NCBI RefSeq assembly: GCF_007362775.1
Contig: NZ_CP041692.1
Location: forward strand, 2,604,001-2,668,000
Direction of reading: 5' to 3'
Length of the DNA stretch: 64,000 nt
From: Microlunatus elymi
GTDB taxonomy: Bacteria > Actinomycetota > Actinomycetes > Propionibacteriales > Propionibacteriaceae
Of the stretch, positions 1 through 64,000 are shown in pieces. Within the stretch, counting starts at the first letter, position 1. Every line of letters starts with the position of its first letter. The notes beneath the pieces were generated by a model. That model was not told the origin of the DNA, did not search any database, and worked only from the letters and a program-made list of their open reading frames with translations. The position numbers were made by a program, and so were the translations under genes.

Positions 1-207
1 GGCAAGGTCTTCTACTTCTCGCCCGGTGATCAGGACTTCCCGGTCTACCACCATCCCGACATCCAACGGGTGCTCGCCAACGGTGTCCGTTGGGCCGCGC
101 CTGTGCAGAGCTCGTCGCTCGCCGCACCGGCGGTGCGAAACATGGTTGCGCGCCAGTTCACCGGTGCCAAGATCAACCCCGAGGCGGACAAGAGCGGGGA
201 GGTCTGA
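1..207 (+). CDS. ThuA-like protein, C-terminal end only
   Basis: The frame is open from the first base and ends at TGA 205-207, leaving 68 residues. The segment GKVFYFSPGDQDFPVYHHPD followed by IQRVLANGVRWA matches the C-terminal end of ThuA-family proteins (class I glutamine-amidotransferase-like fold, trehalose utilisation and related sugar-derivative metabolism). Its stop lies four bases before the start of the following oxidoreductase, so the two are almost certainly co-transcribed. That pairing is common in sugar-oxidation operons. The substrate cannot be told from this fragment. Confidence 0.75.
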   Translation, partial: GKVFYFSPGDQDFPVYHHPDIQRVLANGVRWAAPVQSSSLAAPAVRNMVARQFTGAKINPEADKSGEV

Positions 208-211
208 GTCG

Positions 212-1339
212 ATGAGCAGGAATCTTCGAGCCGGTGTGATCGGGCTCGGCTGGGCCGGGCAGCAACACCTGGACGGCTACCAGCGGGCGGCCGGAGTTGA
301 TCTTGTCGGGCTGGCCGGGATGGAGCCCGAGCCGCTGCAGCGGCTGGCCGACGAGTACGGCATCGAGCACCGCTACGCCGACTGGGCCGACCTGGTCAAG
401 GACGCCGACCTCGACGTGGTCAGCGTCTGTACGCCGCCGTCGCTGCACGCGCCGATCACCGTCGCCGCGCTTGAGGCCGGCATCAACGTGCTGAGCGAGA
501 AGCCGATGGCGCTGGACGCGGCCTCGGCCCGGACCATGGTGGACGCGGCCAAGGCGAACGGCAAGATCCTCGACATCTCCTTCAACCATCGCCGCAAGGC
601 CGAGGTCACCGCCGCCAAGGATCTGATCGACAAGGGCCTGCTCGGCGACATCTACTACGCCAAGGCCGGCTGGATGCGGCACAACGGCATCCCCGGCGGC
701 GTCGGCAACTGGTTCAGCCGCAAGGCCACCTCCGGCGGCGGTCCGCTGATGGACATCGGCGTACACATGCTGGACATGGCGCTGCACCTGATGGGCGAGC
801 CGTCGGTGCAGACCGTGACCGCCTCCACGTACGCCGCCTTCGGTCCGCGTGGTCGCGGTCGCGGCCAGTACGGGGCCGGTGCGCACGGTGCCGCCGAGCC
901 GGTCGACTTCGAGGTCGAGGACCTGGCCACCGCGTTCGTCCGGATGGACAACGGCGCCACCCTGCTGCTGGAGAGCAGCTGGGCCCAAGGCGTCGGCCAC
1001 GACGACATGTACGTGACCTTGTTCGGCACCGAAGGCGGCGCCGAACTGACCTGGAATCCGCCGGCCCCCCAGCTCCGGGCCTGGACCACGATCGACGGCG
1101 TCGACGCCTCGCTCAATCCGCAGTTGGGGTTGAGCGGCGGTCACGCCGAGGCGGTCGCCGACTTCGTGGCTGCCGTCCGGGACCACAACCTGGACGGGCA
1201 TCAGGGCGAGGAGGCGCTGACTCGGTCGCTGATCGTGGACGCCACTTACCACTCGGCGGCCGAGTCGACCGAGATCCGGCTCAGCCCGGCACCACCGCAG
1301 CCGGCCGGCCAGGACGCGGTCGTCCGTACCGCCGGTTGA
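212..1339 (+). CDS. Gfo/Idh/MocA family NAD(P)-dependent oxidoreductase
   Basis: This 375-residue protein starts MSRNLRAGVIGLGWAGQQH, with a Rossmann glycine motif (GxGxxG type) at the extreme N-terminus. The family EKPMA motif (SEKPMALDAA) follows in the first 110 residues, then a C-terminal alpha/beta substrate domain. I chose ATG 212 because GGGGAGG lies just upstream inside the end of the preceding gene, and because the Rossmann strand begins within ten residues; the longer open frame upstream reads out of frame through the ThuA gene. Family members oxidise or reduce sugars, inositols and their derivatives. The ThuA neighbour suggests a sugar or sugar-acid substrate, which remains inference. 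Confidence 0.9.
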   Translation: MSRNLRAGVIGLGWAGQQHLDGYQRAAGVDLVGLAGMEPEPLQRLADEYGIEHRYADWADLVKDADLDVVSVCTPPSLHAPITVAALEAGINVLSEKPMALDAASARTMVDAAKANGKILDISFNHRRKAEVTAAKDLIDKGLLGDIYYAKAGWMRHNGIPGGVGNWFSRKATSGGGPLMDIGVHMLDMALHLMGEPSVQTVTASTYAAFGPRGRGRGQYGAGAHGAAEPVDFEVEDLATAFVRMDNGATLLLESSWAQGVGHDDMYVTLFGTEGGAELTWNPPAPQLRAWTTIDGVDASLNPQLGLSGGHAEAVADFVAAVRDHNLDGHQGEEALTRSLIVDATYHSAAESTEIRLSPAPPQPAGQDAVVRTAG

Positions 1340-1384
1340 GTCGGCTGACTGATCCGGGGACTGCTGGCTGAGATCCGCATCGGG

Positions 1385-1425
1385 TGCGCTGCACCGGCTC
1401 CGTAGGATGGGGCCGGTGCAGCGCA
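1385..1425. terminator. Strong hairpin between the oxidoreductase and serA
   Basis: Arms TGCGCTGCACCGGC (1385-1398) and GCCGGTGCAGCGCA (1412-1425) pair perfectly over 14 bp around a 13-base loop. It lies 45 bases after the oxidoreductase stop and 75 bases before serA. There is no clear T-tract, as is usual for actinobacterial terminators. Confidence 0.7.
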
Positions 1426-1499
1426 GCTGAACCGACCGGTCACCGATCGGCCGAGGTACGGATCAGGCAGATGGATCAGGCAGGAGCACAAACACCGCG

Positions 1500-2711
1500 A
1501 TGAAAGCCTTGTTGCTGGAGAACATCCATCCCGACGCCGAGCAGTTGTTGCTCGATCGCGGCTTCGAGGTCGAGACCCGCAAGGGCGCGCTGGACGGCGA
1601 GGACCTGATCGAGGCGGTCGCCGACGTCAACCTGCTCGGCATCCGCTCCAAGACCCAGGTCACTGCCGAGGTGCTGGCGCAGGCGCCCAACCTGCTGGCC
1701 GTCGGCGCCTTCTGCATCGGCACCAACCAGATCGATCTCGGTGCGGCGGCCGAGCGCGGCATCGCCGTCTTCAACGCGCCGTTCTCCAACACCCGCAGCG
1801 TGGTCGAGCTGGCGATCGCCGAGATCATCGCGATGGCCCGGCATCTGACCGACAAGAACGCCGCGCTGCACAACGGCGTCTGGGACAAGTCGGCCAAGGG
1901 TGCACACGAGGTCCGCGGCCGCACTCTCGGCATCGTCGGTTACGGCAACATCGGCAGCCAGCTGTCCGTGGTGGCCGAGGCGCTGGGCATGCAGGTCTAC
2001 TTCTACGACATCGCCGACAAGTTGGCGCTGGGCAACGCCCGCCGCTGCGGCAGCCTGGACGAGTTGCTGCAGACCGCGGAGACGGTCAGTCTGCACGTCG
2101 ACGGCCGCGCCGGGAATGCGGGCATGTTCGGTGCCGAGCAGTTCGCCGCGATGCGTCCGCGCAGCCTGTTCCTGAACCTCTGCCGCGGCTTCGTTGTTGA
2201 TCATGAAGCGTTGCGGGAGAACCTGCTCAGCGGCCACATCGCGGGCGCCGCGGTGGACGTCTTCCCGGAGGAGCCGAAGGTCGCCGGTGACCCGTTCGTG
2301 TCTTCCCTGCAAGGGATTCCGAACGTGATCTTGACTCCGCACGTCGGCGGTTCCACCGAGGAGGCGCAGACCGACATCGGTCAGTACGTGGCCGGCAAGC
2401 TCCGCGATTACGTCGCCGACGCGAACACCACGATGAGCGTCAACCTGCCCCAGGTGCAGGTGCACGAGCGGACCGCCCGGGCCCGGATCGTACACATCCA
2501 CCAGAACGTCCCCGGCGTGCTTGCCACGGCCAACGGCGTGCTCGCCGATTACGGTGCCAACATCGAGGGACAGACCCTGAGCACCCGCGGCAACCTCGGC
2601 GTGGTCGTCACCGACGTCGGCTCCGACCTCTCCGATGAGCTGACCGATAAACTCCGCCAACTCCCGGAAACCGTCTCGCTGCGAGTGATCACCGCCGACT
2701 CGGCGTCCTGA
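1500..2711 (+). CDS. serA: D-3-phosphoglycerate dehydrogenase
   Basis: This 403-residue enzyme would catalyse the first step of serine synthesis, oxidising 3-phosphoglycerate to 3-phosphohydroxypyruvate with NAD+. It resembles the short, ACT-ended E. coli SerA type (about 410 residues) along its whole length: substrate-binding segment FCIGTNQIDL, PFSNTRSVVE, NAD-binding GIVGYGNIGSQ, then the catalytic Arg in CRGFVVD, Glu in DVFPEEP and His in TPHVGGST. A C-terminal ACT domain (about 325-403) includes IVHIHQNVPGVLA, the usual serine-feedback site. It is monocistronic, between the upstream hairpin and a convergent monooxygenase gene. Confidence 0.95.
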   Translation: MKALLLENIHPDAEQLLLDRGFEVETRKGALDGEDLIEAVADVNLLGIRSKTQVTAEVLAQAPNLLAVGAFCIGTNQIDLGAAAERGIAVFNAPFSNTRSVVELAIAEIIAMARHLTDKNAALHNGVWDKSAKGAHEVRGRTLGIVGYGNIGSQLSVVAEALGMQVYFYDIADKLALGNARRCGSLDELLQTAETVSLHVDGRAGNAGMFGAEQFAAMRPRSLFLNLCRGFVVDHEALRENLLSGHIAGAAVDVFPEEPKVAGDPFVSSLQGIPNVILTPHVGGSTEEAQTDIGQYVAGKLRDYVADANTTMSVNLPQVQVHERTARARIVHIHQNVPGVLATANGVLADYGANIEGQTLSTRGNLGVVVTDVGSDLSDELTDKLRQLPETVSLRVITADSAS

Positions 2712-2734
2712 CCGCTCGCTGATGGCGGCGCCGA

Positions 2735-3886
2735 TCAGGAGAATCGGCGTTCGGACTGTTCGACGGCGTCGAATCCGTCCTTGATCATCTGTCGTTCGTA
2801 ACGGCTCACCGCGGTGATCAGGTCCCGCTCTCCGGTCGCCACCGCGGCCAGCTGCTCGGCCAGTGCGGCCGCATCGGCCAGCGCCACCGCGGCGCCGATT
2901 CCGGCCGGGATCATCGGATGCGCGGCATCGCCGATGACGGTGACCGGGCAACTCGGCCAGGGCGCGTCCGGACGCCGGGACGTCCGGACGGTGGTGGTCT
3001 GCACCGATCCGGTCTCGGATGCGCGGACGATCCGTCTCAGACTCGGCTGCCACCGTCCGACCTGATCGGCGGTGAAGTCCTGCAGGGCGGTTGACGTCCA
3101 CGGATCCGGGATCGCCTCGGCAGGCAGCGAGAAGACCCACATCAGATAGTCGTGATCGGCACTGAGCTGCAGGCCTGGCCAGAGCCGCGCCGCGGTCGTT
3201 CGGGGCGGGTTCGCGAACCGGTGCGCCGCCAACGGCATCGCCCTCCCGTCCGGCCCGATCACGGTGCTGAAGCCGTCCAGCGCGGCCCATGGGATGTCCG
3301 GCAGCGTCTGGTTCGTCAACGGCGTCCGGCCGAAGATGTTGACCTGGCCGATGTCGATCACCTCCAGGTCCGGCAGCAACTGCTGCCGCAGCCGGGAGCC
3401 TGAACCGTCGGCTCCGACCAGAAGATCCGCGGTCAACGCGCTGCCGTTGTCGAGATCGACACGGACCGTGCCGTCGTCGGCGATCCGGAAGCCTTCGAAG
3501 CCAACCCCGTACTCGATCTTGTCCTCCAGCCCCGCCAGCAGAATCTCCCGCAGCGTTTGGCGGTCGACCGTGAGATGACGGCCCTCGGACTCGAGATCGG
3601 CGGGCTGTGGGACCACCAGCTCATTGATCACCTCGAGGTCGGTGTTCAGCACCCGGACGCCACCGCCGAGCGTGCCGGAGGTCAGGACGGCCAACTCGTG
3701 CAACCGGGCCGGCAGGCAGGCCCCCAGCGCCAGCTCGCCTTGCGGATCGAGGTGGATGCGGTAGCCGGTCCGCAGGTGGTCGACCGGTGGTCGTCTTTCG
3801 ACGAGTGTCACGTCGTGTCCGTGACGTTGCACGCCCTGGGCCAGCAATGGTCCGGCCAGCCCGGCTCCGATGATGACAATACGCAT
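2735..3886 (-). CDS. FAD-dependent monooxygenase
   Basis: This 383-residue flavoprotein has the N-terminal dinucleotide motif MRIVIIGAGLAGPLLAQ with the acidic strand end LVERR. The second FAD signature GDAAHPMIPAGIGAAVALADA comes near residue 320. This is the layout of class A NAD(P)H-dependent aromatic hydroxylases, which insert one oxygen atom into an aromatic or polyketide substrate. It is divergent from a MarR regulator 54 bp away, which probably controls it. The substrate is unknown; the sequence is not close to the PobA in this window. It converges on serA with a 23-bp gap. Confidence 0.85.
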   Translation of the reverse strand: MRIVIIGAGLAGPLLAQGVQRHGHDVTLVERRPPVDHLRTGYRIHLDPQGELALGACLPARLHELAVLTSGTLGGGVRVLNTDLEVINELVVPQPADLESEGRHLTVDRQTLREILLAGLEDKIEYGVGFEGFRIADDGTVRVDLDNGSALTADLLVGADGSGSRLRQQLLPDLEVIDIGQVNIFGRTPLTNQTLPDIPWAALDGFSTVIGPDGRAMPLAAHRFANPPRTTAARLWPGLQLSADHDYLMWVFSLPAEAIPDPWTSTALQDFTADQVGRWQPSLRRIVRASETGSVQTTTVRTSRRPDAPWPSCPVTVIGDAAHPMIPAGIGAAVALADAAALAEQLAAVATGERDLITAVSRYERQMIKDGFDAVEQSERRFS

Positions 3887-3895
3887 GTGTGCAAA

Positions 3896-3922
3896 CTATC
3901 TGTGCGCAGACAATCTGTCATC
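3896..3922. promoter_or_regulatory. Candidate MarR operator between divergent genes
   Basis: The 54-bp gap holds ACTATCTGT and ACAATCTGT as direct repeats. The same stretch contains the imperfect inverted repeat TATCTGTGCGCAGACA (12 of 16 positions symmetric). Position and symmetry suit a MarR dimer site. Binding is inferred. Confidence 0.4.
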
Positions 3923-3928
3923 AGGGAG

Positions 3929-3934
3929 TACCCT
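3929..3934 (+). promoter_or_regulatory. -10 hexamer TACCCT of the MarR gene
   Basis: TACCCT ends six bases before GTG 3941, so transcription would begin at or next to the start codon. No Shine-Dalgarno sequence is visible. Confidence 0.45.
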
Positions 3935-3940
3935 GGTCGG

Positions 3941-4378
3941 GTGACCTCTGAACAGCAGACGGCCATCGAGCTGCGGCTCGGTGGCCTGTTCTATCTCGCG
4001 CACCGGGCGGCCAGGGCGACGACGAACCAGAGCCTGAAGGAGCTGGCGATCGACCTTCGCCATCTTGCGGTGCTCTCCGAGCTCGCGGACAGCGGGCCAC
4101 TGAGTCAGCGCGAGTTGGTGGATCGGACCCAGATGGACAAGTCGTCGTTGGTGTACGTCCTGGACGAGCTGGAGCGGCAGGGCCTGGCCGAGCGGCGGCG
4201 CAACGAGCGGGATCGGCGCAGCCACGCGGTTCAGCTGACGGCCAAGGGCCGCCGGTCGCTGGTCCGGGCCAACGCGGCAGCGGAGCGCGCGATGAGCGAG
4301 CTACTCGTCGGTCTGAGCGATCGTGACAAGGGCCAACTCGACCGCCTGCTGACCAAGTTGATCTCCAGCCAGAAGTGA
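3941..4378 (+). CDS. MarR family transcriptional regulator
   Basis: This 145-residue protein has the MarR winged helix-turn-helix: LAVLSELADSGPLSQRELVDRTQMDKSSLVYVLDELERQGL, then the wing with the conserved RNERDRRSHAVQLTAKGR (the DxRxxxVxLT signature). GTG 3941 is chosen because it follows a -10-like TACCCT by six bases and places residue 1 just before the first dimerisation helix; longer extensions run into the divergent gene. It most likely represses the divergent flavin monooxygenase and is relieved by an aromatic ligand, by analogy with the family. Confidence 0.9.
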   Translation: MTSEQQTAIELRLGGLFYLAHRAARATTNQSLKELAIDLRHLAVLSELADSGPLSQRELVDRTQMDKSSLVYVLDELERQGLAERRRNERDRRSHAVQLTAKGRRSLVRANAAAERAMSELLVGLSDRDKGQLDRLLTKLISSQK

Positions 4379-4438
4379 TCTGCCGCCGGGCGCGTCGGTT
4401 CCTCGGATATCTGCTGGGACCGATTGTGCCGGGCCAAC

Positions 4439-4444
4439 TAGACT
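4439..4444 (+). promoter_or_regulatory. -10 hexamer TAGACT of hrpA
   Basis: TAGACT lies nine bases before ATG 4454, which would give a leader of only about 0-3 bases. No ribosome binding site is visible. Confidence 0.4.
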
Positions 4445-4453
4445 CCTGCCGTT

Positions 4454-7400
4454 ATGCCCGAAACCGCCGTCTCGACCGGATCCGCTCAAGCGTCGGATCC
4501 GACCAACCCGGCGGTTCCTGCGTTCGAGTTCGATCCGGCCCTGCCGATCTCGGCACGGGTCGACGGGATCGAGGCGGCGATCCGTGATCACCAGGTCGTG
4601 GTGGTGGCCGGCGAGACCGGCTCGGGCAAGACCACCCAGCTGCCGAAGATCTGTCTGAAGCTCGGCCGCCGCTCGATCGGCCACACCCAGCCGCGGCGGA
4701 TCGCGGCTCGGACCGTCGCCGAACGGATCGCCGAGGAGATCGGGGTCGAGCTCGGCGATCTGATCGGCTATCAGGTCCGCTTCACCCGCAAGGCGTCCCG
4801 CAACACCCGGGTCAAGGTGATGACCGACGGCGTACTGCTGGCCGAGATCGGTCATGATCGTGATCTTCGTCGCTACGACACGATCATCATCGACGAGGCG
4901 CATGAACGCAGCCTGAACATCGACTTCCTGCTCGGTTATCTGAAGCAGTTGCTGCCACGCCGTCCCGAGTTGAAGGTGATCATCACCTCGGCCACCATCG
5001 ACACCGTACGGTTCGCCGAGCATTTCGCCGATGATCATGGAAACCCGGCCCCGATCGTCGAGGTCTCCGGTCGCACCTTTCCGGTCGAGATGCGCTATCG
5101 ACCGCTGGTCGGCAACGCCGGCGAGGGAGCCGGTGATCAACAGAGCGAGGATCTTGATCAGGTCGACGGGATCTGCCGCGCGGTCAAGGAACTGACCACC
5201 GAGGGTGACGGCGACATCCTGGTCTTCCTTTCCGGGGAACGCGAGATCCGCGATGCCGCGGATGCCCTTCGACAAGCTCAGGGATCTGATCTTCGACGTG
5301 AGCTGCGGTTCACCGAAGTGATCCCGCTGTACGCACGGCTGTCGGCGGCCGAACAACACAAGGTGTTCACCGCGCATACCGGGCGCCGGATCGTACTGGC
5401 CACCAACGTCGCCGAGACGTCGCTGACCGTGCCGGGCATCCGGTACGTGATCGACACCGGCACCGCGCGAATCTCCCGCTACTCGGCCCGGACCAAGGTG
5501 CAACGGCTGCCGATCGAACCGATCTCGCAGGCCTCGGCCAACCAGCGAGCCGGACGATGCGGGCGACTCGGTCCGGGCATCTGCATCCGGCTGTACTCCG
5601 AGGATGACTTCGCCGGCCGGCCCGAATTCACCGAGCCGGAGATCCTGCGGACCAACCTGGCCGCGGTGATCCTGCAGATGGCCGCCGCCGATCTCGGTGA
5701 CATCGCCTCGTTCCCGTTCGTCGAACCGCCCGATTCCGCGCAGATCACCGACGGCCTGCGGCTGCTGGAGGAACTCGGCGCGATCGGTGCCCGTACACAC
5801 CGGACGAATCGCCCGGATCGATCGAGATCGGATCAACCGAAGACGCAGCAACCGAACTCACCCCGGCTGACCAAGGTCGGCCGCCGACTGGCCGGCATCC
5901 CGATCGATCCGCGAATGGCCCGGATGCTGCTGGCCGGCGAGGAACAGGGCTGCCTGCGGGAGATGTTGATCATCGTCTCCGGCCTGTCGGTGCAGGATCC
6001 GCGGGAGCGTCCGGCCGAACATCAGCAGGCCGCCGATCAGCTTCACCGCCGCTTCTGGGCCCCGATGAACGACACCGATGACGAGGGTCCTGAGCCTGTC
6101 GAAGGGGCGGCCGAGCCGGACGGCAGCGACTTCCTGGCCGTCCTGCGGCTGTGGCAGTACCTGCGCCAGCAGCAGAAATCCCTGTCAGGCAACGCATTCC
6201 GGAGGCTGTGCCGAGACGAGTATCTGCACTTCCTGCGGATCCGCGAGTGGCAGGATCTGCACGCCCAATTGCGTCAGATCAGCCGCGAACTCGGCCTCAA
6301 CCTGAACACCGAGCCGGCCGACCACGGCAAGATCCACACCGCGATCCTGTCCGGGCTGCTGTCGCATGTCGGCCTGGCCGAGGTGTTGGAGGATCGCAAG
6401 CGCGGCCGCGGAGCCGACGGCAAGCGACGGCGGATGTTGCGCGAATACCTCGGTGCCCGGGGGACGAAATTCGCGATCAACCCGGGCTCCAGCGTCGCCA
6501 AGATCAATCCGCCGTTGGCGATGGCGGCCGAGATCGTCGAGACCTCCCGATTGTGGGCGCGTACGGTGGCGGCGATCGACGTCGCCCAGGTCGAGGAAGT
6601 CGGCCGGCATCTGCTCAAGCACACCTACTCCGAACCGCATTGGTCGGCACGCAGCGGATCGGTGATGGCCTACGAGCAGGTCACGCTGTACGGCATCCCG
6701 ATCATCGGCCGCCGCCGCGTCGGCTATGCCAAGATCAATCCCGCCGAAGCCCGGGAGATCTTCATCCGATCCGCACTGGTCGAGGGCGATTGGCGGACCC
6801 GGCATCGTTTCTTCGCCGAGAATCAAAAGGTCCGGGCCGAGGCCGAGGAGTTGGAGGAGCGGACCCGGCGTCGTGATCTGCTGGTCGATGATCACGTGAT
6901 CTTCGACTTCTACGATGCCAGGATCCCGGCCGATGTCAGCTCGGGCGCCCATTTCGACCGGTGGTGGAAGCAGGTCCGCGAGGCCGATCCGGACCGACTC
7001 TCGCTGACCCTGGATGATCTTGTCGTCGACGGGCAGGCCGCCGGCGCCGACGACTTCCCCGAGGTCTGGTCCAGCGGCGAGCTCGATTTCAAGATCGACT
7101 ACACCTTCGAACCGGGGTCCTCCCGAGACGGCGTCGGGATCGAGATCCCGGTCGGACTGCTGAACCGGACGGATCCGGCGAAGTTCAGTTGGCAGGTCCC
7201 GGGCCTGCGCAGCGAACTGGCCGGCGAGCTGATCCGTTCGCTGCCGAAGGCGATCCGGCGCAACTTCGTACCGGCGCCGCAGTTCGCCCAGCAGGCGTTG
7301 GCCTGGATCGGTGATCATCCGCAGGTCCACGACCGGTCCTTCCCGGACGCCCTCGGCGAGGCGCTGCGGGCGCTGACCGGGGTCGTCATTCCGGCGGACG

Positions 7401-8425
7401 CGTGGCTGTCCAGCCCGCCGCCGAGCCACCTGCTGCCGACCTACCTGATCAAGGACAAGGGCACCGTGATCGGCGAGGGCAAGGACCTCGACGAACTCAA
7501 ACAGCGACTCGCCCCGGCAGTCAGCAAGACCCTGAACCGGGCGGCGGAGAAGGTCACCAGCACCGGCGCCGCGGACTGGGTGTTCGGCACGATCGACGAC
7601 GAGATCCGCACCGGCAGCCTGATCAGCTACCCCGGCCTGGTCGACGAGGGCAGCACCGTCGGCCTGAAGGTGTACGAGAGTGCCGGCCGGCGCGATCATT
7701 TCCACGCCCTCGGCGTGCGCCGACTGGTCATGATCAACATCCCGGACCCGACCCGCTGGGTGATCGGACACCTGGGCAACAAGCAGAAGTTGGCGCTCGG
7801 CGGCAGCCCCTATCCCGGCGTACCGCAACTGCTGGCGGACGCCCGGCTGGCCGCGGTCGGCGAGCTGATCCGCCAGCATGCGGGCGGTGGTACTCATGAT
7901 CAACAGGCGTTCCGTCGGCTGTGTGATCAGGTGCGGGCCGACCACGCCGACCGGATGCGTGAGCTGGTCAACGAGACCGCGGCCGCGCTCGAGGCGTGGG
8001 AGCAGGTGTCGGCCCAGCTCGACGCGGTGAAGGCGATCGATGATCTTGCCGCCGCCGATCTGCGTGAGCAGCTGGCCAATTTGATCTTCCCCGGGTTCCT
8101 GGCGGTCACCGACGCCGAACGCGTGCCCGATCTCACCCGCTATCTGCGGGCCGCACTCAACCGGGTCACCGTGCTGCGCGCCAACCCGGCCAAGGATGCT
8201 GCCGGGCTGGCCACCATCACCCGGGTCGAGGACGCGTACGCCGAACTCTGCGGCAAGCTGCCCGACGGGCCACTGCCGGCCGACGTGGAGGAGATCGGCT
8301 GGATGCTGGAAGAGTTGCGCGTGGGCCTCTTCGCACAGCAGCTGCGGACCAAGTTTCCCGTGTCGGAGAAGCGTGTGATGAACGCACTGGCCGGAGCCGG
8401 GCGTACGCACGGGCTCGGTTCCTAG
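4454..8425 (+). CDS. hrpA: ATP-dependent DEAH-box RNA helicase HrpA
   Basis: This 1323-residue cytoplasmic helicase has Walker A GETGSGKT (53-60), DEAH box IIIDEAHERS (DEAH at 147-150), motif III TSATID near 180, and motif VI QRAGRCGR. These are followed by the HA2/OB-fold region and the long C-terminal DUF3418-type extension typical of bacterial HrpA (about 1300 residues). HrpA helicases act in RNA processing and in rescue of stalled translation complexes. Two short dispersed-repeat insertions are translated within it: RQAQG near residue 273 and PEPVEG near residue 547. Residues 455-475 are also a low-complexity, probably lineage-specific insert. No partner gene is evident; PAC2 follows after 50 bp. 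Confidence 0.95.
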   Translation: MPETAVSTGSAQASDPTNPAVPAFEFDPALPISARVDGIEAAIRDHQVVVVAGETGSGKTTQLPKICLKLGRRSIGHTQPRRIAARTVAERIAEEIGVELGDLIGYQVRFTRKASRNTRVKVMTDGVLLAEIGHDRDLRRYDTIIIDEAHERSLNIDFLLGYLKQLLPRRPELKVIITSATIDTVRFAEHFADDHGNPAPIVEVSGRTFPVEMRYRPLVGNAGEGAGDQQSEDLDQVDGICRAVKELTTEGDGDILVFLSGEREIRDAADALRQAQGSDLRRELRFTEVIPLYARLSAAEQHKVFTAHTGRRIVLATNVAETSLTVPGIRYVIDTGTARISRYSARTKVQRLPIEPISQASANQRAGRCGRLGPGICIRLYSEDDFAGRPEFTEPEILRTNLAAVILQMAAADLGDIASFPFVEPPDSAQITDGLRLLEELGAIGARTHRTNRPDRSRSDQPKTQQPNSPRLTKVGRRLAGIPIDPRMARMLLAGEEQGCLREMLIIVSGLSVQDPRERPAEHQQAADQLHRRFWAPMNDTDDEGPEPVEGAAEPDGSDFLAVLRLWQYLRQQQKSLSGNAFRRLCRDEYLHFLRIREWQDLHAQLRQISRELGLNLNTEPADHGKIHTAILSGLLSHVGLAEVLEDRKRGRGADGKRRRMLREYLGARGTKFAINPGSSVAKINPPLAMAAEIVETSRLWARTVAAIDVAQVEEVGRHLLKHTYSEPHWSARSGSVMAYEQVTLYGIPIIGRRRVGYAKINPAEAREIFIRSALVEGDWRTRHRFFAENQKVRAEAEELEERTRRRDLLVDDHVIFDFYDARIPADVSSGAHFDRWWKQVREADPDRLSLTLDDLVVDGQAAGADDFPEVWSSGELDFKIDYTFEPGSSRDGVGIEIPVGLLNRTDPAKFSWQVPGLRSELAGELIRSLPKAIRRNFVPAPQFAQQALAWIGDHPQVHDRSFPDALGEALRALTGVVIPADAWLSSPPPSHLLPTYLIKDKGTVIGEGKDLDELKQRLAPAVSKTLNRAAEKVTSTGAADWVFGTIDDEIRTGSLISYPGLVDEGSTVGLKVYESAGRRDHFHALGVRRLVMINIPDPTRWVIGHLGNKQKLALGGSPYPGVPQLLADARLAAVGELIRQHAGGGTHDQQAFRRLCDQVRADHADRMRELVNETAAALEAWEQVSAQLDAVKAIDDLAAADLREQLANLIFPGFLAVTDAERVPDLTRYLRAALNRVTVLRANPAKDAAGLATITRVEDAYAELCGKLPDGPLPADVEEIGWMLEELRVGLFAQQLRTKFPVSEKRVMNALAGAGRTHGLGS
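5265..5283. repeat. Dispersed repeat CCCTTCGACAAGCTCAGGG inside hrpA
   Basis: This is an interrupted palindrome-like 19-mer of the CCTTCGACA-rGCTCAGG family, translated here as LRQAQG. Related copies lie at 6086-6106 in the opposite orientation and at about 50257-50320. Its frame is compatible with hrpA, so it inserts residues rather than breaking the gene. Confidence 0.6.
6086..6106. repeat. Dispersed repeat GGTCCTGAGCCTGTCGAAGG inside hrpA
   Basis: This is the opposite orientation of the same short element, translated as GPEPVEG within a loop (DDEGPEPVEGAAEPDG) of the C-terminal half of HrpA. The region is acidic and likely a surface loop. Confidence 0.6.
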
Positions 8426-8462
8426 AAAGCTGGCCGCCGACTGCCCGAAGGCGCCGGACCAC

Positions 8463-8468
8463 TAGATT
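8463..8468 (+). promoter_or_regulatory. -10 hexamer TAGATT of the PAC2 gene
   Basis: TAGATT ends seven bases before ATG 8476, consistent with a leaderless or nearly leaderless message. Confidence 0.45.
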
Positions 8469-8475
8469 GGGGCCC

Positions 8476-9450
8476 ATGTTGGATCCGCGTTCGCTGTACG
8501 AGTTGAGCTCAGAAGTCGCCGAACAGATGACGGGAAGCCGCCCGGTGATGCTCGTACAGCTGGACGGATTCATCGACGCCGGTCAGGCCGGCCGGCTGTT
8601 CTCGGCGCATCTGCTGGAGCACCTCGATCACCAACTGCTGGCCGAGTTCGATCATGATCAACTGCACGACTACCGGTCCCGGCGGCCGATGATGGACTAC
8701 GACGGTGATCACTGGTCGTCGTTTCGCACCCGGAAGCTGCGGCTGCACCGGCTGACCGACGCGCAGGGCGAGGTGTTCCTGCTCTTCACCGGGCCGGAGC
8801 CGGACGTGCAGTGGGAACGTACGGTGCAGGCCGTGCTCGGGCTGATCGACGAATTCGGCGTACGGCTGACGGTGGCGCTGACCGGCATCCCCGGCGCCGT
8901 CCCGCACACCCGGCCGGTCGCGCTGAACGCGCACGCCACCGACCCGGACCTGATCCGCGACGAGCAATCCTGGTTCGGTGAGGCCGAGGTGCAGGCGAGC
9001 TTCTCGGCGATGCTGGAGTATCGGCTGGGGGAGCAGCAGCGGACCGCACTCGGGTTCGAGGCGTTCGTCCCGCACTACCTGGCGCAGGCGGCGTTCCCAC
9101 AAGCTGCGTTGGTGTTGGGCCAGCGGATCGCCCAGGCGACCGGCCTGGTGTTCCCGCTGGCCGGGCTGGAAGAGGCGGCGGCCAGCAACATGGCCGAGAT
9201 CGTCGAGGAGGTCGCCGGCTCCGGCGAAGCGCAGGAGATGGTCGGCCAACTGGAGCAGCAGTACGACACCCTGCGCGCTGACCGGGGCGGCATCGGCTTC
9301 CCGCGGCCCGCCTCGGAGGACCTCGCCTCGGTGCCGACCGCGGACGAGATCGGCGCCGCCTTCGAGCGCTTCCTTGCTGAACGCGACGACACCGCCGACG
9401 CCGAACGCGACGACGACCGGCCGGAGCCGGGGGACGAGGACCGCGACTGA
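8476..9450 (+). CDS. PAC2 family protein
   Basis: This 324-residue protein begins MLDPRSLYELSSEVAEQ and contains the PAC2 (proteasome assembly chaperone 2-like) core. Recognisable segments are LVQLDGFIDAGQAG at the N-terminus, FTGPEPDVQWERTVQAVLGL, then the GIPGAVPHTRPVALNAHATD stretch typical of actinobacterial homologues. The last 40 residues are acidic and probably disordered. ATG 8476 is preferred to the upstream in-frame TTG 8467, which overlaps the -10 hexamer. Bacterial PAC2 proteins are widely conserved in actinomycetes, but their role is not firmly established. The gene stands alone, 50 bp after hrpA. Confidence 0.85.
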   Translation: MLDPRSLYELSSEVAEQMTGSRPVMLVQLDGFIDAGQAGRLFSAHLLEHLDHQLLAEFDHDQLHDYRSRRPMMDYDGDHWSSFRTRKLRLHRLTDAQGEVFLLFTGPEPDVQWERTVQAVLGLIDEFGVRLTVALTGIPGAVPHTRPVALNAHATDPDLIRDEQSWFGEAEVQASFSAMLEYRLGEQQRTALGFEAFVPHYLAQAAFPQAALVLGQRIAQATGLVFPLAGLEEAAASNMAEIVEEVAGSGEAQEMVGQLEQQYDTLRADRGGIGFPRPASEDLASVPTADEIGAAFERFLAERDDTADAERDDDRPEPGDEDRD

Positions 9451-9494
9451 CTCGGCGTGGCAGCCCGCCGGCAGCGGGCACCGAGCGGGACGAT

Positions 9495-9504
9495 TACCGG
9501 TAAC
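9495..9504. promoter_or_regulatory. Palindrome TTACCGGTAA upstream of mazEF
   Basis: This perfect 10-bp palindrome lies about 190 bp upstream of mazE and resembles the palindrome at 9672-9683 in its TTAC..GTAA arms. It could be a distal antitoxin site, or chance. Confidence 0.3.
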
Positions 9505-9671
9505 ATGAAGTATTCGAACCACGTGAATCCGCCCGTATAAGGCAGCACCCTTGCGGGCATCGCAGCCGGCGGGTCTATCGGGCGCTGGCGATTCCGCTGG
9601 TCACGAGGGTTTCGGTCGGCCCGCTGGGGGAAGCCGGGCTCGCTCGTTGACGGGTATTCTCTCGCGGGATC

Positions 9672-9685
9672 GTTACATGTAACCT
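9672..9685. promoter_or_regulatory. mazEF operator GTTACATGTAAC overlapping -10 TAACCT
   Basis: A perfect 12-bp palindrome (9672-9683) overlaps the likely -10 hexamer TAACCT (9680-9685), which ends six bases before the mazE ATG 9692. This is the expected geometry for autorepression by an antitoxin or toxin-antitoxin complex. Confidence 0.55.
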
Positions 9686-9691
9686 GGTTGT

Positions 9692-9901
9692 ATGTCAGTC
9701 AGGGACCGGGTCAGCAGCTATCGGCGCCGGATGCGTGAGCGGGGCTACCGCCCGGTGCAGATCTGGGTTCCCGATGTGCGTACCGAACGATTCGCCGCGG
9801 AGGCGCACCGCCAGGCCGCGCTGGTGGCTGCCGCGGATCGAACTGGCGACGATCAAGACTTCATCGAGGCCGTATCAGCGCCGTGGGATGACGAGGAGTG
9901 A
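9692..9901 (+). CDS. mazE: MazE-type antitoxin (DUF3018-like)
   Basis: This 69-residue protein reads MSVRDRVSSYRRRMRERGYRPVQIWVPDVR, followed by an acidic tail (DFIEAVSAPWDDEE). The N-terminal RVxxYRxRMRxxGxRPVQxWVPD pattern is that of the MazE-like antitoxin family (DUF3018), which binds DNA with its N-terminal part and neutralises MazF with its acidic C-terminus. Its TGA overlaps the toxin GTG by four bases (GTGA), so translation is coupled. The promoter is covered by a perfect palindrome. Confidence 0.85.
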   Translation: MSVRDRVSSYRRRMRERGYRPVQIWVPDVRTERFAAEAHRQAALVAAADRTGDDQDFIEAVSAPWDDEE

Positions 9902-10224
9902 ACCGCGGGGAGCTCTGGACGGTCGCCGGCGGGGTCTACGCGTCCAAGCCGCGGCCGGCGCTGATCGTGCAAGACGAGGTCTTCGACGCCACGGCCTCGG
10001 TGACGGTGGCTCCGCTGACCAGCACACTGACTGATGCGCCGCTGCTGCGGATCCGTATCGGCCCCTCGGCGCTGTCCGGACTGGAGCGCGACAGCGAGGT
10101 CATGATCGACAAACTGACTACGGTGCGGCGGACGAGTGTTGCCAACCGTCTGGGGCGGCTGACAGCTGAACAGCTCACCGAAGTCGAACGCGCCATGATG
10201 GCCTTCCTGGGACTCGCCAGGTAG
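9898..10224 (+). CDS. mazF: MazF/PemK-type endoribonuclease toxin
   Basis: This 108-residue protein begins MNRGELWTVAGG, with the conserved KPRPALIVQ segment (usual family form GxxRPALIVQ), the central VAPLTS strand, and the DSEVMIDKLTTVRR core that ends the toxin fold. All parts expected of the PemK/MazF mRNA interferase family are present, so the toxin looks intact. GTG 9898 overlaps the antitoxin stop. The cleavage sequence cannot be predicted from here. Confidence 0.88.
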   Translation: MNRGELWTVAGGVYASKPRPALIVQDEVFDATASVTVAPLTSTLTDAPLLRIRIGPSALSGLERDSEVMIDKLTTVRRTSVANRLGRLTAEQLTEVERAMMAFLGLAR

Positions 10225-10276
10225 CCGATCGACTGCCAACGGCTGCGCGCCCCGTAACCGATCATCTGCGGGTGGC

Positions 10277-10564
10277 TCAGAAGCCGGCGAAGTAGTTCGT
10301 ATTGCCCGGCATCTGGTGCTCAACCACGGGGACCGGGCCGAGCATCTCTGCCGGCACCCACTCCTGGATGACCTGGCTGGCATCGGAAACTCGACGGAGT
10401 CTTGCATCTGATGAAGACCGGCGATCGTTACGCCTCGTCAGGGGCCGCTTTGATGACCGCCAGTCGGGCAGCGCGGGGACACTGGCGACCGAGTCGCAGG
10501 CGTGGGCAACCGTTGCGACGATGCGTGAATGCCTTGTCAGCGGCAATAAGTCAGGCTTCGGCAC
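10277..10564 (-). pseudogene. Possible decayed gene, C-terminal part only
   Basis: A GTG-initiated frame of 95 codons has an unconvincing arginine- and serine-rich N-terminal half. Its C-terminal tail looks protein-like (SQVIQEWVPAEMLGPVPVVE, then a short tail ending YFAGF). I do not recognise the family. Its placement just after a toxin-antitoxin pair would suit a remnant of a mobile accessory gene. It may equally be a chance frame. Confidence 0.25.
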
Positions 10565-10567
10565 CAG

Positions 10568-10573
10568 TAGGAT
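10568..10573 (+). promoter_or_regulatory. -10 hexamer TAGGAT of tesB
   Basis: TAGGAT ends exactly six bases before GTG 10580, with no Shine-Dalgarno sequence, so the message is probably leaderless. Confidence 0.45.
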
Positions 10574-10579
10574 CGCGGC

Positions 10580-11452
10580 GTGCCGCAGTCACTGGACGAA
10601 CTACTCGACCTGCTGGAGCTCGAGCGCATCGAGGACGGGTTGTTTCGTGCCCGCCAGCCCAGGACCGATCTGCAACGAGCCTTCGGCGGGCAGGTGCTGG
10701 CGCAGGCCCTGACCGCTGCCGGACTGACCGTGCCCGAGGGCCGGTTCCCGCACTCGTTGCACGGCTACTTCCTGCTCGAGGGCCGGATCGACACGCCGAT
10801 CGTGTACGACGTGGACGCGATCCGCGACGGCGGCTCGTTCTCCACCCGCCGAGTCAGCGCACGGCAGAACGGCAAGATCATCTTCTACATGTCGACCTCG
10901 TTCCACGTCGACGAGGACGGTTTCGACCACGCCGATCCGGTGCCCGACGGCGTAGGAGATCCGGAGTCCTCCCCGTCGATGGCCGAGGTGTTGAGCAAGC
11001 TCACCGGGGCGCCCGCCGATCGCTGGACCCGGGAGTGGGGAGCGCTCGACGTCCGCTACGTCGGCAACTCCGGTCCCGGCGGCGGCCTGGAGGCCGATCC
11101 GCGGCATCCGGCCAGGGCCCGGCTGTGGATCAAGACCGACGGCGAGGTGCCCGATGATCGATTCCTGCACAGCTGTCTGCTCGCCTACGCCAGTGACCTG
11201 ACGCTGCTCGGCGCCAGTCTGGTCCCGCACGGCGAGGTGCTCGGATCGCCGCGCGTGCAGGCCGCCTCGATCGATCACGCCATGTGGTTCCACCGGCGAT
11301 TCCGGGCCGACGACTGGCTGCTGTACGACCAGGTGTCGCCGTCCGCGTCGTCCGGCCTCGGCCTGTCCACCGCACGCCTGTTCCAGCGCGGGATCCTCAT
11401 CGCCGATGTGGCTCAGGAAGGCTTGATCCGCCGGGCGCGCGCTCGCCCCTGA
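10580..11452 (+). CDS. tesB: Acyl-CoA thioesterase II
   Basis: This 290-residue double-hotdog thioesterase hydrolyses acyl-CoA to free acid and CoA. Family features are RARQPRTDLQRAFGGQVLAQ near the start, LHGYFLLEG, VSARQNGKIIFYMS at the end of the first hotdog, then AYASDLTLL (catalytic Asp), IDHAMWFHRRFRADDWLLYD, and IADVAQEGLIR with the catalytic Gln. The length matches E. coli TesB (286). The stop codon overlaps the region where a truncated ANTAR frame begins. Confidence 0.92.
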   Translation: MPQSLDELLDLLELERIEDGLFRARQPRTDLQRAFGGQVLAQALTAAGLTVPEGRFPHSLHGYFLLEGRIDTPIVYDVDAIRDGGSFSTRRVSARQNGKIIFYMSTSFHVDEDGFDHADPVPDGVGDPESSPSMAEVLSKLTGAPADRWTREWGALDVRYVGNSGPGGGLEADPRHPARARLWIKTDGEVPDDRFLHSCLLAYASDLTLLGASLVPHGEVLGSPRVQAASIDHAMWFHRRFRADDWLLYDQVSPSASSGLGLSTARLFQRGILIADVAQEGLIRRARARP

Positions 11453-11763
11453 CCGAGCAATTCGACGGGATCTGTGCGCTGGCGCTGCGGACGTTGCCGA
11501 TCCAGGGCGCGGCGGTGATTCGGGTCGGCGAGGCGGGGTATCGCACGGTGATCGGTGCCGCAGGTGCAGCGGATCCGTTGACGTCCTACGTCAGTGCGGA
11601 GATCCACCAGGCGTCGGGGATGTTGATGGTGCAGCTGGGTATCTCGATCGAGGCGGCCCTGGCCCGGCTGCGCGCGTACGCCTTCGCCGAGGGACGCTCG
11701 TTGGCAGACGTGGCCCACGCCGTCGTCGAGAGAACCCTCGATCTGAGAGATGATGATCGGTGA
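11449..11763 (+). CDS. Truncated GAF-ANTAR protein (ANTAR domain intact)
   Basis: The C-terminal half (about residues 48-100) is a clear ANTAR RNA-binding antiterminator domain: EIHQASGMLMVQLGISIEAA, then LARLRAYAFAEGRSLADVAH. Upstream there is only the last third of a GAF-like domain (AAVIRVGEAGYRTVIGAAGA), whereas relatives carry about 120 more residues. No ATG exists in frame before the ANTAR helix; the frame runs back into tesB. I place the 5' edge at CTG 11449, overlapping the tesB stop, but the true start (CTG, or GTG 11515) is uncertain. It is either a shortened gene translated by coupling with tesB or the remnant of a longer one. Confidence 0.55.
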   Translation: MTEQFDGICALALRTLPIQGAAVIRVGEAGYRTVIGAAGAADPLTSYVSAEIHQASGMLMVQLGISIEAALARLRAYAFAEGRSLADVAHAVVERTLDLRDDDR

Positions 11764-11785
11764 AACCTATGCCAGGCAGGGAAAT

Positions 11786-12523
11786 ATGAGTATTGCTGAG
11801 TCCCGCGAGGTACGGCTCGGGCGGCTGTTCGTGCGGCTGGCCGACACTCTGGTCAGCGGCTTCGACGTGGTCGAGCTGCTCGACGAGTTGGTGGCCAGCT
11901 GCACCACCCTGCTGGAGGCGCGCGCGGCCGGATTGATGCTGGCCGATCCAACGGGCAGATTGCGGGTGATGGCCGCCTCGTCGGAGGAGACCCGGCTGTT
12001 GGAGCTGTTCGAGCTGCAGAATGAGCAGGGCCCGTGCCCGGACTGCTATCGCTCGGGTGCTCCGGTCAACGTGGTCTCGGTCGACGATCAGGTCGTTCGG
12101 TGGCCGAGGTTCGCGCCACGGTTGCGAGCGCTCGGCCTCGGCGCCGTGCACGCGCTGCCGATGCGGCTGCGGGACCAGACCATCGGCGCTTTGAATCTGT
12201 TTCGGCTACCGGGTGGCGAGTTGCCTGCCGACGATCTGATGATTGCTCAGGCGTTGGCCGACGTTGCCACCATCACCCTGCTGCAGCACCGGGCGACCGA
12301 GGCCAACGAACGGCTGGCCACCCAGCTGCAGACGGCGTTGAACAGCCGGATCGCGATCGAGCAGGCGAAGGGTGTGATCGCCCAGCACTCCGGACTGGAC
12401 ATGGACCGGGCGTTCCAGCTGCTGCGGACGTTTGCTCGAGACCGGCAGCTTCCGCTGACCCGGATCGCCTCCGACGTCGCCGCCGGCCGGGTCGATCTGA
12501 CCCAGGTCGGTCCGGCACGGTAA
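11786..12523 (+). CDS. GAF and ANTAR domain transcription antiterminator
   Basis: This 245-residue protein has a GAF sensor domain (about 20-165) with QNEQGPCPDCYRSG, typical of this actinobacterial family, and a C-terminal ANTAR domain (about 180-240): ALNSRIAIEQAKGVIAQHSG, then LDMDRAFQLLRTFARDR. ANTAR proteins bind paired hexaloop hairpins in nascent RNA and prevent termination; the GAF domain would sense a small ligand or redox signal. ATG 11786 is chosen because CAGGCAGGGA lies just upstream; an earlier ATG overlaps the preceding gene. No ANTAR-type double hairpin was identified nearby. Confidence 0.85.
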   Translation: MSIAESREVRLGRLFVRLADTLVSGFDVVELLDELVASCTTLLEARAAGLMLADPTGRLRVMAASSEETRLLELFELQNEQGPCPDCYRSGAPVNVVSVDDQVVRWPRFAPRLRALGLGAVHALPMRLRDQTIGALNLFRLPGGELPADDLMIAQALADVATITLLQHRATEANERLATQLQTALNSRIAIEQAKGVIAQHSGLDMDRAFQLLRTFARDRQLPLTRIASDVAAGRVDLTQVGPAR

Positions 12524-12733
12524 TTCCGTACCCGGCAAGGTTTGCGGGACGGCTCGCGGCCCTGCCGACCCGGGCAGGCTGTGGCCGATCCTCATCTTCG
12601 CCCCAGACCCCGGCGACTGATCGAGTCGTACGAGGGGTGGCAGCCATGGCGGCGCCGATGAAGCGGGTCGATTTCTCGACCTCAGCAGAGCAGGACCTGC
12701 CGGATCCGGTGCGGGCGACGGTTCGGGACGTGG

Positions 12734-13072
12734 GTGTCGGAGCGCGACATCCGCGGCGACGTCGGTGCGTTGCCGGCGACGGTCTGCCGGCAGTTGCGGG
12801 CGGTGATCACCGAAGCGGTGGACAACGTGATCACCCATGCCCGGGCGACCAGGCTCTCGGTACGTGTCGAGGTCACCGACGCGCAGGTCGAGGCCCGGGT
12901 CGCCGACGACGGCATCGGTCCGCCGGACCCGCCGATCTACGGGCTCGGGCTGGGCAGCATGGCCGCTCGCGCCCGGGACCTCGGCGGCAGCTTCGGCTTC
13001 GACGCTGCTGCGAAGGGCGGCACAATCGTGACCTGGCGGGTGCCGTTGATGTCGCCGGATCAGAACGCCTGA
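12734..13072 (+). pseudogene. Histidine-kinase ATPase domain, probably a frameshifted remnant
   Basis: Residues 1-112 form a HATPase_c domain of NarL-type kinases: N box ITEAVDNVITHARATRLSV, G1 box VADDGIG, G2 box GLGLGSMAARA. There is no dimerisation/histidine region. The only well-placed start with a ribosome binding site, ATG 12646 (preceded by GAGGGGTGG), opens MAAPMKRVDFSTSAEQ in the adjacent frame; one base of shift near 12730 would join it to the ATPase. Without that, the domain starts from GTG 12734. It may be a decayed kinase, a kinase-like anti-sigma/ATPase protein, or a sequencing indel. Confidence 0.6.
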
Positions 13073-13093
13073 CCCGACAGGTCTCGTACCGAC

Positions 13094-14806
13094 TCAGGTC
13101 AGGTTCGCCCGCCAGACCGCCACCGTGCCACCGGCCGGACCAGCCCTCAGCTCGAAGGTCCCGTGATGCTGCTCGGCCCGTTCGCGCAGATTGTCCAGGC
13201 CGCTGCGGCGGCCACCGGCCGGCATCCCGATCCCGTTGTCGGTGACCGTAATGGTGATGCGCTTGGCGAGCAACTCCACATCGACCGACGCGTCGGTGGC
13301 GTGCGCGTGCTTGCCCACGTTGGTCAGCAGCTCCCGTACGCAGGCAACAGCGTCCTCGGTGAGCTCGTCGCTCAGACCGAGATCGAGCAGGCCGGCGAAC
13401 GAAACACCGGGGGAGAAGCCGAGGATCGGAGTGACCGAACCGGCCACGTCCAGGATCGACTGCCGCAACCCCTGACGAGCGGGGCCGATGCTGCCGCGGA
13501 GCGCGAAGATCGACGTCCGGATCCGCCGGATCGCCCGATCCAGGTCCTCCACCCGTTCGCGCACCTTGCCGGCCAACGGATCCGTGCTCTGCATCTGCGA
13601 GGCGACGCCGTCCAGGCTCAAGCCGATCGCGAACAGTTGCTGAATCACATGATCATGAAGATCCCGGGCGATCCGCTCGCGATCCTCCAGGATGATCATC
13701 TTCTGTTCCGCTGCTCGGGCCTGGGCCAACTCCAACGCCACGCTGGCCTGTTGTGCGAACCCGGCCGCCATCGACGTCTCGATGTCGGTGAACGCGCGCC
13801 GGCCCCGGCGACGGGCCAGCGTCAGCACACCGCGCGGTTCGGCGGTGCCACGCAACGGCAACGCGATGATCGGGCCGGTCTCCAGCACGCCGCTCTGCTG
13901 GGACACCGGCGGATACTCCAGATCGGCCGCGTCGGCGGCCATGAACGGCTGCCCGGTGCGGACCACCAGGCCGGTCAGGGTCGGGGCCAGTTCGAAGCGG
14001 CGGGCCAGCAACTCCTGCGCCCGTTCGCCGAAGGCCGCCTCGATCACGAACGTCAGCCGATCCTCCGACAGCAGGCCGACCGTGACCAGGTCGGCGTCGG
14101 CGATCTCGATCGCCCGCCGGGCGATGCTGTGCAGCGGGTCCTCGCCGGTCGAGCTGAGCAACTGTGCATGCACCTCGGCCGATGCCTCCGACCACCGCTG
14201 CCGCAGCTGCGCCTCCTGGTAGAGCCGGGCGTTGCTGATCGCGGTGCCGGCGGCACTGGCGAGCGCGATCACCAACTGCTCGTCCTCCTCGGTGAACGCG
14301 CCCTTCCTGCTGTTGGTCAGGTAGAGGTTGCCGAACACCTCGTCGCGGACGTGAATCGGTACGCCGAGGAAGGAGTCCATGGCCGGGTGGTTGGCCGGGA
14401 ATCCGCTGGAGCGTTCGTCGTCGGTGATGTGATTCAGCCGGATCGGACGCGGATCGGTGATCAACGCGCCGAGCAGCCCCTTGCCCTGCGGCAACGGCCC
14501 GATCCGGTCGGCGTCCTCGTCCGAGACACCGACGTGAATGAACTGATCCAGACCGCCGTCGCTGCCGATCACGCCCAGCGCGGCGTACTCGGCCCCGACG
14601 AGCGCGGCCGCGGCCTCGGCGATGCGGCGCAGCATCAACTGCAGGGAAAGATCTCCGGCCACCGACTCGGTGGCCCGCAGAAGCGCCCGTAGCCGCCCCT
14701 GAGCATGCCGCACACCCTGCGCTCGTTCGACGAGCTCGTCGATCAGCTCGTCCAACTCCAGCTTGGCGATGTCAGGAAACCGTACGGCGCCGCCGTCGCC
14801 GGTCAT
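13094..14806 (-). CDS. devS: DosS/DevS-like sensor histidine kinase
   Basis: This 570-residue kinase has a GAF domain (about 46-196), a second GAF (about 225-362), a HisKA_3 dimerisation region with phospho-acceptor His384 in RDLHDHVIQQLFAIGLSLDG, and a HATPase domain (VRELLTNVGKHAHA; DNGIGMP; GLDNLRERA). The segment FPANHPAMDSFLGVP (His140) aligns by eye with the heme-ligand region of mycobacterial DosS/DosT, suggesting an O2/NO/CO or redox sensor. Its ATG overlaps the TGA of the upstream nitroreductase-like gene (ATGA), so the three minus-strand genes form one coupled operon. The partner response regulator is not in the window. Confidence 0.88.
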   Translation of the reverse strand: MTGDGGAVRFPDIAKLELDELIDELVERAQGVRHAQGRLRALLRATESVAGDLSLQLMLRRIAEAAAALVGAEYAALGVIGSDGGLDQFIHVGVSDEDADRIGPLPQGKGLLGALITDPRPIRLNHITDDERSSGFPANHPAMDSFLGVPIHVRDEVFGNLYLTNSRKGAFTEEDEQLVIALASAAGTAISNARLYQEAQLRQRWSEASAEVHAQLLSSTGEDPLHSIARRAIEIADADLVTVGLLSEDRLTFVIEAAFGERAQELLARRFELAPTLTGLVVRTGQPFMAADAADLEYPPVSQQSGVLETGPIIALPLRGTAEPRGVLTLARRRGRRAFTDIETSMAAGFAQQASVALELAQARAAEQKMIILEDRERIARDLHDHVIQQLFAIGLSLDGVASQMQSTDPLAGKVRERVEDLDRAIRRIRTSIFALRGSIGPARQGLRQSILDVAGSVTPILGFSPGVSFAGLLDLGLSDELTEDAVACVRELLTNVGKHAHATDASVDVELLAKRITITVTDNGIGMPAGGRRSGLDNLRERAEQHHGTFELRAGPAGGTVAVWRANLT

Positions 14807-15804
14807 GCCGGACAGCCTACGCCGATGCTGCGCCGGACGTCGGCGGATGCCTCGAGCTCCACGATCACGTCCACCAGCTGTCGCCGTCGGGTCGGTGGGC
14901 TCGGCGGCGCCTGACCGACCTGCAACAGCACCTGCGGGTAGCCGTCGAGCGCCAGCACGCGACGCAGCCGCATCCTGGTGGAGGTCACGTGCGTGACCTG
15001 ACTGCTCAGACTGGCGACGTACCCCTCGGCGGTCAGTTCCAGCAGTACCCGTTCCAGCGCCTCGCCGGTACGCAGCCAATCTGCGGGCGTGTCCTGCGGG
15101 CTGACCAACAGCATCAGTGACGGCGCCGCCATCGCCGGATCGCAGGGATCATGCTCGGACGGCCGGATCAGGCCGGCGGTGGCCGCCCAGGCCCGGTGCT
15201 CGGCTCGGTAGGCCGGATCCGTCCGCATGATCGAACCGGCGTCCTGATGCAGGGCGAGGGTGATCCGGCGCCGGGCGGCGGTGTCGAGCGTCGCGACCGC
15301 CGATCCTTCGCGGGCAGCGGCGGCACTGAGCCGGTGCACGACCCGACGGGGCAGCGCGCCGGACAGGAACGGCTGCCGATTGGTGTGCCGGTCGCCCAGC
15401 ACCGCGGCCAGCCGGCTCAGCTCGGCGGTCTCGCTCGGATCCTGGTCGGCAACATCCTGGTCGGCCGGGTCCCGATCACCACGTTCCCGATCGGGCCGCG
15501 CCGCTGGATGAATCGCTGCCAGGGCAGCATCGCGGCCGCCCCCGGGCAGCCGCAGTACGCGGTGCGAGAATCCCTCGGCCGCCAGCGCGGCGCGGGCGTT
15601 GAACAACGCGCAGCCGCAGCTCATGATCAACTGCCGGCCGGACGGGTCGTGGACCGCCAACTGCCGGCTGTCGTCGGCCAGGAGTTGCATTCGGTTCCCG
15701 GACAGCAGCATCCGCCACGGCTGGGTGTTGTACAGCGATGGTGCCAACGTGGCCTGCAACGCCGCCCGGCGCAGCACGTCCTGGCACTGGACCGTGTTGA
15801 TCAT
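14803..15804 (-). CDS. acg: Acg-like nitroreductase-family protein
   Basis: This 333-residue protein has the split nitroreductase fold of the Acg family (FMN-binding-loop-like, lidded members such as M. tuberculosis Rv2032). Recognisable segments are AALQATLAPSLYNTQPWRM at the N-terminus, then LGDRHTNRQPF, and near the end LRRVLALDGYPQVLLQVGQA. In mycobacteria Acg genes belong to the DosR dormancy regulon and may sequester flavin. Here the gene sits between a Usp and a DosS-like kinase, with ATGA overlaps at both ends, supporting a similar regulon. A central DxAD-rich insert (RERGDRDPADQDVADQDPSE) looks unconserved. The symbol is by family only. Confidence 0.8.
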   Translation of the reverse strand: MINTVQCQDVLRRAALQATLAPSLYNTQPWRMLLSGNRMQLLADDSRQLAVHDPSGRQLIMSCGCALFNARAALAAEGFSHRVLRLPGGGRDAALAAIHPAARPDRERGDRDPADQDVADQDPSETAELSRLAAVLGDRHTNRQPFLSGALPRRVVHRLSAAAAREGSAVATLDTAARRRITLALHQDAGSIMRTDPAYRAEHRAWAATAGLIRPSEHDPCDPAMAAPSLMLLVSPQDTPADWLRTGEALERVLLELTAEGYVASLSSQVTHVTSTRMRLRRVLALDGYPQVLLQVGQAPPSPPTRRRQLVDVIVELEASADVRRSIGVGCPA

Positions 15805-16391
15805 GAGGAACGCTGGTACGCGGCCGGTCGGGCGGTGATCCGGTCCAGTGCCGTCGGTTCGAGGAACGTCCGGTGGCCGTTCGGCGCCGGAACCGGCGCG
15901 GGGGAGACGGGGCCGGAGTAGCTCAGCACCGGCACCTTGCTGTGGCGAAGGCAGTACTGGCTGACCGATCCCTCGAGCAGTCGGTTGAGGCCGGTGTGAC
16001 CTTGGCTGCCGATCACCAGCAGGACCGCGCGCTCGGCCTCCCGGACCAGTGCCTCGCCCGGTCGGCCGGTGAGCCGGATCAGCTGCCAGTCGTGTTCGGG
16101 CGCGACGCTGTCGAACATCCGCTCGATCCGCCGGAACCTCCCCTCACCGGTAGATCCGGCACCGATCGATCCGGCATCGATCGATCCGGCACCGATCGAT
16201 CCGGCACCGATCGATCCGGCACCGGTCGACTCGGGCCGTCGAGCGGCGTACCCGTGCGGCCTTCCCGCCGGCGTGACATGAACCGCGACCACCCGGTAGT
16301 CGGTCATCCGGGCGTAGTCCGCGGCCCATTCGAGCGCGGCCCGAGCCGACGGCGAGTCGTCCAGCCCGACCACAACGAGGTTCTCCCGCAT
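15801..16391 (-). CDS. Universal stress protein with a pentapeptide-repeat linker
   Basis: This 196-residue UspA-fold protein begins MRENLVVVGLDDSPSARAAL and has the ATP-binding signature GSQGHTGLNRLLEGSVS (G-2X-G-9X-G-S). Between strand 2 and helix 2, residues 57-81 are five tandem GAGSI-type pentapeptides encoded by 15-bp repeats, which is not part of the fold. ATG 16391 places the first strand at residue 5. It is the first gene of the usp-acg-dosS operon, with a DosR-box-like palindrome 56-75 bases upstream of the start. Confidence 0.85.
   Translation of the reverse strand: MRENLVVVGLDDSPSARAALEWAADYARMTDYRVVAVHVTPAGRPHGYAARRPESTGAGSIGAGSIGAGSIDAGSIGAGSTGEGRFRRIERMFDSVAPEHDWQLIRLTGRPGEALVREAERAVLLVIGSQGHTGLNRLLEGSVSQYCLRHSKVPVLSYSGPVSPAPVPAPNGHRTFLEPTALDRITARPAAYQRSS
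16153..16227. repeat. Five 15-bp tandem repeats in the usp gene
   Basis: The unit GATCCGGCACCGATC is repeated five times with three substitutions. It translates on the minus strand as (G/D)AGS(I/T) pentapeptides, in frame, so copy number can change without breaking the gene. Confidence 0.85.
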
Positions 16392-16446
16392 GGTCGACAG
16401 ACTGGTCGTCGCCGGCGGTGGCCGCCACCGTCGTTCGACCCTGACG

Positions 16447-16466
16447 GCCGGGACTTTGGTCCCGGC
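16447..16466. promoter_or_regulatory. DosR-box-like palindrome upstream of usp
   Basis: GCCGGGACTTTGGTCCCGGC is a perfect inverted repeat with 8-bp arms and a TTTG spacer. The core CGGGACTTTGGTCCCG differs at one position from the published mycobacterial DosR consensus core SGGGACTWWAGTCCCS. It lies 56-75 bases upstream of usp, a suitable distance for an activator site. Confidence 0.6.
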
Positions 16467-16523
16467 TCCCGACGACACGACGGCGGGCGGCCAGCCGGCC
16501 TACGATGCGTCAGTTGATCATGA

Positions 16524-16772
16524 TCAGCTGCCTTCGAACACCGGATAGGTGTGGTCAGGCAGCAGGCCGTGGGCTTCCTTGTGTACGGCGGCCGCGGCCT
16601 CTGCCGTCGGCGCCTCGACCAGGCAGAACACCTTGCCCTCTTCGACATCGACCCAGTAGCGCCGGTAGTCGACCCCGTACTGGTCCTGGATGGCCAGGTC
16701 CTTCTCGTGCGCCTCCGCCACGGCCTCGAGGGTGACGCCGGGCAGGTTCTCGTGGACGTCCATGAAGAGCAT
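16524..16772 (-). CDS. SCO4226-type nickel-binding protein (DUF4242)
   Basis: This 82-residue protein reads MLFMDVHENLPGVTLEAVAE, with the characteristic AHEKDLAIQDQYGVDYRRYW and EEGKVFCLVEAPTAEAAAAVHKEAHGLL segments of DUF4242. A Streptomyces member (SCO4226) is described as nickel-binding. The gene is divergent from an AraC regulator 44 bp away, which may control it. Function beyond metal binding is unknown. Confidence 0.8.
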   Translation of the reverse strand: MLFMDVHENLPGVTLEAVAEAHEKDLAIQDQYGVDYRRYWVDVEEGKVFCLVEAPTAEAAAAVHKEAHGLLPDHTYPVFEGS

Positions 16773-16796
16773 CGTTTGCTCCTCGGCTCGGAGATG

Positions 16797-16815
16797 AGAC
16801 TGTCAGACTGAGTCT
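16797..16815. promoter_or_regulatory. AGACT repeats in the DUF4242/AraC divergent gap
   Basis: AGACTGTC is followed by AGACTGAGTCT, a 5-1-5 palindrome (16805-16815), directly before the AraC gene. It could be an AraC site for both divergent genes. Binding is inferred. Confidence 0.3.
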
Positions 16816-16816
16816 T

Positions 16817-17818
16817 GTGCGCGCGGCGACGCCCGACCATGACCGCGCCCCCGGGGGACCTGATCGGAACACCACGCTTGGCGGGATGCTCAACCGGATG
16901 CACCTCCAGGGGGCGGTGTTCCTGCGCGGCGTCTACACCGAGGCGTGGGCCTATCGAGCGCCGAGTGCTGAAGCCACCGCCGCATTGCTCAGTCCCGGTT
17001 CGGCCCGGGTTGCGCTCTTCCACGTGATCGCGGCCGGCCGTTGCTGGGCCGCACTGCCGGCCGGCGAGCGGCATTGGGCCAAGGAGGGCGATGTGATCGT
17101 CGTCCCGTACGGCGACGTGCATGCGATGGGCGGCGCGGCCGTCAGCGACGTGGTGGCGATGGAGGATCTGCTGGAACCTCCGCCCTGGCAGCGGATCCCG
17201 GTGATCACGCTCGGTGCCGGTGGTGCCCGTACCGACGTCGTCTGCGGCTACCTGAGCAGCGATCATCCGTTGTTCGACCCGAGGCTGCGGGCGCTGCCGC
17301 CGCTGTTCGTGGTCGGACTGCGGCCGGGCCCGGCCCGGGATTGGGTACGGGCCAGCATCGACTACGCGCTGACCCAGACCGCGCCCGCGCCCCAAGGCGG
17401 CCTGCCCGGGCCGACCCAACTGCCCGAGCTGGTGGTCCGTGAGGTGCTGCGGCTGCATCTGGCCAGCGCCCCGACGATCGATGCCGGCTGGTTCGCCGCA
17501 CTCGGCGATCCGATCCTGGCGCCTGCGCTGTCGGCGATCCACGGTGCGCCCGCGACGCACTGGAACGTCGCCGAACTGGCACGACTGGCGCATGTCTCGA
17601 TCTCGTCCCTGGACGGTCGATTCCGGGACGTACTCGGGCTACCGCCGATCCGCTACCTGGCCGGCTGGCGGATGCATGTCGCCGCCGATCTGCTCGGTTC
17701 CACCACGTTGAGTGTCGCGGCGGTGTCCCGGCGGGTCGGCTACGACTCGGAGGAAGCCTTCAGCCGAGCGTTCAAGCGGCACACCGGACGTTCGCCGAGC
17801 GAGGCGCGGAGCCGGTGA
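16817..17818 (+). CDS. AraC family regulator with cupin sensor domain
   Basis: This 333-residue protein has an N-terminal cupin-type domain (about 25-200; RVALFHVIAAGRCWAALPAG, EGDVIVVPYGDVHAMGG) of the cupin_6 AraC group. The C-terminal double helix-turn-helix (about 235-330) includes NVAELARLAHVSISSLDGRF, PIRYLAGWRMHVAADLL and VGYDSEEAFSRAFKRHTGRSP. The start is uncertain: GTG 16817 opens a proline-rich 23-residue extension, and ATG 16886, preceded by GGCGGG, is an equally good choice. It is probably a regulator of the divergent DUF4242 gene or of itself. Confidence 0.85.
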   Translation: MRAATPDHDRAPGGPDRNTTLGGMLNRMHLQGAVFLRGVYTEAWAYRAPSAEATAALLSPGSARVALFHVIAAGRCWAALPAGERHWAKEGDVIVVPYGDVHAMGGAAVSDVVAMEDLLEPPPWQRIPVITLGAGGARTDVVCGYLSSDHPLFDPRLRALPPLFVVGLRPGPARDWVRASIDYALTQTAPAPQGGLPGPTQLPELVVREVLRLHLASAPTIDAGWFAALGDPILAPALSAIHGAPATHWNVAELARLAHVSISSLDGRFRDVLGLPPIRYLAGWRMHVAADLLGSTTLSVAAVSRRVGYDSEEAFSRAFKRHTGRSPSEARSR

Positions 17819-17891
17819 CTCCGGACCGTGCCGGGTGCCTGCTCGTCGAGTCGAGGCGCGGAACCTGGCGGGACGACGCAGAGGCAACGCA

Positions 17892-17923
17892 AAGGGGCCG
17901 GTCGCGACGGCGACCGGCCCCTT
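17892..17923. terminator. Bidirectional terminator between araC-type gene and sigB
   Basis: Arms AAGGGGCCGGTCGC and GCGACCGGCCCCTT pair perfectly over 14 bp around the loop GACG. It sits between two convergent genes and could serve both. Confidence 0.8.
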
Positions 17924-17977
17924 GTTGATCTTGCTGTGATCTCGAAATTGTTGATCTTGAGTTGTTGATCTTGGCTC

Positions 17978-18018
17978 TGATCTTGATCAGCGGCGGAGGT
18001 GACGCCGCCTCAAGATCA
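17978..18018. terminator. Second hairpin just after sigB
   Basis: Outer arms TGATCTTGA/TCAAGATCA (9 bp) and inner arms GCGGCG/CGCCGC (6 bp) form a bulged hairpin ending 12 bases after the sigma gene stop. Between it and the first terminator are three TTGTTGATCTTG-like copies, part of the TGATC-rich signal of this genome. Confidence 0.55.
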
Positions 18019-18029
18019 ACTGGTGATGA

Positions 18030-18980
18030 TCACGCTGCCAGCGTCGATGCGTTGCGCAGCTTGGCGATCGCGTGCCGTTCGATCTGCCGAACCCGTTCGG
18101 CGGTGATGCCCCAGACGGCACCGATGTCGGCGAGCTTGGCCTGCCGGCCGTCCATCAGACCGTACCGGCGGCGTACGACGTCGGCCGAACGCTCATCGAG
18201 TTGATCAAGAAGAGCTTCCAGCCGCTGATGCTCCTCGGCGTCCAGGAACACCTCGTCCGGTCCCGGCATCGGTTCGCGAGCGATCAGGTCGCCCAGGGCG
18301 GTGTCGCCGCCTTCCTCCACCGGGGCGTCCAGGCTGACGTGATCACGGCCGTACCGCATCAGGTCCAGCACGCGTTCGACGTCGACCCCCATCTCGTCGG
18401 CGATCTCGTCCAGTTCCGGGTCGCGACCCAACCTGCGTTCCAGGGTGCGACGCACCGCGCCGACCTGGTTGACCTGCTCGGCGACGTGCACCGGCAGCCG
18501 GACGATCCGACCCTGCTGGGCGATGCCCCGGCTGATCGACTGCCGGACCCACCAGGTGCCGTAGGTGGAGAACTTGAATCCCTTGGTGTAGTCGAACTTC
18601 TCCACCGCCCGGATCAGACCGGTGTTGCCTTCCTGGACCAGGTCCAGCAGCGGCATCTGTGCGCGGCCGTACTTGCGGGCCACGGACACCACCAAACGGA
18701 GGTTCGCCATCACGAATCGGCGTTGGGCCTGCTCACCGAGCGCGACCAACTGCTCCAACTCCTCGTCGGTGCATTCGTTCGGATGCTCACCACGTTCGGC
18801 TTGGCTCACCTCGCCGGACAGCAGCTTGCTTGCATAGAGCCCAATCTCAATTCGCTTGGCCAGCTCGACCTCTTCGGCGGCGGTCAGCAGCGGCGTTTTG
18901 GCAATTCCGTCAAGATAGAGACCGACGGCATCCTTACCTTCGATGCCCTCGTTCATGCGGGTTGAGGTTCTTGTTGCCAC
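18030..18980 (-). CDS. sigB: Group 2 RNA polymerase sigma factor, SigB-like
   Basis: This 316-residue protein has regions 1.2 (DAVGLYLDGIAKTPLLTAAEE), 2 ([40 protein letters not shown]), 3 (PVHVAEQVNQVGAVRRTLER) and 4.2 (LADIGAVWGITAERVRQIER). It lacks the long N-terminal region of the principal factor at 29 kb. It resembles mycobacterial SigB and Streptomyces HrdA/C/D-type accessory factors. GTG 18980 is preceded by AAAGGGG. Such factors usually serve stationary-phase or stress promoters. Confidence 0.9.
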   Translation of the reverse strand: MATRTSTRMNEGIEGKDAVGLYLDGIAKTPLLTAAEEVELAKRIEIGLYASKLLSGEVSQAERGEHPNECTDEELEQLVALGEQAQRRFVMANLRLVVSVARKYGRAQMPLLDLVQEGNTGLIRAVEKFDYTKGFKFSTYGTWWVRQSISRGIAQQGRIVRLPVHVAEQVNQVGAVRRTLERRLGRDPELDEIADEMGVDVERVLDLMRYGRDHVSLDAPVEEGGDTALGDLIAREPMPGPDEVFLDAEEHQRLEALLDQLDERSADVVRRRYGLMDGRQAKLADIGAVWGITAERVRQIERHAIAKLRNASTLAA

Positions 18981-19107
18981 GGTGGGCCCCTTTCGTTGCC
19001 TTCGACCAGTGCAACGCCCCGGGTATGATGTGGGATTCCTCAGTCACCCTGAAGAGTCCCTGAGATGTGTCCCCGGTCTTTCATGGCGTACCCGCCGCCG
19101 GGGAAGC

Positions 19108-19821
19108 TCAATCGACGGCAGCGGTCCTGGCGGCCCGGGCCGCGAGTCCGTCGATGATCAGGTCGAGGCCCAACTCGTACCCGTGCGGACCCTGGCGCGC
19201 CATCGCCGGCGCCAGCGCGATCAGATGCGGCAGCCTGCCTGCCGGCACGAGTTGCAGGTAGTCGCGAATCTTGTCGATCCGCTCGGCTGCCTCGTGGGCA
19301 GCGCGCTCGGACGTCTGCCGGGCCTGCTCGTAGGCGCCCGCCGCGACGTACAGCGAGAGGATGTCCGCGCCGACGACCGCGTCGTCGGCACTGAGGCCGC
19401 CGGCCAGCAGCAGCGCCAACATCTGGTCCATCTTGTCCAGCGTGTGCGGTGTGGTGGGGATCAGCGTCTCCAGGGCGATCCGAGCGATGCCGGGCCGGGA
19501 CGCCATCAGCCGGGTGACCTGCAGGCCGACCTGCTTCAACTGCTGCTGCCAGCACTCCGGATCGGGTTCGGGCACCTCCAGCTCGCGCATCACCTCGTCC
19601 AGCATCAGTTCGTGCAGCTCGGCCTTGTCCCGGACGTAGGCGTAGAGCGACGCCGCACCGGTGTCCAGCCGCTGGGCCACCTTGCGCATGGTGACCGCGT
19701 CCAACCCGTCGGTGCTGAGCAGTTCGAGAGCGGCCTCGATGATCGACTCCAGGCTGAGCTGACGACGGGGGGACCTCCCTGATCGAAGCCAGGGTTGGCG
19801 GGGCAGCGGCTCAGGGGTCAC
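19108..19821 (-). CDS. TetR family regulator of the divergent monooxygenase
   Basis: This 237-residue repressor has an N-terminal HTH: LSLESIIEAALELLSTDGLD, then AVTMRKVAQRLDTGAASLYA (about residues 20-65), and a TetR_C-type ligand domain. GTG 19821 starts MTPEPLPRQPW. The 125-bp divergent gap contains a 17-bp inverted repeat and a second GAACA-type palindrome, as expected for self-regulation and control of the flavin monooxygenase at 19947. The inducer is unknown, possibly the aromatic substrate of that enzyme. Confidence 0.88.
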   Translation of the reverse strand: MTPEPLPRQPWLRSGRSPRRQLSLESIIEAALELLSTDGLDAVTMRKVAQRLDTGAASLYAYVRDKAELHELMLDEVMRELEVPEPDPECWQQQLKQVGLQVTRLMASRPGIARIALETLIPTTPHTLDKMDQMLALLLAGGLSADDAVVGADILSLYVAAGAYEQARQTSERAAHEAAERIDKIRDYLQLVPAGRLPHLIALAPAMARQGPHGYELGLDLIIDGLAARAARTAAVD

Positions 19822-19838
19822 GCGAACACTGTACTTGT

Positions 19839-19870
19839 CACGAACACTGTTCGTGAGTAGAACAATGTTC
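19839..19870. promoter_or_regulatory. Two palindromic TetR operators
   Basis: CACGAACACTGTTCGTG (19839-19855) has perfect 8-bp arms around one base. GAACAATGTTC (19860-19870) repeats the GAACA/TGTTC core. Both lie between the divergent tetR and monooxygenase genes, with a third half-like CGAACACTG at 19823. Confidence 0.6.
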
Positions 19871-19946
19871 GTACTGAACGAACGGCGTTCGGTGCGGTGG
19901 ATCTGATCGCCTCGACCCACCCGATCTCTCTGGCAGGAGCACGCAG

Positions 19947-21680
19947 ATGAACCAGTTGTCCACCATTGAACCGGTCGCCGACCCCGCCGAGCGGGCCGCC
20001 GGGGATGTCCCGTTCGAGCACGTTCCGGTGCTGATCGTCGGCGCCGGACTGTCCGGCCTGTCCACCGCCACCTTCCTGGGCGTGCACGGCGCTCCCGCGT
20101 TGGTGATCGAACGCCACCCGAGCACGTCGACCGCACCCAAGGCTCGCGGCCAGATGCCGACCGTGATGGAGGCGCTGAAGATCGCCGACATCGACGACGC
20201 CGTACGAGAGGCCGGCTTCGACTTGCACGAGCCGATGGAGATCGTGATCGGTCGCACCGTCGCCGGCGAGCCGCTGCAGACCCTGCTGCAGAGCTTCGAC
20301 TTCGACCTGTCCGCGATCACGGCGGCCGGCATGGGAATGGCCGGCCAGGAGCGGACGGAGGCGATCCTGGCCCGCCGGGCCACCGAGCTCGGCGCGGAGA
20401 TCAGGTTCAACACCGAGCTCGTGTCGGTGGATCTTCGCGACGACGGCGTGCTCGCGGTGCTGCGGGATGTCGTCACCGGCTCGCAGCGACGGGTGTTCGC
20501 CGACTACGTGGTGGCCTCGGACGGATGGCGGACCGGGCTGCGGGACGTGGCCGGCATCGGTGTGCACGGCCACGGATCGGTCTCGCAGTGGATGAGCCTG
20601 GTCTTCCGGGCCGACCTCGGCGACGTGTTCGACCGTGAGTTCGGCCTGGTGTACCTGCAGAATCCCGAACTGCACGGCGGTGCCGGGGTGTTCGGCACCA
20701 CCGATGACGCCGGTCGCTACATCTTCTCCTTCGGCTTCGACGCTGCCACCGAGGGTCCGGACGACTTCGACCACGACTTCTGCGTCGAGCAGATCCGGAT
20801 CGGGATGGGGATGCCGGAACTCGACGTCCGCCTGGACGATGTCGCCGAAACCGAGTTCGCGCATCGGCTGGCCGATCGGTATTCAGCCGGCCGGATCCTG
20901 CTGGTCGGCGATGCCGCGCACGTGATGCCGCCGACCGGCGGCCAGGGCGGCAACACCGCGGTGCTGGACGGCTTCAGCCTGGGCTGGAAACTGGCCGCCG
21001 TGGTCAACGGGCAGGCCGGCCCGGGACTGCTGGACAGTCACGATCTCGAGCGCAGACCGTACGGCGAGATGATCGCCGACTGGCAGTATCAGAACCTGTT
21101 GCACCGGATGACACCCGGCGGAGCTGAAAAGCATGGGGCCGGGGAGCATGGAGCCGACCGGCGCAGCGATGATGATCATGGAGATGTTGATCATGATCGC
21201 GGCGAGCAGGACGGTGCCGGTGACAACAACGAGATCGGGATGATGTTCGGCTATCGCGTCGTCGGCGGCGCCGTCTGTCTGGAGCCGGACGATGATCATC
21301 AGCAGTTCGAGAACGGATTCCTGCCGACCGGTCGGCCCGGATCCCGCGTTCCGCAACTGTGGTTGACGAACGACGGCGTCCGGACCTCGATCATCGATCG
21401 ACTGGGACGATCCTTCGTGATCATCACGGCATCGGTGGACTGGCGGGAAGCAGCCGCCCATGCCACCGCGGAGCTCGGTCTGCCGATCGAGGTCGTTGTG
21501 GTCGACGACCGGCAGCTTGATGATCATGAAACGAGCTGGACCGACCGGTACGGGATCGGCGAAAACGGCGCGACCTTGATCAGACCGGACTTGTTCGTCG
21601 GCTGGCGCACCGCGGCCCCCGCGTCGCCGGCGTCGACCGAGGAGTTGATCAAGGCCCTGAGTACCGTGCTCAGCCGCTGA
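19947..21680 (+). CDS. FAD-dependent aromatic/polyketide hydroxylase-like monooxygenase
   Basis: This 577-residue protein has the FAD motif VLIVGAGLSGLSTATFLG near residue 30, the substrate-domain segment ARGQMPTVMEALK, and the second FAD motif VGDAAHVMPPTGGQGGNTAV near residue 325. A thioredoxin-like C-terminal domain follows, as in RdmE/PgaE-type hydroxylases. It would hydroxylate an aromatic or polyketide compound using NAD(P)H. Residues about 392-430 are an Asp/His/Gly-rich insert absent from the usual fold and built largely of GATGATCATG-like DNA. A divergent TetR gene with operators implies ligand-induced expression. Confidence 0.85.
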   Translation: MNQLSTIEPVADPAERAAGDVPFEHVPVLIVGAGLSGLSTATFLGVHGAPALVIERHPSTSTAPKARGQMPTVMEALKIADIDDAVREAGFDLHEPMEIVIGRTVAGEPLQTLLQSFDFDLSAITAAGMGMAGQERTEAILARRATELGAEIRFNTELVSVDLRDDGVLAVLRDVVTGSQRRVFADYVVASDGWRTGLRDVAGIGVHGHGSVSQWMSLVFRADLGDVFDREFGLVYLQNPELHGGAGVFGTTDDAGRYIFSFGFDAATEGPDDFDHDFCVEQIRIGMGMPELDVRLDDVAETEFAHRLADRYSAGRILLVGDAAHVMPPTGGQGGNTAVLDGFSLGWKLAAVVNGQAGPGLLDSHDLERRPYGEMIADWQYQNLLHRMTPGGAEKHGAGEHGADRRSDDDHGDVDHDRGEQDGAGDNNEIGMMFGYRVVGGAVCLEPDDDHQQFENGFLPTGRPGSRVPQLWLTNDGVRTSIIDRLGRSFVIITASVDWREAAAHATAELGLPIEVVVVDDRQLDDHETSWTDRYGIGENGATLIRPDLFVGWRTAAPASPASTEELIKALSTVLSR

Positions 21681-21684
21681 GGAT

Positions 21685-22263
21685 TCAGTCGAGGGTCTTG
21701 ACTGCGGCGCGGAGGTCGTTCAGGGCGGCCAGCGCGTACGGCGTCAGGGACTCGGCGCTCTCCTGATCATCTTCCAGCCAGCGGGCGTACCCCTGTTTGA
21801 AGGCCAGTACGCCCAGCTCGGCCGCCAACTGCGCGGCCGGGCCGGGCACGCCGCGGCCGAGCAGCGCCTGACTGATCGCCGCCGCCAGGCCGACGGTCTT
21901 GAGTGCCTCGCGCTCCTGAAGTTCGGTGCTGGCGGCGATGGCCGCGGTCAGTCGCGGACCGAACTCACGATTGGCAGGACCCATCGTGGCGCATGCACGT
22001 TCCAACCCGGCAGCGAGCGCGTCCAGCGGGCCGGCCTCGTCCGGGGCCTCGGTGATCCCCTCGGTCAACAGCCGGCTGAGCGTCTCCTGGCCGGCCGACA
22101 ACAACTCTCGCTTGTCCGGGAAGTACCGGAAGAACGTGCTCTTGGTGACGCCGGCTCGCTCGGCGATCTGGGCGACCGTGGTGGCGTCGTACCCCTGATC
22201 GGTGAACAGGTCGACCGCGGCCATCACCAGCCGTTCCCGCGCTCCGGGTTCCCATCGAGCCAT
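21685..22263 (-). CDS. TetR family regulator of the divergent SDR gene
   Basis: This 192-residue protein has the HTH VMAAVDLFTDQGYDATTVAQ, then IAERAGVTKSTFFRYFPDKR, which is a textbook TetR N-terminus, followed by a helical C-terminal domain. It is divergent from an NAD(P)-binding epimerase-like gene with two 22-bp inverted repeats in the 98-bp gap. It ends five bases after the stop of the convergent monooxygenase. The ligand is unknown. Confidence 0.88.
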   Translation of the reverse strand: MARWEPGARERLVMAAVDLFTDQGYDATTVAQIAERAGVTKSTFFRYFPDKRELLSAGQETLSRLLTEGITEAPDEAGPLDALAAGLERACATMGPANREFGPRLTAAIAASTELQEREALKTVGLAAAISQALLGRGVPGPAAQLAAELGVLAFKQGYARWLEDDQESAESLTPYALAALNDLRAAVKTLD

Positions 22264-22276
22264 GACCTCATCCTAG

Positions 22277-22331
22277 TGATGGGACTCTTGTCCCGTCATG
22301 CTGGTACGGTGATGGGACAAAGGTCCCATCA
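22277..22331. promoter_or_regulatory. Two 22-bp inverted repeats, tetR/SDR operators
   Basis: TGATGGGAC-TCTT-GTCCCGTCA (22277-22298, one mismatch) and TGATGGGAC-AAAG-GTCCCATCA (22310-22331, perfect 9-bp arms) are 33 bp apart. They would bind two regulator dimers. The GGGAC-N4-GTCCC core is also that of DosR boxes. Confidence 0.65.
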
Positions 22332-22361
22332 GTGGGCCCCCTCCATCGTCAGGAGAACGTC

Positions 22362-23243
22362 ATGCAGGTCTTCATCACCGGCGGCAGCGGACTGGTCGGC
22401 AGGGCCGTTGTGGACGAACTGCTCCGCAACGGTCACCGTGTTCGCGCGCTGGCGCGCACGGACGCCTCGGCCTCGGCCCTCGGCGCAGCCGGAGCCGACG
22501 TCGTCCGCGGCGACCTTGCCGCCATCGAAACCCTGCGCGCCGCGGCTAGCGAGTCCGACGGCGTGATCCATCTCGCCTTCGCCAACGACTTCAGCAGCGC
22601 GGACGCGGTCGAGCAGGCCGTGGCCGAGGAGAGTGCCGCGCTGGCTGCTCTGGGAGAAGAGCTCGTCGGCAGCGACCGGCCGTTCGTCACCGTCTCCGGG
22701 ACCCCGTACGTGGCCGGCAGGGCCTCCACCGAGGCGGATCCGGTGCCGACCGAGGGTCCGGTAGGCGGTCGCGGCCGGTCGGTCACTGCCGTGCTGGATC
22801 TCGCCTCGCGCGGGGTGCGCAGTTCTGCGGTTCGGCTGCCGCGCACCGTGCACAACCACGGCACCGGCGGATTCGCCGGGCTGCTCACCGATCTCGCGCG
22901 GCGCAACCGGGTGTCCGGCTATCCGAGCGACGGCAGCCAACGCTGGCCGGCCGTGCATGCACTGGACGCGGCCGTGCTGTTCCGTCTGGCCCTGGAGCAG
23001 GCGCCGGGCGGGACCGCCTGGCACGCGGTCGCCGACGAGGGTGATCGGGTGCTCGACATCGCCACCGTGATCGGGCGACGCCTGGACGTGCCGGTCGAAT
23101 CGGTCGCGGCCGACATGTACGGACCGCTCGGCGCGATCTTCCTCGCCGACCAGCCGTCGTCGAGCGCCCACACCCGTCGGGCCCTTGGCTGGGAGCCGAA
23201 GCAGCCCAGCCTGCTCGAGGATCTGGAGAACATCCACCCCTGA
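22362..23243 (+). CDS. NAD(P)-binding SDR-type epimerase/reductase
   Basis: This 293-residue extended or atypical short-chain dehydrogenase begins MQVFITGGSGLVGRAVVDEL with the TGGxGxxG nucleotide motif. It continues VRGDLAAIETLR, VIHLAFAND, and VTVSGTPYVAG where the catalytic Ser/Thr strand is expected. ATG 22362 follows CAGGAGAACGTC, a good ribosome binding site. TetR-adjacent SDRs of this kind are common in actinomycetes and often respond to electrophiles or antibiotics; the substrate is not predictable. Confidence 0.85.
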   Translation: MQVFITGGSGLVGRAVVDELLRNGHRVRALARTDASASALGAAGADVVRGDLAAIETLRAAASESDGVIHLAFANDFSSADAVEQAVAEESAALAALGEELVGSDRPFVTVSGTPYVAGRASTEADPVPTEGPVGGRGRSVTAVLDLASRGVRSSAVRLPRTVHNHGTGGFAGLLTDLARRNRVSGYPSDGSQRWPAVHALDAAVLFRLALEQAPGGTAWHAVADEGDRVLDIATVIGRRLDVPVESVAADMYGPLGAIFLADQPSSSAHTRRALGWEPKQPSLLEDLENIHP

Positions 23244-23297
23244 CCGAGTTGTCAGCGTTAGAAGGCGCTGTAGCGCGTTCTGACGCTGACAAGTCGG
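23244..23297. repeat. 54-bp palindromic repeat, copy 1
   Basis: Two 26-base arms flank GT and match at 23 of 26 positions. The left arm begins CCGAGTTGTCAGCGTTAGAA and the right arm ends CGCTGACAAGTCGG. It starts directly after the SDR stop codon and lies four bases before the stop of the convergent oligopeptidase gene, where it could also serve as a terminator. Confidence 0.85.
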
Positions 23298-23301
23298 AGG
23301 G

Positions 23302-25470
23302 TTACGGCCGGACCTGGTCGATCAGCCAGGCGGATTCGAAGGCGATCTCGTGCCAGCGCTTGTAGCGGCCACTGGCGCCGCCGTGACCGGCCGACATCTC
23401 CGTCTTCAGCAGAATCGGGCGCTCCGGTCCGTTCGTCGCGACCCGGCGCAGCTCGGCGATCCACTTCGCCGGTTCGGTGAACAGCACCCGGGTGTCGTGC
23501 AAGCTGGTGGTGGCCAGGATCGCCGGATATTCCTTGTGGGCAAGGTTTTCGTACGGGCTGTACGACTTCATGTAGGCGTAGATGTCCGGGTCGTGCAGCG
23601 GGTCGCCCCACTCCTCCCACTCGGTCACCGTCAGCGGAAGTTCCGGCATCAGTATCGAGGTCAGCGGGTCCACGAACGGCACCGCGGCGTGGATCGCCCG
23701 AAAGGCGTCCGGGGCCAGGTTGGCCACCGCACCCATCAACAGGCCGCCGGCGCTGCCGCCCCGGGCCGCCAGCCGATCGGCGGAGGTGTAGCCGGCATCG
23801 ACGAGGTGCCGGGCCGCGGTCACGAAGTCGGTGAAGGTGTTGATCTTGGTCGTGGTCTTGCCCTGCTCGTACCAGTGCCGGCCCATCTCGCCGCCGCCCC
23901 GGATGTGGGCGATCGCGTACACGAAACCCCTGTCCAGGAAGGAAAGCACGGGGATGGAGAAGGACGGATCCATCGGGATCTCGTACGAGCCGTAGCCGTA
24001 GATCACCGCCGGCGCGGAGCCGTCCAGCGGGGTGGTCTTGGCGTACACGATCGACAGCGGGATCTTGGTGCCGTCCGCGGCCGTTGCCCACTCCCGGCGC
24101 TGCTCGTAGTCCTCCTTGCGGTAGGCCCCGCTGGTCGGATGATCAAGCACCGGAGTGATCTTGCGCAAGATCAACTTCCGTTCGCCGACCCGGTAGTCGT
24201 AGATCGAGTTCGGCGTGATCATCGAGGTGAAGGACAGCCGCAGATCGGGGGAGTCGTAGTCGCCGGCGCCCATCGGCGACACCGTGTAGAGCGGCTCGTC
24301 GAAGTCGATGTCCCAGCCGTCACCAAGATCACCATCGGCGTCCCGCGCGATCAGGTGGATGCCGGCCAATCCGTTACGGCGTAGGCCGATCACGATCTGA
24401 TCTTGGTAGGCGTCGACCTCCTGCAGCCGTACCCCGGGCTGATGTGGCAGCACCGTCTGCCACTGCTCGTGGGTCTGGGCGTCGAGCGGCGCCTGGGCCA
24501 GTGCGAAGTCCTCGGCGCCGTCGTTGTGCAAGATCAACAACCGGTCGCCGGCCGGCTCCACCTCATACTCCACACCCTGCCGGCGGGGTGCAACGATCCG
24601 CGGCTCCGACTCCGGTGCTGACGTCGGCAGCAACCGGACCTCACTGGTCAGCTTGCTGCCGGCGTCGATGATCACCCAGTTCTCGTCCCGACTGCTGCCG
24701 ACGCCGACCCAGAACCGTTCGTCCGGCTCGGCGAACACCTCCGGGTCGCTCGCCGGATCGGAACCGAGTCGATGCCGCAGCACCTGGAACGGGCGCCACG
24801 CCTCGTCGGCGCGGGTGTAGAACAGATGATCATCACCGGCCCAGGCCGCGCCGTAGGCGACGTTGTCGATCACGTCGTCCAGCCGCTTGCCGCTGGTCAG
24901 GTCCAGGAAGCGGAGCTGGAAACGTTCGTTGCCGGTCAGGTCCACCGAGTAGGCGAGCAGGTCGCCGGTCGGCGAGACGCTGAACGCGCCCAACGAGAAG
25001 AACTCGCTGTCGCCGGCCTCGGCGTTGGCGTCCAGCAGCACCTGTTCGCCGGTGATCTCGCCCTCGACGTCCGGCAACTCGTTGCGGTCGCCGGCCGCGG
25101 CGCGGCAGAAGATCGGATACTCCGAGCCCTCGACCGTGCGCTGGTAGTACCAGTACGCCGTCGACCGGCCGCCCCAGCGATGGGTCGCGTACGACGGCAC
25201 GCTCAGGTCGGTCTCCTGAGTACGGGACTTGATGTCGGTGAAGATCTCCTCCCGCAGCCCCTCCAGTTCGGCGGTGACGGCCTCGGTGTAGGCGTTCTCG
25301 GCCTCCAGATAGCCGACCACCGCCGGATCGTCCTTGTCCCGCAGCCACTCGTACGGATCGTCGAAGTCGTCTCCGTGATGGGAGCGGGTGAACGGCCGGC
25401 GCTCGGCCACCGGCGGTTCGGGGACTACCGGTCGTGGTCGGGACGTTGCCGGGGAATGATCATCGGTCAC
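23302..25470 (-). CDS. ptrB: Prolyl oligopeptidase family serine peptidase (oligopeptidase B-like)
   Basis: This 722-residue peptidase has an N-terminal beta-propeller (about 60-400; DDPYEWLRDKDDPAVVGYLE) and a C-terminal alpha/beta-hydrolase domain. The catalytic residues are visible: Ser in ARGGSAGGLLMG, Asp in TTSLHDTRV, His in SAGHGGASGRY. YGYGSYE and AHIRGGGEMGRHWYEQGK are typical of protease II/oligopeptidase B, which cleaves short peptides after basic residues. No signal peptide is seen, so it is cytoplasmic. The symbol is by similarity; specificity was not tested. Confidence 0.88.
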   Translation of the reverse strand: MTDDHSPATSRPRPVVPEPPVAERRPFTRSHHGDDFDDPYEWLRDKDDPAVVGYLEAENAYTEAVTAELEGLREEIFTDIKSRTQETDLSVPSYATHRWGGRSTAYWYYQRTVEGSEYPIFCRAAAGDRNELPDVEGEITGEQVLLDANAEAGDSEFFSLGAFSVSPTGDLLAYSVDLTGNERFQLRFLDLTSGKRLDDVIDNVAYGAAWAGDDHLFYTRADEAWRPFQVLRHRLGSDPASDPEVFAEPDERFWVGVGSSRDENWVIIDAGSKLTSEVRLLPTSAPESEPRIVAPRRQGVEYEVEPAGDRLLILHNDGAEDFALAQAPLDAQTHEQWQTVLPHQPGVRLQEVDAYQDQIVIGLRRNGLAGIHLIARDADGDLGDGWDIDFDEPLYTVSPMGAGDYDSPDLRLSFTSMITPNSIYDYRVGERKLILRKITPVLDHPTSGAYRKEDYEQRREWATAADGTKIPLSIVYAKTTPLDGSAPAVIYGYGSYEIPMDPSFSIPVLSFLDRGFVYAIAHIRGGGEMGRHWYEQGKTTTKINTFTDFVTAARHLVDAGYTSADRLAARGGSAGGLLMGAVANLAPDAFRAIHAAVPFVDPLTSILMPELPLTVTEWEEWGDPLHDPDIYAYMKSYSPYENLAHKEYPAILATTSLHDTRVLFTEPAKWIAELRRVATNGPERPILLKTEMSAGHGGASGRYKRWHEIAFESAWLIDQVRP

Positions 25471-25519
25471 CGCGCCAGGCTAACGGGGCGGCGCCGTTCC
25501 CGCGCGGCCATATCCGAGT

Positions 25520-25573
25520 CCGACTTGTCAGCGTTAGGAGGCGCTATGACGCTTCCTGATGCTGACACGTCGG
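25520..25573. repeat. 54-bp palindromic repeat, copy 2
   Basis: Arms match at 20 of 26 positions. The left arm begins CCGACTTGTCAGCGTTAGGA and the right ends TGCTGACACGTCGG. The stop codon (TAG, 25546-25544) and last nine codons of the adjacent thioesterase gene lie inside it. Confidence 0.8.
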
Positions 25574-26365
25574 GATCGGACGCAGGGTGAGGATCTGCTC
25601 GGACCGGCCGACCGGCCCGTGGGTGTCGTGCAGGACTGCGGAGGTGACGCCGATCCCGTTCGGGCCCCAGGTCGAGGTCGCGTCGATGCCGATCCAGCCG
25701 TTGCCGTCGTCGAGCCGCGGCGTACGGAAGTAATGCACCGTCAGATCGGTGTTGGGGAACATCCACTCGCGCGGGTTGCGGCGGGCGGCGATCCCGTTCG
25801 CCGAGTCGATCAGACCGGTCATCCGGACCAGATCGGAGCTCGGCTCGCCGGCCACGACGTCGATCGGCGTACGCAGCCAGGCGCGGCAATGACCCGGCAC
25901 CGAGGCCGGATCGACCCGGAAGTCCAGGCTGTCGATGAACCCACCCGACCACAGACCGGAGATGTCGTAGCCCGGCCAGGCGTCCGGTCCGGGCATCGGC
26001 TCGGGGGTGCCGCCGACGACCGCGGCGGTGTCCGCGGTGGCCAGCCGCCAGCCGGTGGCCCGGATCGCGGTCCGGCCGCCGATGATCATCCGCGCCCCGA
26101 TCATCTCGATCGTCCGGCCGGGCCGGACCACTTCGACCTCGACCGTGCTGTCCTGCGCGGCGATCACCCCGAGGATGTCGTAGCTGATCCGGCACAGCTG
26201 CAGGTCCTCGCGCGGAAACGCGGTCTCCAGTGCACGAGCCAGCAGTCCCGACGCCGGTCCCATGTGCTGCTCGGACTCCCGCCAGGCGCCCTGCGCGTGC
26301 CGGGTCGGCCGGAGCGTCTGTTCGTCGATGCGTTCGTAGTAGCCGGTGGGGTCGGGGGAGTTCAC
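25544..26365 (-). CDS. Acyl-CoA thioesterase-like hotdog protein
   Basis: This 273-residue protein has the tandem hotdog layout of the actinobacterial thioesterase family: QHMGPASGLLARALE near residue 35, ISYDILGVIA, VEVEVVRPGRTIEMIGARMI, then the second hotdog with WMFPNTDLTVHYFRTP and GIDATSTWGPNGIGVTSAVL. The likely substrate is an acyl-CoA. It is distinct from TesB at 10.6 kb. The C-terminal tail (PTCQHQEAS) is encoded by a 54-bp palindromic repeat, suggesting the original stop was displaced. Confidence 0.75.
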   Translation of the reverse strand: MNSPDPTGYYERIDEQTLRPTRHAQGAWRESEQHMGPASGLLARALETAFPREDLQLCRISYDILGVIAAQDSTVEVEVVRPGRTIEMIGARMIIGGRTAIRATGWRLATADTAAVVGGTPEPMPGPDAWPGYDISGLWSGGFIDSLDFRVDPASVPGHCRAWLRTPIDVVAGEPSSDLVRMTGLIDSANGIAARRNPREWMFPNTDLTVHYFRTPRLDDGNGWIGIDATSTWGPNGIGVTSAVLHDTHGPVGRSEQILTLRPIPTCQHQEAS

Positions 26366-26433
26366 GGCGGAGAGCCTAGAGCGTCGGGCTCGCGGTGCGA
26401 CCTCGGCCGATCGTCCACGTCAAGCTTCCCGGA

Positions 26434-26982
26434 TCAGAAGGCCGGCGGCTCATCACTGTTGATGGCTGCGACACCGGTCGGGCGGGCGTAGTAGGCCCAC
26501 GGAAACCACATCGTGCCGATCTTCTGCCAGCCTTCGGCTTCCAGCCGGTTCCGCGGGGCGAGCACGCTGACCCGACGGTGCTCCCACTGTTCGTCCGAGC
26601 AGACCAGATCGTGATAGAGCGTCCCGAAGGCCACCGAATGCCAGCCGAACCTGCCGGCCTCGTTGAGCCGGGAGATCTCGTCGAACGCGTTCACCGGTGT
26701 CATCCGCCAGACCTGCCCGTCCGGCGTGGGTGCCGCCCGGCCGAAACGCTGCTGGGCAGCCTGCCGCGACACGTCCAGGACGCTGCCGATCTGTTCCCAG
26801 CTCAGACCAGCCGTACGGGCGGAGTCGACGGCACTGCGCAGCGTCGAATCGGCTTCGCTGCTGATGCTGGCAGCGACGGCGATGAGCCTGCCGTACGCGG
26901 CCGCGTCGGTGTTCAGCTCACCGCTGAGATCGGGATCGATGTCGGCGATATTCCTCGAGTTGTCAGCGTCACGAGGCGCCAT
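26434..26982 (-). CDS. HTH protein of unknown function
   Basis: This 182-residue protein (if started at ATG 26982) contains a region-4-like helix-turn-helix, DSARTAGLSWEQIGSVLDVS, then RQAAQQRFG, common in small actinobacterial HTH proteins. A C-terminal part rich in Trp follows (WRMTPVNAFDEI; EGWQKIGTMWFPWAYY). The start codon lies at the centre of a 54-bp palindromic repeat; further upstream starts cross the whole repeat. A downstream start near the conserved helix is possible. It is divergent from the ligase gene at 27032. No function is assigned. Confidence 0.6.
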   Translation of the reverse strand: MAPRDADNSRNIADIDPDLSGELNTDAAAYGRLIAVAASISSEADSTLRSAVDSARTAGLSWEQIGSVLDVSRQAAQQRFGRAAPTPDGQVWRMTPVNAFDEISRLNEAGRFGWHSVAFGTLYHDLVCSDEQWEHRRVSVLAPRNRLEAEGWQKIGTMWFPWAYYARPTGVAAINSDEPPAF

Positions 26983-27008
26983 AGCGCGTTCTTGCGCTGA
27001 CAAGTCGG
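26955..27008. repeat. 54-bp palindromic repeat, copy 3
   Basis: The left arm begins TCGAGTTGTCAGCGTCACGA and the right ends GCGCTGACAAGTCGG around a central AT. It occupies the gap between divergent genes and contains the best start codon (ATG at 26982) of the minus-strand HTH gene. Confidence 0.8.
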
Positions 27009-27031
27009 GGGTGTGCGGCAAGGATGTGCGG

Positions 27032-28501
27032 ATGGGAGACGAAGTCGCCGCGCAGGTGTTCACCCGGGCCGACCGGACCCGCTATCGGGAGAAGACCGAG
27101 GCGGATCTGGGAGTGCTGGCTCGGATGTTGTCGGAGCAGGGCTTCGATACCGAACGACCGATGAGCGGCCTGGAGATCGAGCTGAACCTGATCGACGACC
27201 GGTTCGAGCCGGCGATGCGCAACGCCGAGGCGCTGTCGGTGATCGCCGATCCGCTGTTCCAGACCGAGCTCGGCCGGTTCAACCTGGAGATCAACCTGCC
27301 GCCGCGCCGGCTGGCCGGCGACGGGCTCGATTCGTTCGCCAGGTCGGTACGCGCCGCGTTGGACGGTGCCGATCAGAAGATCAGTGGGGCCCGGCTGGTG
27401 ATGATCGGGATCCTGCCCACGCTGCGGCCCGAACACGCCGACAGCGAGCACCTGTCGGCCAACCCGCGCTACGCCCTGCTGAACGAGCAGGTGCTGCGGG
27501 CCCGGGGCGAGGACATCAAGATCAGCATCGACGGTGTCGAACAGCTCCGGCTGGTCACCGATTCGGTGATGCCGGAGGCGGCCTGCACCTCGACCCAGGT
27601 GCACCTGCAGGTCGAGCCGGAATCCTTTGCGGCCTACTGGAACGCCGCTCAGGCGATTGCCGGCGTACAGCTGGCGGTGGGTGCGAACTCTCCGTTCCTG
27701 TTCGGGCGGCGGCTGGTCGACGAGTCCCGGGTGCCGCTGTTCGAGCAGGCGACCGACACCCGCACGGACGACCTGAAGGCCCAGGGTGTACGCCCGCGGG
27801 TCTGGTTCGGCGAACGCTGGATCGACTCCGTCTACGACCTGTTCGAGGAGAACAACCGCTACTTCGCGCCCCTGCTGCCGGTGGTCGGCGACGAGGACCC
27901 GGCCGCGGTGCTGGACGCCGGCGGCGTACCCGAACTTGCCGAGTTGCAACTGCACAACGGCACCATCTACCGCTGGAACCGACCGGTCTACGACGCCACC
28001 GGCGATCGGCCGCACTTGCGGGTGGAGAACCGGGTGCTGCCGGCCGGCCCGACGGTGATCGACACCATGGCCAATGTTGCTTTCTTTGCAGGCCTGGTCC
28101 GCTCGCTCGCCGAGGCGGACCAGCCGGTGTGGGCGGACCTGGACTACGAGGTCGCGGCCGCGAACTTCCAGGCCGGCGTCCGCGACGGCATCCGTGCCCG
28201 GCTGTTCTGGCCGGGCAGCGGCGAACTGCCGGCCACCGAGCTGGTGCTGCGCAAGCTGCTGCCGCTGGCCGCCGACGGGCTGCGTCGCTGGGAGGTCACC
28301 GCAGACACCGCCGATCGGCTGCTCGACGTGATCGAGCGGAGGTGCCTCGGTGCGGTCAACGGGGCGACCTGGCAGACTGCGGCGGTAGCAGCACGCGAAC
28401 GGGCAGGTGCGGATCGCGACTCGGCCTTGCACGGCATGCTCGGCGACTATCGCGAGCTGATGGCAACGGGCGAGCCGGTGCACACATGGAGGATGAGATG
28501 A
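27032..28501 (+). CDS. Glutamate-cysteine ligase family protein
   Basis: This 489-residue protein has the ligase core: MSGLEIELNLIDDRFEPAMR with the metal-binding Glu pair, GRFNLEINLPPRRLAG, STQVHLQVEPESFAAYWNAA, and HLRVENRVLPAGPTVID. These are the marks of the GCS/carboxylate-amine ligase superfamily (PF04107-like). It would join glutamate to an amine donor; whether the product is gamma-glutamylcysteine is unproven. ATG 27032 follows AAGGAT by six bases, the same context as the DUF5998 gene at 62400. Its stop overlaps the next gene's ATG (ATGA). Confidence 0.8.
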   Translation: MGDEVAAQVFTRADRTRYREKTEADLGVLARMLSEQGFDTERPMSGLEIELNLIDDRFEPAMRNAEALSVIADPLFQTELGRFNLEINLPPRRLAGDGLDSFARSVRAALDGADQKISGARLVMIGILPTLRPEHADSEHLSANPRYALLNEQVLRARGEDIKISIDGVEQLRLVTDSVMPEAACTSTQVHLQVEPESFAAYWNAAQAIAGVQLAVGANSPFLFGRRLVDESRVPLFEQATDTRTDDLKAQGVRPRVWFGERWIDSVYDLFEENNRYFAPLLPVVGDEDPAAVLDAGGVPELAELQLHNGTIYRWNRPVYDATGDRPHLRVENRVLPAGPTVIDTMANVAFFAGLVRSLAEADQPVWADLDYEVAAANFQAGVRDGIRARLFWPGSGELPATELVLRKLLPLAADGLRRWEVTADTADRLLDVIERRCLGAVNGATWQTAAVAARERAGADRDSALHGMLGDYRELMATGEPVHTWRMR

Positions 28502-28899
28502 CGGGCACTGATCAGAGCGCTGATTCGACGGGCACCGAGTCGACCGTGGTGGTCGGCTATTCCGCCAAACCGGAGGGCCGGGCCGCGCTGGCCCGCGGCA
28601 TCGCGATGGCACGCCTCAGCGGCGCCAAGATCGTCATCGTGCACACCGCGCCGGACGACGACGCGCCGGACGTACGCGCCCAACTGGACGCATCCGGACT
28701 GGCGTACGACATCCATCAGGCGCCCGACGTGCTGGACCCCGCCGAAGAGTTGATCAAGGTTTCTGAAGCTTCTGCCGATGCCATGATCGTCATCGGGCTG
28801 CGCCGTCGCTCACCGGTGGGAAAGTTGTTGCTGGGCAGCAATGCGCAGCGGATCCTGCTCGACGCGTCCTGCCCCGTACTGGCCGTCAAAGCGGAGTAG
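28498..28899 (+). CDS. Universal stress protein
   Basis: This 133-residue UspA-fold protein reads STVVVGYSAKPEGRAALARG, IVIVHTAPDDDAPDV, and C-terminal GLRRRSPVGKLLLGSNAQRI. The second glycine of the usual G-2X-G-9X-G(S/T) ATP motif is Arg, so nucleotide binding is doubtful, although LLLGSNAQ is retained. ATG 28498 overlaps the ligase stop; an earlier in-frame ATG (28486) is possible. It is co-transcribed with the glutamate-cysteine ligase-like gene. Confidence 0.85.
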   Translation: MTGTDQSADSTGTESTVVVGYSAKPEGRAALARGIAMARLSGAKIVIVHTAPDDDAPDVRAQLDASGLAYDIHQAPDVLDPAEELIKVSEASADAMIVIGLRRRSPVGKLLLGSNAQRILLDASCPVLAVKAE

Positions 28900-29090
28900 G
28901 TTGGCTTGAGCGGTAGCCGCCCGGCGGCCGCCGCGACATCCGGGAGACCCCTGGATGACAACCGATTTGGGTCGGCGTGCCAGAATACTTTCCGGAGCAG
29001 GGGGTTGACTTTTTCCGGTCTGACCCTGCCCAAAAACAATCACCCGGCCCGACCCCGATGCATTCCGTACCGGTAAGCGAGAGGTTCTTT

Positions 29091-30503
29091 GTGACACCCA
29101 CCTCCAATGCCCGACCGGCCGACGGACGCGTTTCCGCTGCGACCTCCGCAGCCAGCAAGATCGACGCGCCCGTCAAGAAGGCCCCCGCCAAGAAGACGTC
29201 GAAGTCCACGACGAGGAAGTCACCCCTGCAGGCCGTCGAGGATCCCACCGTCGCCGAGAACGGCGAGGCGGCGACCGACGGCGCCAGGCAGGCGGCCAAG
29301 AAGACCGCAGCGAAGAAGGCGCCCGGCAGCAAGGCGTCGGCGAAGACCAGCCGCGCCAAGGGTGGCCGCAAGTCCAAGACCGAGACCGACATCTCCGTCG
29401 AGGTCGACGGCTCCGACGTCGTACTGACGGTCAGCGGCAAGAAGCGCAGCCTCGACGACGTCGACGAGTCCAAGTTCGACCAGGCCGAGGAAGGCAAGCT
29501 GGAGAAGGAACTGGTCGAGGAGAACCAGGGCTTCAGCCTGTCCGACGCCGACGACGCGGATGAGCCGGAGCAGCAGGTGCTCGCCGCCGGCGCCACCGCC
29601 GACCCGGTCAAGGACTACCTGAAGCAGATCGGCAAGGTTGCGCTGCTGAATGCCGAGCAGGAGGTCGAGCTGGCCAAGCGGATCGAGGCCGGCCTGTTCG
29701 CCGACGAGCAGCTGGGCGACAGCAAGGCCAAGATCAAGGAGGTCGAGCGGGTCGACTACGAGTGGATCGCCGAGGACGGCCGGCGGGCCAAGAATCACCT
29801 GCTGGAGGCCAACCTCCGGCTGGTCGTGAGCCTGGCCAAGCGGTTCACCGGCCGCGGGATGATGTTCCTGGACCTCATCCAAGAGGGCAACATGGGCCTG
29901 ATCCGTGCGGTCGAGAAGTTCGACTACACCAAGGGCTACAAGTTCTCCACCTACGCCACCTGGTGGATCCGGCAGGCGATCACCCGGGCGATGGCCGACC
30001 AGGCCCGGACCATCCGGATCCCGGTGCACATGGTCGAGGTGATCAACAAGCTGGCCCGGGTGCAGCGGCAGATGCTGCAGGATCTCGGCCGCGAGCCCAC
30101 TCCGGAGGAGCTCGCCAAGGAGCTCGACATGACCCCGGAGAAGGTCGTCGAGGTGCAGAAGTACGGCCGTGAGCCGATCTCCCTGCACACCCCGCTGGGC
30201 GAGGACGGCGACTCCGAGTTCGGTGACCTGATCGAGGACTCCGAGGCCGTCGTACCGGCCGATGCGGTCGGCTTCACCCTGCTGCAGGAACAGCTGCACG
30301 ACGTGCTGGACACCCTCAGCGAGCGCGAGGCCGGCGTGGTGTCGATGCGCTTCGGCCTGACCGACGGCCAGCCGAAGACGCTGGACGAGATCGGCAAGGT
30401 GTATGGCGTCACCCGGGAGCGGATCCGGCAGATCGAGTCCAAGACGATGTCGAAGCTGCGCCACCCCTCGAGGTCCCAGGTCCTGCGGGATTACCTGGAC
30501 TGA
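29091..30503 (+). CDS. sigA: Principal RNA polymerase sigma factor
   Basis: This 470-residue sigma-70 has a Lys/Ala-rich N-terminal tail ([16 protein letters not shown]) typical of actinobacterial HrdB/SigA, then region 1.2 ([20 protein letters not shown]), region 2 ([40 protein letters not shown]), region 3 ([20 protein letters not shown]) and region 4.2 ([20 protein letters not shown]). GTG 29091 is preferred because GAGAGG lies eight bases upstream; ATG 29058 would add 11 residues. It recognises housekeeping promoters. Confidence 0.93.
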
Positions 30504-30512
30504 CCACCTCGT

Positions 30513-30552
30513 ACAACGGCCCCTTCTCCCAGGTGGGAGGAGGGGCCGTTGT
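30513..30552 (+). terminator. sigA terminator
   Basis: Eighteen-base arms (ACAACGGCCCCTTCTCCC and GGGAGGAGGGGCCGTTGT, one mismatch) enclose four bases (AGGT), starting ten bases after the stop. Confidence 0.8.
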
Positions 30553-30667
30553 CGTGCCCCGCAGAGGTCGAGGACATGACTGTTGGAGAACGCTGCAGAA
30601 GTCGAGATTCCGTACGAAGTCGAGGACCGCTCAGGTACGCGGCCTCGATCTGTGGGCCGAGAACGAA

Positions 30668-30704
30668 ACGACCGCCGCGCCCGTGGTCGGGGCGCGGCGG
30701 TCGT
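30668..30704. terminator. Second hairpin between sigA and the convergent zinc-ribbon gene
   Basis: Arms ACGACCGCCGCGCCC and GGGCGCGGCGGTCGT pair perfectly over 15 bp around a 7-base loop, 57 bases after the stop of the minus-strand gene. Confidence 0.75.
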
Positions 30705-30760
30705 GATGTCGTGGTGGGCCGTACTGGGAACTGTCGGTTCGCTTCCGGCTAGCTCACCGG

Positions 30761-30958
30761 TCAGCCGATGTTGGCGGTCTCGTCCTGGATCTTCAGGGCG
30801 ACCTGCTTGAGCTTGTCGGCGTGCTCCTTGCCGTGATGGGCGCAGAAAAGAAGCTGCGAACCGCCCGGCATGGTCACGCGTACGTAGGCCTGCGCGCCGC
30901 AACGATCGCAGCGATCAGCCGCAGTCAGGGCTGCATCGTCGATGACTGAAGTGCTCAC
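30761..30958 (-). CDS. Small zinc-ribbon protein (DUF7455-like)
   Basis: This 65-residue protein reads MSTSVIDDAALTAADRCDRC, followed by GAQAYVRVTMPGGSQLLFCAHHGKEH. The paired CDRC and CAHH motifs would hold one zinc. Small proteins of this type sit beside the hrdB/sigA gene and a topoisomerase gene in Streptomyces, and the order here is the same. GTG 30958 is preceded by AGAGAGG. Function is unknown; a role near transcription is inferred from context only. Confidence 0.8.
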   Translation of the reverse strand: MSTSVIDDAALTAADRCDRCGAQAYVRVTMPGGSQLLFCAHHGKEHADKLKQVALKIQDETANIG

Positions 30959-31270
30959 GATAGGCCTCTCTTCCTCAGATCCAGTTGCACGAACGTACTC
31001 GGATCTCACTTGCGCTGCTCAACGCTCTCGAACTTACCTACCAGTCAACAGTGAGGCCGCGGGACTTTGTTCCGTTTCCAGGTCTCGACTTCGTGTCACT
31101 TCTGTTACACCGATCACGCTCTGGTGGATCCTTCTCGAACGCTGCTTCAGCGCCCTTCTACAGCAAACGTTACCCGGCGAGGGGGACATCCAACGCAGCC
31201 ACGCCCACCTCGGCTGACGAGGTCGTCGTGCCTGCGTCGAAGTGACGGTGCCGGCAGGTAATCTCGCGGG
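30959..31270. other. 312-bp divergent intergenic region upstream of parE
   Basis: This region is noticeably more AT-rich than its neighbours. It holds the divergent promoters of the zinc-ribbon gene and parE. GGGACTTTGTTCC at 31060-31072 only partly resembles the DosR-like box seen upstream of usp. I see no gene or structured RNA here. Confidence 0.5.
31259..31264 (+). promoter_or_regulatory. -10 hexamer TAATCT of parE
   Basis: TAATCT ends six bases before GTG 31271 and no ribosome binding site is present, so a leaderless message is likely. Confidence 0.5.
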
Positions 31271-33379
31271 GTGCCCACGGTGAATCAGTCCGCATCGGTC
31301 AGAAAGTCAGCAGCCCCGGCCGACCAGGGCCGGGAGTACGAGGCTCGTCATCTGCTCGTCCTGGAGGGCCTGGAAGCCGTCCGCAAGCGCCCCGGCATGT
31401 ACATCGGATCGACCGACACCCGCGGTCTGATGCACTGCGTCTGGGAGCTGATCGACAACACCGTGGACGAGGCGCTGGGCGGCTTCGGCGATCACGTCGA
31501 GGTGTTCCTGAACGCCGACGGCAGCATCTCGGTTCATGATCACGCTCGCGGCATCCCGGTGGACAAGGAGCCGCGAACCGGCCTCAGCGGGGTCGAGGTG
31601 GTGATGACCCGACTGCATGCCGGCGGCAAGTTCGGTGGGGGCTCGTACAACGCGGCCGGTGGTCTGCACGGGGTCGGCCTGTCGGTGGTGAACGCGCTGT
31701 CGTCGCGGGTCGACGTCGAGGTCGATCGCAACTCCGCCACCTGGGGAATGTCCTTCCAGCGTGGCGTTCCGGGCACGTTCGCCGGGCCGGGGGAGAAGGC
31801 GAAGTTCACCGCAGGTGGCGAGCTGCAGAAGCTGAAGCGGATCAAGAAGGGGGTCACCGGCACCCGGATCACCTGCTGGCCGGACCGGCAGATCTTCCAC
31901 AAGGACGCCGAGCTCTCGCTGGAGGTGTTGAAGGGCCGGCTGCGGCAGACCAGTTTCCTGGTGCCCGGGCTGGCGCTGACCATCACCGACGCCCGCGGCC
32001 GCGGCGAGCCGGAGGTGGAGACCTTCAAACACGACGGCGGGATCACCGAATTCTGCGAGTACCTGGCCGAGGACGAGGCCGTCACCGACGTGATCCGGTT
32101 GCAGGGCGGCGAGCAGTTCACCGAGACCGTGCCGATGCTCGACGACGACGGGCACATGACACCGACCGATGTGGATCGTGACCTCGACGTCGACGTCGCG
32201 GTGCGCTGGGGCAAGGGGTACGAGTCCAAGGTGCGGTCGTTCGTGAACGTGATCGCCACCCCGAAGGGGGGCACCCATCTGCAGGGGTTCGAGCGATCGC
32301 TGACCAAGACCTTCGGCAAGGTGCTGGAGGGTACCCGGCTGCTGAAGAGCGGGGAGGAGGTGATCAAGGACGACATCCTCGAGGGGATGACGGCGGTGAT
32401 CACCGTCCGGCTCGCCGAGCCGCAGTTCGAGGGGCAGACCAAGGAGGTGCTCGGCACCCCGGCGGTCACCCGGTTGGTCAGCAAGGTCGTCGATTGCGAG
32501 CTCAGTGCGTTCCTCACCTCGACCAAACGCGATGCGAAAGCCCAGGCTCGTACGGTGCTGGAGAAGGTCGTCTCGGCGTCGCGGGCTCGGGTTGCCGCGC
32601 GGCAGCACAAGGAGGCCCAGCGCCGGAAGAACGCGTTGGAGTCATCCAGCCTGCCGCCCAAGTTGAAGGACTGCCGCAGCAACGACGTCGATCGCTGCGA
32701 ACTGTTCATCGTCGAGGGCGACTCGGCGCTGGGCACCGCGCAGGCGGCCCGGAACTCCGAATTCCAGGCCCTGCTGCCGATCCGCGGAAAGATCTTGAAC
32801 GTGCAGAAGGCGTCCGTCGGCGACATGCTGAAGAACGCCGAGTGCGCCTCCATCATCCAGGTCGTCGGCGCCGGATCCGGTCGCAGTTTCGATCTTGATG
32901 CGGCTCGCTACGGCAAGATCATCTTCATGGCCGACGCGGACTCCGACGGCGCCCACATCCGTACCCTGCTGGCGACCTTGTTCTTCCGCTACATGCGGCC
33001 GCTGGTGGAGGCAGGGCGGGTCTACTCCGCGGTGCCGCCGTTGCATCGCTTCGAGCTGACCAACCCGAAGAAGGGGATGGAGAGGTACGTCTACACGTAC
33101 AACGATCAGGAGTATCAGCGCAAGGCCGCCGAGCTGACCAAGAAGGGCATCAAGTACAAGGAACCCCAACGCTACAAGGGACTTGGCGAGATGGACGCCC
33201 ACCAGCTCTCCGAGACCACGATGGATCCGCGCTATCGGATGCTGCGCCGGCTGACCGTCGACGACGTCGCCGCGGCCGAGCTGACCTTCGAGTTGCTGAT
33301 GGGCAACGACGTCGCGCCGCGGCGTGAGTTCCTGGTCGACAGTGCCTACCAGCTGGACGCCGCCACCATCGACGCCTGA
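31271..33379 (+). CDS. parE: Type IIA topoisomerase subunit B, ParE-like
   Basis: This 702-residue protein has the GHKL ATPase domain (ELIDNTVDEALGGFGDHVEV; GLHGVGLSVVNALS), the transducer domain, and the Toprim region with EGDSALGTAQAARNSEFQAL, PLRGKIL-like PIRGKILNVQKA and DADSDGAHIRTLL. The EGDSALG form and IRGKILNVQKAS are those of the actinobacterial ParE (topoisomerase IV-like) group rather than of GyrB. It would decatenate chromosomes with the ParC-like subunit at 50.4-52.9 kb. Neighbourhood sigA-zinc ribbon-parE matches Streptomyces. GTG start. Confidence 0.9.
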   Translation: MPTVNQSASVRKSAAPADQGREYEARHLLVLEGLEAVRKRPGMYIGSTDTRGLMHCVWELIDNTVDEALGGFGDHVEVFLNADGSISVHDHARGIPVDKEPRTGLSGVEVVMTRLHAGGKFGGGSYNAAGGLHGVGLSVVNALSSRVDVEVDRNSATWGMSFQRGVPGTFAGPGEKAKFTAGGELQKLKRIKKGVTGTRITCWPDRQIFHKDAELSLEVLKGRLRQTSFLVPGLALTITDARGRGEPEVETFKHDGGITEFCEYLAEDEAVTDVIRLQGGEQFTETVPMLDDDGHMTPTDVDRDLDVDVAVRWGKGYESKVRSFVNVIATPKGGTHLQGFERSLTKTFGKVLEGTRLLKSGEEVIKDDILEGMTAVITVRLAEPQFEGQTKEVLGTPAVTRLVSKVVDCELSAFLTSTKRDAKAQARTVLEKVVSASRARVAARQHKEAQRRKNALESSSLPPKLKDCRSNDVDRCELFIVEGDSALGTAQAARNSEFQALLPIRGKILNVQKASVGDMLKNAECASIIQVVGAGSGRSFDLDAARYGKIIFMADADSDGAHIRTLLATLFFRYMRPLVEAGRVYSAVPPLHRFELTNPKKGMERYVYTYNDQEYQRKAAELTKKGIKYKEPQRYKGLGEMDAHQLSETTMDPRYRMLRRLTVDDVAAAELTFELLMGNDVAPRREFLVDSAYQLDAATIDA

Positions 33380-33476
33380 TCGCCAGATCCCTTCGCCGGT
33401 AGATAGCAGGATCTTCCATGAACGCAGCCGGTCGGACCATCCCGTGGCGGGGACGATCTGTGCCAGGGTGGTGATC

Positions 33477-34283
33477 ATGACGACGTTGTTGACCGAGCTC
33501 GCCGACGCTCCGACGCGGTACGAGCAACTCGGGGTCGTGCAGGTACGTGGCCTACTCACCACCGACGAGATCACGCGTATCCGTGACGTTTTCACCGATC
33601 AGGTCGAGCGGGACAGCTCGCTGGGGCACGATGATCACGTACCCGAGGACGACGTGCTGCGCCGCTATCCGCGCTTTGTTCACCCGCATCGGCACCCCGA
33701 TACCGAGGCTGGACGGATCGCGCGGTCGCTGATGCTCGATCGGCGGATCTTCGATGTGGTGGAGTCGCTGATCGGCCCCGCCTTCGCGGCGCAGTCCATG
33801 TTCTACTTCAAGCCGCCGACTGCGCGTGGGCAGGCGATGCATCAGGACAATCTGTTCCTGCAGGCGCATCCGGAGACCTGCATCGCGGCGTGGATCGGGA
33901 TCGACCGGTGCGCGGCCGACAACGGCGGGCTGGCGGTGGTGCCGGGGTCGCATCGGATCCAGGTGCTCTGCCCGGAGCCGGCCGACGAGTCCGAGTCGTT
34001 CACCAACATCCAAGTGCCGCTGCCCGAAGGCGTCGAGATCACCCAGACCGAACTGGAGCCGGGAGATGTGCTGTTCTTCCACGGCAGCCTGGTGCACGGG
34101 TCTCGCCCCAACACCAGTGATCGTTTCCGGCGCTCGCTGATCTTCCACTACGTCCCTCAGGCGTCGCGCGAGGTGGCAAAGTTCTACAACCCGCTGATCG
34201 CACGCACCGGTGAGGAAGTGAGCATCGCGGAATCGGCCGACGGTGGCGCCTGCGGAGACGGCTGGCAGCCCGGTCCGCACTGA
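33477..34283 (+). CDS. Phytanoyl-CoA dioxygenase family protein
   Basis: This 268-residue Fe(II)/2-oxoglutarate-dependent oxygenase has the facial triad visible as His122-x-Asp124 (AMHQDN) and distal His207 (HGSLVHGS), followed by a 2-oxoglutarate-binding Arg in DRFRRSLIFHY. AAWIGIDRCAADNGGLAVVPGSHR is the PhyH-family signature. ATG 33477 follows AGGGTGG. The substrate is unknown; bacterial PhyH members hydroxylate diverse small molecules. The next gene, a flavoprotein monooxygenase, follows after 46 bp and is probably co-transcribed. Confidence 0.85.
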   Translation: MTTLLTELADAPTRYEQLGVVQVRGLLTTDEITRIRDVFTDQVERDSSLGHDDHVPEDDVLRRYPRFVHPHRHPDTEAGRIARSLMLDRRIFDVVESLIGPAFAAQSMFYFKPPTARGQAMHQDNLFLQAHPETCIAAWIGIDRCAADNGGLAVVPGSHRIQVLCPEPADESESFTNIQVPLPEGVEITQTELEPGDVLFFHGSLVHGSRPNTSDRFRRSLIFHYVPQASREVAKFYNPLIARTGEEVSIAESADGGACGDGWQPGPH

Positions 34284-34329
34284 CCCGGCCGCCCGGGAAG
34301 GATCTGCAGCGTCGTGGTGTTCAGTCCAC

Positions 34330-35418
34330 GTGCAGATCCTGAACAGTCTGGTGATCGGCGCCGGTCAGGCCGGACTGTCCGCCTCCTACCACCTGCAGCG
34401 GCGTGGCATAGAACATCTCTTGCTGGACAGCGATTCCGGCCCCGGCGGCGCCTGGCAGCATCGCTGGGACGCGTTGACGATGCGGGACGTGCACGGCATC
34501 GCCGAATTGCCCGGCAGCGAGCCGCCGGCCCGCGACGGACGTCGCGCCAACGAAGTGGTGCCGGCCTACTTCGCCCGGTACGAGGCCGAGCATCGGCTGC
34601 CCGTGCTCCGGCCGGTGCGGGTGAAGTCGGTCCGTGATGATCATGGTCTGCTGCGGGTCGATGCCGAGGATCGCAGCTGGTGGACTCGTACGCTGATCAA
34701 CGCCACCGGGACCTGGTCACATCCGTTCGTGCCGCACTGTCCGGGGATGGAGACCTTCCTCGGCGATCAACTGCATACCGTCGACTATCCCGGTCCCGAC
34801 CGGTTCCGCGGCAAGCGGGTCCTGGTCGTCGGCGGGGGCGCCTCGGCGGTTCAGTTCCTGGGTGCGCTGGCGCCGATCACCGACACGCTGTGGGTGACCC
34901 GGCGGGAGCCGTCCTGGCGGACCGACGAATTCACCCCGGAGATCGGCCGGTCCGCGGTCGCGTTGGTCGAGGACCGAGTGAGTCGCGGACTGCCGCCCGC
35001 CAGCGTTGTGAGCGTCACCGGGCTGATCCTTCGCGACCAGGAACGGGAGGCCGAGTGGCTCGGTGCCTACGCCGATCGGCGGCCGATGTTCGCACGGATC
35101 GAGCCGGACGGCGTCCGCTGGGCCGACGGCTCGTTCGAACCGGTCGACGTGATCCTGTGGGCCACCGGCTTCCGACCGGCGATCGGCCACCTGGCCCCGC
35201 TGCGGCTGCGCAGCCCGCAGGGCGGCATCCAGCTCAGTGATCATGGCAAGGGCACCACCGCCGTTGCCGACCCTCGAGTTCAGCTGGTCGGCTACGGACC
35301 ATCGGCGAGCACCATCGGTGCCAACCGGGCCGGCCGGATCGCTGCCCGCGGAGTCGCACGCCGGCTCGCCGACGCGCCCCGGCTGCTCGATGATCAACTG
35401 CTGGCGACAGCCCACTGA
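34330..35418 (+). CDS. Flavin-containing monooxygenase-like oxidoreductase
   Basis: This 362-residue protein has two Rossmann motifs: FAD SLVIGAGQAGLSASYHLQ at residue 5 and NADPH RVLVVGGGASAVQFLGAL near residue 160, with the linker ATGTWSHPFVP between. The layout is that of single-component class B monooxygenases (FMO/ArsO-like). VILWATGFRPA is the conserved late motif. GTG 34330 is chosen because the FAD strand begins at once; an in-frame ATG lies within the preceding gene. The substrate is unknown. Confidence 0.82.
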   Translation: MQILNSLVIGAGQAGLSASYHLQRRGIEHLLLDSDSGPGGAWQHRWDALTMRDVHGIAELPGSEPPARDGRRANEVVPAYFARYEAEHRLPVLRPVRVKSVRDDHGLLRVDAEDRSWWTRTLINATGTWSHPFVPHCPGMETFLGDQLHTVDYPGPDRFRGKRVLVVGGGASAVQFLGALAPITDTLWVTRREPSWRTDEFTPEIGRSAVALVEDRVSRGLPPASVVSVTGLILRDQEREAEWLGAYADRRPMFARIEPDGVRWADGSFEPVDVILWATGFRPAIGHLAPLRLRSPQGGIQLSDHGKGTTAVADPRVQLVGYGPSASTIGANRAGRIAARGVARRLADAPRLLDDQLLATAH

Positions 35419-35458
35419 TGATCATGGTCGACTGTTGATCATGGTCGACGGATGATCA
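35419..35458. repeat. Direct repeats of TGATCATGGTCGAC
   Basis: TGATCATGGTCGAC occurs at 35419-35432 and 35436-35449, followed by a partial ATGATCA at 35452. It lies between the stops of two convergent genes and is non-coding. Confidence 0.7.
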
Positions 35459-35514
35459 ACTCCCGAACGGGTAACGGGCTATGTCGGCACGGACGGTGAT
35501 CCGGCGGGTCTCGG

Positions 35515-36708
35515 TCAAGGCGTCGATGTCTGTTCTTCCTGGTCGCGCTCCTGCGCGCCGGCAATCAGGTCGAACTCCGCCAGCGCTCGGCCCGCGATCT
35601 TGTACGCGGTGTTGGCCGCCGGCACGCCGCAATAGATCGCCGACTGCAGCAGCACCTCGGAGATCTCGTCGGCGCTCAGGCCGTTGCGTCGGGCTGCTTT
35701 GACATGCATCGCCAACTCGTCGTGGTGCCCGAGTGCCACCAGAGCGGTGATGGTGATCATGGAACGGGCGCGGCGATCGAGTCCGGGGCGATTCCAGATG
35801 CCGTCCCAGGCGTAGTCGGTGATCAACTTCTGGAAGTCGGCGGTGAACGTGGTCACGCCGTGCTCGGCGCGATCGACGTGATCATCGCCGAGCACTGCGC
35901 GTCTCGTCGCCAGCCCGCGCTCGAACCGATCGGCCGGCGGTCCGCCGGCCAGGATCCGGGCCACCAGATCGGGAGCCTCCACCGGCGCCAGATGACCGAC
36001 GTCGTCCAACCGGATGTGCACACCCTGGCGTACGCCGGTGGCCAGTTGTTCGACGACGGCGGGCGGCGCGGCGACATCGTGATCACCGGAGACGGCGATC
36101 AGCGGCAGCTCGATCTCGGCCAGCCGGTCGCGTACGTCGAAAACTGCCAGAACCTCACACAGCTTGGCGTAACTCTCGTCGTCGGCATCCGACAGCGCAC
36201 GGCCGAGGGCCGTTGCACGACCGGGCCGGGACGAAGCGAAACCGGGCGCGAACCACCGCTGCAGGCTGCGGTCCAGCCAACTCGCCGAGCCCGAACGGCG
36301 TACCTCGTCGGCTCGCTGTTGCCAGTCCTCGGGTTCGCCGATCTTCGCGCCGGTACACAACAGCACCGGCATCGGCCGGAGCCGATCCGGATGATCAAGC
36401 AACAGCTGAAGACCGATCGCACCACCGATGGAGACCCCGGCGTACCGGAATCGGCGCTCACCGATCGGTGACGACCGCACCGCGTCGAGTACGCTGTCGG
36501 CGAGCTCGGCCATCGTGAAGGAGCCGGCAGCCGGGTCGCTGAGACCGTGGCCGGGCAGATCGAAGGCGAAGATGCTGAATTCGCCCCAGACCAGATCGAT
36601 CACCGGCCGCCACAGGCTGTCCGCGGTGGTGCCGAGCGACGGACCCAGCACCAACGGCGGCAGGTCCGGATTGCCGTACATCCGGCCGCTGATCCTCGGC
36701 GTGCTCAT
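35515..36708 (-). CDS. pcaL: 3-oxoadipate enol-lactonase / 4-carboxymuconolactone decarboxylase fusion
   Basis: This 397-residue fusion has an N-terminal alpha/beta hydrolase (PcaD; about 1-255) with LGPSLGTTADSLW, nucleophile Ser in AGVSIGGAIG, Asp in SGDHDVAAP and His in DDVGHLAPVE. The C-terminal carboxymuconolactone decarboxylase domain (PcaC; about 265-390) has RAEHGVTTFTADFQKLITDY and HVKAARRNGLSADEISEVLL. It would convert 4-carboxymuconolactone to the enol-lactone and then to 3-oxoadipate. The fused PcaL form is usual in actinomycetes. Its ATG overlaps the pcaB stop by one base. Confidence 0.93.
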   Translation of the reverse strand: MSTPRISGRMYGNPDLPPLVLGPSLGTTADSLWRPVIDLVWGEFSIFAFDLPGHGLSDPAAGSFTMAELADSVLDAVRSSPIGERRFRYAGVSIGGAIGLQLLLDHPDRLRPMPVLLCTGAKIGEPEDWQQRADEVRRSGSASWLDRSLQRWFAPGFASSRPGRATALGRALSDADDESYAKLCEVLAVFDVRDRLAEIELPLIAVSGDHDVAAPPAVVEQLATGVRQGVHIRLDDVGHLAPVEAPDLVARILAGGPPADRFERGLATRRAVLGDDHVDRAEHGVTTFTADFQKLITDYAWDGIWNRPGLDRRARSMITITALVALGHHDELAMHVKAARRNGLSADEISEVLLQSAIYCGVPAANTAYKIAGRALAEFDLIAGAQERDQEEQTSTP

Positions 36709-37934
36709 CAGCCCTTGTTCCCGTCGCTCGCTCGCGCCAGTACGGCGTCGATGATCAAGGAGCAGGTCCCCAGATAGTCGTCCGGGCGCGACGGCGGTTC
36801 AGCAGATTGCCGGATGGTGATCATGGAGCTCGCCTCCGCCAGCAGGTCGTCGGAGCAGTTGCGGCGCATCCGGGTGGCGTCGATCCTCAGCCCCGCAACG
36901 AGTTCCGACGTCTGACCGGATGCGGTGAGGGTGTGCCGAGACAACTCCGCCAGAGCCGTCCACTCCAGGTGCCAGCCGCCGGGGGAGCGTTCCTCGGTGG
37001 CCTCGGCGGCCGCCAGCCGGAGCCGTTCGACGGAGCTCGGGGCGGCCAGTGCGGCACGCCGGATCATGATCGACAGGATCGGATTGGCCTTGCCCGGCAT
37101 GGTCGACGATCCGCCGCCGGCGGCCTCGGCCAGTTCGCCGATCTCCGGCCGCGATCCGGTGATCACGTCGTTGGCGATCCTGCCCCAGGCCGTACAGCAA
37201 TCGGCCAAGGCGTCGCCGATCCGGGTCACCGGTGCGCGCGAGGTGTGCCAGGGCGGCGCCGGTCTCAGACCCGATCGGCGGGCGGCGGATTCCGCCAACC
37301 GCCGGGCGACGGTGGCGGGCTCGCGCAGGCGGGCCTGCCGGGCCAGTTCGGTGCCGGCCGCCATCGTCCCGGCGGCACCGCCGAACTGTGCCGGTCGGCC
37401 GAGGCCGGCGATCGCGTCGGCGGCGTCCAACACACCGGTCAGCCAGTTCGCCGCCTTCAGCCCGAACGTGATCGGCACCGCCGGCTGGCCGAGGGTGCGG
37501 CCCGGCATCACGTCGTCGCGATGCTCATCCGCCAACCGGCACAGCACTTCGGTCTGCCGACCCAGTTGGAGATCAAGCTCGGCGAGCACATCGCCGACCA
37601 TGATCATCATCGCGCTGTCGACGACGTCCTGACTGGTCAGGCCACGATGCAACCATTCGGCGGTGGCCTCGGGCAGTCGGTCGCGCAAGTGACGCAGCAG
37701 CGCCGGCACCGGGTTGCCCGCGGCTTCGCTCTCGGTGAAGATCCGCTCGAGGTCGGCGTCGGTGATCACCTCGGGTGTGATCAACTCGGGCTGGGCAGCC
37801 TCGGCGATGCCGGCGTCGGCCAACGACTCCAGCCAGCATCGTTCCACCGTGATCATGGCGTCGATCAACGCGCGCGCCGTGAACACCGCGCCGGCTCGAT
37901 GGTCACCCGGCCAGAACGGATCAGGCGAAGGCAA
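36708..37934 (-). CDS. pcaB: 3-carboxy-cis,cis-muconate cycloisomerase
   Basis: This protein of about 408 residues belongs to the fumarase/aspartase superfamily: GLTSQDVVDSAMMI (substrate helix), GRTLGQPAVPITFGLKAANW, and signature GGGSSTMPGKANPILSIMIR. It lactonises 3-carboxymuconate to 4-carboxymuconolactone. The start is uncertain. TTG 37934 overlaps the pcaG end by 14 bases and gives LPSPDPFWPGDHRAG; an ATG at 37991 would add 19 residues that read as out-of-frame pcaG. Its place between pcaG and pcaL fixes the pathway role. Confidence 0.88.
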   Translation of the reverse strand: MPSPDPFWPGDHRAGAVFTARALIDAMITVERCWLESLADAGIAEAAQPELITPEVITDADLERIFTESEAAGNPVPALLRHLRDRLPEATAEWLHRGLTSQDVVDSAMMIMVGDVLAELDLQLGRQTEVLCRLADEHRDDVMPGRTLGQPAVPITFGLKAANWLTGVLDAADAIAGLGRPAQFGGAAGTMAAGTELARQARLREPATVARRLAESAARRSGLRPAPPWHTSRAPVTRIGDALADCCTAWGRIANDVITGSRPEIGELAEAAGGGSSTMPGKANPILSIMIRRAALAAPSSVERLRLAAAEATEERSPGGWHLEWTALAELSRHTLTASGQTSELVAGLRIDATRMRRNCSDDLLAEASSMITIRQSAEPPSRPDDYLGTCSLIIDAVLARASDGNKG

Positions 37935-38496
37935 GCCACACCGTCTCAGCCTCGCCCTGCAAGCACACGTCGAAACGCAGACCATGATCATCGCGGATCG
38001 CGATCATGGACTGCCGACGGTCGGGCGGCAGTGCGGTCAGCAGCGGATCGTTCTGCAGAGCCGGATGATCGGGCAGGTAGATCCGGGTGAACAGGCAGTC
38101 CAGCAGTCCGCGGGCGAAGAAGGTCAGGGCGATGAAGGGCGCCGCGCCGGCGGCTGTCGGCCCAGGCTCGATGGTGGTGAAGTTGTAGCTGCCGTCTCGG
38201 GCGGTGGCAGCGCGGCCGAAGCCGGTGAAGGTCCAGCCGTCGCGTTGCAGCGAACCCGGTCGTTCGATGATGTTGCCGTCCGCATCGGGCTGCCAGATCT
38301 CCAGCAGAGCATCCGGGATCGGGGTGCCCGCGCCGTCACGAATCGTTCCGTACAAGCGGATCGCGCCGGCGACGCCGGCCGTGACCAGTTCTGGACCCTG
38401 CTCGTACGGCAGCGCGAAACCGAAGAACGGTCCCACCGTCTGGCCCGGCGTCGGCTTCAACGTCGGATTCAAGGTCGGTTCCGGGGCCGGCGTCAC
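37921..38496 (-). CDS. pcaG: Protocatechuate 3,4-dioxygenase alpha subunit
   Basis: This 191-residue protein contains PTPGQTVGPFFGFALPYEQG, characteristic of PcaG, then IWQPDADGNI and FFARGLLDCLFTRIYLPDHP in the intradiol dioxygenase beta-sandwich. It pairs with PcaH, which carries the iron, to cleave protocatechuate between its hydroxyls. GTG 38496 overlaps the pcaH TGA by four bases (GTGA), coupling synthesis of the two subunits. Confidence 0.93.
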   Translation of the reverse strand: MTPAPEPTLNPTLKPTPGQTVGPFFGFALPYEQGPELVTAGVAGAIRLYGTIRDGAGTPIPDALLEIWQPDADGNIIERPGSLQRDGWTFTGFGRAATARDGSYNFTTIEPGPTAAGAAPFIALTFFARGLLDCLFTRIYLPDHPALQNDPLLTALPPDRRQSMIAIRDDHGLRFDVCLQGEAETVWLAFA

Positions 38497-39281
38497 GGCT
38501 GATCCTCCTCGGGCTCCATTGCGGTCCGGCGCGACCCGGACAGCACGATGTCCCAGCGGTAGCCCGTCATCGTCTCCGGCATCGAGAGAGTGTGGTCGTA
38601 GCGGGCGATCAACCGGGCCAGCACGGCCGGGTCGGTGATCGACTGCGATATCGGGTCGTACGGCATCAGCGGGTCAGCGGGAAAGTACATCTGCGTCACC
38701 AGACGCTCGGTGAATGCCCTGCCGAACAAGGAGAAATGGATGTGCGCCGGGCGCCAGGCGTTGTCGTGGTTGCGCCACGGGTAGGGGCCGGGCTTGATCG
38801 TGATGAAGCGATACTGCCCGTCGTCATCGGTGAGGCAGCGGCCGACTCCGGTGAAGTTGGGGTCGATCGGCGCGTGATGTTGATCATGGTTGTGGAGGTA
38901 GCGGCCGGCCGCGTTCGCCTGCCAGATCTCGACCAACTGGCCGCGTACCGGGCGTCCGTCGGCGTCGACGACCCGGCCGGTGACGACCATCCGCTCGCCC
39001 AACGGTTCGCCGGAATGCTGGATGGTCAGATCTGCCTCGACCGCGTCGATGTCCCGCTCGCCGAACACCGGCGCGGTGCGTTCGATCAACTCCGGAACGG
39101 CGTGCCGCAACGCCTTGGTCGGGTGCCGGAGCAGGCTGCTGCGATACGGCGGATAGTCGAGCAGCGGCTGGGGAACGCCTCGAGCAGGAGCGGCCGCCAA
39201 CTCGCCGATCTCCCGGCTGATCTGCTGCTGGGAAGGCAGGATCCGTTGCTGCGAAGGGCTCGCACTCACGGAACCGATCAT
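38493..39281 (-). CDS. pcaH: Protocatechuate 3,4-dioxygenase beta subunit
   Basis: This 262-residue protein carries the Fe(III) ligands of intradiol dioxygenases: Tyr128 (NAAGRYLHN), Tyr167 (GPYPWRN), His180 and His182 (RPAHIHFSLFG). LDYPPYRSSLLRHPTKALRH and the C-terminal YRWDIVLSG are typical of PcaH. It is the first gene of pcaHGBL, with 72 bp separating it from divergent pobA. No regulator (PcaR, PcaV or PobR type) is adjacent. Confidence 0.94.
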   Translation of the reverse strand: MIGSVSASPSQQRILPSQQQISREIGELAAAPARGVPQPLLDYPPYRSSLLRHPTKALRHAVPELIERTAPVFGERDIDAVEADLTIQHSGEPLGERMVVTGRVVDADGRPVRGQLVEIWQANAAGRYLHNHDQHHAPIDPNFTGVGRCLTDDDGQYRFITIKPGPYPWRNHDNAWRPAHIHFSLFGRAFTERLVTQMYFPADPLMPYDPISQSITDPAVLARLIARYDHTLSMPETMTGYRWDIVLSGSRRTAMEPEEDQP

Positions 39282-39353
39282 GCCTCACCCGCACGCCCCA
39301 GTCACCCGTGCGGCCCGAAGTTGTAGGTTCGGCGCAGAGGACGGAGGTACCCG

Positions 39354-40550
39354 ATGGCCGCGAAGGTGCGCACCCAGGTCGCCATCGTCGGCGCCGGACC
39401 GGCCGGCCTGCTGCTCTCCGAACTCCTGCAGCGTCACGGCGTCGAGTCGATCGTGGTCGAATCCAGAACGCGGGAGCACGTCGAGGCGAGGGTACGCGCC
39501 GGCATCCTGGAGCATTCATCCGTGGAGTTGCTGACCGAGATCGGACTGGACCAGAACCTGCGCGCCCACGGCCAGCGGCACCACGGCATCTATCTGCAGT
39601 GGCCGGGATCACGCATCCACCTCGACTTCCAGCAGCTGATCGGTCGCAGTGTCTGGCTCTACGGCCAGACCGAGTTGACCACGGACCTGGGCCGAGCCCG
39701 GGACGCGGCGGGCCAGCAGATCATCTACCAGGTCAGTGACACCTCCGTTGTTGATCATCATTCCGACCACCCTGCGGTCATCCTCACCGACGCCGACGGC
39801 ACGCCCCGGCGGATCGACGCCGAGGTGGTGGTGGGTTGCGACGGTTCGTTCGGCCCGTGCCGAGATGCCGCGACCGATCCGACCACCCGTCGTTACCAAC
39901 GGCTACTGCCGTACTCCTGGTTGGGCGTGCTGGCGCAGGTGGCGCCGTCGACCGACGAGTTGATCTACTCCTGGCATCCGCGCGGGTTCGCGCTGCACTC
40001 GATGCGGTCGGCGGCCGTCAGCCGGCTCTACCTCCAGGTCCCGAATCAGACGAAGATCGAAGACTGGTCCGACGACCGGATCTGGAGCGAGCTGGCGACC
40101 CGGCTCGAGGCGGGCGAGCCGGGCTGGACGCTGCACGACGGTCCGATCCTGGAGAAGTCGGTGCTGCCGATGCACAGCTTCGTGATGGAGCCGCTGCGAT
40201 CCGGGCGGCTGTTCCTGGCCGGCGATGCCGGGCACATCGTGCCGCCGACCGGAGCCAAGGGACTCAACCTGGCGATCGCCGACGTGGCGAGGCTGGCGCC
40301 GGCGCTGGCAACCATGATCATCAACGATGATCACGTTGCCGCCGACGCGTACTCCGACCAGGCTTTGCAACGAGTGTGGAGATGTACGGAGTTCTCCGTC
40401 CGGATGACGCAGATGTTGCACATCGACGACGATCGGTTCCGCGGGCGGTTGCAGCAGGCTCAGCTGCGGTGGCTCGCCAGCAGCACCACCGCAGCCCGGG
40501 AGTTGGCGCAGAACTACGCCGGCCTGCCGATCGGCTTCACCGACGACTGA
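39354..40550 (+). CDS. pobA: 4-hydroxybenzoate 3-monooxygenase
   Basis: This 398-residue class A flavoprotein (Pseudomonas PobA is 394) has FAD motif VAIVGAGPAGLLLSELLQ, RVRAGILEHSSVELL, the DG motif VVGCDGSFGPCR, and GDAGHIVPPTGAKGLNLAIA. It converts 4-hydroxybenzoate to protocatechuate with NAD(P)H and O2, feeding the divergent pcaHGBL operon. ATG 39354 is preceded by GGACGGAGG. The 72-bp intergenic region must hold both promoters; no convincing palindrome was seen there. Confidence 0.93.
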   Translation: MAAKVRTQVAIVGAGPAGLLLSELLQRHGVESIVVESRTREHVEARVRAGILEHSSVELLTEIGLDQNLRAHGQRHHGIYLQWPGSRIHLDFQQLIGRSVWLYGQTELTTDLGRARDAAGQQIIYQVSDTSVVDHHSDHPAVILTDADGTPRRIDAEVVVGCDGSFGPCRDAATDPTTRRYQRLLPYSWLGVLAQVAPSTDELIYSWHPRGFALHSMRSAAVSRLYLQVPNQTKIEDWSDDRIWSELATRLEAGEPGWTLHDGPILEKSVLPMHSFVMEPLRSGRLFLAGDAGHIVPPTGAKGLNLAIADVARLAPALATMIINDDHVAADAYSDQALQRVWRCTEFSVRMTQMLHIDDDRFRGRLQQAQLRWLASSTTAARELAQNYAGLPIGFTDD

Positions 40551-40561
40551 TCCAAGATCGT

Positions 40562-40567
40562 TACGCT
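40562..40567 (+). promoter_or_regulatory. -10 hexamer TACGCT of the IMPase-family gene
   Basis: TACGCT ends six bases before ATG 40574, with no Shine-Dalgarno sequence between. Confidence 0.4.
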
Positions 40568-40573
40568 GGCCGA

Positions 40574-41353
40574 ATGACTGTCGTCGATGCGCGTACCGAA
40601 GATCTCGAACTGGCTGCCGGACTGGTGCGGGAGGCGGGCCGCCTGGCGGCACGGATGCTCGCCGAGGGCTTGGAGACCCGGCACAAGACGTCGATCTCCG
40701 ACGTCGTTTCCGATGCCGATCAGGCCTGCGAGAAGTTGATCACCGAGCGACTGGCGGAGCAGCGTCCCGACGACGGGTTGGTCGGTGAGGAAGGGGCCCG
40801 TCGGCCGGGGCATCGGACCTGGTACATCGATCCGGTCGACGGCACCTACAACTTCCTGTCCAAGCTGGCGATCTGGTGCTCGGCGGTCGGGCTCACCGAC
40901 GACGACGGTCTGGTGCTGGGTGCCGTCTATCACCCGGTGGCCGACGAACTGTGGGTCGGCGGTCGCGGGCACCCGACGACCTGCAACGGGGTGCCGGTGG
41001 AGCTGTTGACCGATGTCTCGCTGGCAAAGGTGTCGATCGGCAGCTACCTGCCCCCGCACCGGCTGACTGCCGACCGGATCGACGGCATCCGGCCGCTGCT
41101 GAACGCGATCTCCGCGGCCGCGACGGTCCGGGTGATCGGTTCCGGTTCGATCGAGCTGGCCTCGGTGGCGGGCGGCCGGATCGGTGCTTCGCTGCACGCC
41201 GGCACGCTGCCGTGGGACTGGGTGCCCGGCGCGGCCCTGGTGGAAGCCGCCGGTGGCGCGACCGAAAAGGTCACGGTGGCGGGTCGGGACTACTTCGTGG
41301 CCGGGAACCGGCAAGCGGTGCAGGAGATCCGCGCGGCACTGCTGTCGGCCTGA
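40574..41353 (+). CDS. Inositol monophosphatase family phosphatase
   Basis: This 259-residue Mg2+-dependent phosphatase has the metal-site motifs GEEG (DGLVGEEGARR), DPVDGTYNF (usual form DPIDGTxNF), and WDWVPGAALVEAAGG. Family members hydrolyse inositol phosphate, histidinol phosphate or 3'-phosphoadenosine 5'-phosphate. Phe-Leu-Ser-Lys after DGTYN and the short length resemble the actinobacterial HisN-like set, but I cannot decide. It has its own promoter and precedes the transporter operon by 178 bp. Confidence 0.85.
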   Translation: MTVVDARTEDLELAAGLVREAGRLAARMLAEGLETRHKTSISDVVSDADQACEKLITERLAEQRPDDGLVGEEGARRPGHRTWYIDPVDGTYNFLSKLAIWCSAVGLTDDDGLVLGAVYHPVADELWVGGRGHPTTCNGVPVELLTDVSLAKVSIGSYLPPHRLTADRIDGIRPLLNAISAAATVRVIGSGSIELASVAGGRIGASLHAGTLPWDWVPGAALVEAAGGATEKVTVAGRDYFVAGNRQAVQEIRAALLSA

Positions 41354-41531
41354 ACTGCTTCGCGTCGGTTGGGATTCCCACCGGTGTTGCCTGATCGTTG
41401 CAAGAACGTGACGGATAACGGATCAAACGAAACAGTAGCGTGCAACGCTGATCCCGGTTACGCTCCATACACCTCGGCGAGCTGGCTGGACCCAACGGGG
41501 GGTGCGGCCCGAGTGAGCAACTGGGAGACTA

Positions 41532-42617
41532 ATGACGGCAGTCAGTGCCCAAGTCGGCAGCAGTGCGCCACGTGCGACGACCGTGCCCGTCCTGAAACGG
41601 ATCTGGCACAACTACGTGCTCCGGCGAATACTCCGGGCGATCTTCGTGATCTGGGTGGTCGCGACAGCGGTGTTCTTCATGGTCCGGTTGCTACCCGGCA
41701 ACCCGGTGCAGGTCTACATCAACCAGCAGATCGCGCAGTACGGCGTCAGCTATCAGGATGCAGCTGCTTCGGCGGCCTCGTACTTCAGCTTCGATCCGCA
41801 GACCCCGATCCTGGTTCAGTACCTGAACTACATGCTCGGTCTGCTGCACGGTGACATGGGGATGTCGATCGCCACCCGCGGCGTCTCGGTCACTCACCTG
41901 ATCGCGGAATATCTGCCCTGGACGTTGTTCAGTGTCGGCATCGGGATCTTGATCGCGATCGTGGTCGGATTGTTCCTGGGCATGGTGATGGCCTACCGTC
42001 GCGGCGGCGCCATCGATCACGGCGTGACCGCGATCGGCAGCTTCCTGCACGCGATCCCGAACTACCTGATGGCGATCATCATCGTGGTGATCGGCGGTGC
42101 GCTGCTCGGACTCTTCGACGTCGGCAGCATGCGCGGCACGGTCACCCCCGGCATCGATCCCTCGTACGGGCTGGCCTGGGTGCAGGACATCTTCTACCAC
42201 GCGTCGTTGCCGATCTTGACCTACGTGTTGACCACGGTCGGCACCTGGGCGTTGATCATGAAATCCTCGACCACCCAGATCCTCGGCGAGGACTACGTCA
42301 CGGTGGCTCGGGCGCGCGGACTGAACGACATGTGGATTCGCACCAACTACGTCGGCCGGAACGCGATCCTGCCGATGGTGGCGCAGATCGCCACTACCGC
42401 CGGATTCGTCGTCGGCGGCGCGATCTTCGTCGAACAGACCTTCAAGTACGACGGGATCGGCGTCACCCTCTACAGCGCATTGCAGACCCGGGATTACACC
42501 GTGCTGCAAGGAATCCTGCTCGTGCTGACCGCAACGGTGGTGTTCGCGAACCTGATCGCGGACCTGCTCTACAGCGTGCTGGATCCGCGGATCCGCACCG
42601 ACGAGACGGGGGCATGA
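41532..42617 (+). CDS. Peptide/nickel-type ABC transporter permease, first subunit
   Basis: This 361-residue membrane protein of the DppB/OppB type has an N-terminal cytoplasmic segment, then LRAIFVIWVVATAVFFMVRLLPGNP (the family PGDP-like motif appears as LLPGNP), six predicted helices, and the EAA loop EDYVTVARARGLNDMWIRTN. It starts at ATG 41532 after GGGAG. It forms the pore with the following permease. It is the first gene of a seven-gene operon. Confidence 0.92.
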   Translation: MTAVSAQVGSSAPRATTVPVLKRIWHNYVLRRILRAIFVIWVVATAVFFMVRLLPGNPVQVYINQQIAQYGVSYQDAAASAASYFSFDPQTPILVQYLNYMLGLLHGDMGMSIATRGVSVTHLIAEYLPWTLFSVGIGILIAIVVGLFLGMVMAYRRGGAIDHGVTAIGSFLHAIPNYLMAIIIVVIGGALLGLFDVGSMRGTVTPGIDPSYGLAWVQDIFYHASLPILTYVLTTVGTWALIMKSSTTQILGEDYVTVARARGLNDMWIRTNYVGRNAILPMVAQIATTAGFVVGGAIFVEQTFKYDGIGVTLYSALQTRDYTVLQGILLVLTATVVFANLIADLLYSVLDPRIRTDETGA

Positions 42618-42618
42618 G

Positions 42619-43527
42619 ATGAGTGCGGCTTCCGCAGAGACCGCCGGCCTGCCGGTCGAGCCCGTCACGGCCAAGCGTTCCTATCGTGGCGGGGGATTGC
42701 TCACCCAACTCACCCGCAGCCCTTCCGGCTTCGCCGGGCTGATCCTGGTGGTCGTGATCGTCGGTGTGTCACTGATCGCGCCGATCTTCGTCGAGGCTCC
42801 GTCCGCCGACGTCAACCTGATCTGGACGCCGCCGAGCTCGGCGCATCTGCTGGGCACCAACGGCAGCGGCGAGGACATCCTCAAGCTGGTCCTCCGCGGT
42901 GGCACCACGGTGATCTTCGTCGGCTTCGGGGCCGCAGCGCTGACCACGGCGATCGCGATCGTGATGGGTTCGCTGGCCGCCTATTTCCGCGGCCGGTTCG
43001 ACGCGATTGCACTGCAGATCACCGACATCGTGATGACGATTCCGACGATCGTTCTGCTGGCCGTGCTGGGCGCCTTCTTCCAGCTCAACTCTCCGGTGGC
43101 TCTGGCCGCCCTGCTCGGTGCCTTCACCTGGCCGGTGCTGATGCGCTCGATCCGAGCCCAGGTGTTGTCGCTGAAGGAGCGCGAATTCGTCGAGGCTGCG
43201 CGACTGCTCGATCTGGGCACAATGCGGGTGGTGTTCGTCGAGATCGTGCCGAACATGGCCAGCTACATCTTGATCAACTTCATCATCGCGATCACCAACG
43301 CCATCTACGCCCTGGTCGGCCTCTACCTGTTGGGCCTGGCGCCGATGGCCGGCAGCAACTGGGCGATCATGATCAACGACGCGTGGACCTCCGGCGCGAT
43401 GTTCAACCCGAACGCGATGAGTTACATCTTCTCGCCGGTGGCGGCGATCATCCTGCTCCAGCTCGGTTTGATCATGCTCAGCCGTTCGCTGGAAGAGATC
43501 CTCAACCCGCGGCTGCGGGACCGCTGA
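42619..43527 (+). CDS. Peptide/nickel-type ABC transporter permease, second subunit
   Basis: This 302-residue DppC/OppC-type permease has PSSAHLLGTNGSGEDILKLV (family HxLGTDxxGRD region), helices around 30-50, 100-120, 140-160, 200-260 and 275-295, and the EAA loop LKEREFVEAARLLDLGTMRV. The gene begins one base after the stop of the first permease. Confidence 0.92.
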   Translation: MSAASAETAGLPVEPVTAKRSYRGGGLLTQLTRSPSGFAGLILVVVIVGVSLIAPIFVEAPSADVNLIWTPPSSAHLLGTNGSGEDILKLVLRGGTTVIFVGFGAAALTTAIAIVMGSLAAYFRGRFDAIALQITDIVMTIPTIVLLAVLGAFFQLNSPVALAALLGAFTWPVLMRSIRAQVLSLKEREFVEAARLLDLGTMRVVFVEIVPNMASYILINFIIAITNAIYALVGLYLLGLAPMAGSNWAIMINDAWTSGAMFNPNAMSYIFSPVAAIILLQLGLIMLSRSLEEILNPRLRDR

Positions 43528-43539
43528 GAAGGACGCTGA

Positions 43540-44595
43540 GTGATGACTGAGAAAACTCCGATCCTGTCGGTGCAGGACTTGGTGGTCCGCTACTCGACGG
43601 GTTCCCATACCCATGTGGACGCGGTCCGCGGTGTGACGTTCGATCTCTACCCGGGGCAGTCGCTGGCGCTGGTCGGCGAGTCCGGTTGCGGCAAGACCAC
43701 TCTGGGCCTTGGGCTGCTGAGACTGCTGCCTCGGATGGGCAGCGTGCCGAGCGGCAGCATGCAGTACGTCGGCAAGAACGGCAAGAAGATCGACGTGCTC
43801 AAGCTGAGCCACGGCGCCCTGCGACGGTGGCGGTGGGAGGAAGCCGCGATCGTCTTCCAGGGCGCGATGAACTCGTTCAACCCGGTGATGCGGATCGGCG
43901 ACCAGATGGCCGACACCATGCGGTCGCACCTGGTCGGCGGTGTCAAACCGAGCAAGTCGGTGATCGCGGAGAAGAGCGCGGAGATGCTCCGCGCGGTCCG
44001 GTTGGAGCCCAAGCAGGTGCTGTCCAGCTATCCGCACGAACTGTCCGGCGGAATGCGGCAGCGGGTGCTGATCGCCATCAGCCTGCTGCTGGATCCGCGG
44101 TTGTTGATCTTGGACGAGCCGACCACGGCCCTCGACATCCTCACCCAGCGGGCGATCGTGGATGTGCTGGCCGAGCTGCGCGAACGGCTCGGCTTCACGA
44201 TGATCTTCATCACCCACGACCTGGCGCTGGCCGCCGAGCTCGCCGACCGGGTGGCCACCATGTACGCCGGCCGGATCATCGAGACCGGCAGCGTGCGAGA
44301 CATCTTCTCCAACGCACGCCATCCCTACACGGCGGGCTTGATCAACGCGGTGCCGCCGGTCACCGGGGAGCTGCCGACGCTGGCGTCGATTCCGGGTTCG
44401 CCGCCCTCGTTGGCGTCGTTGCCGGCCGGCTGCGCATTTCGAGATCGTTGCAGATTCGCCGAAGAGCAGTGCGCGAAGACCGATCCGGTGCTGGACTTGA
44501 TCGAGCAGCGTCCCGAAGGAATGCAGCACAGCGCGGCGTGCCTGCGCTGGCAAGAGGTTCACAGCAAGCGAGAGGTGGTGGGGGCCGATGTCTGA
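43540..44595 (+). CDS. ABC transporter ATP-binding protein, OppD/DppD type
   Basis: This 351-residue ATPase has Walker A GESGCGKTTLG, the signature ELSGGMRQRV, Walker B LLILDEPTTALD, and the C-terminal oligopeptide/dipeptide extension with CAFRDRCRFAEEQCAK, where the cysteine spacing of a 4Fe-4S or zinc-like motif appears. GTG 43540 and ATG 43543 are adjacent; AGAAGGA precedes both. It overlaps the next ATPase by eight bases. Confidence 0.93.
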   Translation: MMTEKTPILSVQDLVVRYSTGSHTHVDAVRGVTFDLYPGQSLALVGESGCGKTTLGLGLLRLLPRMGSVPSGSMQYVGKNGKKIDVLKLSHGALRRWRWEEAAIVFQGAMNSFNPVMRIGDQMADTMRSHLVGGVKPSKSVIAEKSAEMLRAVRLEPKQVLSSYPHELSGGMRQRVLIAISLLLDPRLLILDEPTTALDILTQRAIVDVLAELRERLGFTMIFITHDLALAAELADRVATMYAGRIIETGSVRDIFSNARHPYTAGLINAVPPVTGELPTLASIPGSPPSLASLPAGCAFRDRCRFAEEQCAKTDPVLDLIEQRPEGMQHSAACLRWQEVHSKREVVGADV

Positions 44596-45679
44596 GGCCG
44601 AGGCGAGCCAGAAATCGGGCCAGCCGCTGATGCAGCTGGACAATGTCTCGCAGATCTTCCACACCCGCAAGGGGGATCGGCCCGCGGTCCGCGATGTCAA
44701 CCTCACCGTGAACGCGGGCGAGGTGCTCTGCCTGGTCGGTGAGTCCGGCTGCGGCAAGACCACCAGCGCCCGGATGGCCGCGGGCCTGAACAAGCCGTCA
44801 AATGGCCGGGTTTCCTACCAGGGCAAGGACATCTGGGAGCTGGACAAGGCGGAGTTCGCCTCGTACCGGACGTCGGTCCAGTATGTCCACCAGGATCCGT
44901 ACGCCTCGCTCAACCCGATCCGCAGCGTGTTCAAGACGCTGGCCGCGCCGCTGCGCCGGCACGGACTGGTGAAGAACGCTCGTGAGGCGTGGGATCGGTC
45001 GGCCGAGCTGCTGCGCCGGGTGGACCTGACGCCGCCGGAAAGTTATCTGAACAAGTTCCCGCACCAGATGTCGGGCGGCCAGCGGCAGCGGGTCGCGGTG
45101 GCCCGAGCGCTGGCTCTTGATCCGAAGTTGATCATCGCCGACGAGTCCACCTCGATGCTGGACGTGTCCATCCGGGTCGGCATGCTCAACATGTTGGGTC
45201 GGCTGCGTGATGATCTTGGTGTCGGTTTCCTGTTCATCACCCACGACCTGGCGATCGCCAAGTACTTCGGCTGGCACGGCCGGACCGCGGTGATGTATCT
45301 CGGCCGGGTGGTGGAGTACGGGCCGACGCCGGACGTGATCAACAACCCGAAACACCCGTACACCAAGGCGTTGTTGAATGCGGTGCCGGAGCCAGATCCG
45401 GACCTTGCGGCCAAGAAGCTGCCGGGCGGGGGACTGCGAAGTGCGGACATCCCGAGTCTGGCCGCCTTGCCTAACGGCTGCACCTTCCATCCGCGCTGTC
45501 CGCTGTTCGAGGAAGGCCTGTGCGATGTCACCGGTCCGGAACTGACCTTGATCGAACCGCGACGCGAGGTCGCCTGCCATGTGGTGGCTCGGGACGCGCT
45601 GGAGCGTGATCTTGGTTCGGGCGGGATCGTCAGGGCCGACCCGCCGAAGCCGACCGCGTCGCTTAGCGGAGCGGAGTAG
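44588..45679 (+). CDS. ABC transporter ATP-binding protein, OppF/DppF type
   Basis: This 363-residue ATPase has Walker A GESGCGKTTSAR, signature QMSGGQRQRVAVARALALDP, Walker B LIIADESTSMLDVS and C-terminal CTFHPRCPLFEEGLC. In Walker B the usual Pro-Thr of DEPTS is Ser-Thr (DESTS), a conservative variant that keeps the catalytic Glu. Its start overlaps the first ATPase gene, and a small membrane protein gene follows after two bases. Confidence 0.92.
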   Translation: MSEAEASQKSGQPLMQLDNVSQIFHTRKGDRPAVRDVNLTVNAGEVLCLVGESGCGKTTSARMAAGLNKPSNGRVSYQGKDIWELDKAEFASYRTSVQYVHQDPYASLNPIRSVFKTLAAPLRRHGLVKNAREAWDRSAELLRRVDLTPPESYLNKFPHQMSGGQRQRVAVARALALDPKLIIADESTSMLDVSIRVGMLNMLGRLRDDLGVGFLFITHDLAIAKYFGWHGRTAVMYLGRVVEYGPTPDVINNPKHPYTKALLNAVPEPDPDLAAKKLPGGGLRSADIPSLAALPNGCTFHPRCPLFEEGLCDVTGPELTLIEPRREVACHVVARDALERDLGSGGIVRADPPKPTASLSGAE

Positions 45680-45681
45680 TA

Positions 45682-45888
45682 GTGATTCAGATCGTGACAC
45701 GCGTGGCGCTCAGCGTGGGAGCCTTCCTGATGCTGGCGTCATGCCTGTTGCTGCTCGCCGTCAAGCCGGGGACGAGCGAGTTCGTCATCACCATCATCAA
45801 CTTGATCATGGGAGCGACCATGATCGCCATTGGGGTGTTTGCGGCGCGGCTGGTAACACGTCGGGCATCCTCTGAGGAGGAGCAGTGA
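45682..45888 (+). CDS. Small two-helix membrane protein
   Basis: This 68-residue protein has two hydrophobic segments (about 7-26, VALSVGAFLMLASCLLLLAV, and about 35-55, VITIINLIMGATMIAIGVFA) and a charged C-terminus RRASSEEEQ. GTG 45682 lies two bases after the ATPase stop, and its own stop overlaps the GTG of the first binding protein (GTGA), so it belongs to the transport operon. I do not recognise a family; a transporter-associated membrane accessory is inference. Confidence 0.7.
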   Translation: MIQIVTRVALSVGAFLMLASCLLLLAVKPGTSEFVITIINLIMGATMIAIGVFAARLVTRRASSEEEQ

Positions 45889-47729
45889 GCGAACCACGGG
45901 GATTGTCCCGCCGAAATCTCTTGCAGGTGGTCGGTATGTCCACCCTCGGAGTGGCGGGCGTGACGGCTGCGGCAGGCTGTTCGCCGGCCAAGCCGACGTC
46001 GTCGACCTCACCGGGAGCATCGGGGGGCGGGGGAAAGAAGGGCGGGGACTTCCACGGCGGTTGGCCCTATCTGCCTTCACCGCAGGGCAACTACAACCTG
46101 GTCGGTTCGCCGTACGTGCCGGTGCCGAACGCGATCCTGTTCGGCGGCCCGTACGGCGACCTGATCGCACCGCCGAGTGCCTACTACCACTGGAAGGAGC
46201 AGACCTGGGAGTTCTTCCTGGCCGACTCCTACGACCTGGACAAGTCCACCAACACGTACACGGTCAAGATCAAGTCCGGGCTGAAGTGGAGCGACGGCTC
46301 GGCCCTGTCCAGCAAGGACTACCTGACCACGTTCTGGTGCCAGTGGGCGATGAACTCGCCGCTGTGGTCCTACATCGACAAGATCGACGCGCCGGACGAC
46401 ACCACCTTCACCATGCGGATGAACTCGCCGGCGATGGTGGTCGAGCGGTACCTGCTGCGCAGTAACATCCTGCCGACCTCGGTGTACGGCGACTTCGCCG
46501 ATCGGGCCAAGACGATCCAGGGCAGCGGGAAGGACCAGTCCTCGACCGAAGGCGCCAAGCTGAACAGCGACGTGGTCAAGTTCACCCCGAAGGAGTACGT
46601 GGCCAGCGGCCCGTACAACATCGACTACAAGACGATCAACAACACCCAGCTGACGATGGTCAAGAACCCGACCGGGTTCAACGCCAACACGGTCAACTTC
46701 GACACCCTGTTGATCTACAACGGCGAGACTCCTGTCGTCACTCCGCTGGTGCTGAGCAAGGACGTCGACTACGCCACCCACGGCTTCCCGGTCGCCTCGG
46801 AGAAGCAGTTCCAGTCCATCGGGTACGACATCCTGCGGCCGCCGACCTACTCGGGCCCGGCGCTCTACATGAACTTCGACAAGGTACCGGAGTTCCTGAA
46901 GGACGAGAAGGTCCGGCAGGCGCTGAACTATGCCTTCGACCACAAGCAGAACGGCACTGTGGCGCTGGGCGAGTCGGGTGTCGCGCCGACACTGTTCACC
47001 GGCTTCTCCGACAACCTGGCCGACGCCTGGCTGGATCCCGCCTACAAGAGCAAGTTGATCCAGTACAGCTTCAATCAGGACAAGGCCGCCACGCTGCTGG
47101 AGCAGGCCGGCTGGAAACGCAGCGGCGGTGCCTGGAAGCTGCCGGACGGCAAGGCCGCGAGCTATCAGTTGTTGTATCCGTCCGACTTCGCCGACTGGAG
47201 TGCGGCGGCCAAGGACCTGCAGCAGCAGCTGACGAAGTTCGGCATCAAGATCAGCCTGCACGGCGTGGTGTCCACTCAGCAGCCGATCGACGTGGACAAG
47301 GGCAACTTCCAACTCGCCATCCAGGGTTGGGGCAACTCGACTCAGCCGTATCCGTACTTCTCTTACGTACAAGCGTTCCTGACGCACAACTACCCGATCG
47401 CGAAGAACAACGGCGGCAAGGGGATCGACTTCCCGTTGCAGACCACCGCTCCGGGCTTCGGCAAGATCGACATCCAGAAGATGATCAACGCCTCCGGCAG
47501 CGGCATCGACGAAGCGGCCCTGAAGGCCAACATCGGCAAGCTGGCCCAGGTCTTCAACTCGCTGTTGCCGATCATCCCGCTCTTCGAGCGGCACGGAAAC
47601 TCGCCGGCCCTGAACGGCAAGCGGGTCAAGCAATTCCCGACCAACAGCGATCCGATCACTCAGAACTCCTTGTACGCGGACAACGAGGTCGTTCTGTGGA
47701 TCCTGAACGGCAAGCTCCAGCCGGTGTGA
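45885..47729 (+). CDS. Peptide-type ABC transporter substrate-binding lipoprotein, paralogue 1
   Basis: This 614-residue exported protein has a Tat signal LSRRNLLQVVGMSTLGVAGV ending in lipobox AAAGC, so it is probably folded before export and anchored by Cys31. The mature part is a family 5 solute-binding protein (YTVKIKSGLKWSDGSALSSK; ATHGFPVASEKQFQSIGY; PIIPLFERHGNSPAL). The ligand is unknown; relatives bind oligopeptides or oligosaccharides. It is followed by a terminator-like hairpin and a close paralogue. Confidence 0.92.
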   Translation: MSEPRGLSRRNLLQVVGMSTLGVAGVTAAAGCSPAKPTSSTSPGASGGGGKKGGDFHGGWPYLPSPQGNYNLVGSPYVPVPNAILFGGPYGDLIAPPSAYYHWKEQTWEFFLADSYDLDKSTNTYTVKIKSGLKWSDGSALSSKDYLTTFWCQWAMNSPLWSYIDKIDAPDDTTFTMRMNSPAMVVERYLLRSNILPTSVYGDFADRAKTIQGSGKDQSSTEGAKLNSDVVKFTPKEYVASGPYNIDYKTINNTQLTMVKNPTGFNANTVNFDTLLIYNGETPVVTPLVLSKDVDYATHGFPVASEKQFQSIGYDILRPPTYSGPALYMNFDKVPEFLKDEKVRQALNYAFDHKQNGTVALGESGVAPTLFTGFSDNLADAWLDPAYKSKLIQYSFNQDKAATLLEQAGWKRSGGAWKLPDGKAASYQLLYPSDFADWSAAAKDLQQQLTKFGIKISLHGVVSTQQPIDVDKGNFQLAIQGWGNSTQPYPYFSYVQAFLTHNYPIAKNNGGKGIDFPLQTTAPGFGKIDIQKMINASGSGIDEAALKANIGKLAQVFNSLLPIIPLFERHGNSPALNGKRVKQFPTNSDPITQNSLYADNEVVLWILNGKLQPV

Positions 47730-48037
47730 TCGTCGGTTAGGGGGACAGCGGGAGGCGGTGCTCTCCGGCTTCGGTCGGAGGGCACCGCTGTGTCGGGCCC
47801 TGTCCGGGGCCGGACGAGAAGTCACCGGACCGACGCTAGTTGCGAAAGCCAGCACCAACAGCGTCATCCTGTGTCAAGATCAACTTGTGCCGGAGAAGAC
47901 CGGCGTACGGAAAGAATCCGCAAGCTCGATTCAGCACTTTCAACTTAGATCATGGTGGGACGGGCGCTCTCCAGATTCCGGGGAGGCCGGCCATGGCCGG
48001 CAGCGTCGTCGTCCACCGGGGAAATCCAGGAGGATCA
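47730..48037. other. 308-bp gap between the two binding-protein genes
   Basis: It contains the strong hairpin at 47755-47788 and a second GC-rich one (GGCCC..GGGCC, around 47796-47815). A stretch TCAAGATCAACTT near 47874 and the AGGAGG ribosome binding site of the second gene follow. No coding sequence is supported. Confidence 0.55.
47755..47788 (+). terminator. Hairpin after the first binding-protein gene
   Basis: GCGGTGC pairs with GCACCGC, continued inward by CTCCG/CGGAG with one bulge, around a TTCG-containing loop. It may terminate most transcripts or act as a stabilising processing site before paralogue 2. Confidence 0.65.
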
Positions 48038-49873
48038 GTGAGTGAACCCCAAGGCTTGTCTCGCCGCGGATTGCTGCAACTGGTGGGCATGTCGACGCTG
48101 GGCGTCGCGGGCGTAACAGCAGCAGCCGGTTGCGCACCGGCCAAGGTCGACCAGTCGTCGGACAACAAGTCCGGCGCACCCGCAGGCAAGGGCGGCGAGT
48201 ACCACGGCGTCTACCCCTATCTGCCGCCGCCACAGGGCAACTTCAACGCCGTCGGCAAGCCGTACGTCGGGGCGCCGAACACGATCATGATCGGCAACCC
48301 GTACGGCGATCTGCTGCTGCCGCCCAGTGGCTACTACCACTGGAAGGAGCAGACCTGGGAGCTGTTCCTGGCCGAGTCGTACCAGTTGGACAAGGCCACC
48401 AACACGTACACGGTCAAGATCAAGCCGAATCTCAAGTGGAGCGACGGAAAGCCGCTGACCAGCAAGGATTACGTGACCACCTTCTGGTGTCAGTACGCGA
48501 TCAACTCGCCGCTGTGGTCCTACATCGACGAGATCGATGCGCCGGACGACAGCACCTTCACGATGAAGATGAACCAGCCCGCCATGGTGGTCGAGCGCTA
48601 CCTGTTGCGCAGCAACATCATCTCCACGGCCGTCTACGGCGACTTCGCCGACCGGGCCAAGCAGGCACACGACAACGGCGGCACCGAGTCGGCCGAGTTC
48701 ACCAAGCTCAACGACGAGTTGATCAAGTTCTCGCCGGACAAGTTCGTGGTCAGCGGCCCGTACGACATCGACTACAAGACCATCAACAACACCCAGTTGA
48801 CGTTCGTCAAGAACCCGAGCGGCTTCAACGCCAACACGGTCAACTTCGACACCTTGCTGATCTACAACGGCGAGACGCCGACCGCGACCCCGCTGGTGCT
48901 CAGCAAGGACGTCGACTACGCCACTCACGGCTTCCCGGTGGCATCGGAGAAGCAGTTCGAGAGCATCGGCTACAAGATCCTGCGGCCGCCGACGTACGGC
49001 GGTCCGGCCCTGTTCATGTCGTACGACAAGGTGCCGGAGTTCAAGGACTACAAGGTCCGGCAGGCTCTCATCCAGGCCTTCGATCATTCCCAGAACGGCA
49101 CCGTGGCGCTGGGCGAGTCGGGTGTCGCGCCGGAGCTCTACGCAGGCTTCTCCGACAACCTGGCCGACGCGTGGATGGAGGACGACGCCAAGAGCAAGCT
49201 GACCAAGTACACCTTCGACCAGGACAAGGCAGCGTCCGGGCTGGAAGGAGCCGGCTGGAAGCGCAGCGGCAATGCCTGGAAACTGCCGAATGGGAAGGCA
49301 GCGAACTACCAGCTGCTCTACCCGTCGGACTACGCGGACTGGAGCGCAGCGGCGAAGGACATCGCTCAGCAGCTGACGAAGTTCGGGATCAAGATCACCT
49401 TGCATGGCGTGGTCTCGACCCAACAGCCGATCGACGTCGACAAGGGCAACTTCCAGCTGGCCTTGCAGGGTTGGGGAAACTCGAGCCACCCGTATCCGTA
49501 CTTCTCCTTCGTGGCGGCGTTCCTGACGCACAACTACCCGATTGCGAAGAACAACGGCGGCAAGGGCATGGACTTCCCGCTGAAGACCACGGTCCCGGGG
49601 ATGGGCACCGTCGACATCCAGAAGTTGATCGACGCATCCGGTGCCGGGATCGACGAAGCCGCGCTGAAGAAGAACATCGGCCAACTGGCGCAGGTGTTCA
49701 ACACCCTGTTGCCGATCATCCCGATGTACGAACGGCACGGCAACACGCCCACCCTGAACGGCAAGCGGGTCAAGCAGTTCCCGACCGAGGACGACCCGAT
49801 CACCCAGAACTCGCCCTACGGCGACAACGAGGTGTCGTTGTGGATCATGAACGGCAAGCTGCAGCCGGTGTGA
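48038..49873 (+). CDS. Peptide-type ABC transporter substrate-binding lipoprotein, paralogue 2
   Basis: This 611-residue protein is strikingly similar to the gene before it (large identical blocks such as YPIAKNNGGKG and LTKFGIKI). It has the Tat signal LSRRGLLQLVGMSTLGVAGV and lipobox AAAGC. GTG 48038 follows AGGAGGATCA. Differences concentrate in the 20 residues after the lipobox and in scattered surface positions, so both are probably functional and may differ in ligand or expression. Confidence 0.92.
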   Translation: MSEPQGLSRRGLLQLVGMSTLGVAGVTAAAGCAPAKVDQSSDNKSGAPAGKGGEYHGVYPYLPPPQGNFNAVGKPYVGAPNTIMIGNPYGDLLLPPSGYYHWKEQTWELFLAESYQLDKATNTYTVKIKPNLKWSDGKPLTSKDYVTTFWCQYAINSPLWSYIDEIDAPDDSTFTMKMNQPAMVVERYLLRSNIISTAVYGDFADRAKQAHDNGGTESAEFTKLNDELIKFSPDKFVVSGPYDIDYKTINNTQLTFVKNPSGFNANTVNFDTLLIYNGETPTATPLVLSKDVDYATHGFPVASEKQFESIGYKILRPPTYGGPALFMSYDKVPEFKDYKVRQALIQAFDHSQNGTVALGESGVAPELYAGFSDNLADAWMEDDAKSKLTKYTFDQDKAASGLEGAGWKRSGNAWKLPNGKAANYQLLYPSDYADWSAAAKDIAQQLTKFGIKITLHGVVSTQQPIDVDKGNFQLALQGWGNSSHPYPYFSFVAAFLTHNYPIAKNNGGKGMDFPLKTTVPGMGTVDIQKLIDASGAGIDEAALKKNIGQLAQVFNTLLPIIPMYERHGNTPTLNGKRVKQFPTEDDPITQNSPYGDNEVSLWIMNGKLQPV

Positions 49874-49900
49874 TCGATCAGCCGCAACCAGCACCACGAC

Positions 49901-49928
49901 ATGCCCCGCGACCAAGATCGCGGGGCAT
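49901..49928. terminator. Terminator after the second binding-protein gene
   Basis: ATGCCCCGCGA and TCGCGGGGCAT pair perfectly over 11 bp around CCAAGA, 27 bases after the stop. Confidence 0.75.
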
Positions 49929-49944
49929 CGTCGTGCGCGGCAGA

Positions 49945-49993
49945 CCAGGAGCCTGCGCACCCATAGACGCGTCCGGGTGGACCGAACCTCCTG
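49945..49993. repeat. 49-bp direct repeat, copy A
   Basis: It begins CCAGGAGCCTGCGCACCCAT and ends GGACCGAACCTCCTG. It is identical to copy B at 47 of 49 positions. The ends CAGGAG and CTCCTG are inverted. Confidence 0.8.
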
Positions 49994-50092
49994 CGATCCG
50001 AGCTGCCGGTGGTTCAGGGCCCTTCGTCGCGCCCACGGCCCCTGCGGGCCCGCATTCCCAAGACAGCTGAGTGGGTACCAGTTGTCCGGACT

Positions 50093-50141
50093 CCAGGAGC
50101 TTGCGCACCCATAGATGCGTCCGGGTGGACCGAACCTCCTG
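50093..50141. repeat. 49-bp direct repeat, copy B
   Basis: Same orientation as copy A, 148 bp downstream, with C-to-T changes at two positions. The unrelated DNA between the copies argues against a recent simple tandem duplication. Confidence 0.8.
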
Positions 50142-50256
50142 AAATCCCGAGGACTGAGGGCGGTCGGCGCCCCTCCGAAACCTGACGATCCCTAGCGCCA
50201 CCCTCGACCCGACCGTGATCATCGAACCGGCCAGCCAGAGCAAGGATGCGGGATGA

Positions 50257-50320
50257 GGGTCCCGGGCTTGTCGAAGGACCGAAACGCGACCCCCAGGGTC
50301 CTGAGCCTGTCGAAGGACCC
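50257..50320. repeat. Two copies of the GGTCCTGAGCCTGTCGAAGG-type element
   Basis: GGGTCCCGGGCTTGTCGAAGG (50257-50277, a diverged copy) and GGTCCTGAGCCTGTCGAAGG (50297-50316) lie 85 bp beyond the parC stop. The same element occurs twice inside hrpA. Confidence 0.6.
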
Positions 50321-50404
50321 GGAATCGCCCCGTTCGGTAGCTGCTGGTGCCGTTGGACGGTCCCTCCCGAGGTGGCCGTGGAGAAATCTGCCGGCCGGAT
50401 GGAC

Positions 50405-52858
50405 CTACGCCGGGAAGCGGCGGGTCGCCGCGGCAACGATCGGTTGAGCGGCAGGGGTGCCGGAGCCGTCGCGGCGGCCGGTGGCTTCTGGCAGGTCGAT
50501 CGGGGCGCCGCTGTCGGCGGCGGCGATTGCGGGGGTCGGTCCGGCCCAGGCGAACAGCAGAGTGCTCTCGCCCTTCAGGAACCGGTGGCACCGCACGCCG
50601 CCGGTCGCCCGGCCCTTGCCCGGGTATTCGGCGTACGGGGTGACCTTGATCGTGCCCGCGTCGGTTCCCGGTAGCGCGTCGCCACTGCCGGCCACGGTGA
50701 CCACGATCGCCTCGCCATGCGGAACGACACCGAAGAACGCGACGCTCTGGCCGGCACCGAGCTTGATGCCGGCGATGCCGCCGCCGGACCTGCCCTGCGG
50801 ACGTACCGCTGAAGCAGGGAAGTGCAGCAGTTGGGCATCGTCGGAGATGAACGTCAGCTCGACGTTCTCATCGGTCAACTCCACCGCCCCGACCACCTCG
50901 TCGCCGTCGTCCAGCCGGATGATCTCCCAGACGTCCTTGTTCAGCAACTCCGGATTCGCGCGCTTGACGATGCCGCGCCTGGTACCCAGAGCGATCGTGC
51001 CGGCATCCTCGCCGAGGCGACTCAGCGCGAGGATCCGTTCACCAGGCTCGGCCGCCGAGATCAACTCGGTGACGTGCGCTCCACCCTGCAGGTTGGGCGC
51101 GTTGGCGGTGACCGGGACGGTGGGCAGATCGAGCGCGTTGCCGCGGATCAGCCTACCGGCGTTGGTGATCAGGCCGTAGTCGCCGCGGGCGGTGGTGCGG
51201 ATCGCCGAGATGATCACGTCGTGGTTGCTACGACCGCCGTCGGTGGGCAGCGGATCGGCGTTCTCGGTGCGGGCCAGCAGGCCGGCGGAGGAGAGCAGCA
51301 CCCAACACGGATCGTCCGGAACCTCAAGCGGGGTAGCAGTTGCGGTCGCGGTGACACCACTGGACGACAGCAGAATGGTCCGCCGCGGGGTCCCGAACTG
51401 CTTGGCCACCTCGGCCAACTCGTTGCCGACCAGCAGCCGAAGTTGATCATCGTTCTCGATGATCTCGTTCAGCTCGGCGATGGTGTTCTGCAGCTCCTCG
51501 CGTTCGGCTTCCAATTCGATCTTGGAATACTTGGTCAACCGGCGCAGCTGCATGTCCAGGATGTAGTTGGCTTGCGTCTCGGTCAGCTCGAACACCTCGA
51601 TCAACCGGGTCCGCGCAGCCGCCGCGTCGTCCGATCCGCGGATGATCGCGATCACGTCGTCGATGTCCACGATCGCGATCAACAGACCCTCGACCAGATG
51701 CAGCCGCTCGACCGCCTTGTCCCGGTCATAGGTCGTACGACGCAGCACGACGTCCAGCCGATGCCGCAGGTAGACCTCCAGCATTTCCTTCAGCGGAAGG
51801 GTTCTGGGCTGTTCGTCGACCAGGGCGACCGCGTTGATCGCGAACGAGTCCTCCAGCTTGGTCTGCCGGTAGAGCTGCTCCAGCAGGGCGTCCGGGTTGA
51901 AGCCGTTCTTCACCTCGATCACCAGCCGGGTGCCGTTGGCCAGGTCGGTGAGGTCCTTCAGGTCGGCGATACCCTGCAGTTTCTTCGAGCCGACCAGGGC
52001 CTTCACCTGCTCGATGATCTTCTCCGGGCCGACGTTGTACGGCAGTTCGGTGATCACGATGCCCTTGCGGCGTGGGCTGACCTGCTCGATCCGCGCGGTC
52101 GCCCGGATCTTGAACGAACCCTTACCCGTCTCGTACGCGTCCCGGATGCCGTCCAGCCCGATGATCTTTCCGCCGGTGGGCAGATCCGGCCCGGGGATGA
52201 AGCGCATCAGCGTGTCCAGGGTGGCGTCGGGATGCTTCAGCAGATGGCGCAGCGCCTGCACCACCTCGACCAGGTTGTGCGGCGCGCAGTTGGTCGCCAT
52301 CCCGACCGCGATCCCGTTGGTGCCGTTGACCAGCAGGTTGGGATAGGCAGCGGGCAGGACGATCGGCTCGGTCTCCTTGCCGTCGTAGTTGGCCTTGAAG
52401 TCGACGGTGTCCTTGTCCAGCCCGTCGGTCATCGCCAACGCTGCCGGGGCCATCCGGCACTCGGTGTAACGCATCGCGGCCGGGCCGGCGTCCAGCGAAC
52501 CGAAGTTGCCGTGGCCGTCGACCATCGGCAGCCGCATCGTCCACGGCTGAGCCATCCGCACCAGTGCGTCGTAGATCGCCCCGTCGCCGTGCGGGTGCAG
52601 CACACCCATCACCTGGCCGACCACCCGGGCACACTTCACGTGCGGCCGATTCGGCAGCACCCCCATGTCCCGCATGGAGTAGAGAATCCGCCGCTGCACC
52701 GGCTTCAGCCCGTCCCGGGCGTCGGGCAGCGCCCGGGCATAGATCACCGAGTACGCGTACTCCAGGAAGCTCGTCTCCATCTCCGACGAGACGTCCATGT
52801 CGACGATCCGCTCGACGAAATCGTCCGCCGGCGGCGTCTTGGTCCTGCGTGCAGCCAT
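50405..52858 (-). CDS. parC: Type IIA topoisomerase subunit A, ParC-like
   Basis: This 817-residue DNA breakage-reunion subunit has [39 protein letters not shown], and catalytic Tyr131 in [10 protein letters not shown], then the tower and coiled-coil, with a C-terminal beta-pinwheel (about 500-790). No clear GyrA box (QRRGGKG) is present, the nearest being a degenerate RPQGRSGGG, which supports topoisomerase IV-like decatenase activity with ParE. The position of the quinolone-sensitive Ser in E. coli GyrA is Gly93. ATG 52858. Confidence 0.9.
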
Positions 52859-52918
52859 CTGTTGCCAACTCCCTCAGCTCAGTGCGAGGCGATTGTCCCT
52901 CACCAAGGTACGAATGCC

Positions 52919-52961
52919 GAGCGGGGCTCGCCGGGCACAGCCGGCTCGGATCCTCCCGCTC
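52919..52961 (-). terminator. Possible terminator after the CHAD gene
   Basis: GAGCGGG (52919-52925) pairs with CCCGCTC (52955-52961) at the end of the CHAD gene. The inner part is GC-rich and partly paired. Confidence 0.4.
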
Positions 52962-53853
52962 AGGAGGTGGGGGCCCGTTTGGCGATCTTCTTGCGCAGGT
53001 GGCGCCGGTGCTGAAGCTCCTGGTCGTAGAGGATGCCGAAGGTGAAGCCGTTGCGGCCGGGGATGCCGCCGAGATCGCGGAGCAGGATCGAGGCCAGTCG
53101 GCTGTCCTGGTAGTCGCCGAGTTGATCTTGAAGCCGCTTGCGGCGGGCGATCGTACGATCCGCAGCCGAACCGAACACGGATGCGCTCGCCTCGACCGCG
53201 TACCGGTGTCGCTTCGCCGCCTTGCGAGCGGAGTGAATCAACGCGTCGGTCTCCGGATCGTCGGCGTTGATCGCGTCGGCGGCATGCCGCAGCCGCCGAT
53301 CCAGCCGATACCCGGCTCGCTTGACGTACTTCTTGATCTTGGTCGCGGGCTTGTCGGCACGCGCGGTCCAGGCCGGCTGATCCTTCCACTTCTCCAACTG
53401 CTGCAGCAGCTCCGCGTAGCGTTCGTCATGCAGCGCATCCCGCAACGCGGCCAATGCGATCCGTCGCCGGAACAGCAACTGATCGGCCAGTTCCTGGGCT
53501 GCCTGATGCAGCACAAGATCATCTTCCATCCGGTCCACTGCAGCGGTCAACCGTTCGCCCAGCACGTCCAGGTCACGTACGGCGCCCAGCCGCAGACCGA
53601 ACCAGCGCAGCTCGTCGGACAAGCTTTCTGCCTGCTCTGCAAGGAAGAAGTCGTCGAAGACGCGCAAGGTGCTGCGTAGCCGCCGGCAGCCCACCCGGGC
53701 CTGATGGATCCGTTCCGCGGGCAACTCGCGGGCCCGATCGGCGTCGAAGGCGCGCTGCAGTTCGGCGCTGATCGTCAGCACGGTGACGCACTGGTCCGCG
53801 AGATAGGGACCGAGCACGTCCGCAGCTGTCGTCGTCTGCTGGTGCTTGCTCAC
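52960..53853 (-). CDS. CHAD domain protein
   Basis: This 297-residue helical protein contains IHQARVGCRRLRSTLRVFDD, WFGLRLGAVRDLDVLGERL, and IHSARKAAKRHRYAVEASAS, the conserved His/Arg/Lys helices of CHAD domains. These bind polyphosphate through their basic face. It has no CYTH partner domain. GTG 53853 lies ten bases after the stop of the acyl-CoA synthetase gene and follows GAGGA, so the two are probably co-transcribed. Some actinomycetes accumulate much polyphosphate, which makes this plausible but not shown. Confidence 0.85.
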   Translation of the reverse strand: MSKHQQTTTAADVLGPYLADQCVTVLTISAELQRAFDADRARELPAERIHQARVGCRRLRSTLRVFDDFFLAEQAESLSDELRWFGLRLGAVRDLDVLGERLTAAVDRMEDDLVLHQAAQELADQLLFRRRIALAALRDALHDERYAELLQQLEKWKDQPAWTARADKPATKIKKYVKRAGYRLDRRLRHAADAINADDPETDALIHSARKAAKRHRYAVEASASVFGSAADRTIARRKRLQDQLGDYQDSRLASILLRDLGGIPGRNGFTFGILYDQELQHRRHLRKKIAKRAPTS

Positions 53854-53863
53854 CGGATCGTCC

Positions 53864-55594
53864 TCAGTCGAAATCGCCGGCGTAGAACTCGAACTCGGCC
53901 CGGCCGACATGGGTTTCCTCCGCGTGCCGCAACTCGACTCGGCGGATCTTGCCACTGATCGTTTTCGGCAACTCGCCGAATTCGAGGATCCGGATCCGCT
54001 TGTAGGGGGCGAGATGTTCGCGGGTGTAGGCGAAGATCGACTTCGCCGTCTCCGCGTCGGGCTGATGGCCGCCGGCCAAGATCACGAACGCCTTCGGCAC
54101 CGCGAGCCGGACCGGATCGGGATGCGGGATCACTGCTGCCTCGGCCACCGCCGGATGTTCGATCAACACTGACTCCAACTCGAACGGGCTGATCCGATAG
54201 TCGCTGGCCTTGAACACGTCGTCGGAGCGGCCGACGTAGGTCAGGTAGCCGTCATCGTCGATGCTGACCACATCGCCGGTGTGATAGACGTCGCCGGCGA
54301 AGGCGTGCTCGTTCTTCCGATCGTCGAACACGTCGGCCCGATCCTTGTAGCCGGTCATCAGCGCCAGCGGCCGCGGATCCAGCTCCAAGCACAACTCGCC
54401 CTCGTCCGTGCGGTTCTCGCCGGTGGCCGGATCGACCAGCCGGACCCGGTACCCCGGCAGCGGCCGGCCCATCGAACCGGGCTTCAAGCCAACCCCCGGC
54501 GGATTCCCTACCTGGGCGGAGGTCTCGGTCTGCCCGTACCCGTCCCGGATGGTCAGTCCCCACGCCTTCTTGACCTGCTCGATCACCTCCGGGTTGAGCG
54601 GCTCACCGGCCGAGAACGCTTCCCTGATTGAGGTCTTGGCCGATCCGAGGTCGGCCTGGATCAGCATCCGCCACACCGTCGGCGGGGCGCAGAAGGTGCT
54701 CACCCCGGTGCTCTCCAGCACCCGCAGCAGACCGTCGGCGGCGAACCGCTGATAGTTGTAGACCAAGATCGTCGACCCCGCCAGCCACGGAGCGAAGAAG
54801 CTGCTCCAGGCATGTTTGGCCCAGCCGGGCGAGCTGATGTTGAGGTGAACGTCGCCGGGTCGCAACCCCATCCAGTACATCGTGCTCAGATGCCCGATCG
54901 GGTACGAGGTCTGGGTGTGCTCGACCAGCTTCGGCAACGCGGTGGTGCCGGAGGTGAAGTACAGCAGCATCGGGTCGTCGGCCTTGCTGACACCGGGGAA
55001 GTGCCGGTCGGCGTCGGGATCGACTACGACCTCGGCGTAATCGTGCCAGCCGTCGGGCACCGGGCTGCCGGAACCGGAACCGTCCACCGCCACCCGGCCG
55101 TGCTCGACCTGCAACTCGGCGAATTTGGCGTGGTCGGCGACGTCGGCAATCAGCAACCTGGCCTCGCCACGGTCGACGCGGTCGGCCAGGTCCTTGGCCG
55201 CCAACTGCGGTGTGGCCGGGATGATCACCGCGCCGATCCGGATCGCGGCCAGCATGATCTCCCACAGCGGCACGCAATTTCCCAACACCAGCAGGATCCG
55301 ATCGCCACGGCGTACCCCCAGACCGGCCAGCCACTGCGCGGCCGCCACCGAACGATCCCGCAACTCGGCGAAGCTGAGCTTGGCCTCCCGGCCAACGCCG
55401 CCCGCCTCGTCGGCGTCGATCACCCACAGCGCGGTCTGCTCGGGGCTCTCCTCGGCCAGCCCGTCGAACCAGTCGGCGGCGAAGTTGAACAGCTGCAGCT
55501 GGGGCCAACTGAAACCGGCGTACGCAGTCTGGTAGTCGCTGCGATGCAGCAACAGGAAGTCTCGTGCTGCGCGGACCTGCGGATGAGTCGGCAT
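53864..55594 (-). CDS. AMP-binding acyl-CoA synthetase
   Basis: This 576-residue adenylate-forming ligase has P-loop YFTSGTTALPKLVEHT, GYGQTETSAQVG, the hinge YHTGDVVSIDDDGYLTYVGR with Asp/Arg, and C-terminal Lys in LPKTISGKIRRVELR. It resembles medium-chain acyl-CoA synthetases: SPGWAKHAWSSFFAPW is typical of that group. It activates a carboxylic acid to its CoA thioester with ATP. ATG 55594. It lies upstream of the CHAD gene. Confidence 0.9.
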   Translation of the reverse strand: MPTHPQVRAARDFLLLHRSDYQTAYAGFSWPQLQLFNFAADWFDGLAEESPEQTALWVIDADEAGGVGREAKLSFAELRDRSVAAAQWLAGLGVRRGDRILLVLGNCVPLWEIMLAAIRIGAVIIPATPQLAAKDLADRVDRGEARLLIADVADHAKFAELQVEHGRVAVDGSGSGSPVPDGWHDYAEVVVDPDADRHFPGVSKADDPMLLYFTSGTTALPKLVEHTQTSYPIGHLSTMYWMGLRPGDVHLNISSPGWAKHAWSSFFAPWLAGSTILVYNYQRFAADGLLRVLESTGVSTFCAPPTVWRMLIQADLGSAKTSIREAFSAGEPLNPEVIEQVKKAWGLTIRDGYGQTETSAQVGNPPGVGLKPGSMGRPLPGYRVRLVDPATGENRTDEGELCLELDPRPLALMTGYKDRADVFDDRKNEHAFAGDVYHTGDVVSIDDDGYLTYVGRSDDVFKASDYRISPFELESVLIEHPAVAEAAVIPHPDPVRLAVPKAFVILAGGHQPDAETAKSIFAYTREHLAPYKRIRILEFGELPKTISGKIRRVELRHAEETHVGRAEFEFYAGDFD

Positions 55595-55633
55595 GGCCGC
55601 ACGCTATCGCAACGGCACCGGCCTCGTACCGGG

Positions 55634-57157
55634 TCAGGAGTCGTCGATGTCGACCCAGTCCAAGGTGCGTTGAACGGCCTTCTGCCAGCCTGCGTACCCG
55701 GCACTGCGCTGTTCGTCGGAGGTCTGCGGGTTCCACCGCCTGCTCTCGTGCCAGTTCTGCCGCAACTCCTCGGGATCGCTCCAGAAACCGACCGCCAGGC
55801 CGGCCGCATAGGCGGCGCCCAGCGCCGTGGTCTCGGCGATCTGCGGCTTGCTCACCTCGACCCCGAGCACGTCGGCCTGGATCTGCATGCACAGCTCGTT
55901 GGCGGTGATCCCGCCGTCCACCTTGAGCACGTCGATCTTGCTGCCGGAGTCCTTCTCCATCGCGTCGGCCACATCCTTGCTCTGATAGCAGATCGCCTCC
56001 AGCGCGGCTCGGGCCAGATGTCCGCCGGTGTTGTAGCGCGACATCCCGACGATCACGCCGCGGGCGTCGGATCGCCAGTACGGCGCGAACAGTCCGGAGA
56101 ACGCCGGTACGAAGTACAAGCCGCCGTTGTCGGTCACCGTGCGGGCCAGCACCTCGCTGTCGTCGGCGTCGGTGATGATCTTGAGCTGGTCGCGCAGCCA
56201 CTGGATCGCCGAGCCGGTGACCGCGATCGAACCCTCCAACGCGAACACCGGATCCTGATCACCGAACTGGTAGCAAACCGTGGTCAGCAAGCCGTTCTCG
56301 GAGCGGACCAGCTCGGTGCCGGTGTTCATCAACAGGAAGTTTCCGGTCCCGTAGGTGTTCTTCGCCTCGCCGGCGGACAGACAGACCTGACCGACCATGG
56401 CGGCTTGTTGATCACCGAGCGTGCCGGCCAGCGACACCTCGCCCTGCAGGGGTCCGCGCTTGAGGGTCTTGCCGTACAGGTTGGGATCGGAAGAGGGTCG
56501 GATCTCGGGCAGCATCTGCCGGGGGATGTCGAAGAAGCCGAGCAGCTCGTCGTCCCAGTCCAGCGTCTCCAGATTCATCAGCATGGTGCGGCCGGCGTTG
56601 GTGACGTCGGTGATGTGTACGCCGCCGTCGGTGCCGCCGGTCAGATTCCACAGCAGCCAGCAGTCGGTGGTGCCGAAGAGCGCGTCGCCCTTCTCGGCGG
56701 CCTCCCGGACGCCGGAGACGTTCTCGAAGATCCACTGGATCTTGCCCGCGGAGAAGTAGGTCGCCGGCGGGATGCCGGCCTTGCGGCGGATCACATCACC
56801 TCGCCCGTCGCGTTCCAGCGCGGCGGCGATCTTGTCGGTCCGGGTGTCCTGCCAGACGATCGCGTTGTAGTAGGGCCGGCCGGTGCGCTTGTTCCAGATC
56901 ACCGTGGTCTCGCGCTGGTTGGTGATCCCGAGCGCGGCCAGATCGCCGGCTTCCAGGTCGAGCTTGTTCATCGCGGTCTGGATCACCGAGGAGGTGCGGT
57001 CCAGGATCTCCACCGGGTTGTGCTCCACCCAGCCGGGCTTGGGCATGATCTGGGAGTGTTCCAGCTGGTGCTTGCCGATCTCCGCGCCGTCATGATCGAA
57101 AACCATGAATCGGCTGCTGGTGGTGCCCTGGTCGATCGCCGCGACGTAGTCGGCCAT
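55634..57157 (-). CDS. glpK: Glycerol kinase
   Basis: This 507-residue FGGY kinase phosphorylates glycerol to sn-glycerol 3-phosphate. It begins [20 protein letters not shown] and includes [20 protein letters not shown], the signature [11 protein letters not shown], and [17 protein letters not shown] 57157 follows AAGGGAGACGAGG; an upstream ATG would add an unconserved 18-residue tail. No glpF or glpD is adjacent. Confidence 0.95.
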
Positions 57158-57274
57158 GCCTCGTCTCCCTTGATCAGATCCGCCGATTGGTTCGGTCTCT
57201 GTGATCGGCACGCCGATCCCCGGATGATCATGCCAGCACCGACCGGCCGGGCGATGCTGTGCGGCGGAGACAGC

Positions 57275-57348
57275 ACAAGAATCCTGCTCCAGTGGCGTCC
57301 TGACCCGCAGATCCGGCCGGCTGGACCCGACTGGCGCAGGATCCTTGT
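57275..57348. repeat. Long hairpin repeat flanking the DUF559 gene, copy 1
   Basis: The left arm ACAAGAATCCTGCTCCAGT and right arm ACTGGCGCAGGATCCTTGT pair with two mismatches around a 36-base loop. It lies 31 bases after the DUF559 stop. It shares its arm sequence with copy 2 on the other side of the gene. Confidence 0.8.
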
Positions 57349-57379
57349 AATCCTGGCCGCTCCGAGTCGACCACGCGGA

Positions 57380-58249
57380 TCAACTGCGCAGGGCGAGTGC
57401 GCGGCGGATGCATTCGATCAACCAGTCGGGGTCGTCGATCAGGTGCGCCCAGGTGAAGTTCAGAACCAGGTATCCGGCGAGCTCGAGTTCGTTGCGCCGA
57501 CGGCGATCGTTGTTGAACACGTCCCGATCACTGTGGAAGGCGTAACTGTCGAACTCGACAATTACTCGTTGCCTGCCGAACAGCAGGTCGGCGCGATAAC
57601 GCCGGCCGGACCGGAGTCGGATCTGTCGGTTGGCCGTCCAACCCGTGATCCCGCGATTGCGCAGCAGCCGATGCAGGCGACGCTCGGCGGCCGACCACGG
57701 GTCGTCGCGCGAATCGCGAAGCACCCTCATGCGCTGCTGGTTGCCAGGTCGACCCGGGGTGGCTCGGAACGCGGCCCACAGCTCATCCAAGCTGATTCCC
57801 GCCCGGAGGGCAGCGTCGATCGCGTCCGCATCCTCGGCGGCCAGGTCGACGGCTGTCATGGCCGGCGAAGTGACCGCCACGGTCGCGATCCGCATGGCGA
57901 GTTCCGGCGGGATCTCACGGCGTTCGGTCCGGTATCGACCGCGACACGCCGCGGGACGACGTGGGGCTGCGAAGGTCAGCCGGGACACCGGCGCCTTCGG
58001 CCAGAAGGTAAGTGCCGCCGCGGCCCAGCCGGTGAGCACAGCGTCCGGTCCCAGCCACAGGGACCCGGCCAGGACGGCAAGCTCCAGGTCGTCCTCGGCG
58101 CTGGGGACCGTCAGGATTCCCGGCAGCGGCGAAGCGAGGTGCCCGCGCCGGCGGAGGTAGTCGAGCCGATAGCGCAGCTCTGGATGATCGGCTCGGCGAA
58201 TCGCGCCGCCGGCAGCTTTCAGAAGTTGGTCAATGTCTTGTGTCCACAC
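57380..58249 (-). CDS. DUF559 endonuclease-like protein with N-terminal winged-helix region
   Basis: This 289-residue protein has a C-terminal DUF559/Vsr-like nuclease fold: RADLLFGRQRVIVEFDSYAF, then HSDRDVFNNDRRRRNELELA, with the acidic and Gln/Asn-containing strands of PD-(D/E)XK nucleases, and VLNFTWAHLIDDPDW. The N-terminal part (DIDQLLKAAGGAIRRADHPEL) resembles the AbiEi-type winged helix often joined to DUF559. Biological role is unknown. GTG 58249 starts VWTQDIDQLL; the open frame further upstream crosses non-coding repeat DNA. The gene is bracketed by two related hairpin repeats. Confidence 0.75.
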   Translation of the reverse strand: MWTQDIDQLLKAAGGAIRRADHPELRYRLDYLRRRGHLASPLPGILTVPSAEDDLELAVLAGSLWLGPDAVLTGWAAAALTFWPKAPVSRLTFAAPRRPAACRGRYRTERREIPPELAMRIATVAVTSPAMTAVDLAAEDADAIDAALRAGISLDELWAAFRATPGRPGNQQRMRVLRDSRDDPWSAAERRLHRLLRNRGITGWTANRQIRLRSGRRYRADLLFGRQRVIVEFDSYAFHSDRDVFNNDRRRRNELELAGYLVLNFTWAHLIDDPDWLIECIRRALALRS

Positions 58250-58359
58250 AGAGAGTTTGTGACTTTTGGTGCCGAGGTGATCAGGGGCTGTGGATACGGG
58301 CTGCGAGGTGGGTCGCCAGGGTTGTGGACAACCGATCGGCACCGCCGGTGTGGGACGAG

Positions 58360-58441
58360 GATGACAAGAGTGCTGCACCAGTGATGCTGTCCTGCTCGGT
58401 TCCGGGCAGCTGAGCGGCACTGGTGCAGGATTCTTGTCATC
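58360..58441. repeat. Long hairpin repeat flanking the DUF559 gene, copy 2
   Basis: Arms of 24 bases match at 22 positions: left GATGACAAGAGTGCTGCACC plus AGTG, right CACTGGTGCAGGATTCTTGT plus CATC, with a 34-base loop. It lies 111 bp upstream of the DUF559 start and 37 bp before the divergent FGE gene, so a terminator role for DUF559 is excluded here. Confidence 0.85.
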
Positions 58442-58469
58442 GCCAGGTCCGGTGAAACGACGGCACGCA

Positions 58470-58475
58470 TATACC
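58470..58475 (+). promoter_or_regulatory. -10 hexamer TATACC of the FGE-like gene
   Basis: TATACC ends eight bases before GTG 58484 and two before GTG 58478. The second GTG would fit a leaderless start. Confidence 0.35.
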
Positions 58476-58477
58476 GT

Positions 58478-59497
58478 GTGGGCGTGGACCAAGATCTGCA
58501 TGTTGAGCACGCATCCTGCTGCGCTCCCAGCGGGCGAGGCATGGCCATCAGTGCCGCGCGTCCGGCCGACGGCGCCGCGGCGCCTTCTTCAGCGGCGACA
58601 TCGGACGCGTACTCGAGATCCCTCGAGCCGGACCTGGGGGAGCGGATCTCCTTGCCCGGCGGGGATTTCCTGATGGGGACCGAGGACGCCGAGGGGTTTC
58701 CCGACGACGCCGAGGGGCCGATCCGCCGGGTCCACGTGGACGGCTTCCGCATCGGCGCGACTGCGGTAACCAACGATCAGTTCGCTCGGTTCATCGCGGC
58801 CACCGGTCACCGGACCGAGGCGCAGAGCTTCGGCTGGAGCTTCGTGTTCGCCGGTTTCCTGTCGGCGGCGGTCCGCAAGATCAGCCCGCGACCGGAGGTG
58901 ACGCCGTGGTGGTGCGCGGTCGAGGGCGCCAGCTGGGATCATCCCGAAGGCCCCGGCTCCGACCTCGCCGGCCGCGGCGACCATCCCGTTGTCCATGTCT
59001 CCTGGAACGACGCGGTCGCCTACTGCACCTGGGCCGGCGGCCGGCTGCCCACCGAGGCCGAGTGGGAGTACGCCGCCCGCGGCGGCCTGGAGCAGGCGCG
59101 CTACCCGTGGGGCGACGACCTCACCCCGGACGGGCGGCATCTGTGCAACATCTGGCAGGGACGCTTCCCGATCCACAACAACGCCGACGACGGCTATCGC
59201 GGCACCGCATCGGTCCGCAGCTTCCCGGCCAACGGCTACGGCCTGTACGAGGTGGTCGGCAACGTCTGGGAGTGGACCGCCGACCACTGGGGCACCGACC
59301 ATGATCAAGAACCGGCCCCGGACCGGCCGATCGTGAACCCGACCGGTCCCGATCACGGACCACAGCGGGTGATGCGCGGCGGTTCGTACCTCTGCCACAA
59401 GTCCTACTGCAACCGCTACCGGGTCGCCGCCCGCAGCCGCAACGAGCCCAACAGCGGCGGCGGCAACAACGGCTTCCGCTGCGTCTGGCCGTCCTGA
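58478..59497 (+). CDS. Formylglycine-generating enzyme
   Basis: This protein of about 337-339 residues has the FGE-sulfatase (SUMF1) fold: LPGGDFLMGTEDAEGFPDD, AGGRLPTEAEWEYAARGG, GLYEVVGNVWEWTADHWG, and GGSYLCHKSYCNRYRVAARS carrying the copper/active-site cysteines Cys306 and Cys311 (C-x4-C as in Streptomyces FGE). It would oxidise Cys to formylglycine in sulfatase-like targets at CxPxR sites. The N-terminus holds CCAPSGR (14-20), close to that target motif. No sulfatase gene is in the window. GTG 58478 or GTG 58484. Confidence 0.9.
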   Translation: MGVDQDLHVEHASCCAPSGRGMAISAARPADGAAAPSSAATSDAYSRSLEPDLGERISLPGGDFLMGTEDAEGFPDDAEGPIRRVHVDGFRIGATAVTNDQFARFIAATGHRTEAQSFGWSFVFAGFLSAAVRKISPRPEVTPWWCAVEGASWDHPEGPGSDLAGRGDHPVVHVSWNDAVAYCTWAGGRLPTEAEWEYAARGGLEQARYPWGDDLTPDGRHLCNIWQGRFPIHNNADDGYRGTASVRSFPANGYGLYEVVGNVWEWTADHWGTDHDQEPAPDRPIVNPTGPDHGPQRVMRGGSYLCHKSYCNRYRVAARSRNEPNSGGGNNGFRCVWPS

Positions 59498-59510
59498 TCA
59501 CCCGACCTCA

Positions 59511-59564
59511 CCGACTTGTCAGCAGGAGAGGGCGCCATAGCGCGTCCTGCCGCTGACAACTCGG
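59511..59564. repeat. 54-bp palindromic repeat, copy 4
   Basis: The left arm begins CCGACTTGTCAGCAGGAGAG and the right ends CCGCTGACAACTCGG around AT. It lies 13 bp after the FGE stop and 76 bp before the next gene, both on the plus strand, where it could be a terminator. Confidence 0.85.
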
Positions 59565-59628
59565 CATGGGCGGCGAAGATCACAGCGGACGCACGGACGC
59601 GGCCGAGGGTGCGCCGTAACCGGCTGCG

Positions 59629-59634
59629 TACGAT
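59629..59634 (+). promoter_or_regulatory. -10 hexamer TACGAT of the GNAT/acyl-CoA-synthetase gene
   Basis: TACGAT ends six bases before GTG 59641, supporting that start rather than the in-frame GTG 59635. Confidence 0.45.
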
Positions 59635-59640
59635 GTGCGC

Positions 59641-62343
59641 GTGCCCGTCGAGCGCAGTGCGAACCCACCCGGCTACCCGGCCGAATGGGAGGCGGATGTC
59701 GTTCTCAGCGACGGCGGTCTGGCCCGGCTGCGGCCGATCAGACCCGACGACGCGGACCTGCTGGTCGACTTCTACGCCCGGGTCTCCGACGAGTCCAAAT
59801 ACCTCCGCTTCTTCGCCCCGTACCCCCGGCTGAGCGACCGCGACGTCGAACGTTTCACCACCGTCGACTACGTCGACCGGGTCGCCTTCATCCTGACCGT
59901 CGGGGAGAAGATGATCGCCGTCGGCCGCTACGAGCGGCTGGAGGACGATCGGGCCGAGGTCGCCTTCTTGGTTGAGGATTCCCAGCAGGGCAGGGGAATC
60001 GGCCAGCTGCTGCTGGAGCATCTGGCCGAGGCCGCCCGAGAGCGCGGCATCACCGGCTTCGTCGCCGACGTGCTGCCGGAGAACGAGCGGATGGCCCAGG
60101 TGTTCGCCGAGGCCGGCTATCAGGTCTCCCGCGCGTACGAGGACGGCGTGCTCAGCGTCGAATTCCCGATCCTGCCCTCCGACACCTCGGTGGGGGTGAT
60201 GGAACGCCGCGAGCACCGGGCCGAGGGCGCCTCGATCCGGCGGATGCTGAACCCCGAACGGGTGGTGGTGCTCGGTGCCGGCGCCAAGGTGCAGACCATC
60301 GTGACGGCCATGTTGTCCGGCGGTTTTCGGGGCGAGCTGGTCGCGGTCAGCACCGACCACACTGCGGTCGCCGGCGTCCCGACCAGCCCGACCCTGGCCA
60401 CCGTCGACGGGCGCATCGACCTGGTCCTCGCCTCGATCCCGCGCGACGATCTGGGCGCCGCGGTGATCGACGCGGCGCACAAGGGCGCGCACGCGATGGT
60501 GGTGCTGACCGGTGCCGACATCGGCATCAACGACAGTCATCGGGTGGTCAGTCTGGCCAGGGCGTACGGGATCCGGGCGCTCGGGCCGGACGCGCTCGGT
60601 CTGATCAACACCGCCACCGACGTGGCGTTGACCGCGATCCCCGGCCCGGTGCCGCGCCCCGGATCGGTCGGCCTGTTCTGCCAGTCGGCGGCGACCGGGG
60701 TGGCGATGCTGGCACCGGCGATCCGGCGGCACCTGGGCATCTCCTCCTTCATCTCCACCGGCGAATACGCCGACGTCAGCGGCAACGACGTGATGCAGTA
60801 CTGGGAGGACGACGACGACACCCGGGTCTGCCTGATGTCCCTGGACACCCTGGGCAACCCGCGCAAGTTCACCCGGGTCATCCGCCGGTTGGCCCGCCGC
60901 AAGCCGGTGGTGGTCTACTCTCCCGGTCGGGCCCGGCGGACCTCGTACGCCTCCGGTGAGAGCACGCCGGCCGGTCAGAAGAGCCTCGCCCACGCACCCG
61001 AGGCGGCAGTGGACGCGTTGTTCCGGCAGTCCGGGGTGATCGTGGTCGGCCGGCGCGACGAGATGATCGGCATCGCCCAGGTCGCCGGCCGGCAGCCGCT
61101 GCCGGCGGGGCCGCGGACCCGGCTGATCACCAACTCCGAGACGCTGGCCCACCAGCTCGCCCAGACGGTCATCTCCAGCGGTCTGCTGCTGGCCGGCGAA
61201 CCGTGGGTGCTGCCGCCGAGTCAGCAGCCGGAGGCGATCGCCGAACTCGCCCGGAACGCGCTCGCCGACGACTCCTGCGACGCCGTACTGTGCGCGGTGG
61301 TCGGGGTGTTCGGCGCGGACCCGCAGGAGGCGCGCTGGCGGCTGGAGGAGCTGGCCGCGACCTCGACCAAGCCACTGCTGGCCGGATTCCTCGACTTCAC
61401 CGACGTGGAGGACGCCGACGAGGCGGAGGAACCCGACATCGGCCAGTCGCTGCCGATCTTCGACGCGCCGGTGGATGCGATCCGGGCGCTGGCCGCGGTC
61501 AGCGCCTACGCCCATTGGCGCGAACGCGATCCGGGCGCAGTGCCGATGCTGCAGGGGATCGACCCGGCCGCCGCCAAGCGGGTGATCAACAAGGCGCTTG
61601 CCGACGCTCCGGACGGCCGGCGGCTGACCGACGACGAGGCAGCCGACCTGCTGGCCGCGTACGGGATCGGACTGGTGCGGCAGCGCCGGGTCAACACCCT
61701 GAGCGAGGCGATGGAGGCCGGCGCCGGGTACGGCTGGAACGTGGTGTTGAAGGCCACCGCCGAGAAGGTACGAGGCCGGCCCGACCTGGCCAGCGTGTTC
61801 CGCAACCTGGACGGTCCGGATGCGATGAAACGGGCCTGGTCCGACCTCACCGAGCTGGTCGCCGAACTGGGCCCGGAGCCGCAAGCGCCCGGAATGGAAA
61901 CCGCCGGCACGGATGAGCTGGCCGCGGCGGCGCCGGTGGTGCAGCCGATGGTGGCACCGGGGGTCCCGCTGCGGGTGACCAGCCGGGAGGATGCGGCGTT
62001 CGGCCCGATCGTCGAACTCGGGCTGGCCGGCATCGCCAGTGACCTGCTCGGCGACACAGCCTTCCGGGTGCCGCCGTTGACCACGGTCGACGCCGCGGCG
62101 ATGGTGCGGGATCTGCGCGCCGCGCCGACCCTGTTCGGCCGCGGCGGCAGCCCGGGTGTGGACACCTCGAAGGTGGAGGAGTTGCTGCACCGGGTGTCGC
62201 AGCTCGCCGACGAGTTGCCCCAGCTGGCGTACCTGCTGCTGACTCCGTGCATCGCCACCCGGGCCGGCTTGTCGGTGCTGGGCGCCAGGATCGAGATCGC
62301 GCCGATCGGGGAGCATCGCGACCCGCTGGCCCGGGTGCTGTAA
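59641..62343 (+). CDS. GNAT acetyltransferase fused to ADP-forming acyl-CoA synthetase-like domains
   Basis: This 900-residue protein has an N-terminal GNAT domain (about 22-175) with acetyl-CoA motif SQQGRGIGQLLLEHLAEAA, a CoA-binding Rossmann domain (about 195-320; VVVLGAGAKVQTIVTAML), a succinyl-CoA synthetase-like flavodoxin domain, and a C-terminal ATP-grasp region. Relatives (Pat/PatZ protein lysine acetyltransferases) regulate acyl-CoA synthetases by acetylation, with a degenerate synthetase part; domain order is reversed compared with PatZ, as in several actinobacterial forms. GPDALGLINT in place of GPNCxG suggests a non-catalytic synthetase part. A target such as the AMP-binding ligase at 54-55.6 kb is speculation. 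Confidence 0.85.
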   Translation: MPVERSANPPGYPAEWEADVVLSDGGLARLRPIRPDDADLLVDFYARVSDESKYLRFFAPYPRLSDRDVERFTTVDYVDRVAFILTVGEKMIAVGRYERLEDDRAEVAFLVEDSQQGRGIGQLLLEHLAEAARERGITGFVADVLPENERMAQVFAEAGYQVSRAYEDGVLSVEFPILPSDTSVGVMERREHRAEGASIRRMLNPERVVVLGAGAKVQTIVTAMLSGGFRGELVAVSTDHTAVAGVPTSPTLATVDGRIDLVLASIPRDDLGAAVIDAAHKGAHAMVVLTGADIGINDSHRVVSLARAYGIRALGPDALGLINTATDVALTAIPGPVPRPGSVGLFCQSAATGVAMLAPAIRRHLGISSFISTGEYADVSGNDVMQYWEDDDDTRVCLMSLDTLGNPRKFTRVIRRLARRKPVVVYSPGRARRTSYASGESTPAGQKSLAHAPEAAVDALFRQSGVIVVGRRDEMIGIAQVAGRQPLPAGPRTRLITNSETLAHQLAQTVISSGLLLAGEPWVLPPSQQPEAIAELARNALADDSCDAVLCAVVGVFGADPQEARWRLEELAATSTKPLLAGFLDFTDVEDADEAEEPDIGQSLPIFDAPVDAIRALAAVSAYAHWRERDPGAVPMLQGIDPAAAKRVINKALADAPDGRRLTDDEAADLLAAYGIGLVRQRRVNTLSEAMEAGAGYGWNVVLKATAEKVRGRPDLASVFRNLDGPDAMKRAWSDLTELVAELGPEPQAPGMETAGTDELAAAAPVVQPMVAPGVPLRVTSREDAAFGPIVELGLAGIASDLLGDTAFRVPPLTTVDAAAMVRDLRAAPTLFGRGGSPGVDTSKVEELLHRVSQLADELPQLAYLLLTPCIATRAGLSVLGARIEIAPIGEHRDPLARVL

Positions 62344-62399
62344 TCGGGCCTGTGGATGGGGCGGCCGACCGTACTCACCCGGCGTGCAAGGATGTGCCC

Positions 62400-62981
62400 A
62401 TGCAGGCATCGACCACCATCCGGCAGGAGCTGCGCGCCGACATCGTGTCGTGCGGTTACTATCCCGACCTGGTCGAGGACGGGGTGCTGCTGGCCGCCGG
62501 TGACGAGCCGATCCTCAACTTCGCGGTGCACCACGAACCCACCTTCGACCGGGACGAGATCCACCGCCATCTGACCGTGTTGCTGCTGACCGGGAGCCGG
62601 CTGATCGTCGGGCACACGGATGATCATCTGGCCGAGGGCGGCGGCAACCAGACCTACGCGTCCTCGTCGACCGAATCGGTGTCGATCGGCAAGCTCTCCA
62701 GCGTGGTTCTGACCCGGGTGGTCGCCGACCCTGAGCGCTACCAGTCGCAGACCTCGCCGGTGTACGAGACCTGGCTGTCGATCGGCTGGGGGGCGATGCG
62801 GCGGGTCGACCTGGAGCCGGCCAGCTGTGGCGACCCGAACTGCGAAGCCGATCACGGCTACACCGGAAACCTGGTCGCCGACGATCTGACCATCCGGATG
62901 AGCAGCGCCGCCGACGGCGCGGAGCGGGTGGGCCGGCTGATCCGGTTCGCCACCGATCTGCAGCGGGCGGCCGGGCTGTGA
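62400..62981 (+). CDS. DUF5998 family protein
   Basis: This 193-residue protein reads MQASTTIRQELRADIVSCGY, LVEDGVLLAAGDEPILNFAV, HHEPTFDRDEIHRHLTVLLL, and SCGDPNCEADHGYTGNLVAD, where two Cys and a His may bind metal. The family is conserved in actinomycetes next to the phosphodiesterase gene that follows; its role is unknown. ATG 62400 has AAGGAT six bases upstream and no ribosome binding site. Its TGA overlaps the next GTG by four bases. Confidence 0.8.
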   Translation: MQASTTIRQELRADIVSCGYYPDLVEDGVLLAAGDEPILNFAVHHEPTFDRDEIHRHLTVLLLTGSRLIVGHTDDHLAEGGGNQTYASSSTESVSIGKLSSVVLTRVVADPERYQSQTSPVYETWLSIGWGAMRRVDLEPASCGDPNCEADHGYTGNLVADDLTIRMSSAADGAERVGRLIRFATDLQRAAGL

Positions 62982-64000
62982 CCGTCACCCGTGACAGCGC
63001 GCCTCCGGGAGCGTACGGCGGATCGGTGCGGCGGCTGCCGGAGATGATCCGGCCCTCGTACCAGCGGTCAACCCTGGCCGACCTGCTGCCCAGCATCGGC
63101 GCCCAGCTGGGCGTACGGGGGTGCGACGACATCCTGCAGCTGCCGCCGGCCGACCGTTACGTGGTGGTGCTGGTCGACGGGCTCGGCTGGCATCTGCTGC
63201 GTCGCGCGGTCCGCAACGCGGAGTACCTGACCAGCCTGCTCGGCGACGCCCGGCCGATCACTTCCGGGGTGCCGAGCACCACGGTGACCAGCCTGACCAG
63301 TCTGGGCACCGGGCTGACGCCTGGCGAGCACGGGATGGCCGGTTACACCTCCCGGGTGCCTGAGCTGGACAAGGTGCTCAACGCCCTCTACTGGGACGTG
63401 CCGATCAGCCCCGAGCGGTATCAGCCGCGGCCGACCCTGTTCGACCGGGCCGCCGAAGCCGGAGTCCGAGTGAGCTCGGTGTCACCGGCCCATTTCGCCG
63501 GCAGTGGGCTGACCCGGGCCGCCCAGCGCGGCGCTGAATTCGTCGGCTACCCGCCGGCAGCCGATGATCATGAACGCGCCGAACTGGTCACCCGGGCCGC
63601 GATGCAGGGTGAGCGCAGCCTGGTCTACGCGTACGAACGTGATCTTGATCATTGCGGCCACTCGCGTGGTTGCGAATCGCCGGACTGGTTGGACGTGCTG
63701 ACCCAGATCGACCGCAGGCTTGGGATGTTGCGTGATCAACTTCCCGATGAGGTGCGGATGATCATCACCGGTGATCATGGAATGATCGACATCCCGCGGG
63801 ACCTGAGGATCATCGCCGAGGACGAGTCGGAACTGCTCGTCGGGGTGGACGCCATCGCCGGCGAGGCGCGGTTCCGGCAGCTTTACGTCGACCGGGACAA
63901 CCCGCACTTGGTGGCCGCTCGATGGGCGGACCTGCTGGGCGACCGGGCCTGGGTCCGCACCCGCGGCGACGCCATCGACGACGGTTGGTTCGGCCCCGTC
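62978..64000 (+). CDS. Alkaline phosphatase superfamily nucleotide pyrophosphatase/phosphodiesterase, 5' part
   Basis: The first 341 residues are present; the frame is open at the window edge. YVVVLVDGLGWHLL carries the first metal Asp. SGVPSTTVTSLTSLGTGLTP GEHG contains the nucleophile Thr and the GxxPxxHG motif, here GLTPGEHGMAGY. ERDLDHCGHSRG and IITGDHGMID supply the remaining Asp and His metal ligands. The family hydrolyses phosphodiester or pyrophosphate bonds. GTG 62978 overlaps the DUF5998 stop (GTGA). No signal peptide is evident. Confidence 0.87.
   Translation, partial: MTVTRDSAPPGAYGGSVRRLPEMIRPSYQRSTLADLLPSIGAQLGVRGCDDILQLPPADRYVVVLVDGLGWHLLRRAVRNAEYLTSLLGDARPITSGVPSTTVTSLTSLGTGLTPGEHGMAGYTSRVPELDKVLNALYWDVPISPERYQPRPTLFDRAAEAGVRVSSVSPAHFAGSGLTRAAQRGAEFVGYPPAADDHERAELVTRAAMQGERSLVYAYERDLDHCGHSRGCESPDWLDVLTQIDRRLGMLRDQLPDEVRMIITGDHGMIDIPRDLRIIAEDESELLVGVDAIAGEARFRQLYVDRDNPHLVAARWADLLGDRAWVRTRGDAIDDGWFGPV

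Follow-up and report, generated by a model that had tools for sequence, protein, structure and literature searches.

A dispersed family of 54-bp palindromes with conserved ends and centre and variable stems, found mainly behind stop codons in Microlunatus elymi

MITEs such as ERIC, Correia and RUP are short intergenic sequences with inverted ends. Integron attC sites have conserved ends and a variable, self-complementary middle, and they lie after stop codons. REPs of the GTAG and CGTC super-families are dispersed extragenic palindromes of high copy number; in the excerpted portions of Di Nocera et al. 2013 (PMC3733652) they are placed mainly between convergent or co-directional genes, the convergent ones mostly ≤20 bp from both gene ends, and one genome may hold several families. 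DNA uptake sequences, as outlined in part of PMC5217627, consist of a short conserved word that occurs as inverted pairs at gene 3' ends.

A window of 64,000 nucleotides from Microlunatus elymi contains four near-palindromes (Table 1). They had been described in a sequence-only reading, and their coordinates, their common length of exactly 54 bp and their location at gene boundaries (by our own gene calls) are all borne out. That reading also had one copy separating divergent genes; the copy at 26955 does lie between divergent genes, but it runs into the start of the minus-strand one. Mean column identity across the four is 88%, and the pattern TTGTCAGCN{15,30}GCTGACAA occurs 3 times in the window, where 100 shuffles give an expectation of 0.00. 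Rfam yielded 0 matches at gathering score over the whole window, and in 23200-27100 the sole match at E ≤ 1 was RF03137, at 22 bits against 42.2. The word pair of a second, nested palindrome was found at that one site only in the own-genome DNA examined.

Table 1. Copies of the 54-bp palindrome in the window and their neighbouring genes (own gene calls)
Feature	Coordinates	Strand	Type and context	Distance to genes
54-bp palindrome	23244..23297	.	stem subfamily A, in a convergent gene gap	0 nt past stop of 22332-23243 +; 4 nt from stop of 23302-25410 -
54-bp palindrome	25520..25573	.	subfamily A, between two minus-strand genes	contains stop of predicted gene 25544-26365 -
54-bp palindrome	26955..27008	.	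subfamily A, between divergent genes	28-nt overlap with start region predicted for 26434-26982 -
54-bp palindrome	59511..59564	.	subfamily A, between two plus-strand genes	13 nt past stop of 58541-59497 +; 70 nt ahead of predicted start of 59635-62343 +

The element is like REPs in its dispersed extragenic copies and gene 3'-end placement, and differs from them in several respects. In the parts of PMC3733652 consulted, a REP unit measures 20-40 bp and has an unpaired GTAG/CGTC tag. The element here has 54 bp and no such tag unpaired at one end; instead its CCGA and TCGG ends pair, positions 1-4 with 51-54 in 74-99% of 90 copies. The 91 own copies listed, of which the closest two start 316 bp apart, include no close pairs of alternating orientation (BIMEs), and no RAYT is found in the 17 of 20 genus genomes examined. 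Also unlike REPs, it combines conserved ends and centre with exchangeable stems. With MITEs it has in common that it is short and intergenic with inverted ends; unlike them it is almost wholly palindromic, with no target duplication and no parent insertion sequence found among the matches listed. It resembles the DNA uptake sequence, as partly described in PMC5217627, in that a short word is conserved and lies inverted at the 3' ends of genes. In contrast to uptake sequences, it rarely has its word singly at the sites inspected, and it has a fixed spacing and many different stems. By description it can be likened to attC: conserved ends, variable self-complementary middle, post-stop placement.

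That the window might hold the only copies is excluded. In the 5.12-Mb genome, 98 are found at ≤3 mismatches in two 12-bp ends, and TTGTCAGCN{15,35}GCTGACAA matches 40 places; the reversed control gave 0 in both searches. Length is 54 in 90 of 97 own-genome cases. Within the genus, 11 of 20 genomes carry 1 to 284 copies and nine have none by pattern, two of them with 1-2 weak matches to the model; the pattern counts 54-bp forms only, and G006, which scores 0, carries a 51-bp form. Copies occur in 21 of 197 genomes of the family sample, and at ≤2 mismatches the own genome alone was positive in the phylum sample (1/396). The distribution between species is patchy. In M. speluncae the element also forms direct arrays with periods of 104 and 107 bp. 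Copies alike at 53-54 of 54 positions, with unrelated flanks, are found in M. speluncae and one bin, a likeness that could arise by chance from limited within-subfamily variation. Among the matches listed in searches for sequence strings, Microlunatus or actinobacterial palindromes, two-way terminators and MITEs, open-access titles and abstracts do not describe the family.

Placement relative to genes is strongly biased. By gene calls from our own unvalidated codon-usage script, the 91 own copies comprise 35 in convergent, 45 in co-directional and 3 in divergent context, with 8 in predicted genes. From the intergenic length of the fetched stretches 11.9, 41.1 and 30.0 would be expected for the three contexts (p 9e-16). 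The element lies 0-6 nt from a stop in 68 of 115 cases, and convergent gaps are nearly filled by it. The bias is weaker among 167 copies (161 distinct), all but one of which come from other genomes: 45 convergent, 65 co-directional, 21 divergent, 23 in genes and 13 undecided, at looser distances. No gene recurs convincingly beside the copies (459 proteins). In the same protein set, five pairs of copies from different genomes have both neighbours in common; four are orthologues among related bins, and the fifth links Isoptericola to a Nocardioidaceae bin, the proteins being 32% and 48% identical.

Conservation is distributed unevenly along the element. The ends, CCGASTTGTCAG and CTGACAASTCGG, are nearly invariant, and the centre near GCTATAGC is sequence-constrained, about SYYATRRS; the stems between are interchangeable. 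For example, end positions 7-13 are changed in 0-1% of subfamily A arms, against 25-50% at stem positions 14-16 and 18-21, and no two own copies of this subfamily are identical. In subfamilies B and C single stem positions vary from 0 to 47%. The own-genome copies divide into A, B and C as 57, 18 and 16 of 91. Stem subfamilies are species-specific: 32 of 65 distinct copies in M. speluncae have the stem AACTGAG, and 27 of 47 in four related bins have AATCT. Each side shows S- and Y/R-type degeneracy at positions 5 and 24-26, and the arms of subfamily A differ systematically at 19 and 21. Conserved ends are favoured by the way the family was collected, because most own copies were detected via the model or the ends. 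As a check, a search was made with the centre as sole starting point: the 12 exact GCGCTATAGCGC sites all fall in known copies, as do 36 of 38 sites at ≤1 mismatch; the reversed control gave 24 sites. The flanks contain no longer stem and no target duplication. Near-invariant ends in otherwise diverged copies fit a site working in place equally well as one that spreads as a unit.

Eight gene gaps common to two or three species hold the element in each species. In ten orthologous pairs the stems are alike at 12-24 of 30 positions (mean 18.5, versus 18.4 ± 3.2 in 811 random pairs), on average no more than stems paired at random. One pair is ambiguous: the L117 gap has a second element that is 24/30 like L213, the scored one being 19/30. 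An additional gap outside the ten, L216/L230, has stems 8/30 alike. In the gap between rpsQ and rplN, which encode ribosomal proteins S17 and L14, G000 and G005 carry the element, G006 the 51-bp form and G011 none. In G011 the element may have been lost, since unrelated sequence occupies this position in the majority of 21 other rpsQ-rplN loci. The other-species stretches were picked for holding an exact copy, and the scan, which covers the matches listed, gives no retention rate. The filling of one gap in several species again suits an in-place working site as well as spread as a unit.

We read the family, with a probability of roughly 0.55, as a palindromic, REP-like DNA element, dispersed and of constant length (54 bp), that is moved or overwritten as a unit. 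Some protein would recognise the ends and centre. An enzyme that leaves the target unduplicated, and that in the own genus would not be a RAYT, would place copies of whole 54-bp units in fresh gaps or on top of earlier copies. Copying would probably proceed through a hairpin or cruciform, which would explain the near-perfect palindromy of new stems. Most surviving insertions may be those that lie behind stop codons, a position in which the unit would disturb little and might act as a two-way 3'-end hairpin. The earlier suggestion of a REP- or MITE-type element stands for REP-like behaviour (many copies, extragenic, behind stops, patchy) and is unsupported as regards MITEs.

It counts against this reading that neither an enzyme nor a parent element nor a recent insertion polymorphism came to light in the sequences covered. 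A REP-associated transposase, also raised by the sequence-only reading, is lacking in the genus and present elsewhere: Y1_Tnp (PF01797) is absent from the own genome and from all of the 17 of 20 genus genomes examined, and a RAYT as mover is rejected there for that reason. In another genus (g9) it is found in 5 of 5 genomes, 1-2 each, only element-bearing genomes being considered. None of the nine Y1 loci of that genus (7,150-8,333 bases fetched) has the element beside it. The presence of RAYT-like genes in this element-bearing genus speaks against non-RAYT spread.

More tentatively, the ends and centre may be all that is recognised, with the stem a free self-complementary filler rewritten at fixed gene-end addresses by a putative non-RAYT hairpin-copying machine. 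The address would then persist across species while the stem is exchanged, which is possible though doubtful, and a machine of this kind might be new for Actinomycetota.

It is rather unlikely that the palindrome is instead a functional two-way 3'-end element under selection, acting as an mRNA hairpin (terminator, convergent read-through barrier or exonuclease protection). Its closeness to stops, the nearly filled convergent gaps, the conservation of ends far above that of stems and the filling of the same gap in related species all favour it. So do the predicted RNA folds, strong in 6 of 6 cases (-30 to -42 kcal/mol, z -5.8 to -9.4), and a C-rich upstream flank (0.40 C, 0.20-0.22 G; C/G at other stops is 0.34/0.34 before and 0.36/0.30 after). 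However, the sequence that follows 45 co-directional copies is G-rich over 15 nt (T 0.16, G 0.43), with no T-run of the kind that marks intrinsic terminators. Sense-strand G-U to A-C mismatches number 41:32 in 45 own co-directional copies and 25:22 in 64 distinct copies from other genomes; there is no clear wobble bias, and therefore this test does not favour an RNA role. The copy between the S17 and L14 genes and the nine genus genomes without copies by pattern also count against it, as does within-genome pairing, which is not above chance. Arm changes had been thought to be often compensated. Among the four window copies, 2 cells change on both sides (2.8 in shuffles), with a covariation score of 0.135 (0.145 in shuffles). 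In the own genome, Watson-Crick cells do not exceed the number expected if the arms varied independently (A 534 vs 549.8, B 183 vs 191.5, C 175 vs 175.8), and compensation as proof of a maintained stem is rejected for this genome. Pairing does covary in four related Propionibacteriaceae bins, with 204 Watson-Crick cells against 130.3 expected and 0 of 500 shuffles reaching that value, stem relatedness being uncontrolled.

A dyad-symmetric site bound by a protein that organises the chromosome or blocks transcription, each stem subfamily having its own paralogue, is decidedly improbable. In its favour are the two-fold symmetry, the constant length, the conservation of ends and centre, the degeneracy noted above on each side and the lack of orientation bias relative to genes (10:10 for those co-directional A copies that have a polarity). 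Many close relatives are without the element, though, and a reader of double-stranded DNA does not need symmetric stems of many sequences such as those in the related bins. Far less probable still is a MITE from a DDE-type insertion sequence with CCGASTTGTCAG ends. Inverted ends, dispersal and the site absent in G011 agree with it, but target duplications show no excess over shuffles (k=2 to 9, 91 copies) and no such insertion sequence is present in 120 stretches, picked for holding a pair, or in the own-genome matches listed. In those 120 stretches 0 of 289 halves lack a partner at 54 bp, and at least 2 of 23 own-genome half-sites read, among the best 100 of 148 matches, look solitary. Pairs of DNA-uptake signals at gene ends as in Haemophilus, for which PMC5217627 in part offers the parallel of a conserved short word in inverted pairs, are barely credible given a word that rarely stands by itself at the sites inspected and a fixed spacing.

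The 54-bp element resembles known REP repeats but is without marks that define them. REP biology rests mainly on proteobacterial families and RAYTs. Here a large actinobacterial family has REP placement and, in its own genus, neither tag nor target duplication nor any RAYT in the genomes examined. A RAYT-less family would make it plain that an element can lodge behind stop codons independently of RAYT. Unlike stems at the same address, together with 0 to 284 copies per genome, make both the spread of palindromes and their lodging behind stop codons testable.

The 54-bp near-palindrome is a repeated element in Microlunatus elymi. The sequence-only reading had described four copies in the window, and inspection of the sequence bears out their positions and lengths (table). 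They are not alone in the genome, a single contig of 5,121,194 bp with the window at 2604001-2668000: 98 copies appear when the two 12-bp ends are required at fixed spacing with ≤3 mismatches, against 0 in a reversed control. The bipartite end pattern occurs exactly in 40 places (0 in the reversed control). The covariance model proposed by that reading, built from the four window copies and with up to 150 candidates scored, returned 147 rows, or at least 78 distinct places among the matches listed.

The anatomy of the element has been derived from 91 M. elymi copies in the DNA fetched, of which 90 have ≤3 mismatches. When lengths of 44 to 69 were allowed (≤3 mismatches), 90 of 97 cases measured 54. 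The ends are CCGASTTGTCAG and CTGACAASTCGG, with positions 7 to 12 nearly invariant (88 to 90 of 90 pairs) and position 5 C or G on both sides (90 pairs); the centre approximates GCTATAGC (90 copies). Between ends and centre the stems form three subfamilies, A (57), B (18) and C (16), every copy being placed with the nearest; stems in other genomes are unlike these. In subfamily A, 0-1% of arms carry a change at positions 7-13 and 25-50% at positions 14-16 and 18-21; single stem positions of B and C change at 0 to 47%. No two M. elymi copies are identical, the best matches being 42-52 of 54. To guard against selection of copies via their ends, the centre GCGCTATAGCGC was searched separately. 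Already known copies contain every one of the 12 exact sites and, at ≤1 mismatch, 36 of 38 (reversed control, 24 sites).

Coordinates of 54-bp copies, variants and other palindromes
Feature	Location	Description
Element copy	window 23244-23297	54 bp
Element copy	window 25520-25573	54 bp
Element copy	window 26955-27008	54 bp
Element copy	window 59511-59564	54 bp
Decayed copy	genome 4415875	among the 12 exact-centre sites; left end decayed
113-bp copy	G000:C1:247977-248089 (M. elymi, stretch L080)	additional to the cases counted above; another palindrome takes the place of the centre, apparently by nested insertion
Direct array	stretch L181, 4250-4624 (M. speluncae)	element plus spacer, period 107 bp
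Direct array	stretch L196, 311-572 (M. speluncae)	element plus spacer, period 104 bp
Imperfect palindrome	window 58360-58441	82 bp, 40-base arms 80% complementary; between divergent predicted genes; outside the 54-bp family
Inverted repeat	window 19823-19871	49 bp, between divergent predicted genes; operator-like
Inverted repeat	window 30513-30552	near-perfect, 19-base, 10 nt beyond the end of a predicted gene; an ordinary terminator hairpin is probable
Second repeated hairpin	G000:C1:560070-560113 and 2225941-2226002	core CCGCCGCACCCGAAAT; two places in fetched DNA

Placement relative to genes rests on our own gene calls. The 91 copies comprise 35 convergent, 45 co-directional and 3 divergent, with 8 within predicted genes; from the share of intergenic length in the fetched stretches, the 83 extragenic copies should divide as 11.9, 41.1 and 30.0 (p 9e-16). 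The element begins 0-6 nt from a stop codon in 68 of 115 cases, and the predicted start of the co-directional next gene lies 15-19 nt beyond it in 15 of 45. Convergent gaps with the element (54 subtracted) have a median of 7 nt, versus 25 without (p 0.0003; 35 each). Neither target duplication nor flank complementarity was found at these copies. The trend is weaker in other species.

Compensated arm changes had been taken to suggest that the stem is maintained. In M. elymi compensation does not do this: paired cells in the four window copies do not exceed those of independent arms, nor do they in subfamilies A, B and C, each tested. Positions 19 and 21 are systematically different between the two arms of subfamily A, giving many copies a polarity, which is random to gene sense (10:10 in co-directional copies). 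Read in gene sense, G-U:A-C is 41:32 in the 45 co-directional M. elymi copies and 25:22 in 64 from other genomes; this gives G-U no clear excess, and hence no clear indication of selection on the sense RNA. Arms do covary in copies with AATCT in both arms (27 of 47, from four related Propionibacteriaceae metagenome bins, one labelled Propionicimonas), with 204 paired cells vs 130.3 and 0 of 500 shuffles reaching this value; bin by bin, 0, 0, 4 and 12 of 500 do. Microlunatus speluncae copies covary when taken together (713 vs 547.3); there is no covariation in the main subfamily of that species (357 vs 372.9) or in six copies of a Nocardioidaceae bin (163 of 500 shuffles).

The element is found in 21 of 197 genomes of the family sample, 11 of 20 within the genus (1 to 284 copies each) and 10 outside, eight of these in another genus, g9. 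The covariance model gave one or two weak rows in two genus genomes with a pattern score of 0. Of 396 genomes sampled across the phylum, M. elymi alone carried it at ≤2 mismatches. Matches listed from a species-genome scan (at least 120 stretches) include M. speluncae, a Propionicimonas bin and other Propionibacteriaceae bins, with a few Nocardioidaceae, Geodermatophilaceae, Frankiaceae, Cellulomonas and Isoptericola records; the taxon labels of bins may be wrong. The direct arrays of M. speluncae probably arose by unequal recombination.

Some gene gaps hold the element in more than one species. For example, the gap between the ribosomal protein S17 and L14 genes (rpsQ-rplN, identified by Pfam matches) contains the 54-bp element in M. 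elymi and the related genome G005, and a 51-bp form in G006. The element is missing from G011, in which the two flanks share 85% and 93% identity with those of M. elymi; this absence may be the ancestral state or a loss. Other relatives have other sequence there, including G004 with its 284 copies (21 loci). A conserved stretch of the type GTTCC...GAACC.G.GAGACAACCAGGAGA lies upstream of rplN in several relatives, L266, L270, L271, L275 and L276 among them, and is not seen in M. elymi, G006, G011 or G012. It resembles a structured leader; in the four loci tested, nothing in Rfam matched at gathering score. Among 18 comparisons of other-species stretches, ten pairs at eight gaps, with the element in each species, were scored. 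Their stems are alike at 12-24 of 30 positions, mean 18.5, vs 18.4 ± 3.2 for 811 random cross-bin pairs. Two pairs, scoring 24 and 23, may be inherited; a third gap holds a second element, which scores 24. Best paralogues score 22-29, upward-biased as the best of several. One gap (L157 vs L132) has the element in one genome and lacks it in the other. Since the presence of copies was the criterion for selecting these stretches, they show retention, not its rate.

The sequence-only reading had suggested a REP- or MITE-type element, REPs being a known class of dispersed palindromes, and asking whether a REP-associated transposase (RAYT; domain Y1_Tnp, PF01797) or another nuclease occurs with it. 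Y1_Tnp was absent from 17 of 20 genus genomes (two overlapping sets, 15/15 and 7/7), with control genomes positive as expected (5 of 14). It was present in all five element-bearing g9 genomes, at 1-2 genes each (L284-L292). Of the nine g9 genes, the one tested scored 66.6 bits with RAYT model NF047646, below the 80-bit cut-off, and none of the 9 loci had the 54-bp element nearby within the fetched stretches. Solitary half-motifs were not found among the 120 stretches listed, chosen for holding copies. According to one study, most convergent REPs in two species lie ≤20 bp from both gene ends (PMC3733652). That the element spreads, is recognised and may act at 3' ends is our inference. It shares copy number and placement with REPs, but differs in features that define them, namely in size, in tag, in close pairs and in having no RAYT in its own genus; the 54-bp family is thus REP-like, not a REP.
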